Below are positions 1 through 64,000 of a DNA stretch of 64,000 nucleotides, piece by piece (within the stretch, counting starts at the first letter, position 1; each line of letters begins with the position of its first letter). The position numbers were made by a program, and so were the translations under genes. Below the pieces are notes generated by a model. It had not been told where the DNA came from. It did no database searches and saw only the letters and a program-made list of their open reading frames with translations. The stretch is from Amyelois transitella (Eukaryota > Arthropoda > Insecta > Lepidoptera > Pyralidae). The DNA is taken from positions 10,531,501 to 10,595,500 of the forward strand of contig NC_083505.1 of assembly GCF_032362555.1 (NCBI RefSeq), given 5' to 3'.

Positions 1-28
1 TTAATAAAATTTAATCCAATATTCCCAG

Positions 29-3000
29 TACCGGTGCAAATGCCGAGCCGAGCACTGGCACGTGGGCGGGTCGGGCTGGCTGAGCGGCACCATCCTCTCC
101 GCGGACGACTCGGGCGGGCTGGCGTGCACCCCTTGCGGGGTAGACAGCAACGCGGCCGCCTGCCTCGCCGACGTGTACCGCGCCGCGCTGCTGGCCGCCA
201 ATCTCGCGGGGATGCTCATCTGTGTCGTTATAGGACTCATCATTTTTAAGAAGAGGAAGTGTAAAGTAAGTCGTAAGAGTAGTAGTAATAATATCACTAA
301 CGTAAGGTATATATTTTACTTTGACCGTGTCTCAGTGAAAAGGGATGAAATAAATAAAGGTGGATGGGAAAAAGGCTTAATACAAACAATAACTACAAGT
401 TAGCTGTCCAAGGATTTCAGTTAGAAAACATATTTTGTCACTGTAAGTGGATAGGAATTCATATTTTAATTTTAGTCATAAGCCTTTAATAGCGTCTCCT
501 TGATATTTTGTTTATTTTTCTAGGCGGTGGCAATGGGCATGTGGACTGTATTGGAGGTGGTGTTACTCGGCGCCTTGTTGATGTACGCGTCGGTAAGTAC
601 ACTTTATATCTTGCGGTCTTGTAAAAAATATCCAGACAGTTGGACTATCGAACTACCGTTAGGACTAGATGGAATAAACATTCAGTTCAGGATATTACAG
701 ACTAAACAAATTTATTCGAATTCCAGGCAGCATCGCAGTATATCTCAGTGGCTCAGTGGCGCTGCATAGCAGGGGCGTGGCTTCGAGAACTCGGATTCGT
801 GGCGTGCTACGGCTCGGTGGTGCTGCGGTTGTGGGTTCTCCTGGCTGAATTCCGAACCAGGAAAGCTCATCGGTGGACGCCCAGGGACTCGGAGGTTATA
901 ATGATTTTAATTTCCTGAAAAAATCTTAAAAAAAATTAAATTTATTTGGATGGGACTCACTTTTAATTGTATCCTAAAATGTTTCAGGTCCTCAGAGTTG
1001 TGGGAGCTATGATATCCGGCGCGGCGTGCTACCTAGCTGCGTTTACGGCGACGGCAGCGTGCGACGAGGACGGCGGCGAGAGCTGCGCGCGCGCCGCCTG
1101 GCACCACGTCACCGCGGCAGCAGAGCTGCTGCTGCTGGCGGCTGGGGCTAGGATAGCGTATGCGGCGAGGAACGCTAATGTGCCATTCCAGGCAAGTTGC
1201 CTTGTTATATTTCTAGGAATCGCATGCTATTTAGCACTCTTAACACTAACGGTGGTGAAAGAATTTGGCAGAAAGCTTCTGTGTAGTTTGTTCCGCCACT
1301 TCTTCTACACATGCGCTTTGGAAGCGGTATATTTATAATTTAATAAATAACATAATTTAAGTGATGTGACGTCAGTAAGTGATACCTTGAATCCTATTCT
1401 ATTCTAAATAAAAGACAGAAGTTATTTGCTACAGTTCCTATCTAGAAGAAATATTTCTTATTTAACAAGTCATGTGGTCTGTTTTTAGGAGCGTGGATGG
1501 CTGGCTACAGCGCTGGCGTGCGAGGCCGTGTGCGGCGTGGCGTGGCGCTGCGCGGCCCTTGCCGGCGCGGCGCCCGAGCGATCCCCGCTCGCGGCGGCGG
1601 CGCGTGCGCAACTCTCTGCGGGTGCGGCTCTAGCTTGTGTGTTAGCGCCGAGATTGTGGCACGGGTATAGAGCGAGATCGCTTGCACAAGAAGTAAGTCT
1701 TTCTGTATTACACGTTATACAAAGTATACGAGTATGTCATCATGATCAGATAGCCGCCGCAAATGTCGGCCGGTGCCGCGCTGGCTTACGCTTGGGCCCA
1801 GAGTCTGAGACGAGTATAGAGTGCGATTGCTGGTCCGACCGGTTTATTCTTTCAAGTCAGGATCGTAAAGATAACTTAGTTTTAGACATATACTTTTAAA
1901 TATTCAAATTAGCTATTTCGAAAAAAAGTTAAATTATAACTCCTAAATATTTCCATGATTATAAAAGTAAAATTCCAAAATATTGGTTTGTTTATGTTAT
2001 AATATCTATATTTCGCAGAGAAAAACATAAATATTCAAAAATTAAAAAAAAAATGTGATGGCGGACTTTTGCGAAAAGGTCAATTATCACGGTAGGTAGT
2101 TTTTGGACGCAAAGGATATAAGCCGTTTATAATCCTTCCAGGTATCGAGACGGGGTCCAGCTGAGGGCTTCGGCGTGGAGGGTGAAGAGGAGCCGACCTC
2201 AGAGGAAGTGAGAGCAGAATTGAAGAGGTTGTACGTCCAGCTGGAGATACTGAGAAACAAGACGCTACGACGCGACAACCCACACATTAGCAAGCGACGG
2301 GGCGGAAGGAAACCTCCGCACAGGCGGTTCTCCTTACAGGTATTTTTAGGGTGAAAAGAAATAATAAATTCGAAGATAACATTTCGCCCACATAAGCTTA
2401 CTTACATCTTTTATGAATTTGCATACATTTTGAAAAATTTGCAATTTAATATCTAGGCTGACATTTTTGTACAGGTTTCGATCATTATCGTTTTTCAGAT
2501 CAGAATAGATAAATATAGTCTGCTGCTAAAGTATTTTATTATTCAGATATAGGTAGTTTTGTAGGTTTATTATCCATTATTGTTCCAGATTTTTGTGATA
2601 TTTATTTTAGATTTTCCTCTGTTTCCTTAATTGTATGTACCTTGGTTGTGTTTGTTTTGTGATAACTGTGTCCTCTTCTATCTTAGTTAATACTTTGTTG
2701 TAATTATCGTCCTACCTTTTCCATTCCCCATTTTTATGTAACTAATAAGTACTTTTCTTGAGTCATGTAGCGATATAACCAGTCGATATAGTGAAGTATG
2801 GCTAGACAGACTCCTTCAGTATCGTGGTACTATCTTCATTCTCATTAATTAATGTTTCATCTTCCATCCTACTCCAACTTTAGAAAAAGGGCAGCCGAGA
2901 GAAGGTAAGGAGGTGTGATATATACCGCATGCACTTGTGGAGCACCCGCATGACCCCGTGGTTGTCCACTTTGACCCCACCCCTCGCTGTCACCCTACAA

Positions 3001-4255
3001 ACGAACAGTATAAATCTCACTAACTTACGTAACATGAAAGTTCCTTTATAAATACTTACGTTGCCATGTTCAACTGAAACTTTTTCCGAATGTTTTGTCA
3101 ATTTAGGTTTGCATTATGATTATTGTTCTATTGATAAAGGTACTAGTGCCAAGAATATTCATTCATATTCACTAGACTAAGCAACACACTCACATTATCT
3201 TTCTGGTCTCAAACATCGGCGTAACTGATGCGTCAGTATTGAGATTTATATGCCTTCCCCCAATGTCCCTGATCGGAACCCTGCACTGACTCCGTTGTCA
3301 AAACACCGCAACAAAGACTAGAAATCTTTTATTAAGCAAAATATTTTAATTCTCTTAAAAAAAGCTGCTGTTGAAAGTAGATTCGGTGAAACCAAAGTAA
3401 ATTTTTGAAATTTAGGTAAAGGTTTACTGGTAAAATAATCAATATTCGAAATAATTATAATAATGATGTCTGTTTTTCGAATGCACCCACTTGTTAAATT
3501 GCTTTATGGGTATTTACTTAATTCCTATGCTAATTGTCTGCAATGTCGAAATTATGTCGCTTTCATTGTACACTATACCTTTAGTATAAATCTAAAAATT
3601 ATACTTAAATAATAAATAAAGCATATATTGGAAAGTCCCTTAATGTACGCTTTAATTTCTTTCATCGCTAGCAAAGAGCTATTTACTATATTGTGGCTGT
3701 TTCTCTGCGAAAATAATAAATATTATTGGTTCCGTATTCACCGACTGATTGCTTCGATTCCACCCAAACGTAGGTTTAGTTTAGATTTACGAAATGAATC
3801 TTGTTGGTCGTACTGATTTGGATAATGCTGTTAATGTTGGTTGACTGATTTATGCTTCAGGGCAATTCACTTTTCAATGGATCAATGCAACCAACAAGTT
3901 ATAATTCTATCTACCACCACTAAACACATGAATACGTCGAGCATATATCCGTCGTTTCACCTATAAACCTTATAGTTACCTTACCCAATTAAATTATAAA
4001 ATGGCCTATTTCAGTTCGCTAATTAGCTACATATCTCCAAACAATAAATCATCGAAATCAGCAAACTACTTTCGCGTTAAAACGCTTAAATTTTCCCAGG
4101 CACTGCAAGCGCGTCGTGGCGGGAAAGGTAAAAGTGGTGGCAGCGCTAGCGTGGTGGAAGCCAGCGAGGCGGGAGACGTGTCTCGGACTCCTGAAGACTC
4201 TGTCTGCTCCAACGAGGGCCCTTCCCACTACACCGATGGAGACACGCAGGCGTGA
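29..4255 (+). CDS. Class C orphan GPCR, GPR158/Smog-like (3' part of gene, 7 exons)
   Basis: Joined exons: 29-265, 524-592, 727-894, 988-1191, 1489-1692, 2142-2339, 4100-4255; all junctions are phase 0, giving 362 codons including the TGA stop. Exon 1 has a Cys-rich stretch (YRCKCRAEHW, ACTPC) and TM1; exon 2 is TM2; exon 3 holds the TM3 block (CIAGAWLRELGF...YGSVVLRLW) and a basic loop EFRTRKAHRW; exon 4 carries TM4 and TM5; exon 5 TM6 and TM7; exon 6 a charged helical tail (KRLYVQLEILRNK, then NPHISKRRG) typical of GPR158-like receptors; exon 7 is a polar C-terminus ending GDTQA. The extracellular ligand-binding part lies upstream of the window. The fourth intron uses a GC donor (AG|GCAAGT at 1192). 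The family is a plasma-membrane receptor group (GPR158/GPR179; fly Smog and relatives). Class C is nearly certain; the GPR158 subfamily is probable from the TM3 block and the tail. Confidence 0.75.
1287..1415 (+). repeat. Transposon-tail repeat fragment in receptor intron 4
   Basis: The block TGCGCTTTGGAAGCGGT followed by an AT-rich tail with TTTATAATTTAATAAATAAC recurs in the carboxypeptidase gene at about 17743-17785. The segment ends near an AATAAA-rich stretch, which suits the 3' tail of a LINE or SINE. Its family was not identified. Confidence 0.45.
1766..1833 (+). pseudogene. Decayed copy of receptor exon 5 (TM7 region)
   Basis: About 70 bp after the donor of exon 5 the intron contains a stretch that aligns with exon 5 bases ~1615-1682. 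Read from 1766 it gives SAGAALAYAWAQSLRRV then a stop; the parent gives SAGAALACVLAPRLWHGYRA. The nucleotides stay alignable beyond the stop (GAGTATAGAGTGCGATTGCT against GGGTATAGAGCGAGATCGCT) but the frame has shifted. It has no convincing splice sites, so I read it as a relict tandem exon duplication. Confidence 0.5.
2340..4099 (+). other. Intron 6 of the receptor gene (1.76 kb)
   Basis: AT-rich, bounded by CAG|GTATTT and TTTTCCCAG|GCA. I see no further exon that keeps the frame, although a short exon could be missed. Confidence 0.6.
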
Positions 4256-6578
4256 TCCACCTCTTCTGGGGACATCCACGACGTCCATTTGTAGTTATGG
4301 TGTCATCGTCTCAACCTTTAAAAGGACAAAGAACCCCTTTGTAAAAGGAGTAAGTTAGACAATTCTGTTGAAATATAGGTGGTCCGACGACTTTGGTAAA
4401 GTTTCGGGAAATACAGTGTATGCAGGCGTTTTCCAACAGTTTAGATGAAAATCTTTGCGTATTGAAATTAGCCGTTAGAAGTCCTCGGAAGGACATAGGA
4501 CACCTTTGGAAGAGCAGTTAATTTGAAAATGGATTTGATGGTTACGTGAAGACGGTGTTTATAGGTATCAACCTCCAACCGATCAAGATGGAAATCTTTA
4601 CATAACCCAATGCTGTGAATTGCTTCGAAATTCTGTCTACTCCACTACAGCGATTAAATACGTAGACGTTATTCAATTCATTGGTTCACTTTTAGATGGC
4701 GATGAAAGCTCGAGCCATCTAAAGCTCTTCACATTGCATGATGTATGGCAAAGTTTCAAAGATTATCTAGAAGCCCAAGTACCAATTGCTCAGTTTTGAA
4801 GTTGTATCATATAAATAAAAGTACTCGTATTTACTCATACCTAATATCATATTGGTTCCCTGGTCCCTCCCTCGTGACTTATCTGATCAGTAATGGAATT
4901 TATAGAAGTTATGTAAAGTTTCGTAATGCTTGCCGTCATTTTGTAAAAATATGTTTAAGTGATTTAGAAATATGGTTTTTAGATATAATATAATAATACT
5001 TTTGGATACAATAGTAGACATACAGACAGTACCTGTTCAAATTTATCAACACTCAACGTGAATTATCATATACCCCATAAATATAACTGCGCACAAACAT
5101 ATGTTTAGCAATGGTAAAATATGTTGTTGTTATAATCCTTGATAATAATTAACCAACTAGTCAGTATATGTACAAAAGTTTCATAATATTTGAGACACAC
5201 AAAAGTGTAAAGTAGGTGACTACGGTAAAATTAAATAAGTATAATTTGTCTTTTATATTTTTATCCAAAGTTTATAAACGTTGGTGGTGCTTTTTAGACG
5301 GCAGATTTATAATGTGAACGAATTTTGGATTGTTATCCCAAATTCGAGCAGTCGTGCAAATTTAAAATTAATACAGGAATTAGGTATCGGTTTTTCTTTT
5401 CACTTATATTTCTTTGTTATCAAAGCAGTCACTTCAGTACTTAGTTTATTTAAACATCTTAATATAATTTAAAACGAATCGTTTCAGTTTAGGACCTGTT
5501 TTAAAAAAAAATGTGTTGCTATTAGACTCGTATCCAAAAAATGTTATCCATTATAAACGTGCCCTAGTAGTCCTAATAATGTTAATAGATTGAATAGGTT
5601 TGTAATTTTTATAATAATATTTAGACATTATGGTTATATAACTATATCATGTGATTTGTGTTTACAATTTGTCGCTAGTCATCAATGTAAGTAATGTACA
5701 GTTGGTTTGGAATGAAAGTAAGTACAATAATTTTATTATTATCTGTTTAGACAATAGCGGTGATATTTTATACCCGTAGATTTTTGGTAGGTGAGTACTG
5801 TGAAAAATATGATGTTGGTGTTAAAATACTACCAGATATGTTATTTAATGTGTCTAGGGATTACTCTTTTATGCAGTTCACGAAATACATAGATATAGAT
5901 TCCCGATTTTTATTTGATAGCCTTCAAAATTTTGGTTTGCAAATTTTTGCGGACCCTGAATAATCCCGGTTTTTTTGCTCGTCTGCTTTCCTTGAATATA
6001 ATGATTTGATTACGCTTTGTGTATTCTAAGCAAAATAAGTGTATAGGTCTTTTTTGGTTAATTAATTGAACAATGTAATAGCATTTTAAATAATATTGAC
6101 TGATACAGTTAAGAGCGATTGTCTTTTACGTACCTACGTAAAAAAGTTAATTCCGAAAATATTTGCTTTATTATTAATTTCAATGCATACGAATCAAATT
6201 TTATACAAGTTATACAAAAACTAGTTTTTTTTTATTACGATCACGTCTTGATTATATAATTAAATAACCCGAATTAAAAACCTCCTTTTGGGAATTCGGT
6301 TAACTAGCAGTCGTTTGCTTTTTCTAAGGATCTTTGTATAAAAAGTACGGAAAAACGGCTGTTGTTTTTGCATTAATATTATTAGTATGGATGTTGTTTT
6401 TGATGTTTTGATATATTTACCGAATAAAACGGGTATTAAAGAAAGACTTGTAAATATTAGAGCCGAAGGTTTTGCATGGTATTGGCGTTGTTTCGGTACT
6501 ATACGTTGAGCTTTGTCGATGTTTGCAAGGGCGGCACTGTGATGCCTGGATTATTATTATAATTATATATATTTATTG

Positions 6579-6584
6579 AATAAA
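6579..6584 (+). terminator. Candidate poly(A) signal of the receptor transcript
   Basis: AATAAA followed within ~20 bases by a GT-rich element (TTTGGTGTGTTT). It is the best such combination downstream of the stop at 4255. Confidence 0.4.
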
Positions 6585-6940
6585 TCAAATGTTCATAGTT
6601 TGGTGTGTTTCATTATATTAGTTATAGCGTTATGTTGCGTTCTCCTTTAGAAAAATCTTAAATCGTAACATCGGTTAGCATACAAACAATGTAGGGAGTA
6701 CAGGAAAGAGTCATAAAAGAAAAACACTTACATACATTCTGTCTATAGCCAACCGAGCTATGAAGCTACGTAGAAACCACGATAAATACCCGGTCTCTTG
6801 TCATCATCCCGAGCTGGACCGTTTGTTGCTAAAACGGCTAAAACATGGACGGTGGCAAGAGCGCGGAGGATTATTTATTTAGGGCAGCATGATGCCCTAA
6901 ACGGCCCGCGCTCTTAGGGTATGAGAGGCGGTGGTGTCGA

Positions 6941-6946
6941 TTTATT
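6941..6946 (-). terminator. Candidate poly(A) signal of the GH1 gene
   Basis: TTTATT on the + strand (AATAAA on the minus strand), ~120 bases past the stop codon of the GH1 gene. Confidence 0.45.
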
Positions 6947-7067
6947 TTATTTACTTTTACCGTTGACATAGATAAAAATAATTGAGTCAATAGCGTATTT
7001 CATAAGATTTTATTATCATCGACATACTGTACACTGCTACATCTGTAGACTGCTTTGACAAAATCTA

Positions 7068-10000
7068 TCAATGTCCATCATCTATGGTCATGACATCGGT
7101 GTCAGGCTGGTAGCTCCAGTCGAGCGCACGAGAGCGCACGATCTCCTTGTACACGAAGGCGGACTTCCGCGGAGTACGCGTGCGCGCTGGGTCCTCGTAG
7201 TCCACCTCGTATAGTCCAAATCTCTCTCTGTTAAAATAATCACAAAATATAAGTTACACGACGAATCCCGTTTGTGTACACATACCTACGAAAAATCAAA
7301 GACAACTTCTTCAACTTGTTACGATTCCTGCATAATTCCCTGCTAATAACAAATTCATAACTTTCTTTAAATAAAGGTTTTGGGTACTCTTGACCTGACC
7401 TTTTGCCAGAACTTCTCAGTTTTTATCAAGATTCGTTCGTCTAGGTCTACCCACTCCAATGTTCCTATTTATATTAACTCCTGTAAGTCTATTATATCCT
7501 TGTTTGCATGCACGTACTGAATACAGATACAAAACTTTTAACGTAGAGAAATAAAGAAATATTGTAATCGCTTATACACATGGTTAATTTATTATCTGTA
7601 AAGGAACTGAGATCTTTAGACGATTACTAACGTATATCCTTGCATCCATTCGAAGTTATCCATGAGACTCCACGCAGTATACACTCTTACATCGCAGCCT
7701 TCGGCTATCGCATCCAGCATTGCGTCCAGATACTTCCTGTAGTACGAAATGCGGCCGTCATCCTCCAAGCCACCAAGAGTTGAAAACCCGTTCTCAGTTA
7801 TAAATACAGGTGGATTATTGTAGTCATCTTTAATTTTAACCAAGAGTTTGTAGAAACCCCATGGCACCACCTGGAATTGAATGGGCCTAATTATTGGAAC
7901 GCACCATTGACGAATCTATACGCATCTCGCAGCTGTTACAATTCTAAAAAATATCTCACACAAATTTTCAACAATACCTTGTCGCAAATGTATACGTGAA
8001 TTGAAATTTTATTTTTGTACTTCCGCCAGTAATCATGTAGTTATCCATACGCTGCAGCCTTTATATTATTATTATCCTTCTCAAGATGTAAAGTAGATCA
8101 TCTCCAGAAATATTCGTAACAGCACCTAGATGTAATAATTACCTAAACCTTGATCAAATTTCATGACCGAAGAACAATTTTTATTCCCTTATCTGAGATT
8201 CTAATACGCGAACTAATCGATGACAATGCTAAACTGTAACATGAAATTATATTCTACTAGCGACCCTCCCCGGCTTCGCACGGGTACCAGTTATATATAT
8301 AAACCTTCCCTAGAACCCCCTGAAAATCCCTTTTTCCTGCATTTCAAACAGGAACAAAATCCGTCCACAAGATTAGCGCACACATACAGACAGAGAAAAT
8401 AGGGGAATTTACTTTATAATATGATTATAAATTTTACCTTTAGCCAAGATGATGCAGAAGTTTCCCATTCTTCGAGGACATACGAGCCAGCGCCCAGATC
8501 ATCATCAGATGACGGAGATTCAAATATACCTAGAACTGATTCGTTTCTGAACGTGTAACCCGAAGAATAATGATTTAGCCCGAAAAAATCTGATGTTCCT
8601 CGCACGTATTCCACTTCTTCTGGTGTGAACTCCGGTAGTCTAGATCGCAAGAATCCTTGTTCAGCGCTCTTTGCAGCTACCTTTTCTTTCAATATCGAAG
8701 GGAAATCTCCAGTTTCTGAGAAAATTGGCTGAGCATATATACCCCACTGGAAAATATAAGAATATTTTATCAGTATACGATAACGTAAATTGAATAAAAG
8801 GTACCTACAAGTAAATTACCATGCTGAGTTTTGATAGTACGTGCAAACTATTTAAATACTAGCTTTTGTCCGCGATTTTATGTCCATAGAAACATTCATC
8901 CCCTCTTTTAATCCCTTCTCCCCTCTTTTTTTGCGATTAAAAGTCCCTAGTTCATAGAAGCCTATGTTCTTCCTCAGGGTCAACTCTATCTTTCATCAAA
9001 ATCGTTTCAGTGGTTTAGGCGTAAAATTATATTACTTAATAGGCACTGAGACGTACCCCAAAAAGCGCGGCTTCCTCTGCTGCAACTTTATCTTCCTCAG
9101 ATTCTGACGCCGGTTCCGAAAAACCTGCACTTATTGTTATGCCGATTGTTCCATTCTGAGTTTCCCTGAATTCATCGTTATAAATATGGTAAGCTCGTGC
9201 ATGCGCCAACAACAAGTTTTTGGCACACATATAGTCAGCCACCCCCTTGATATTAAGTCTCGGCGCCATCGTAACATCGCCATAACCTTGGTAACAAATT
9301 TCACGCGGTTCATTCATGGTGATCCAATTTTTTACTCTGTCCCCGAATAGCTCAAATACAGTGCGTGCATAATCTCCATACCAATCTACGATGTGAGGGT
9401 TGTTCCACCCCCCTAGATCCTGTAACTTCTGCGGCATGTCCCAATGGTACAGCGTCACCATCGGCTGGATATTATATTTAAGCATTTCGTCTATCAGATT
9501 GTTGTAGTAATTTACGCCTGCTTCGTTTATTTTGTCTACGAAACTGGTAGGTAATATTCTGGTCCACGACAAAGAGAATCTGTAGAAATCCAATCCGAGC
9601 TCTCTCATCATCTCCACGTCTCTTTTGTACTGGTTGTAGGAATCGTTGGCAATGTCACCATTGGAACAGTCCTTTATATCGCATGGGTGCGTGTGGGTTA
9701 AGTGATCCCAAATATTTTCTGCCTTTCCTGAAAAGTATAAAGAATTTTTTTTTGAAAACTAATTTTGTTTAAATGAACACAAGTTTTATAATAAAATCAA
9801 ATTATTAAGTAGATTTGCAGGTTCTAGCTATTGCCCGTCAAAATTTAGCGCCATCTCTAAAAGAATGCTAGTCAGACCACGCGAGCTTAGCGCCACCTAT
9901 AAAAGCCCAAAATGCCAGGGGAACCATAGTAGTTACCAGGATGAGAGATATCACTTTTGCGAAATTTCAAGAACATTGATTCAGCTGATAACGCGTGATG

Positions 10001-10648
10001 AGATAACAAATAAATTTACTTTCGTATTTATAATATTAGGTAGTACCTATTAGGAATAAAATTTTGTTGCTATTATCTAATACCTCTGTCAAAGTGCTGT
10101 TTCTGTTTATCGCGAGATTTTCGCTATAGCGAAATAAAAAAATACCATAGTATAAATAACATGCACGTTCTCATTTTCTTGATAACTTTTATCAAGAAGT
10201 GCAGATCAAAATAACATTACTTATATCAAAGAATTGTAATGGATTTCATACTGTAGTGCTAGATACCAACCATCAACATTCCAGGCGCCTTCCACCTGGT
10301 AGGAAGCAGTCGCCGTGCCAAACAAGAACCCTTCTGGGAATCTTCTCACGGTGTTTTGACGGGCATCGGTTGTTTTACATTCATTGAACTTGACTGGGCC
10401 CAGAAGTACCACTCTAGAAATAATAACATATAAATTATAATAATATAAATTATATAATTTGTATCATAATCTTCTTTCTCCAAGTGTTCATTCCGGTAAC
10501 CTCTCTGAAAAGGAATCCGGGATTTTTACACGAACCGACCTCCGCAACCTTACCGGTATTAGATCGTGGTGAAGCTGAATCAGATAAATGTGCCTATTCC
10601 CTATCATTTAATTATGTCAGTATAAATTATGCATGCTTACAATATCAT
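7068..10648 (-). CDS. GH1 family beta-glucosidase (myrosinase-like), secreted
   Basis: Exons in transcription order: 10641-10648, 10271-10413, 9057-9727, 8438-8746, 7632-7870, 7068-7227. They sum to 1530 nt (509 aa plus stop) with every phase closed. Family signatures: entry motif FPEGFLFGTATASYQVEGAW; acid/base glutamate in TMNEP (about E190); LNHYSSGYT; nucleophile in ITENG (about E403); AWSLMDNFEW; RFGLYEVDYEDP near the end. About 500 aa is normal for an insect GH1 enzyme. These enzymes hydrolyse beta-glucosides in the gut or salivary glands. The first exon has only 8 coding bases (ATG ATA TT, donor GTAAGC) and gives a short hydrophobic start MILVVLLG. That exon is inferred from frame and donor; the other five are secure. 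The introns carry Helitron-like and LINE-tail repeats. Confidence 0.92.
8257..8400 (-). mobile_element. Helitron-like fragment (3' CTAG end)
   Basis: On the minus strand the sequence ends GAAGCCGGGGAGGGTCGCTAG followed by T, the same terminal block as the element at 11241-11424. The 5' end was not located. It lies in a GH1 intron. Confidence 0.45.
8862..9035 (-). repeat. Helitron/LINE-tail-like repeat in a GH1 intron
   Basis: On the minus strand it ends in CGCGGACAAAAGCTAG followed by T, and contains the block 'GATGAAAGATAGAGTTGACCC', related to 28925-29060 (+). A typical lepidopteran interspersed repeat with degenerate ends. Confidence 0.4.
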
Positions 10649-10730
10649 GAGATGGTATAACGATTTCATTTTTGATGTTACTTGTCCTGCCCACTTCAAC
10701 TATGTTTGTGTTTGATAAATACGATGATCT

Positions 10731-10737
10731 TTTTATA
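10731..10737 (-). promoter_or_regulatory. Candidate TATA box of the GH1 gene
   Basis: TATAAAA on the minus strand, ~85 bases upstream of the proposed ATG at 10648. This position fits a short 5' UTR. A single-motif prediction. Confidence 0.35.
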
Positions 10738-11240
10738 TCTTACGTATCACTTTCGTCACTGTAGATTGCGGATATGGAATACCTCTTATCTTATTTTACA
10801 CTAGCTTTTGCCCTCGGGTGGAAAATATAAATCAGGTTGTATTACAATGATATAAATATAGTGTAGCGGGTGTTAGGTTAAGTTTAAAATTTGTATAATA
10901 ATTAATATTGTAAAGATTTTTATTATTTGTGTCCCCTAGAATACGGTCCTGTCTCTTAATGGAATACCTAGCGCCCGGCAATTTGAAATCGCGGAGTCTT
11001 CTATGAATTTCGTTGCGTTTTTCTTTGACAGTTTTTTGTTTCTTTTCACAATTTTTCCATCGATTATATTTTAAGTGAGTGTATTGTATAAATAGCATCC
11101 AATATAATGTTTATTTTGTAAATCGTATTTTTGTATCTGAAGAATAGGAAAATAGTATAAATAGCCACAAAACAGAAAAGTTTAACGATTTTTTCGTTCC
11201 AGAAGACGTGTACGAGTAAATGAGACTATTTTTAGTCTCA

Positions 11241-11424
11241 TCGTTACATAGTATAAAACAAAGTCGCTATTTTAGTCTGTTTGTCTGTATGCTTAAATCT
11301 TTAAAATTACGCAACGGATTTTGATGCGGTTTTTTGTAACAGGTAGAGTGATTCAAGAGGAAGGTTTTTATGTATAATAACATTTATAATTTTGCACCCG
11401 TGTGAAGCCGGGGCGGGTCGCTAG
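11241..11424 (+). mobile_element. Short non-autonomous Helitron
   Basis: Starts TC after an A, ends CTAG before a T, with the terminal block GAAGCCGGGGCGGGTCGCTAG. These are the end and insertion-site rules of Helitrons. At 184 bp it is a heavily deleted copy with no coding capacity. Confidence 0.55.
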
Positions 11425-12860
11425 TTTTAAGATAAAATAAGAAAGCTTTGGTCTGAAATTTTGCCATTACGTCACGAATTTCTTAAAATTCCACAAAAGC
11501 TGGAATACAAACGAGCCATTAGCCGAAGCTCGTTATAAGACAAATCTATATATATCTCTAAGAAATCTATAGATATCTATTAAATTTCCATGCAGTTACT
11601 GTTGAAGTGACGTTAGGATAAACGCTAAGAAACGATGTTTCAAAATTCCTTCGGGATATAAGGTCCGGGTATAAACAAAAGACATATGTTGTTTTGTTTA
11701 TATATTAAAAATACAGTATTATACATAGGTAACTACTTCATTATGAGTGACATGGCGTTTGTTGATCATTCTATCTGATAAAACCCGTCTAATGTGATAA
11801 ATATTTATCGTTACAATAATATAATAACCACCTGCAGCTTTGTTTTATCTGATAAGAATGAAAAGAAGGTTTCAAGGCAAAATTCAGCCTCCTACGACCA
11901 ATAATTTTTATATCACGTGTATCATCTTTACGAGCAAGGAGGGCTTGATATAGTAACTCGGCACATGCGTATTGTTTAGTTATAAACTATCAGAAGAATA
12001 TTTTTGGCTCGCGATGCCAAATAATACTTTCGAAAGGCTTTGATCAATAAGGAATCGCGTGCTCTTTTTATTGCCGTAGATTCTTGAGTTTGGGTCCTTA
12101 AGATTAGTTTGAAAAGTTTGATTCAGGAGATAACCCGTGAAGAGGTACCTAACACACATACAAACACAAAACTTACTTTCGCATTTATAACATTAGTTAG
12201 GATTGGGATAGTTGGGATGGGATGGTTAAAAATAGTCCACGTACTTTTACGAGTATGTCGTATTGCATAGCTTACTACGCATATATTGAGTGAGCATAAT
12301 ACAAAGGGCTCCACGCGCCATTAATAAATATCGCGTTTGTTAACACGAGAATACCTAATGTCAAAATTAGTTGACATCCGCCGCGTTTTTTCGGTAAATA
12401 TCGAGATGGATAATATATCTAAGACGCGAGAATTGCCTTTCTTTTCAAATAGGTACACTTTTACTTTCGAACAAAAATAGAAAATACGTAGTTAGGAAAA
12501 TTATTTGGCCAATTAACAATAAAGTTCTACGAGATGTAGACCTTGCTACAAACGCTACGAAGTGCTACGAGGATTGCTACGACTGCCGGCCGCATGCGAA
12601 TCACATTAATTTGGGCACTTTAATCATGTTATGTTCACCTACTGTTGTGGACTTATGATGTTGTGGATTATGGATACATTTATTACATATATTGATTATT
12701 ATATTGTGGATACATTTATGGACACTAATCCATCCAACCCTTTCTACCCCGTTAGGGATAAAGACGTAATTATATGTATGTGTTATCCAACAAAACTATA
12801 GTGGAAGTATGGATTTTGTAAATCCATACGAATTCAATAATTGCAAAAGTCTGTCTACAT

Positions 12861-13118
12861 AAATACATACATATGGTCACGTCTATATCTCTTGCGGGGT
12901 AGACAGAGCCAACAGTCTTGAAAAGACTGAATGGCTACGTTCAGCTATTTGGCTTAATGTTAGAATTGAGATTCAAATAGTGACAGGTTGCTAGCCCATC
13001 GCTTAAAAAAGAATCCCAAGTTTGTAAGCCCACCCCCTAGTCGCCTTTTACGACATCCATAGGAAAGAGATGGAGTGATCCTATTCTTTTTTGTACTGGT
13101 GCCGGGAACCACACGGCA
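12861..13118 (+). repeat. SINE-like Rep-A copy, near full length
   Basis: Member of a family running from GTCACGTCTATATCCCTTGC (here with one change) through 'TAGACAGAGCCAACAGTCTTG', 'ATTGAGATTCAAATAGTGACAG' and 'TTAGTCGCCTTTTACGACATC' to GTGCCGGGAACCACACGGCA. The 5' side has a short (CATA)n-type run. I call the family Rep-A here; its formal name is not known to me. Confidence 0.8.
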
Positions 13119-14136
13119 CGGCACGTCTGTCTATTACGCTGTAAAAGGTCAACAGCTAGAGCATTTTCAAATTTGGAATGAAGGTTGTTTAAGACTCAAA
13201 GGCAAAGATGCTACATTTTTCGTGGGCGAAGTTGAAGGCGGCAACATATGGTGCTTCTTCTAAATCTGTTTATGTTTCGTTTTTAAATACAGGCCGGTCG
13301 CTAGGAAACCGTAACTGTAACTACAGGCGTACAGAAACAAACAAAATAGTAATATTTTGTGTTTATTGTGCATTTATTTTGAAGAAAATGTCGCATTATG
13401 TCGTAACGTGGCAACGACTGGAGGCTTCTATGCAGGCAACTATGCGAGAGATGGAGTCTGATAGTTTAACTGTAATGATGTGTACTTTAATTAGTCTAAG
13501 ATTTAAATGTGCACTTAATTAATGAAAGGCTGAAATGTCAGGTGAGTAGTATTATGTTAATTATAATTTAATAAGTCCTTAATCAAACTATCTGGAAAAT
13601 GAAATAGAAATAAAATTGGCTGGAAGAAGAGATGCCTTACAGAATCCCCAATTTATTTTCTCAGTAGCTATATCTTGAAAACGACTTTCCATATAAATGG
13701 ACTTAGACTACGTATCTAGGTTGTTGTCAATATCTTACAAAGAATACGAAAAGGTTAAACCTCTAAAATTGTCTATGTGGTGCCTTTCCCCAGACTACGA
13801 CACATCAATGGTGTGCCTAACAAGCTCTACCAGTATTTGATGCCTCTGATAATGATAATAATGTTAATGGTAGCGAAACACTAGTACTCTCTCAATTGAT
13901 CTGTCGGAGTTCATACGTTACCAAGAAAAAAGAATGGTAACAGTCTCCGATCTTGCTGATGATGCCATATTATTTTTTTTAAAACAAAAAATTTTTTTTG
14001 ATCTCAACTTATTGTTCTGAGTGTATGTTTGTAAGTGGCGATCTAGCTAGCTTTTTCCCGTGGCTACACCATTGGTGGACGTCTCATCTTTTTCTTAATT
14101 TATAAAAGTAACAACTGGGTCTCGAGATTTGAAGTA

Positions 14137-14340
14137 GTGCCTTATGTGTTCGAAGCCGCGGGCGAAGTCTTATTTGACTATAAGTTGTTAAAACATAGGT
14201 ATAGCCGCATATATATTCGCCGCCTGGCCCAGGATTCTACGAATAGGGCCAAACTGAAGAAATTCTGGTTTGACATCGCAAGAGACGATATTATGCGGGA
14301 AAATGGATTTCAAAATGAGGATGCCAAAGGCTCAGAATAG
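14137..14340 (+). pseudogene. Probable LINE ORF remnant
   Basis: A 67-codon open frame whose end (KKFWFDIARDDIMRENGFQNEDAK) resembles the C-terminal tail of lepidopteran non-LTR retrotransposon ORFs. No reverse transcriptase motif is present and the flanks are closed. Assigned from memory of the tail motif; weak. Confidence 0.3.
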
Positions 14341-15832
14341 TAGAGAGAAAAATGTCGGAATAGGAATCGGATTTCCAGCGACGCGGAGGATGCAAGTGTG
14401 AGGAAAAAATCGTCCACATTTGGATTTTTAGAAATTGTCTTAAGCCACGGATGAAAGATACAAAAAAACTAATCGATACAAATAGACCTTTAATATCATT
14501 ATTAAATTACAATTATAAAAATTGGAATAATATAGGCCCGATTATCTAATAGAAAATCGTTGTACCTTATCATAGAAATCAATCATTACACTAAATACAG
14601 TCGGCTATAGTTGGATAGAATACATGAATGGAAACACTTAGGAAATGAAATCAAACAGTCGCGTGCAAATGTTTGAGGGAATTGAAATTGTTTTCCTTTT
14701 TGAACCACTTTCAATACAGCTCTTTACAATCTACTCTACGAATTGGCAACTGGGTATTGAATTATTATCTCTGTCTGTCTCTTGTGGCTTATGACGGGCA
14801 GTTCCTGTACCTATATGCCGTGAAGAATGAAAACGTAAAAATTTGTTTTATCTAATTTATGGCACTTTATACTTAATTTGGTACGCTGCAAGAAGGCTAT
14901 TTTTTTTTTATTTTTTTTTTATTTTTCACCTTTGTGGAGTAGCAACGAAATTATTGACAAAGTAATTTAAAAGTCATTGGCAGCTGCAAAAATTCAAATT
15001 TCAAAATTTTTATTCATTATAGGATACTTCATATCGCTTAATAATTGTCAAAACGTATGGTTTAACAACATTGGTTGACGTCAAATAAATTACTTAAAAC
15101 TAAGTTTACTGCCGCTTCCAAGATGACATGAAGTTTACTGCTGATTTGGGATTTGGTAAAAGACATTTGTTTTCATTTAACTACGTATATGTTAGTTGCA
15201 TGTAAACTATACCTATTCCCTAGGCGTTATCTACAAGTTTTGCCGGGTCAATTCCAAGTACTTTGAATTTCAATAGGTTTTACAAGACGATAGGCGTTAG
15301 CGTGTTAACTACAGGGCTGGATTTAGACATCTTTAGGCTCGGGATTGTAAGGTTTATATGGGGCCATAGGTGGAGGAGGAGGAATCAATCAAAAAATGGA
15401 TGTAATCGACAAGTCTTTTTTGGTCTGTTACGCGTACAAAAGGGATTCAATGCAATGCGTAACAGTGATATGCAATACGTAAGTAAAATCAAGTCTTTAA
15501 TTTAGTAATGATACAAACTTAAAGATTTTGACGAGGAATTGGTGGGGAATTGAAAAGTAAAGTATCGGTAGATACATGCAGTCCCTGTTCAGAGGACCTG
15601 ATGTGGGTGAATAATGCGTGGGGTAAGTACGATACAACCCGAAGGATCGACGTGCTTTCGGAAATCGTACGCTTGTAAGATTCGGTACGTACATGTAAGT
15701 AAGTACATACAGCTAATGGTATGGTAGCTACGAGTATAACCCGCGGGGCCCCTCACCCTTAATCCATCCCTGTCGGACTAAACGGCTTCCTTACACTTAT
15801 CGTGGTGTAGCCGGCAATCTTGCGGAGGCACG

Positions 15833-15837
15833 TCAGT
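15833..15837 (+). promoter_or_regulatory. Candidate initiator (TCAGT) of the carboxypeptidase gene
   Basis: Arthropod-type initiator TCAGT, 12 bases before the proposed ATG. This would give a very short leader, so the true start site may lie further upstream. Confidence 0.25.
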
Positions 15838-15848
15838 CGAGCTCCTGC

Positions 15849-18800
15849 ATGGCGGCGTACACCGATCAGCTGGAACACACCAGCATTTACCACGGCGGGA
15901 ACGATGGTATTGACAGCTCATAATTGAACTGAAATTAGTCTTGCGTTTAAAGACTGAACAGAGAATATTGTTAATCTATAAATTATATACCCTATAATAC
16001 TACCTCTGTACAAAAAAAAATATTTTTTTATAGATGAAATGAAATGCATTTTGGCATGGCAGGCACCTGTAAATTAATATTGATTTAAAACTTGTCACTA
16101 TCTAAATTGCAATGTCTCGTTACACGTTATTTTTTCGTTAACCGACACATTTAGGTAATTGTGATGTAAAAAAGTCTTGCATAAAGTCCTATCAAAGAAA
16201 ACAAAACACTTCTCTATGTGGCTAGTAATTTGATTTCTTTTTAACTGTAACGACTGTTAATATTTTTTAACAGACAGCGAAGAAAGCGACGGGGAAGGAG
16301 GTCTCGGTAACCTGAACAGGTTGATCGTGAGACCTCCCGGGCAAAGCGGCAAAGCCAAGCGCGGGCAGCTTTGCTTCGACGCGGCATTCGAGTGCGGCAA
16401 CCTCGGCCGGGCCGACCACATCTCAGACTTAGAGTACGATCTGTTCATCCGGCCGGACACCTGTCGACCGAGGTGTCGGTTTTGGTTCAACTTCACTGTG
16501 GAGAATGTTAAGCAGGATCAGGTGTGTTGATATCTTCCAAGCAACTAAGAAGATGCGATTACAAGTCATCATTAAAAGATATAACAACTTACAAGTTGGT
16601 GTTGTTAGTCAAGTCTAGTACTTATTTATGGTTTTCCAAAGTGGATTCAAGCTAAACCTTAGCTTATAAGTTCGTTATTAAGTATTTATATACCTTATTT
16701 ATTGAAAAAGATTCTCTTAACCGTTTTTCAGAGGGTGATTTTCAATATAGTGAATTTAGGTAAAGAGCATACGTTGTACAACACCGATATGACGCCGTTG
16801 GTGCGATCCACGTCACGACAAAAATGGTGAGTAAACAGAGTAGGTACCTATTACCTAAATTTTTTTCTTGTGTTATCATTGTGTATATTTCCTAATAAAT
16901 GACTTCAATATCTTCCTGATAGATACTTCTTACTACACTAACCCCAGAATTCTTAATAATAATATTCAAAACAATTTCTTGCATTATCATCATGTAAATT
17001 TCTTGATAGATGAGTTCAATAGACTTCTTACTAAACTTACCCTAGAATTAATAGATTGTTACTTATCGTAATACAGGCAACGCTTACCACGTCGCCTGCT
17101 TTTTTACCACCGCTCCCTGCCCCATCGTGGTCGCAAAATACTAAGCATCGCATTTGCTTTTGATAAAGAAGAGGATATCTACCAATTTGCGACGGCAGCC
17201 CCGTACTCGTACTCCAGACTTCAGAGGTACCTCACTCTGTGGGAGAAAAGAGCTCAAGCGTTTGCCACCAGGGAGACGATAGCACAAACAACGGTAATCT
17301 TCAATAGTTTCTTACTTTTCTTTAGTAAACTGATGCAGCCCCATCGGACTACTTGGACACCGCCAGATGCACTACTTTAGTCTTCCTCCGGGCGTTCATC
17401 CTGAGTGCGCCATTTGACAATTATCCTGGATTGTATCAGTCAGGCTTTTACACTCGCTCACAACTTGAGAAATACCCTTTATGTAATGCCTCGTTCTAAC
17501 CAGAGATTATATTTGCAGCAAAAGAGAAAAGTCGATTTGATAACGATCGGCGATTTCGGGGTCAAAGACAAAGAACACGTAGAGGATCATTTTCCCGCTA
17601 AAGGCAAAGTCGGTGCACCCAAGAAGAGAGTAGTGCTGATACTGTCCAGGGTGCACAGTGGCGAACAACCGGCCTCCTATATTTGCCAAGGTATGAAACT
17701 CGAAGGTACAAAACAAGATAGGAAGTTTATGCCGCCGTTTCTAAACTTGCGCTTTGGAAGCGGTTGTAGATTTAATTATAATTTGTGTTGATGGCATTAT
17801 ATACTATTTTGAAAATAAATAAGTATTTCTAAGGATACTGTATGTAGTTTCGGGCTGAATTGAAATAGGCTAAATTCAGAAAACACCACTAACAGTTGCA
17901 GTAGTGCATCAAAACTTCGACATGAATCGTAATAAATTCCAAAGAATCTGGCTTTATTTTAAAAACAATATGATATCCTGATGCTATTATTAAACAAAGA
18001 GTTATTACCCTTCTCTTTGTTAAGGATTCCTGGACTTCATGGTGAGCTCTTCTGAAAAAGCATCCGCATTACGGAACAATATCGTCATTCAGGTAAAAAT
18101 TTCTAGGTCACTGTATAAGATTTTCTTTAATTAAATACTCGAAATTTAACTTCTCACTACCTAATATATAGTAAATTAACTTACAATAGCTACTCTGGTG
18201 GATTTAGATACTTGGAGTAAAAGGAAATATAATATATAATCCATGCAGGTGGTCCCAATGCTGAACCCTGACGGAGTGTTCCTCGGCAACCAGCGCTCCG
18301 ACCTGCTAGGATCCGACCTCAACCGGTGTTGGGACCGCGCCACCACCTTCTCGCACCCCGCACTTATTGCCGTCAATGAGCTGGTCAAGAAGGTTACTAC
18401 TGAGAAGGTTCGCTTTTGTTCGGTTAGCGACCACAGTTCCTAAAGAAATTTGTACATAACTTTATGATTAAATTTTAAGTTTTTACAGGGTGTGCAACTG
18501 GATTTCATCATCGACATTCACGCAGATATGAGCCACGAAGGTGTATTTGTGCGGGGAAACTCGTACGATGACGTTTATAGGTAACAAAAATATTTTAGAT
18601 CTTGTATGGTGGCGTTTGTCTTTACGTTGCCGTTTACATCTTTATAGCAGATGTCAGGTAACTTTTTTCAACCATCCAGATAAAATACCTACTACATAAA
18701 ATCCAGGTTCGAACGTCACGTGGTACTTCCGAAATTCCTGGCTGGGCGTGTAGAGGCATGGCGCCCCGAAGCTTGCCTGTATAATTCTGATGCACTAGTG

Positions 18801-20548
18801 ACGGGCAGCGCGCGTCGTACGCTTCCCACGGGAGCTATGGATGCTTACACCTTGCTCGCTTCGATGGGAGGCCGTCGACTGACTCCTAGGGGACCCTATA
18901 TACACTACACCGAAGAAGCTTGTATCCTTTCATTAGTCCGCATAATCAAATAAAATGAGTACAAAATTAAGGCTGCTGCTACATATGACTGTTTAGGAAG
19001 AATTTCTTGTTTCGTTATGCTCAGTTAGCTTGGCAATGTTTACGTTGGCTCATTTGGCTCGATTCTATATTTGAATACCTATACAGATACGGTCGATTTC
19101 CAGGCTTAGTTGATGCGATTCTTTATATTTTTCTTTAAATAACAAATCAGACACGAAAATAGGTAGATCAGTAGCACGAGCTCTGTGCGACTACTATCGT
19201 CACGTGAGCGTGGTGCCTCCTCGAGTGCCACGCGCCAGCAAGAAGGAGAGCCGAGGTAGACGGCGCAGGAGACGAAGACCAACCGCGACTCGAGAAAGGT
19301 TACCGTCGACTGATTTTTTTCTTATTTACACGTAGAAAATAGGTTGCTCTCTGTGCGACTACTGACACGTGCGCGTGGCACTAGGAAAGACGACGACGGA
19401 AGAAGCACGTGGTAGACGGCGGCACTAGAGACAAAATCCAGGTGGATCTCGAAACAGATCTTCCGCTCACTGCTGTTTCTTGACGTTTTATATTTTATTT
19501 TAACCTGGTGCCTCCTCGAGTGCGAAGATCGACGGCGCAGGAGACAAAGACCAACAGCGACATGAGTAAGATCCGCGTCCAGCTAAATTACTGTCATTCC
19601 GTAACTTAATTTGTTTATAGAGTAGTCGGAGATGAAGAGCATTTATTTGTAAATCTGGATCATTTCGGTAATTGACTGATCCAATAAGAAAAAACGCCAA
19701 TCAACATTGGAATTAAACGACGAAATTATAACTTGCCATTAAAATTTTTATACAGTCAGTATTCTAGTTTACTCCAAACCTTATCTTGGGCTAGATGAGC
19801 CAAAACTGTCCAATTTAAAAAAAATAAATTAAAACTTGATAGGTCACCGAGTTCATCCCCAGAGCGGCGGGTGCTGCCTCCGCGCATCCTATCCCCTCCA
19901 CTACCCCAAGCCTCACCGCCGGCCTTGCGCGCGCCGCCTCCATTGTCCAGACACACGGCCTTGAGGAATCGACCAAAGACTGGAGTCATGGATGTTGATA
20001 ACATTCTGCCGATTATAACGGGTATGTCTTCATCTCACAGACTACTAATACTGGCATTTCCCACACTTTAGGCCTTTTACATGCCTTTTACATTATATTT
20101 AAGTGGTTCTGGTGGAATTGCTAGAATTACATGCATATTTCACGTCTATATCAGTTCCCTGTCATGTTCAGCTGGATGGCTTAATTATACCTATTGAGAT
20201 TTAAAAAAAAAAATCAGTTTTAATCCGCACTGGAATAGAAGCAGCTGACATACACTGTTTTCTTCGTTACCAGACCAACATGAAAGCTAGAATTCAAGAT
20301 GTACATGTCACAAAGTTCACTCGCAAATGTTAGGAACCCTACAAAATTCTACTTCCAACATATTTTCCACAGGCACCGCAGTGCGAACACCCCGCCTTGC
20401 CGTTGTGGACTTCAGTGCCTACATCCGCACTCCCACCGGAACCTCCTACGGCTACCTGAAGTCCAAGGCCAGGCTGGCCCGCCCTCCGAGACCCTCGCAC
20501 ACGCGGTACACCAGCGACGAATACGATACACATGAATCAGAGTCTTAA
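15849..20548 (+). CDS. AGBL4: Cytosolic carboxypeptidase 6 (AGBL4-like, M14 family)
   Basis: Exons: 15849-15906, 16274-16521, 16732-16826, 17077-17293, 17519-17690, 18025-18092, 18249-18407, 18489-18580, 18707-18921, 19151-19298, 19843-20021, 20373-20548; 1827 nt, 608 aa, all phases closed. The N-terminal CCP domain shows FECGNLGRADHISDLEYDLF, WFNFTVENVK and STSRQKWQRLPR. Zinc ligands: H252 and E255 (RVHSGEQP) and H350 (IDIHADMS). Substrate-binding block: MLNPDGVFLGN and DLNRCW. CCP6 enzymes remove glutamates from tubulin and other proteins. Odd point: the catalytic Glu of the family (YTLE motif) is Leu here (about L420, AYTLLASMGGRR). The C-terminus is Arg-rich (GRRRRRRRPTATRER). Exon 1 was chosen because its phase-1 end joins correctly and yields an acidic N-terminus (GNDDSEESDGE); the remaining exons are more certain. 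Confidence 0.9.
17728..17790 (+). repeat. Transposon-tail repeat fragment, sister of 1287-1415
   Basis: Shares TTGCGCTTTGGAAGCGGT and the AT-rich continuation with the receptor intron repeat. Both lie within ~120 bases downstream of an exon donor. Confidence 0.45.
19326..19570 (+). pseudogene. Two decayed copies of carboxypeptidase exon 10
   Basis: Copy B (19326-19396) contains ACACG..AAAATAGG..CTCTGTGCGACTACT..CACGTG.GCGTGG, matching the start of exon 10 (19151-19215). Copy C (19503-19570) contains TGGTGCCTCCTCGAGTGC and GACGGCGCAGGAGAC.AAGACCAAC, matching its second half. Both have gaps that break the frame and lack usable acceptors. They look like relics of tandem exon duplication. Confidence 0.65.
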
Positions 20549-20842
20549 ATTTTTTAATCGATTCCTAACGCGACATCCAATTTGAATTTATGATTTTTGA
20601 AAACGAGGTCTAAAACATATATGCAGATAACTATCTGCATATATGTTTCAGACTTTATCATGTTTTGGCAATTTTTTGGTTACTCGCTTATTACGGAGTT
20701 GGGGTCCATTGTCACTCCCATTTTTGTAACACTGATGACAAGGGAATTCCACTGAAGAAGCGTTTATGATTACTGGAAGTATATACGGCTAATGTGCCAA
20801 ACTAATTTTGTACATACGATCCTTGGTATTTTGACCATTAAG

Positions 20843-20848
20843 AATAAA
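20843..20848 (+). terminator. Candidate poly(A) signal, carboxypeptidase gene
   Basis: AATAAA ~295 bases after the stop at 20548; a second AATAAA occurs at about 20940. Confidence 0.45.
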
Positions 20849-21350
20849 AACTCATTGTCTTTCCACTTCTTGAAATTTACTGTAGTTAAATTTACCCATT
20901 TACGAACTTTTAGCACATTCACTTTTTCCAAGTTCCCAATAAATTTTTTTAACTAATTAAAATCGTTTTTTATTGCCATTTTTAGTTTTGCCCATAAAAA
21001 TTAAACACTTCTCTGTTGTGTACACACATTGTTCACGAGTTTCGATAACATAACTATAACTAGATCTTATAAGCACTACCAGCTTATGAAAAATATTGAA
21101 AGTGGCATTTCGAAATTATAAATAACTATAATAGCATATGTGATTACCTAATAAGGTTTGTCTTCACATGCATATTTAATTTTCCTTAATTTATTTCATT
21201 AAATCTTATGAACATAAAGAATATTCAAAATCAATTACCAATAAAGAAACCATCTATATAATATCAATATTTCACTTGTTCATAATTTTTTAACACACTT
21301 AATAAATCTTTTCAGGTAAATGCACAAAATATCAATAAAACAAAAGTGTT

Positions 21351-21356
21351 TTTATT
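21351..21356 (-). terminator. Candidate poly(A) signal, Trf2 gene
   Basis: AATAAA on the minus strand, ~420 bases past the Trf2 stop. Confidence 0.45.
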
Positions 21357-21777
21357 GAAACGTATAATGTCCAAGCTTTTCATATTTACAATTACTAACA
21401 TCTAACTAATCATTCAGTCATCTCTTAGAACAATCTTATTGAACACTATTATCACTACAAATTCCTCAATCATAACAGCAAATGAAAAACGAGACTGAGT
21501 ATCGTTATTGAGATTTATTCTCAATGTAGTAGTTTCATGACAAATTTGGTTTACACGTAAACATCACCTACATACTTAAGAGGTCACAGGAGCATCACGA
21601 GAACAGATTCGTCGGCGAATCGAGATACCGAAACGAGCGCGAAGCACCTCCCTAATAAATATCTTTGGCATGAACCGAACAGCTCGTTGACACACGCGCG
21701 ATTGCACAAGCAACCGATAGTTATTGCTATGTTCGTTTCGCGTCAAGAGAGTCACTGGGGTGGGGGGAAGCGGGGGT

Positions 21778-24408
21778 TCACTCCCAGGAGTCGTTGTCGT
21801 CGTCGGAGAGCGTGACCAGGTGCATGGGGTCCGCGCCGGGCGCCCGGGGCGGCGCGCGGGGCGCGGGCGGCGGCGCCGGAGCCCGGGCGGCGCGCTTCTG
21901 CCGCAGGAGCTCCTCGTCGGCCGCCGTGCGCGTTTTGCGGAACTCGTACACTAGTGGGAAAATGCGCTCCACGGCGGACTGCACGTCGCTCACGCTGCGA
22001 GCTGAAACGTTAATGTTTAGAGGTTAAAACCTCCTTTCGTCGTATTTCTTATTTCTGAGGCTTATTAGGGATGAGACCCGCCATCTGTTCTTGTAGTTGG
22101 CGTTATATGGGAGATACCTTCAATTGATTGGAAAAAGTCAATCAAATCATGAATTATAGACAGACCCTTGATACTATAATGAACACGATTAAAGTTAACA
22201 AAATTAATATTTTTTACTAATCGTCAATACATCTATTTCTGTTTTTCCTTAGAATCAGACAAACTTGCGTGGCTTGCAAGGCTGCGTTTTCATACAGACA
22301 GTCGCAGCTACAAAAGTCGAAGATATCTTCTAGCAGGCAACACGACAAATACCTTTCCATAACAATAAGATAATGTCAGACAGAAAACAAGACATTTACT
22401 TGAAAAAGGCCTCTACACTCAATGTCAATGAACCCGTCTGCCGGTCAGATGTCAGATTTGGGAAGGTCGCCGACAGGACAAAAGTCTATCTTGAGTGGGA
22501 TTTTAATTCACCTGGGTTATTTCATACATAAACATAATACATAAACCTTGACTAGTATTTTTTTAATGAATTAGGACTTTTAAAAATGTTTCACTATTTT
22601 TATACATAAATATTTTATAAGCACATGGTGCTATAAGAAATTATGTGACCAACTACGTACCTACTTGCAGTTAAAGATGCACCTTAGATGTTTTTTAATT
22701 AAAACATAAAATATCTTCAAACAATTTTCAATCCTCAAGCTGATTAAAGAAAATTAATCACCTGTTATTGTAACGCCGCCAGTTGAAAATATCTTTAGTG
22801 TGGCTTTAGGATTATATAGTTTATATGTTACACCTGGATGTAACTCTGGTTCATAGCTGAAAAAACAAAAATAATAACAATGAAAAATTCACTTTATCAA
22901 TACAAAACATTAGCCATTAATTAAACAAATATAAGATGGATAGATTAATCTCATCAATAGTGACTTACAACATAATGCTGATAAAACTCTGAATCACAAG
23001 TGTGATTTCGACGTTATTTGGCCAAATGCCAACAATGCATTTAAAAATTATCTGAGACCAACCCACATCCACATACAAAGTACCTTAGCATGATTTTTAA
23101 TTACCAGTATTTTACTTTACAATAGAATTCAGTGAAATTATCTAACGATCTACAAATAAATATGTATACCTAATTTTGCATTTAATACAATGAATTTGTA
23201 TACAATGCAATGGTTACGTAGATGCTGTGTGGTTCCCGGTACTATAAAATAGGACCACTCCATACCTATTCCATCAATGTCGTAAAAGGCTACTTCCGGA
23301 CAGGCTATAAACTTAGGATTCTTCTTGTAGGCGATGGGTAGTAACTTGTCACTATTTGAATTTCAATTCCAACATTAAGCCATACAACTGAATGTGGCTT
23401 TATAGTTTTTTCAAGAATGTTGGCTCTGTCTACCCTAACGCCAATTTGGATGTCATTATATGCTAGGTACTTGGCAAAGTCTGATTAAAAACAAACATAA
23501 CAGATGGATTGCAAATTCAAGTTTACATATTTTACAAAGCTGAAGCCTAGTAATTTAATTCATTTTCATGGTACCTATCTTCTAAAGCTTCTGATTTGGA
23601 AGAATACCTATAGCCACATGTTTGTTGCAATTCTTGATATGAAGAAATAAATATCCAACAGTAAAAATGATTATTTCATTGTACTCATTATAACATTAGT
23701 ATCCATTAATGAGTAAAATATTTTGTGCCTGTAAATTGTAGCTACCTACATTACCCACATTACGCACATTCATCTTGCTTTTGCATATTATGGCAAAAAG
23801 TAAAGAAAACATAAGAATACTCACTCTGCTTCTTTATATTTATTGGAGAAGGCTATTATGCGAATACCAAAAGGCATTCGACATGTTCCTAGTACATTGA
23901 CTACGCGGAAATTCTGGAAGCGGACTTGAAAGCCTAACTTCTGCAACGCGCGTGCATACCGCCTTGCAGCGATCTTGGCTTGGTCCTCGCTGGTAGCCCC
24001 CGTGCACGTGACGCGGCCCGAGGACCAGATCGACGCCGTAGTGTATGGCCGACGCAACTTCATAGTCACCATGCCATTCTCGCGCCGAAACTCCACGTTA
24101 ACACCATTCAAAGCTATCTGTCTCAAGTTCAGGTGGCACTTAACACTAAAACTACACACGACATTGTTTATCATGATATCTATTTCCGGGGTTTCTTCCT
24201 CATCTTCGGGAGCGCCGGCCGTTGAAGTGGGCTCTGCGGTGTCCTGGCAGGGTTGCGATGCCGACCCTGTGGTGCTCGTTTCGCAGTACTCATGGTCGGG
24301 TACCATGTGACTTGGGACGCTGTGTGCGGATATGCCATGGATAGGCACCACCCCCTGGGTGCCCTTGCTCAACTCTTTAATACCATTTTCCTGGATGAGC
24401 GTAGCCAT
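21778..24408 (-). CDS. Trf2: TBP-related factor 2 (TBPL1/TLF)
   Basis: Coding exons in order: 23825-24408 (exon itself starts at 24423), 22762-22856, 21778-22001; 903 nt, 300 aa. After an acidic, low-complexity N-terminus the first TBP repeat reads INNVVCSFSVKCHLNLRQIA, MKLRRPYTTASIWSSGRVTC, TGATSEDQAKIAARRYAR and LQKLGFQV. The second repeat continues YEPELHPGVTYKL and LKIFSTGGVTITA, then AVERIFPLVYEFRKTR. These match TBPL1, not TBP (VVCSF with CHLNLR; YEPELHP). TRF2 directs transcription from TATA-less promoters in the nucleus. The C-terminus carries a Pro/Ala/Arg-rich extension ending in acidic SDDDNDSWE, longer than in vertebrate TBPL1. The ATG at 24408 is the first in the exon; an upstream exon (non-coding or a longer isoform) is implied by the acceptor at 24424. 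Confidence 0.92.
23228..23441 (-). repeat. SINE-like Rep-A copy in Trf2 intron
   Basis: Degenerate but full-span member of the Rep-A family: it begins on + with GTGTGGTTCCCGG and ends near GTTGGCTCTGTCTACC. Confidence 0.7.
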
Positions 24409-26876
24409 GACCGCCACGGCGTGCTGAAATGAATGAAGTGATCACTGTTTAGAATAAGCTTATGTTATCTGCATTGGTATCATTCGATTTTTAACATATT
24501 CGGGACTCCACTGAAAGTGCCTGGTCAAAGTGGCGCCTGTCAGTTCCAAATTGTTGTTACAAGCCAGAGAGTTATAAGGAAAATATAATAATTTATACAA
24601 AGAATACATATATTTCTTATACAGAGATATTCTTTTCATAAATAATCTACTGAATTCTAAAATTATTAATTCCAGCAATAGTTATCATGGATAATCAAAT
24701 GACTGCAAAAATTCAGTCAAGATGCCACACTGTGTATGTCAGTTTCATATTTTTCAAATAGACTGTGACTTCATATGAGTATGAGCAATTGATCTAAACT
24801 TCAGTCTTTCTTTTTTGTGCAAATTAGGTTTAGACTGTTAAAATCAAAATGTGTTTCTGATAAGACTTGAGGGGAGGGCAAAGACATGTATAAAATTGTC
24901 TACTATTCAGTATTTAGTTGAAAGGTATTTTTTCAGCTCGTCTAAAAAATATTGATTAATGGATGATAGTTGAAATAAATTCACATAATCAAATCTGAGT
25001 TAACATATCCAGTGAACATGGAAACTTTAATAAAAAAAAAACAAAAACAGTGTGAATTGAAATTACTTGTTCAAGTAAATGAAATGCATAATTCGAAACT
25101 AAACACTGATTAAAAATTCAGCTATGTGTATAGGTATATGGCTGGTTATAATAATTTTCCAATGCAAGCTATAAAGAGAACTTTATTGAAAATTGCTGAT
25201 TGCACAACAATGGTCAATGCCAAACATACACTCATGAAACAATGCAAATATGAATACACAGAACCTTACCGAGATTAAGTTCTGAACTAATTATGCAACA
25301 GTGCATTATGGTTACAATTCTTTTCATATCCTTTCATTGCATAATAAAATGAATAGTTGAAATAAAAAAAATGTTATTGATTTTATTGTTCATTGTAAAA
25401 GAGAATATTCAAATATTACAATAAATGAAATAGTGGTATTCTTACATAAATACCTACCTATTTTATTTTTACATATAAGTTTTGAAGTGTTAACAAATTT
25501 TGATTAGCAAAATGTAAAAAAAAACATTCATCACTAATTGAACATTCAATTTCCATGGATAAGATCCTCTCATTCTTTAGTCTTTGAAAGTAATCTCATC
25601 TCAGTCAGTGTTTGATGAATCAGCATCAAAGATTTCACTTGATAAGTACATAAACCACACATAAAATTTTGTGGGAGGATTTTAGCTCTACTTAGACAAA
25701 AAAGGACAATGCAATCAAAGATGTGTTCTATATACATTTGAATTACATACACACCTGATTAAATACTCTAATCACTACAGTTCAGATGTTTTTGTTCAAA
25801 ATATTTTGAGCAATGGACATAAAAAGCGTCAAATTTCTTGGGGATTTAATGAGGACACGGTTTAGGCCATTTCCCACGGCGCGGCGCATCGCGACAACAT
25901 GACACTCGCACAGCTGACTGCCGGACGAGCCCCGCCCGCACTACACCCCGCGTTACCCCTTCCAGTGCTCTTGCCCTGCGCCCTATGCCTGGTTTATTAT
26001 GCAGTTGCACATGCGAATTGCACCTTTACAAAACTATGCAAAATATGCATAGGTATATTAACTATGTCCTTCGAATGTATCCCTTGTAAATCTGCATAGG
26101 TAAACGTCAAAAGCCATCAAAGATTTTATGTATTAACAGTCACTTTTCTCACTTGCTAATAATGTCCCAGTATCGAGGAATTCAGCAGTTATTGACCTCA
26201 TAACGAGCCAAACTACACGTGATTATTAGGAGCACAAAGGAAATCTATTCGCGTAATTTAAATAGGTACTAAATACACCTTGATTTTTCGACTTAGAATA
26301 TGTTGATAGCATAATACAGAGCGTAGCACCTAAAAATAAGTAAAATAACACGAAGAGTGAACTTGAACCAAAATGGGGCATAGTCATCTATGAGGTGGGA
26401 TGCTGTCTGATATAGACACTCAAAACTAGGAACCTATTTGTCATACCAAATTTTTACATAGCAATAATTTTACCTGAGTTTCTGCCGTTTATTTTTCACA
26501 ATTATTTTTACACCAGCAGAGAAGTGGTAATTTTCATGGCAAAATTTGAATTTCACAATTTTACTCCCTGCAAGGGAATATTGTTAAGACTGATTTTTGA
26601 AATTCACAGAACAATACAGAAAGTAAAAGTACGATAATCAATATAAAGTCGAGTTATTTGATAAATGCAAAAATCAAGAACTTGTGCACATCCTGTCTAG
26701 CACCGCCATGTTCCATTCAGAGGCAGACGGTGTACGAGAATGAAAAAATAATATGAATGAATGAATGAACTACTCATCTTAAATTTCATTGTCTATGATA
26801 GCGTAGCATCGTGTAGACGTGAAATAAATCGCTACACGAGTGAAATGGCTTGGTACCAAGTTAACTATATATCTGA

Positions 26877-26945
26877 TATACCCAATCTATATCCCTTGCG
26901 GGTAGGATAGAAGCCAACAGTCTTGGAAATACTAAAAGGCTACGT
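26877..26945 (+). repeat. Rep-A 5' fragment
   Basis: Only the first ~70 bases of Rep-A (CTATATCCCTTGCGGGTAG ... CCAACAGTCTTG) are present, just before a fuller copy. Confidence 0.55.
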
Positions 26946-27024
26946 TCAAAATTATGAAACAAAGGTTCATACTCACTTATGCGATATGGTACAGAAATAC
27001 GTACCTTCATACATATAATAACGT

Positions 27025-27262
27025 GTACTACTACTTGCGTAGTAGACAGACCCAACAGTCTTGAAAATACTGATAGGCCAAATTCAGCTGTTGGGCTTAA
27101 TGATAGAATTGAGGTTCAAATAGTGACAGGTTGCTAGCCCATCGCCTAAAAGAAGAATCCCAAGTTTAAAAGCCTATCCCTTAGTCGCCTTTTACGACAT
27201 TCATGGGAAATAGATGGAGTGGTCTTATTCTTTTTTTTATTGATGCCGAGAACCACACGGCA
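27025..27262 (+). repeat. SINE-like Rep-A copy
   Basis: Carries the TAGACAGACCCAACAGTCTTG, GTGACAGGTTGCTAGCCCATCG and GAACCACACGGCA blocks in order. Confidence 0.75.
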
Positions 27263-28408
27263 TAACCGTACAGCAATATGAGTAGCTAATTTTGCAATTT
27301 TCTTTTACGCTTTCAGCAGTTTTAGTAGAAATAGTATGCAATACATCATTTTATGCAACACACATTACACACAAAATACAAGAAAAATGCATGTATAATA
27401 AGTTCCGCAATATTGTTAGATATGCGTCCATGCAGGACAGACAAGTCACTAAAAAAAAAGGGCGCGCGATGCAATGGAATTTTGGAAATTGATTCTACGA
27501 TGAAACCGGTGCGGCATGGAGCATCGACATCGTGATGACATATCGTGGGACAAGTCATGTCATGGATATGCTTAGCCTGGATATGAACCCTATTTCTATC
27601 ACAGGCAAGTATACTACCCAAGTATACTGAATATACATCGATACTACCTATCGCTGCGCATAGGGGCTGTCAAGATAAAGACACGAAACTTCACGAACCC
27701 ACAAATATAACTATACCCACGAATAACTAACTATACAATCTGTTTCTGTACGGCGAATCTTCATAACAAAGGTCGTGAATAAACAGTTGATTGTGTTATA
27801 ACTTACGTCAGTGACCCATTACATTGATATCGATTGAATTCATTAGTCGATTAATAAAATACAGCACTATTTAGACCAAAGAGAATATAGTCACATATGT
27901 GTTGCTAGTATACAAAATCTTAAATTTTGTATTGCACAGTCGCCATTGCGAACTTACTTTGCAACTTAGGTCTAACTTCACTTTATAAATTGTTCGATCA
28001 TCCATCGTTCATCAATCAAGCGGTTATTATTTCTCTATTTTACATCTATTTTTCAATATTGTGCCAATTATTGTTACGATTAAGTGTTCATCATTGATCA
28101 ATAGTCAGTAGATAAGTTCTAAATGCAATTAATCAGACGTTTATGTTTGCAAACGTGCATATGCTTTGTTGTGAGAACCACCTTTATCTGCTGTCATTTC
28201 AAGCTGTAAGAGACATTTTTTTGATAATGAAACATAAGTTGTACAACAAATGATAATTTAATAAGCGGAAGACAGTACCGGGAGTCATCCAACAGTATCT
28301 TGCATTTGAGTGCCGTGATGCCAGTAGTGATTTCAACCGGGGCAGCATTCGGGAGAATGTGCGGTGGTGTTTAGCCCTTGTGGCAAAGGACGCAAGAAAC
28401 GATTGAGA

Positions 28409-47082
<18,674 letters not shown>

Positions 47083-50000
47083 GAACGCGCGCCTACCAAC
47101 ACTAGGAATTGAAACTACCACGTTTGTACTAACATTCCTTTCCTTGGAAATGGCCGATAATGTAGAATAAAGTGATCATGTTTTGATAAACATTTACCAA
47201 TTGTGTCAATTAGGACGTACAGTTTAACATTCGGTCATTTTTAAATAGAGCTTTTTACCCCCATACTAAACATATCCGTCTCGAGTTCGCTCGTAGGTCC
47301 GTTGATTAGTTCTTGATATTGTCACTTATACAATCAAAACACCAACTGTTAATCGTATACCTAAATTTGATGTAACAATTAGCTAGTCTTCTAATAATAT
47401 TTAGGAATTTTATCAAAATTATTTACACGATTTCAGCGTTACTGCTGTGATAGTTATTGAATAATATTTATGTTAATATTATGTACTTAGAGATACGGCT
47501 CAGTTTTGCATAGGTTTTGCGATACGCTGACGCAATAAGCTCTGGGAGACGTTTGGAATGCGTGATAGCGCAAGTGTGGCTACGACGTAACACTGCTGAC
47601 AGCGTTCCGATAACGTAACATGCTCTGCTCATGTTTTGGGGCAAATATTTTTTGTGCCACTTATTATGTATTGAAAATTTATGCTCTCTTCTTGATTTGG
47701 ATAATTTATTGGATTTGAATTTAAAATTTATTCAGTTGTTTGACGATAAGAATTGAATATAAGAAAGAATAATCGTCGCCATCAAAGAAAAAGTAGCGTC
47801 GTTTGAAGCATGTTACAATAAATAATGTTTCGAATACTTGGTTATGTAAATATTAGATATGATAATGTGTTGATATTATGATGTTTATTACGCCTATATC
47901 TACGCGCGTTGGCTTTTTCAAAGGTTTTATTTTAATCTCAGTTCGTTTAGTGCTTCGGTGGTTCTTAAAAGTAGTGAAGGGCCGTTAACAGAAAGGAAGG
48001 TGGTAACCGCTGCCGGCAACAGTTACATAAGACCAAGTTGATTGTATTAAGTTTGATTGTCGGGCGGCGCAGGCGTTGTGGTAGATTGTCGGAATTAGTC
48101 GACGACCTTCGGCGCTTGTTCATATAAATGTTTTCGCCGGTTACCTGCGTCGACACGTGCCTTTAAGCGCTGGTAGGCTGCCAGCTTTCTTTCTGTATAC
48201 CTACGGCCTAGGATCGCATATCAAAGCGGTTGTAGAGTTGTTTGTGCCTTTTATTAACGTAAATTACATGACATTGTGTGTAGGATGAATTTGGATTTGA
48301 CTGTAGTGGTCGGTTTAACGGAAAGAGAAAATATTTTTTCGGTCAGGACAAATTATTGCATTATGTTTTATTCCTTTTTATTTTTATACAAAGTCTAGTT
48401 TCTATTTTTTATATTTTGACAGGCGTTCCAAAGCATCGGACATACAGGTTGATATTTTTTTTACTTTCGCATTTAATTTTATTCGTAAACTCGTGTCTAT
48501 GTTGATAAATAATTGAATAATGGGATAAATTACCTACATGCCAATAATTTTCCAAATATCAACTAATATTCAATTACCTACCTGTTAATCATCAACGTAT
48601 AATTATATTAAACAATAGTTAAGAACACTTCCGCCACTTAATACTAAGTTCACCAATAATTAATTGGAAAGAGAACTTTTAATGTTAAAACGGATATAAG
48701 TCCACATGGAGTGATATATTGATCCTAGATTTACAAGTAGGACTAAAGTACACTACTGTAAAGTCCAAGCCGCAGGGAGTTAACCTAGAATAAGTACAGT
48801 CGCTTCGCATTTGCAAATTAACGAAAACCGTGCCATAACATGTTTAGTTGATTGTCCAGTATAGTTGCTCAACCTTCTTGACCTGCGGGACTTTGCACTA
48901 ACATTGTCAAGCCCTATGTCCTATTTAACCTCTCTCTTTATCCTAAGGGTATTAGCAACCATTGAGTGAGAGGGAAAATAAGACATTTTTCTTGTCAACG
49001 GCAGTGAATAGACACGCAGCGCGGTACTTAATTACATAAGACTCACATGGGCTTCCTCGTGACACAGGAACAATTTATATTAGAATGTATTGAGCTTAAC
49101 TAGACACCATGTAGTAAATTGTAACTTTTAACACCATTTATAAATGCCTAATTCTGTACAAATTAATATGCTGTTTTGTATCATTAGAAAATATCACTAT
49201 TTGATATTCACAAACAATTTACCAATCATAGAAATAGTTTATATTAACTATATCGCAATGTATATTACTGTGTAGACTCACTGAAGCAATAAATAAAAAC
49301 AGTGTCTTATTAAACTCAATAATGTGTGTTTGTAGAAAATTGGTGCCAAATATATTTTTATTTTGGAAAATGTACCATGTAAATGTGCATTAAAATCATG
49401 GTTGTGTAAGTTAACACCAGTGTTATTCGCCTTTCCTGCATGTAGCCATGTATAAAGTACCATTATGATCTGTTCGACGGTAACAATAATATTTAGTTGT
49501 GATCTGAAAGTACAAATCGAGTGGACTCGCATTATGGTCCCGGCGCTTCGTTCGGTGTTTACAAAAAAGTAATTTTATTAAAGGGATTTTCAGTTTTCTT
49601 CAAAATCAGTTTTATTTCGAATTAACACAATTATATTATCGTTTCTCTTGTCGGCCAGTGAGATTGAGAACAATTTTTGCGCGATTGATCTGATTTTTAA
49701 AATAAGTTTGTTTTCTTCACCAGTGTTTTCAAACTTATTCTGCAGGCAAAACCTGTCACAAAGTCGCTTAAAGTTCTATAGGGTTAAAACGTAAGATTTG
49801 TCTGAAAAAGCAGGGTTAATGATAAGTTGTGTGTAGCAGCGAGTTCTTCGCGCGGTCGCACGCAGGCGCTGTGGTGTACCTTTGGATTAGCGATTGTAGG
49901 AAGTTGACGCCCTGCGACCACCCGTGGTGCTAAATGGAAGCAGGCCTCCCGACGCAACGTTGTTATAGTGCTTCTTGTTAAAGGTTAATGAACTGTTTAT

Positions 50001-51230
50001 TATTGCTCTACTTTACTACTTTACATTCCTGCAACGAATGCTCTGTTGAGTTTTGTTTGTCTTAGTTTATACTGACTCAGGTTCATCTCTGTCGCTTTGT
50101 CCAGTTATTGCTATTGTATGTTTTATTAGTTTTAAGTAACCAATCTCTTTCATCTGTGTATTGAAAAAAATGTTAAAATTACGTACTTAAGTTTCTGCAA
50201 TCGATCTTTTAGTGTTACGCTTATTTTTGAAATGCATTTTAATTGTTATGAGGGCAGCTATCGTCGTCCGTGTTGTTTCATTCCATGCTGTATCATATTA
50301 TACATTGTGTTAACTTTCAGAAATGGTTTTTGCCAAAGAAAATTTCTAAATCGCAAGTAATGATTTACGATAATCATTTCATTCAGATTTCTTAGTCGAG
50401 TTTTTTTGAAATGCTTATGATTCAGTGGACAACACTCCTGTTATCACGAAGGTACGCGACCCATCGTATTATACATGTTTCTAAAATTCACCCTCAAACA
50501 AAACACGTCAAACTATTTTTCGAAATAATAGCGATAATGACGTAGGTATCCTGTTTTAGCAAATGTACCTCCAGATAAATATAAAATAAAACCCTTTTAT
50601 AACTGAGTTTAATGACGGGTCGTATACCTGGCAGCTAGAGTGTGATCCATTCAGCTTAATAATTAATTATACTGTTATTTACTATGCATAATGTGAATAA
50701 ACCTGATTTTATCATATGACATTTTTCGGGAGTATTTTTCCTCCAACCTATATAAATGTTGGTTATTCAAGAAATACTCCCAAATTGTCTTATAAATAAA
50801 TATAATCATATACATTTATATGGAATTGTCATGATTATGTAAATTATTTATTATTGCTATGTTTTACATTCTTTCTATTGTAATATTTTATTTATCATGC
50901 TAAAATTGCAAGTTCCTAACTTAGCTAGCTTCTGTGTATACATTACTTAGCCAAGCCGCTTCGCTGACGTAGGGATCATTGGTATAACTGTTTATAATTA
51001 GTGAGCAAACCATAAGCTATATTAATACTGATAAATCTATTTTTTCATGTGTAGTATAATCTCCGCGACCTAGCGCCATGACACGCTCGGCCGGTCCCAT
51101 TATAAATAATGATCAAAACTTTTGTGTCATGCAATACTAAACCACGTGCCTTAGCTACGGCCCACTCCCATATCACCTGGGCAGTCTATTTTATATGTAT
51201 CAATAGTTATTATAATGTAAATATGTTTTG

Positions 51231-51236
51231 AATAAA
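51231..51236 (+). terminator. Candidate distal poly(A) signal of Rok
   Basis: AATAAA in TTTTGAATAAACCG. A proximal AATAAA lies at about 47166, so alternative polyadenylation is possible. Confidence 0.3.
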
Positions 51237-51367
51237 CCGATATTTTATGGATTTTTTAAGGAAATTGTATATTGTAAAGATTTTAATTAATTTTATCATA
51301 AAATTAATGCCTAGCTAATAAGTGCTACATTCATGGAAAATAAATAACATTACAACAAAGATATTGT

Positions 51368-51373
51368 TTTATT
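51368..51373 (-). terminator. Candidate poly(A) signal of villin-like gene
   Basis: AATAAA on the minus strand, ~660 bases beyond the stop at 52035. Confidence 0.4.
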
Positions 51374-52034
51374 TTTCCAAAGCTTTGCACACTTGGTTTC
51401 TATTACAACAATAAATAATTATGCACTAACCTAACGACCAATAGAATGACAACTATGTAAACAATCCTTATGTCTTAGAGACCATTCAAAATAACAATTA
51501 AAAATGTAACGATATTGATTATAATATAATGTGACAAAACAAACAAATAACAGTGAGTAAATAGGTGATCACATCTTATTAACAAATAGTTATTATTTCT
51601 TAAACGAATACTGGATTATAAATCATAATAACATAACAAACCTCGTAAGTAAAGATCAAAAATATACCTTATCTTTAATATTAACGTATTAAAGTCGACG
51701 AGTATTAGAACCGTAATAAAATTGAATCTGATTTAGTTGGCTAAATTAATACTGATTGCGAATGCTCTTTGCATAGAGATTAAATCTGCACAGATACCTG
51801 CATAGAATCCCGCACCTTAAAACAATACACTATTGAGTATGGAAAATATTTGTTTTACGCATTATCTTCGAGCGTTATTGTTTAATGTCTGAAATTGTTC
51901 AGCACCTTTCGATTTCCACTACCAAATATTTGTGGCATCTGTAATTTCCTCAATTCCCTCATACAGCTAGTGCCTTCAGCATAGGTGTGTTTAATTATAT
52001 ATTAAAAAAACCGGCGGAGAAGAAATCTGAATAG

Positions 52035-55000
52035 TCAAAAGAGCCCTACAGATTTCTTCAAGTCCTTTTGTTTCCAGGCTGGGAGCGTGCGAAATTCGCT
52101 GTATGTGATGTGGAATGTTGACACAAAATCGTCGTGAGTCAGGTACAGCTGAAACGACCAATACATTATAATGAAATATTAAAATATGATTTTGGTGGTG
52201 TTAGCAGGTCGCTTTACACTGTAAATGATTGGCGTGAGCTATTAATATGAAATGCCACTAGCTTTTCCTCTGCGCTCTGACTGCGTGTTGCGTTTAGAGT
52301 GCTTTGGTTTTCAGATATACATATGTAGCCCCTGATCATACTGGGAGGATATGTTTAAAGGAGATAAGTATTTTAAAGTTAATATGCTCTTTAATTCAAG
52401 CAGCGGTTATAGAAAAAAAAACACAAAATCTTATCACCAAAATGTGACATGTTATGTCTTTTAATATCACGAATGTGCAGGGTCGTCGCAAGTGAAAAAC
52501 GAAGTCTCCGCTTACCGCTCCGAGAGAGAGAGTGAGGGATAATAGAGTATACATGCATAAAAGAAATATCAGATTACCTCTTTAGAAAGAGGATCGACAT
52601 CCGGTGGCAGGTGTTCCTTGGGCCCTCGCAGGACCGTTAGCGGGTATTTTTCGTACTGGTCAAAGCGGGTCGCGCTGTTGCCGCTCTGGATCGCGTTGTT
52701 GCCACACTTCACTATAGCCTTGCCTTCTAGAGCGCTGACTATTGCGGCGAAGGTTTTGTGACCCTACGAAAAGAAGAAATATATAGATATATATCGAAGG
52801 CATGGCAGCTTGTCGTTGGTCGTTTTAAAAACAAAATATATTAAATAAATCCCGGCAGTGTTATTGTTAGTGAGCTATTATACTATATTATGTTATGAAT
52901 TGTGAATGTTTCAATATTCGAGAAGAAATAGAGTGCTTCTGGTTCAATCTAGATATGACGACCAATGCGAAAGAGATGATTTTTTTGTTACCTTCCACAA
53001 AGACTGCTTCCAATGCGGGAAGAAACCCGTGAAGTGTGGTGGCTCACGACCCTGACTGATGACAAGAATTGGTGTTTCGGGGTCTCTGGCGGCTGGGTCT
53101 GTAAGAGAGAATTGTTATCTATAAACTAATCAAATTTAAAATTGGTAAGAAAACCATTCCGTGAGGTTCCCGGCACCAATAGAAAAAATAATAGGACCAT
53201 TTTATCTCTTTCTCATGAATGTAGTAAAAGGAGACTAAGGCTTTTATACTTGGGATTCCTTTTTTAGGCGATGGGTTTGCATTACGCATTTTAACGGGGC
53301 ACCTTACCGATTCGACCACCGACGATCGCTTTGACGTGACTATTAGGTATGTATGTGTGTAAAAAGAAAAAATCAAATAACAACCCTCCATGGACTAATG
53401 GTACTTATAATAGAATAACGTAGAATATTTCTTGTAGTCTATGCCTGCTCCTTGGGGAAAAAGGTGTGATACTAATATAGGTATGTAATGTAACTTAAAT
53501 ATAAATAAATACCTATATACGGGACAAATTACACAGATTGAGTTAGCCTCGAAGTAAGTTCGGAACTTGTGTTACGAGAACTCAACGATACTATATTTTA
53601 TAATAAATACGTATATAGATAAACATCCAAGACCCAGGCCAATCAGAGAAAGTTCGTTTCTCATCATGCCCTGGCCGGGATTCGAACCCGGGACCTCCGG
53701 TGACACAGACAAGCGCACTACCGCTGCGCCACAGAGGCCGTGTATAATATTAACTACTTAATATTAACATCTAGATAGAAAACTCCACAGATTTAACATT
53801 ACCATGAGCAAGGTAAGCGTTGGCCAATGAGCGCGCGTCTTCCTTAGCGCGCGGGCAGCAGTGCGCGCCGAGCCATACGAACACCGCGATGTGCGCGTCC
53901 AGCACGCACGCCATCTCCGGAGACAATTCGTACTGGCTGAATGACACGATTTCTTCGACTGTGCATAAAAAAAAATTGTTGTTTTTTTTTCTATAACCAT
54001 ATAAGTATTTATTTCAACATACAACTTTCATTGAAATTTGTGTATGTACCTACTTCATAATTTGTGCGATATTTTATTTTTGAAAAGATGCTAAAGCAGT
54101 TCGTGTTATGTTCATAATTTTTTAATTTCATGTTTTCAAATATTGATATCCAATTATATCTGTATCACGAAACAATTTCAATTGTTCTCACATGAGTATT
54201 GTCCAGGGACTCCGAGTGACACGTAGAATAGGCGCGGGGGCAGCGGTCGCTCCACCTCCTTCAATGGAGACGCCACCAACAGAGGCCGGCGGTCGCCCAG
54301 GGCTGTCCAAAAATCTGGCTTCTCCTTGCCTGTAAATTAAAGAATAATGATATCAGGAAATACATAAAAATAAATTGTACCTAAAGGTTCTACAACAACG
54401 GTACTGCCTGGAATAATTACGTGATGACTATTTTGGAAGCAGCAACCAATAACCATGAATGTCAGTACATGCCATACTTGCGTGACGAGTATATGATCAG
54501 CAGTTTTTTTGGCAGTCTCTTGTTCGTCCCTCACACTACACACGCAGTACGAAGCGCAAAGATCTTTAGTTAGCAGTATCTAGTAATGTATAATGTCTTC
54601 AACTACCTTGCATAACAAGTATATGATCAGCAGCGGCCATGTTTTTGGCGACTTCTCTTTCGTCTCCAGTAGCGGTAGCCGCACACCACACCCACACCCG
54701 TGCCGCCTCTCGCAGTATGAAGCACGCGCCCGGCGTGACTTCGTCATAGCGAACTTCCACGCCTCGCGCTTCGCGAGCATATTGCCCCGATACTCGGATC
54801 AAGGCGCGCAATGGAGCTGTCACACGGCGTCCGCTAGCTGTAATGTGGTTTTTAAGGTTATCCGGCTTGGAGGACCAAAAATTTAATACAATAAAATGTC
54901 CCTCATTTTACATGAAAACTGGCAAGAGCCAGAGCCAACATTTTGAATAGATTGAAAGGCTGCATTCAGGAAATTTCTGAAATATATAATTTGTAGAATC

Positions 55001-58000
55001 TCAACATTGTCTTAAAGGTTACTTTAGATATTTGATTTACTCGTATTATAAGGTGAAAGAGAGTTTCTGTTCACACGCAAAAGATTTGATACATTTTGTT
55101 TAAAAATATGGTTTCAAAATTAAAATACTCGTACTAACGATCGTAATCCGCGGCGCTTCCCACGTATGTGATCATCCGACCTTTGAAGATCTGCAGGAAA
55201 TGTGCTGGCTCCTTTCCTTGGTACACCCATGCCTGCTTAACGTTAATAAGTTTTTTTTTAAATATGTTTAATTCTGTTGTAAATAAATATTTTAATAGCA
55301 AACTGTATAGTCTCACCTGGACAGGAAGACGCCCCAATTTCGTGTAGAGGTCTTTGGCTTCTTTTGCACCCAAATTCCTCAAATCATTTGGCGAAGAGCC
55401 ACCCTGGAACAATAAAGATACTTGTTATTTATGAGTTTTGTTTTTACAGACTGACAGAGCTGCATCTTACGACGCTACTAGGATTAACTCCAGAAGTTCA
55501 ACAACATCAGAACTCCAAAACTTATAACCACTATGATTATAAGTTTTTATTTCATTACTTCGCCTTAACCTAACAACTTAATGAATATCTGGGGATTCAC
55601 CAAAGGTGTAAACCCAGTAAGGGTTCAATAATATGGAGTCTTCAAATATTATTGATCGTTTTTTTTTAACAATGGGGAAGAAAACTGTCAAATAATTCTA
55701 TGTAGAGGGCACCAAAAGTTTGTTACAATGAAGCTGTCAAACTCCATACAAATACTGGGGCGGTGAGTGGCTCTTGTATGTAAATAAATAGGTTCACAAA
55801 AATTCTGTAAGAAGTGCTTTACCATCCAGTAGTACAGCACGGACTGGTCGCCAGTAGGCGCGTGGTAGGTGTATAGCGCGATGTAGCAGTCTTGATCGTA
55901 GAACACGGCGGCTTGTGGACGTTCAACTTCGATTAGAGTGCTCTCGTCTTCGGAGATGTAGTGCACGCGCCACACCCGCAGCGCGCCAGACCCGTCGTCC
56001 GGGAGTTGAGCCTGGATTGTGATTGGTGGGTGAAAATTAAATATTTTGCAGCAACTATATTAGCATAATTGATATTATCATTATAATAACAGAAACAACA
56101 ACAACGTTTTATAATATATATTTTTTTATCAAATTAAATCATATATGATAGATATTCTAACCAAAAACTTAATATAAATGCTGTTTGGTAGCCAACAAAA
56201 AAATTCTTTCTTATTTAATGTCATGTATAAACTTAGGTACTCAAATTACAGTCTCACCTCAGCAGCAAGCCACGAATTGGCGGCCAAACTAACTGCATCC
56301 AACTTCGTGGTGGCCGACCGAGCGGCGCGGAGCCTCGAGTCGCGGCGTTTGTCACACCAGCGCCACCCACGGAACAACGCCGCAAACTCCAGCGGCTCCC
56401 GGCCCGCCTCTACTACCGACACCGGAACTACTAGGCGTTTGGCCCGCGCGAGACCTCTGGCCGCTGCTAGAGCGCCCCTGGAGGCGGAGTTGGAAGCGTT
56501 AGGACCGACCCAGGCCCAGACACCGCGGTTACCACTGTCTATAATGAAGACGCCCTGTTGGATAATTAATGTTTATCAAACTCTTTCATAAATCACTGAC
56601 AAAGAACCCATGGTTGAATTTTTAAAAGTAACCTGGGCGGCTCCGTGCCACTGTACATCCTCGCCGGTTAAGTGCTGAAGCTATGTACGATAAGAGGAGT
56701 GTGTATCACTTACGTCTTCACTTAAATCGTCCCTATGCAGTGGCGCTCTTTTGACTTCCTCCAGCCTAGCTGCTGGTCTTTGCGAAGGCACGGTGACTGC
56801 GACCCTAGGTGGTTGGGTGGCTCTATACAGTCTAGCCGGTCTGGGAGGGTCTGCGGGCGGCGCGGCCGGGCGGACGGACCGTGCGCGGAGTTCCAGCAAA
56901 GTGTCCAGCAGACCGCGGTCGTAAGCCGGCAAGGTCTGCTCATACCCATCGTGGGCGATTGCGATTCGGCGTGCGGTCATGCCTTTTTCGGCTCCTCGGG
57001 CCATGCGGTATGCAATCTGAAATAATATGAAAATAGCTTTTTGATCTTTTTTAACCTCTTCAATTTCTAACATACCTCCCCTTACAGTGTAAATAAAAAT
57101 GTGTGCCTAAACCAATATCTGCAGAAATTTATACATTTTTAAATATTCATGTTTGCGTTTAATGTTATTTCAAGCACTCTTTTTTATCATGTGGGAAGTA
57201 TAGGGAGCGAACCATAGCTATGGGAAGCACAATTTAAGCAAAGGCCTCAGCGTGGGAGTTATTTTATTTACCTTAGCACCGAAGATCTTTTCTACCAAAT
57301 TGGCAGCCCGTCCCAGCCACAACAGAAGCAAGGACGAGGTGTCGAGCACGAACACTCCATCGGCAGAGAGGTGCGACCACGACACCGGTTCTAGTTGTAA
57401 GAGGACGGGGCGGCGTCCTTTCACTCGGTATAGCCTAGCGCCGCCGTTGAGTGTCCCAGAGCCGCTACGGAGAATCCTGTGAAAATGATTGTTTCGATAC
57501 TTTATCACTAGCATAGATAGTAAAATGAAATAAAATTGGTTGGCACCGCGTTGCGCAGCGTAGCGAGCCCGTCACTGCACTCGCCGGCCCACGGGTGGAT
57601 GTGACTAAGCGAACTGGCCTCTGCCATTCTCTTTTCTATTATCTTTTACTGACCTGATACCATCTCTAAAGTAGGACAGCAAACGGGGCGTCTCCTTAGT
57701 CACTGCCTCGCGATGGATGACCACGGGCACCGCTAAGTGGGCTGCCAGCTGAGTGCCGCGCCGCAGCGCCAGCGCAGCGAGCCCGCCGCTGTGCTCACCG
57801 GCCCACGCGTGAATATGACGTTCGGCGAACTCACCGCTGCCGTTCTCTTTTATTTCTCGACGCTGATGATTAGAGAGATAAATAAAATAATAATAATAAA
57901 AAAAACAAGTTTATACTTTATTACACTGAATTTTATTTGGACCGATATTATTTAACAGTCCGAATGTGCCAGAAATAACCGACGGATACGTAGAAGTATA

Positions 58001-58386
58001 TACATATGTTTTATTGAATAGAAAAATGAGATGGACAGACCTCCTATCCGCCTAACTATCGGTGTAACACGTGTATCGACGGCCAACCTAGAATATTATA
58101 GTTCAACTAAAAGGATACTAAACATATTTTGTAGGGAGCCAAGAACTTTGCAAAGCAAACAAGAAAGCAAACGCGAGAGCAGCGCACTTCTCCCATGGTT
58201 CGGCAACGAGAACCGGAAGGTTTATAGAGCCATGGATGTTGGTGGAATAGACATAACGGAATGTAAACTTACGATGACGTCGGGTCCCGCCGGCTGGCCT
58301 GTGATAGAACAGGAGTACACCAAGTAGGCCTCCGCGTCGTAGAACGTGCCATAGTGCGTGCGTGGCAGCAACTCCGTTCCGGATTC
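52035..58386 (-). CDS. Villin-like protein (quail-type; gelsolin repeats plus headpiece), 5' end missing
   Basis: Exons in order: 58273-58386, 57654-57862, 57272-57476, 56714-57016, 56633-56674, 56258-56554, 55823-56011, 55317-55403, 55139-55232, 54607-54837, 54192-54329, 53803-53958, 52992-53098, 52578-52763, 52035-52148; 2472 nt, 823 aa, all phases closed. Gelsolin repeats are marked by YGTFYDAEAYLVY, HIHAWAGEHS, DGVFVLDTSSLLLLWLG, GVFIIDSG..VWAWVG, FYDQDCYIALYTY, ACFILREAARVWVW and ACVLDAHIAVFVWLG. The end is a villin headpiece: YPLTVLRG, LPPDVDPLSKELYLTHDDF, AWKQKDLKKSVGLF. Such proteins bind, cap or bundle F-actin; the headpiece is the extra actin-binding unit. One exon is only 42 nt (56633-56674). 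The first strand of repeat 1 (usually containing W-R-I) is absent, so one or more upstream exons lie beyond 58386. Quail-type villin fits best; supervillin is less likely because of the overall length. Confidence 0.88.
53152..53358 (-). repeat. Diverged Rep-A copy in villin-like intron
   Basis: Starts TGAGGTTCCCGGCACC and ends near GACGTGACTATTAGGTATG. The middle is replaced by unrelated sequence (from about 53275). Confidence 0.6.
53500..53739 (-). repeat. tRNA-derived SINE
   Basis: On the minus strand it opens with a tRNA-like head: A-box-like TGGCGCAGCGG and B box GGTTCGAATCC (53678-53688 on +). It continues into a body with GGATGTTTATCTATATACG and GGCTAACTCAATCTGTGTAA and a tail CCCGTATATAGGTATTTATT. 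The head cannot fold a 7-bp acceptor stem, so it is a SINE and not a working tRNA gene. It lies in a villin-like intron. Confidence 0.8.
54478..54575 (-). pseudogene. Decayed copy of villin-like exon 54607-54837
   Basis: Immediately downstream of the exon in transcription direction. The copy reads RDEQETAKKTADHILVTQ against the parent GDEREVAKNMAAADHILVMQ, and the DNA shares AGTATATGATCAGCAG and CGCAGTA.GAAGC. It is shortened by several deletions and has no open frame across its length. Confidence 0.8.
57541..57652 (-). pseudogene. Decayed copy of villin-like exon 57654-57862
   Basis: It abuts the donor side of the exon. Shared blocks on +: AGCGAGCCCG, CGGCCCACG.GTG.AT.TGAC, GCGAACT and CTGCC.TTCTCTTT. 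The copy covers the first half of the exon plus its acceptor side. I judge about 75-80% identity by eye, with indels that shift the frame. Confidence 0.8.
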
Positions 58387-60279
58387 CTTCAAAATAGACA
58401 AGTTAATTTATATCCTCATATTGACACAGAAATGTCACCATTGGGTGTACTCGATTCGGGGTTCCGTTCTCCCTGAGCTCGAGTTCCGATATCCATGGGA
58501 GAGTCGGTAAATCAAGCGATGATGCAGAAACTCCCATTTGACCTTCGCGACCCTGTTAACGGGGAACTAAGCCAGATAGGTTGGCTATTGCACTAGATCA
58601 AAGTGTTTATTTCATTGGTCACTGTTGACAAAACAAACAAGATTTATAGAATGGAGACTACAGGGACACACTACTGTTCATAAATCAAAACAGAATATGC
58701 GACGTCTTCTAGTTCAGTTTCGCAAACGCGTTTTATTTATATTGCAATTATTTTATTTAACGACAGTATAAAGATGAGCGTACTGTACTTAGTTGCTTGT
58801 TTTTCATAGTTGTCCATGACAGGTCAATTGCCTCACGAATCTATGTGTAAGAGAATGTAATGTAAATAGAAACTCTGGTAAGACAGTTGCTTCTTGTTCT
58901 TTTGGTTGATGAACGAAACATAATTAATAAATAACATACCACACTACATAATCAGATCTCCAGACCAATCATTTGATCACAATTAGTAGTTAAATATTTA
59001 TTGAAAATGAAACTCAACTACACGCATGTGCGCATGACTTGATTCGTGAATAGTTTCATTAAAAACATTCATGAGAATAAATTGAGGAATACTCAGTATG
59101 ATATCACATAGTTGTGAGGTAAGAGTATTTATTACATAATCATTATTAGTATAATGTGAGCAAAGTTAAAGTTCGCAAAATTTGCAAAAGACTTCTCAAG
59201 CATATTAATAGTATGCAGTGAAAGTGATCTGAGTTGACACGAGCAAGATTGAGGGCTTTATCTAAAGCTTTCGTCATACTGCTGTCATTATTATATACAC
59301 ATACCCACAACACAGTATTCTTGTTGTGAACACATATAAAAAACTATTCTTAGTCCTCGTAGTATCTAGAGTGAAAGGTGGGAGATAGTTATCTATCTCC
59401 CACCTTCTTGCGTAAGTCCCGGGTAGGTACACTACACCTCTGGAGAGGAGTCCGGGGAACGCCTTTTCACCATGAACCTGTATTGGGTGGATCAGGTTCT
59501 TATACGAAGTATCCCATCCCATCGGACCTACGCAACCTTTGCCCCTGCAAACCGAACCGTATTGAATCATGGTTACCTATATTGGATGTATAGGTAACTA
59601 TTGCCAGAATGTGTAGACTTCTCACACGATGTATTATCACCGTAATCGCATTGGTAGAACTGAAACGAACGTACTAGTTACTATGTCTTGTTATAAATTG
59701 TAGATGACAATATTTACGACGCTATTGGTGGTCGATTGAGCGACTGTTGGTCTGGTTGAGATACCCGAATAAAAAAGCGTGATGCGAAGGTTCTAATCTT
59801 ACCGGAGTCATGTATCAATAACTAGGTATTATTTGAGTTGTTAGATTAGTTTGATGACTAACCAAGGCTCGTGATGATCTTATAGATAGTTTGAAATAAC
59901 ACATTACGAAATTACAATTCCTTACACACTTCTTTTATTAATAAGCTTTCGAGCGTCAATTAAAGCAGCTTTTCTTCCAGTATTGTACTTAAATCATTAT
60001 AAGATTTCCTCGGGGTTAAGTGCATATAAAGTAGATTTCCAATTTGAGAGAAAGTAAGTTTTGCAATTACGGTTGGTAATCTGAAGAGATATCGACGTTA
60101 AATACCTATTTATAGCACGTAGTAAATGCAATCTTGGGGTAGACAGCAAATACTCAGATCAGAGCTCTTACATTGACTAATTTAAACGAAAGTAAAATTT
60201 ACTTTTTCTTTTTCATTTTTTTATTAGGTATCTTTTGTAATACCTATACATTTTTTCTAGCGTGCAAAGGATAAAGATG

Positions 60280-60470
60280 TGACGAAGGATAAGAGGAAAG
60301 GATAGGCTTATAAATGTGAAATTCTTCGTTTAGGCGATGGACTAGCAACCTGTCACTATTTGAATCTCAATTCTATCGTTAAGCCTAACTGCTGAACGGG
60401 GCCTATCAGACTTTTCAAAACTGTTGGCTCTGTCTACCCCGCAAAGCATATAGACGTGATGTATGTATGC
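60280..60470 (-). repeat. SINE-like Rep-A copy (3' end lost)
   Basis: Reverse-oriented Rep-A from the GATAGGCTTATAAA block to GCATATAGACGTGATG; the ACACGGCA terminus is missing. Confidence 0.7.
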
Positions 60471-60625
60471 AATTTAGCTGAACCGATTTTCGTAACCGAT
60501 AACGAAGCAATCGTTGATGTCTATTACTCTGGAAAAGTAAGGTAGATATATATACACTTTTCATAAGTATAATGTAAAGGAAATACCGTGATAATTTAGT
60601 TGCTTGTACAATGAACAGATCTACA

Positions 60626-60886
60626 TACATACATACATATGGTCACGTCTATATCCCTTGCGGGGTAGACAGAGCCAACAGTCTTGAAAAGACTGAATGG
60701 CCACGTTCAGCTCTTTGGCTTAATAACAGGATTGAGATTCAAATAGTGACAGTTTGTTAACCCATCGCCTAAAAAAAGAATTCCAAGTTTGTAAGCCTAT
60801 TCCCTTAGTCGCCTTTTACGACATCCATGGGAAAGTGATGGAGTGGTCTTATTCTTTTTTGTGTTGTTGCCGGGAACCCCACGGCA
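60626..60886 (+). repeat. SINE-like Rep-A copy, full length
   Basis: One of the best-preserved copies: (CATA)n, GTCACGTCTATATCCCTTGC ... GCCGGGAACCCCACGGCA. It lies head-to-head with the copy at 60280-60470. Confidence 0.8.
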
Positions 60887-61062
60887 GATTGGTGAACAGA
60901 CCTAACTACATCTATAACGGTTTCCAGCACAATTGAATAGAATTAGTGAAAATCTATTCGTTGGCGCCCTATGAAGAAACTTAACAGGAGCAAAAAAATA
61001 ACTAAAACCTAGGTACTCTTTCTACATAGGCAGCGTATTATTGGTCTAAAACTACACAAACT

Positions 61063-61230
61063 ATGGCTGGCAGAGGTCAGACTACAAGAAGGGGTGAAGA
61101 TGTGGAATTTGAGGAAATTGAAAATTTTTTTGTTGAATTGAGGTGGCATCACCTGGGGGATCAAAGTGGAATAAACCGAAATTCGGTCTCCGAAGCGACA
61201 AGGGATGCTACCGGGAACATCGGACAATGA
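61063..61230 (+). CDS. Possible small ORF, unknown
   Basis: 55 codons from ATG (MAGRGQTTRRGEDVEFEEIE...) to TGA. The composition is charged and polar, with no signal peptide, transmembrane segment or domain that I recognise. It may be part of a repeat or a broken exon; no splice context supports it. Confidence 0.15.
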   Translation: MAGRGQTTRRGEDVEFEEIENFFVELRWHHLGDQSGINRNSVSEATRDATGNIGQ

Positions 61231-61376
61231 TAACTATAATTAAGTTTTTTTTTGTTATCTTTATTGATCTAGAGTTAAAAATCGTTCAGTCGCGGTCCGG
61301 CGCCCGCGCAGTCGCCTAGCGGTTCTACAGTATGAATCACGGCCGCCATCCGTTACAATTAGTGTTGCCGCTTGAT

Positions 61377-61434
61377 TATCTACTGTCGATAGTTTGATGA
61401 AAACATGTTTTTTCATTAAACTATCGACAGTAGA
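61377..61434. repeat. Imperfect inverted repeat containing CGATAG
   Basis: CTACTGTCGATAGTTTGATG... pairs with ...CATTAAACTATCGACAGTAG; the arms are ~28 bp with one mismatch and a 2-base bulge. Confidence 0.65.
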
Positions 61435-61888
61435 ACTAGGCTATGGAGCCTTGATAGTTTTTGGTTTTTTTAATTCAATCAATATTATATTATATAATAT
61501 TACATTACAAATATTTAATATTGAAAATTGATGCTAGCGGATATTCGGATACTTTCAATTTTTATGTAATAATAACTTGGTGGACGTTAGAAAGACCATA
61601 ATAAATATTAAAAACAAAAGATATACGCTGCTGGGGATTGAACCTGCGGTACTATAAAAAAACGGCGGTGAAAACCGATCGCTCTGACTTTACTACTTAT
61701 TTTAAAACGGCTCTAACGAAAAATAGGAGTCTTTAGTGTTGTCTGGGAAAATTCGATTTTGCAGTCACTGACGTGAAAAATGAAAAAGTAGATAGGTAGG
61801 TACTTCAATAAATATATTTATTGAAGTTATTATATTTATTGAATAACATATATATACATATACAGACAGATACAGAGTAAATACATAC

Positions 61889-61949
61889 TTACTCTGCGAT
61901 CCTGTACTATTAGACGAACAATATTTCATTTAACAGGATCGCAGAGTAA
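61889..61949. repeat. Perfect inverted repeat, 17-bp arms
   Basis: TTACTCTGCGATCCTGT (61889-61905) and its exact reverse complement (61933-61949) around a 27-base loop. A related AGAGTAAATAC also occurs at ~61874. Could be a small foldback element. Confidence 0.7.
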
Positions 61950-62186
61950 ATACTACCGATAATATTGAAATAATTGCATAACCGATAAAAAGTTTCATGG
62001 TGTCGATAGTATCGGTACCATCGATAGATATTATAAATGTTTGCAGGGGGTCATCTATCGATATTCAATCTATCGATATTTCGGCAACACGAGTAAAATA
62101 CAATGGTCTTGTTCGCGATCGCCCACTGCCATTTGTTCGTTTCATGGTGCACAAATATTTAGCTCATCGACAGACCGAGATGTATA

Positions 62187-63502
62187 TTCAGTCAGAAAAG
62201 TATCGGGAATGGATTATTTATTTATGGTTCCAAATTCAAATTTTTGTTTTTTTTGTTGTTGTTAGATTGGCACAACTGTTTTCCATTTTGGCGCGGAGTT
62301 TGAGTTGCATCTGTTGTTTACATTAAATACAGTGCTATTTTTAGTTATATCATATCTAGTGTGTATTGCTAATTTCATAATGGATAAAAACATCGAACAA
62401 AGAGTTTGTCTTAAATTTTGCATTGCCAATGGAATATCGTGTTCGGAGTCACTGAAAATGTTACAGAAGGCTTACGGTGAATCGACTTTATCAAAAACTC
62501 GTGCTTATGAGTGGTACAAAGCGTTCAAAAGCGGTCGAGATGTGATGGAAGATTTGCCTCGCTCTGGTAGGCCATCAACGTCCGCAACTGAAGTTAACAT
62601 CGCAAAAGTGAAGGAAATAGTGACTGAAAATCCTCATTCAACTTTGAGAGAGATAGCCACCGAACTTTCTGTATCTCACGAGTCGATCCGTACCATTTTA
62701 ACTAATAATTTGGGTATGAAACATGTTGCCGCTCGGCTAGTCCCAAAAGACCTGAATTTTTTTCAAAAACTCAATCGCATGAGAGTCGCTGAGGACATGC
62801 TAGAACGAGTCAATTCCGACCCAACATTCATGAAACGCATTGTTACTGGTGACGAGACGTGGGTTTACGAGTTTGACATGCAAACTAGTCAACAAGCTTC
62901 GGAGTGGCGCCTTCCAACTGAACCGAAACCAAAAAAACCACGCCAAAGTCGTTCAAAAGTCAAAGTCATGTTGACTGTTTTCTTTGACTATCGCGGTGTT
63001 GTGCACTCGGAATTCTTGCCGGAAGGTCAAACGGTAAATAAGGAATATTATTTGAGTGTTATGCGGCGTTTAAGAGAGCAAATCCGACGAAAAAGGCCAG
63101 ATTTGTGGAAAGAAAATTCTTGGATTTTGCACCATGATAATGCACCTTCGCACAAGGCCATCATTGTGAACGAATTTTTAACCAAACACTCAACAAATAC
63201 CATCGAGCAACCACCATATTCACCAGATATGGCTCCAGCCGACTTTTTTCTTTTTCCTAAACTCAAATTACCACTTCGTGGCACCCGTTTTCAATCGGTA
63301 GAAGACATAAAAGAGAATTCGCGGCGAGAACTGACCTCAATTCCGGAAACAGCGTTTAAAAAATGTTTTGATGATTGAATTATTCGTTGGCGTAAGTGTA
63401 TCGTTTCTAAAGGAGCATATTTTGAAGGTGATAAAATAAATTTGGATGAATAACAAACAGTTTGTGTATTATTGATCTTTTCCTGCTACTTTCTTGACAG
63501 AG
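62187..63502 (+). mobile_element. mariner (Tc1/mariner, DD34D) transposon, near full length
   Basis: About 1.3 kb flanked by TA (62185-62186 and 63503-63504). The imperfect terminal inverted repeats run TTCAGTCAGAAAAGTATCGG at the left and, in reverse complement, CTCTGTCAAGAAAGTAGCAG at the right. It encodes a mariner transposase with one nonsense codon. The size and TA target site are as expected for the family. Confidence 0.85.
62380..63453 (+). pseudogene. mariner transposase with a premature TGA
   Basis: From the ATG at 62380 the frame is open to a TGA at 63376-63378 (332 codons). The same frame then continues as mariner-like sequence (IIRWRKCIVSKGAYFEGDKI) to a TAA at 63451-63453. The N-terminal paired HTH region is present (EWYKAFKSGRDVMEDLPRSG; STLREIATELSVSHESIRTI). 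Catalytic aspartates: D158 (TGDETW), D253 (HHDNAPSH) and D288 (SPDMAPADFFLF), the last two 34 residues apart. In mariner proteins a Trp commonly sits at the stop position, so a single TGG-to-TGA change is likely. The loss of ~24 residues probably disables it. No frameshift is visible, so the copy is young. Confidence 0.88.
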
Positions 63503-64000
63503 TAGTATATCGTCTGTCGGCAATGTTTTTATTAGTTTTTTTGATCTTTGAATAAAATTTTTCTTGTTCACTTATTTCTAAGAAAATACTTATCGTAACT
63601 TAAATTCGTACCTAAGTGTTTCGGTTTAAATATGTGTTTTTGCGAAAAGTTTATTTAGTTCCCATAATTGAGAATTAAATTCAGTTAACCAGGTACTTCA
63701 GAGTATAATAATCAACAAAAGACAACACCACATAATACTTAATGATTCTTAGTATTCACAATTGCACATAAGTATTAGGTACCTACTCATATATACCACA
63801 AGGCATGTGTGTGGTCCGTGTAACTACGTATTAGAAGTATTAGAGTAGTATTTATGAATTTAAACACGATACATCGTGAAGTTTCATTTTTTATATAATT
63901 CGCTCATATAATATTGTTTATATTGCGTGATATTCGGTCATGCCGTCTTGTTTTGTTTATTTTGGGTGCGCGTGAGTTGGTACCTTGTATGCACAGGAAA
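63503..64000. other. Flank after mariner, nothing recognised
   Basis: AT-rich, no open frame or repeat that I can identify. Confidence 0.5.

Follow-up and report, generated by a model that had tools for sequence, protein, structure and literature searches.

Short local tandem duplications, or close direct repeats, are the class to which we presume the partial exon copies described here belong; the copies resemble it in orientation, in short spacing, in the occurrence of young head-to-tail arrays and in the excess of direct over inverted pairs, but differ in that the coding cases kept here all lie on the donor side of the exon. Passages of PMC6071210 deal with tandem exon duplication as the origin of mutually exclusive exons. 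In both situations an exon is duplicated with neighbouring intron, whereas the units found here are mostly partial and lack a recognisable acceptor, and their copies have decayed. Intron gain by tandem genomic duplication, as outlined in parts of PMC3443670 and PMC2891723, likewise turns a duplicated exon segment into intron. In that process, however, a segment within a coding exon is duplicated and a new intron results, whereas here the unit spans a donor already present and lengthens its intron. All seven window copies are located past an authentic donor, in an intron that was already there, and no new intron was formed between AGGT sites in a coding exon. Searches of open-licence papers brought up none describing a 3′ bias among partial exon copies in introns; this negative is weak.

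An initial annotation of the window, i.e., the whole 64-kb stretch of DNA analysed, had reported decayed copies of receptor, carboxypeptidase, Rok and villin-like exons, constantly 3′ of the parent and in the same orientation. We laid out 46 exons from frames and splice sites and scored the similarity of each to its own flank against that to flanks of distant exons (swap control; 600 bases, 46 tests per class). For seven of the 46 exons, a 3′ sense copy at z>4 (range 4.8-24.4) lies no more than 0.6 kb away, while at this threshold the 5′ sense, 5′ antisense and 3′ antisense classes each gave 0/46. When we required only that the own flank exceed every foreign flank, the counts were 9 for 3′ sense, 0 for 5′ sense, 1 for 5′ antisense and 3 for 3′ antisense. 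Shuffled controls agreed, with eight matches at p<1e-4 in 182 tests, every one 3′ sense; at p<1e-3, one 3′ sense match (receptor, 579-676) and one 3′ antisense match were added. One of the eight, the Rok12 sense match (46603-46687 against 47007-47094), and the added antisense match, also from Rok12, were dropped because by eye both fall on the GC-rich exon that follows in that gene. The receptor match (p=9e-4 by shuffle) reached z=6.0 with 1500-base flanks only and was left out of the count; its partner is AT-rich sequence past two further exons.

False matches of this kind (Rok12 and, outside the window, L051) show that base composition, with GC-rich islands in AT-rich introns, can mimic a copy in shuffle tests. 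Nevertheless, against real foreign flanks seven exons scored z=4.8 or more, and the remaining three classes never exceeded 4; neither foreign nor upstream flanks reached such scores in this control. We consequently reject chance similarity or composition, to which we assign a negligible probability. The presence of decayed partial exon copies just 3′ of their parent exons is confirmed, and the annotation was right about all four genes, in which seven parent exons are involved, and about the direct 3′ placement of the copies (7/7).

In the class C GPCR-like gene, the parent exon rec_e5 spans 1489..1692 on the plus strand, with the donor AA/GTAAGT after 1692; a 7tm_3 match (E=1.1e-8) lies in the same frame at about 748-1248, i.e., in preceding exons. 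The decayed copy, at 1758..1853 (plus strand; z=11.8), corresponds to 1607-1703, the 3′ part of the exon plus 11 intron bases, with 57/84 exonic and 9/11 intronic identities and a degraded donor. The carboxypeptidase-like parent exon is at 19145..19298 (plus strand, 5′ border approximate, donor after 19298); other exons of this gene match Peptidase_M14 (E=0.0065) and M14_N (E=0.0029), both under the curated cut-off. The two pieces announced for this exon were found as two copies of overlapping parts of the one parent, both on the plus strand: copy 1, at 19328..19480, derives from 19159-19320 (exon plus 22 intron bases; exon z=13.1; identity 93/126 exonic, 14/22 intronic), and copy 2, at 19518..19589, from 19246-19316 (exon 3′ part plus 18 intron bases; 43/53 and 11/18).

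Three exons of the Rho-kinase-like gene Rok, on the plus strand, have copies on that strand. Rok5 (40289..40482, 5′ border approximate, donor after 40482) is followed at 40502..40566 by a copy of 40349-40413 (48/65 identical; z=13.1), the remainder of the unit not being recognisable. Rok6 (40760..40934, acceptor TTTCTAG ending at 40759, donor after 40934) is followed at 41234..41311 by a copy of 40758-40839 (exonic 59/76; z=12.7), in which the aligned sequence begins with the acceptor AG but does not include the pyrimidine tract. The PH-domain exon Rok9 (43764..44032; PH_MRCK, E=2.7e-7; donor TGAG/GTTAGT) is followed at 44068..44226 by a copy of 43866-44039, comprising the exon 3′ part and the donor region (z=24.4; exonic 123/149 identical), in which the donor is degraded.

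The remaining parents belong to a villin/gelsolin-like gene on the minus strand, as do their copies. Vil1 (57654..57862, donor ATCAG/GTCAGT) precedes an exon with a Gelsolin repeat match (E=4.4e-17, about 57391-57272), and its copy at 57543..57643 corresponds to 57858-57758, starting 5 bases into the exon (78/99 identical; z=23.8). Vil7 (54607..54870, 5′ border approximate, donor CAAG/GTAGTT) has a copy at 54420..54530 of 54666-54555, i.e., the exon 3′ part plus 52 aligned intron bases (43/54 exonic, 32/52 intronic); its z of 4.8 with 600-base flanks falls to 3.7 with 1500-base flanks. Across these copies, exonic identity to the parent is 68-83%, and the donor-to-copy distances of the seven exons, in the order given (copy 1 for the carboxypeptidase), are 65, 29, 19, 299, 35, 10 and 76 bases. 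The proposed range of 4-75 bases thus holds for five of the seven, with one copy at 76 and one at 299.

Elsewhere in the same genome, we examined 109 exons or coding cores, the cores being codon-bias calls that missed AT-rich exons; 12 cores had been removed before this count, one of them inside the L020 array and 11 as repeats (including two in the L046 array and one kinase-like core in L045). The swap test gave z>4 for seven 3′ sense, two 3′ antisense and one 5′ sense match (103-104 tests per class). We dropped two of the 3′ sense matches, L016 (z=7.3) as a low-complexity coding repeat and L051 (z=6.0) as GC-rich kinase exons, together with the 3′ antisense matches of L020 and L051. The 5′ sense match, L021 (z=4.9), the alignment of which includes a single exact stretch of about 22 bases, was dropped as weak, 2/201 foreign flanks scoring equally high. 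A 35-base 3′ sense match in L045 is at or just under z=4. The five cases kept (5/109) are all 3′ sense and in direct orientation, so that the placement rule also holds outside the window. Taken together, 12/12 kept cases are 3′ (p=0.0005), a count of only 12, several from one gene, from which one weak 5′ candidate had been dropped. The proportion is higher in the window, 7/46 against 5/109 (Fisher p=0.043, the outside set including uncertain coding cores), and such copies also occur beyond it.

Shuffle tests are less clean outside the window than in it. For 34 kinase exons (136 tests), p<0.01 was reached by four 3′ sense, three 5′ sense (L047, L045, L030), one 3′ antisense and one 5′ antisense match, and p<1e-3 by three matches, all 3′ sense. 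For 99 cores (376 tests), p<1e-5 was reached by seven 3′ sense, three 5′ sense and one 3′ antisense match; the three 5′ matches belong to cores that were called within the L020 and L046 arrays or in antisense to them. Additional 5′ sense core matches at p<1e-3, in L045 and L015, are each to other coding sequence. The 5′ matches of L051 (p=4e-5 sense, 8e-6 antisense) were judged to be composition since the swap z did not exceed 4 on the 5′ side. L049, in which kinase matches overlap, yielded no copy.

The structure of the duplicated unit can be seen directly in L046, L020 and L003, where the 3′ part of an exon, the splice donor and some intron are repeated head to tail. In L046, a kinase exon, the exon-end/donor string occurs five times with a period of 133, reaching the edge of that outside stretch, and the shifted self-match is 99%. 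The L020 repeat (period 218, 94% identical) takes in the intron past the donor, and in L003 the exon end, the donor and about 30 intron bases recur two further times downstream (79 and 86%). The head-to-tail unit including the spacer is clear in L046b, L020 and L003a. Among the window copies it is partly visible: alignments extend across the donor in rec_e5, both carboxypeptidase copies, Rok9 and vil7, and four of the seven exons retain intron sequence past the donor. A tandem unit with an intron tail is not visible in Rok5, Rok6, vil1, L003b and L046a, whose copies stop inside the exon.

These features suggest that each copy is the decayed remainder of one member of a short local tandem duplication, with a copy-to-parent offset of about 130-480 bases, in which the unit would start inside the exon or at its start and run across the donor into the intron. 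As the full exon would be the first member of the unit, the extra member would lie 3′ and in the same orientation. The copies would look exon-shaped because the coding partner stays conserved, whereas both partners are free to diverge where intron is aligned with intron. Identity is indeed lower in intronic (74/111) than in exonic (544/706) aligned bases (p=0.023), as one-sided conservation predicts; mismatches occur at all codon positions (47/233, 43/238 and 72/235). Copies without an intron part may have arisen in the same way and since been trimmed or decayed.

When pairs flagged as dispersed repeats are set aside, close pairs, non-coding ones included, number 27 direct and 2 inverted, against 19 and 21 among the flagged ones (p=7e-5). 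These are counts of pairs, not independent loci: L016 supplies five of the 27, and both L046 pairs were classed as flagged since sequence resembling the kinase exon occurs at other places in the sample. The five window exonic pairs among those listed have no match elsewhere in the 328-kb sample, an observation that, like the intron sequence retained in four of the seven window exons, bears on a transposon-borne or retro-copied origin. With close direct pairs also in non-coding sequence and young examples that are plain tandem arrays, an exon-specific duplication machinery is not required. The annotation's suggestion of a local mechanism stands as a local duplication process, but a special one is not needed.

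The annotation had also considered that the copies might be left over from alternative exons. Tandem exon duplication is a known source of alternative exons, mutually exclusive ones included, according to passages of PMC6071210. The starts of the Rok6, vil1 and perhaps carboxypeptidase copies at or near the exon start would suit this origin. However, four of the seven window copies start at least 60 bases inside the parent exon (two exon starts being approximate), the L020, L046 and L003a units also begin inside the exon, and no alignment keeps the pyrimidine tract of the parent's acceptor. As the annotation had stated, no window copy combines, by eye or in the alignments, an acceptor and a donor of its own with an open frame. 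Based on the interior starts and the arrays, we reject alternative-exon remnants for most cases and consider them highly improbable overall.

L046a calls for a separate comment. It is a nearly identical 64-base copy of the exon interior, just past the donor, that ends without a donor, so that a further deletion or a templated insertion is needed to account for it. Templated insertion during break repair, in which end joining or replication template switching copies nearby exon fragments into the intron, fits this copy, and parts of PMC4056370 describe Drosophila insertions with small stretches inferred to have been copied from nearby sequence. The same source gives only 2/50 polarised Drosophila insertions as tandem duplications, which counts against the tandem-duplication reading. 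Nevertheless, templated insertion would be expected to produce copies on the other strand and on the 5′ side as well, where none of the 46 window exons exceeds z=4 in any class, and L046b, L020 and L003a are head to tail with intron included; as a general explanation it appears improbable.

The 3′ rule could reflect the way a duplicated donor is spliced. The transcript of a newborn duplication would carry two identical donors, of which the upstream original would stay in use; the copy would therefore be removed as intron, would be invisible to selection and would decay. An acceptor-side event, from the upstream intron into the exon, would place a second acceptor upstream, which would tend to be used; the mRNA would gain intron sequence, and such duplications would be removed. 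According to human data in parts of PMC9225289, minigenes carrying identical strong duplicated donors were spliced exclusively from the upstream copy when exon definition applied, and competing acceptors show an upstream preference. The same source reports that short introns favour the downstream donor and that exon definition weakens the preference for the upstream acceptor. The present introns of vil1 and vil7 measure 177 and 277 bases, and less before duplication; such short parent introns count against a splicing filter. We favour this filter for the 3′ rule by extrapolation from the human data. The analysis establishes that the copies exist in direct orientation, that the kept cases lie 3′ and that three outside cases have donor-and-intron units; decayed tandem duplications straddling the donor, combined with an upstream-splice-site filter, would be the whole explanation with reasonable probability.

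The same tandem duplications could instead be biased at their origin, through breaks or stalled forks preferentially just past donors. The 12/12 kept cases on the 3′ side agree with this, as does the start of the copy 10-76 bases past the donor in six of the seven window cases, and the interior-only copies of Rok5, L003b and L046a are also 3′ without a splice site on which selection could act. On the other hand, short units alone keep a copy close to the donor, and direct close pairs in non-coding sequence make a donor-specific process unnecessary; we regard mutational bias as unlikely, though less so than templated insertion.

A genome-wide rule in this lineage by which partial exon duplications arise or persist virtually nowhere but at the donor side of exons is a tentative generalisation that we would not yet expect to hold. 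If true, either breakage is focused past donors, or the upstream splice site wins, which would make intron starts a safe harbour and acceptor-side duplication harmful. Introns would then lengthen from their 5′ ends by captured exon and donor copies, as a one-way ratchet. For annotators and exon-duplication surveys, the copies are a warning that decayed pseudo-exons lie beside real exons. A mutational bias would indicate a break hotspot just past donors. Tandem exon duplication is familiar, but a strict 3′-only rule would be a DNA readout of which identical splice site is used; it would predict where introns lengthen and would allow the rules of splice-site order to be tested from DNA alone, whatever the genome.

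Four genes of the window carry decayed partial copies of their own exons in the adjacent introns. The source genome comprises 327 Mb in 33 contigs. Domain searches identified a class C GPCR-like gene (7tm_3, E=1.1e-8), a carboxypeptidase-like gene with M14 and M14_N matches, both under the curated cut-offs, a Rho-kinase-like gene (Pkinase, 1.9e-62; PH_MRCK, 2.7e-7) and, on the minus strand, a villin-like gelsolin-repeat gene (Gelsolin, 4.4e-17). The domains were computed; the labels Rok and villin, in part from the initial annotation, are putative. The window also contains a Mariner/Mos1-like transposase frame on the plus strand (62266-63378; 370 codons, no inner stop; Transposase_1, E=9.3e-19; HTH_48, E=1e-6), copies of a short dispersed repeat in both orientations (12854-13118, 23222-23433, 26991-27262, 44651-44863, 60297-60469 and 60615-60886; copy pairs ~78-92% identical) and, in the long Rok intron, an AT-rich array of tandem repeats, each roughly 139 bases long (35642-36412).

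Based on open frames and splice sites, we drew up a list of 46 window exons, which is a working list and not a curated annotation. The 1 kb upstream and the 1 kb downstream of each exon were searched in either orientation for similarity to it, with dinucleotide shuffles as the control; p<1e-4 was obtained in 8 of 182 tests, every one downstream and in the same orientation (3′ sense). One of these eight matches was dropped, being judged by eye as the next real exon. Because shuffles ignore GC islands, the test was redone against the real flanks of distant exons (swap test). With 600-base flanks, z exceeded 4 on the 3′ sense side in 7/46 exons and in 0/46 for 5′ sense, 5′ antisense and 3′ antisense alike. 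Under a laxer criterion, in which the own flank scored above every foreign flank, the counts were 9 for 3′ sense, 0 for 5′ sense, 1 for 5′ antisense and 3 for 3′ antisense. With 1500-base flanks, the villin-like exon vil7 went down to z=3.7, and one candidate receptor match emerged. The initial annotation had reported such copies from alignment by eye; window self-comparison found direct pairs at the places it named, and the copies survive both the shuffled and the real-flank controls, with 3′ placement in 7/7 (p=0.016).

The parents are the receptor exon rec_e5 (1489-1692), the carboxypeptidase-like exon (19145-19298), Rok5 (40289-40482), Rok6 (40760-40934) and the PH exon Rok9 (43764-44032) on the plus strand, and vil1 (57654-57862) and vil7 (54607-54870) on the minus strand. 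The seven copies start 65, 29, 19, 299, 35, 10 and 76 bases downstream of the parent donor, and their exonic parts are 68-83% identical to the parent. Four start at least 60 bases inside the parent exon, the vil1 copy begins 5 bases into it, the Rok6 copy begins at the acceptor AG without the pyrimidine tract, and the carboxypeptidase copy begins near the exon start, a border that is approximate. The alignment runs past the donor into the intron for 11 bases in rec_e5, 22 and 18 in the carboxypeptidase copies, 6 in Rok9 and 52 in vil7. Aligned intronic identity (74/111) is lower than exonic identity (544/706; p=0.023), as expected with one constrained and one free partner. Mismatches affect all codon positions and are most frequent at the third (47/233, 43/238 and 72/235), as expected if the copy drifts freely and substitutions in the parent are mostly silent. 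The donors of the rec_e5 and Rok9 copies are degraded. Alternative exons, whose remnants had been suggested as a source, have their own splice sites; the window copies, tested for these, lack them, and this origin is not supported. In the intron right before the Rok6 copy, a GC-rich coding-like stretch (41095-41230; coding score covering 41095-41274) may be a further decayed copy.

Outside the window, we sampled 20 stretches of 10 kb at sites chosen without sequence knowledge, 26 short stretches surrounding protein-kinase exons that a Pfam listing gave, and eight 3-kb loci from a donor-like pattern search. One kinase stretch, L049, yielded no copy despite its selection for copy-like kinase matches. 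The swap test, run on 41 kinase exons together with the 68 coding cores that were left after 12 others had been removed, gave z>4 in 7 cases for 3′ sense, 2 for 3′ antisense and 1 for 5′ sense (103-104 tests per class). Five were kept after inspection, namely two exons in stretch L003, one in L020 and two in L046; the sole 5′ sense case, in L021, was dropped. The paired cases of L003 and of L046 lie within a few kilobases. The rate is higher in the window (7/46) than outside (5/109; p=0.043), and since the exon lists are of unequal quality we do not call the window exceptional. The observation is thus confirmed and extended beyond the window.

In L046, the last ~100 bases of a kinase exon, its donor and ~36 intron bases are repeated every 133 bases. 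This array (L046:1-673, equal to C17:316401-317073), young and resembling a minisatellite, bears several splice donors; it has five exon-end/donor strings and a 99% identical shifted self-match, and extends to the edge of the stretch examined. At L020:2792-3410 (C11), the 3′ part of an exon, the donor and adjoining intron recur with a period of 218 at 94% identity, and in L003 an exon end, donor and ~30 intron bases occur two more times downstream, 79 and 86% identical. All three are tandem duplications with a unit that spans the donor, and they explain the decayed cases. The local duplication process proposed initially is supported in an ordinary form: the mode of working is that of short local tandem duplication, and cases with the whole unit visible belong to that class. 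The copy L046a, from the neighbouring exon, has an offset of 133-135 bases, almost equal to the array period, perhaps by coincidence.

Close pairs in 328 kb, counted as pairs and not as independent loci, were 27 direct and 2 inverted when unflagged, against 19 and 21 when flagged as dispersed repeats (p=7e-5); both L046 pairs fell in the flagged group, as sequence resembling that kinase exon occurs elsewhere in the sample. Many direct pairs are non-coding, and short tandem duplication appears to be general in this genome, in contrast with Drosophila, where one report counts just 2 tandem duplications among 50 polarised insertions, albeit ranking with the largest (PMC4056370). The coding pairs stand out more because one of their two members remains conserved. 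A non-coding direct pair (16864-17049; 70% identical, offset 111) lies just 5′ of a carboxypeptidase-like exon; acceptor-side introns can thus bear close direct repeats if exon sequence is absent.

In a tandem duplication, neither member is the donor or recipient copy; a unit across the 3′ border of an exon yields the whole exon followed by the fragment, and one across the 5′ border yields the reverse order. Among all kept cases, including those outside, donor-side units outnumber acceptor-side units 12 to 0 (p=0.0005), so that the constant 3′ placement claimed initially holds throughout. By inference, we prefer a splice-site filter as the explanation. In their minigene study, Carranza and colleagues describe exclusive choice of the upstream of two identical strong donors under exon definition, and an upstream preference between competing acceptors that is reduced under exon definition (PMC9225289). 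If insects behave alike, donor-side duplication would leave the mRNA unchanged, and acceptor-side duplication would tend to add intron sequence to it. The same study describes a downstream donor preference in short introns, which counts against the filter because some parent introns are short (vil1, 177 bases; vil7, 277 bases). Rok5, L003b and L046a, copies free of any splice site, are likewise 3′, a placement that the filter explains only if trimming has shortened them. L046a almost matches its parent in sequence and has no donor; it may have arisen by templated insertion, or by duplication with a deletion. A mutational origin of the donor-side bias is therefore a real alternative, though one we consider less likely.

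Intron gain by tandem duplication gives rise to a new intron within an exon (PMC3443670; PMC2891723); the copies differ from this, and we rejected it for them. We found no earlier report of donor-side-only survival in the open-licence literature, a weak negative, and such survival may be new. What is of most interest in these observations is the 3′ rule, which is testable genome-wide.
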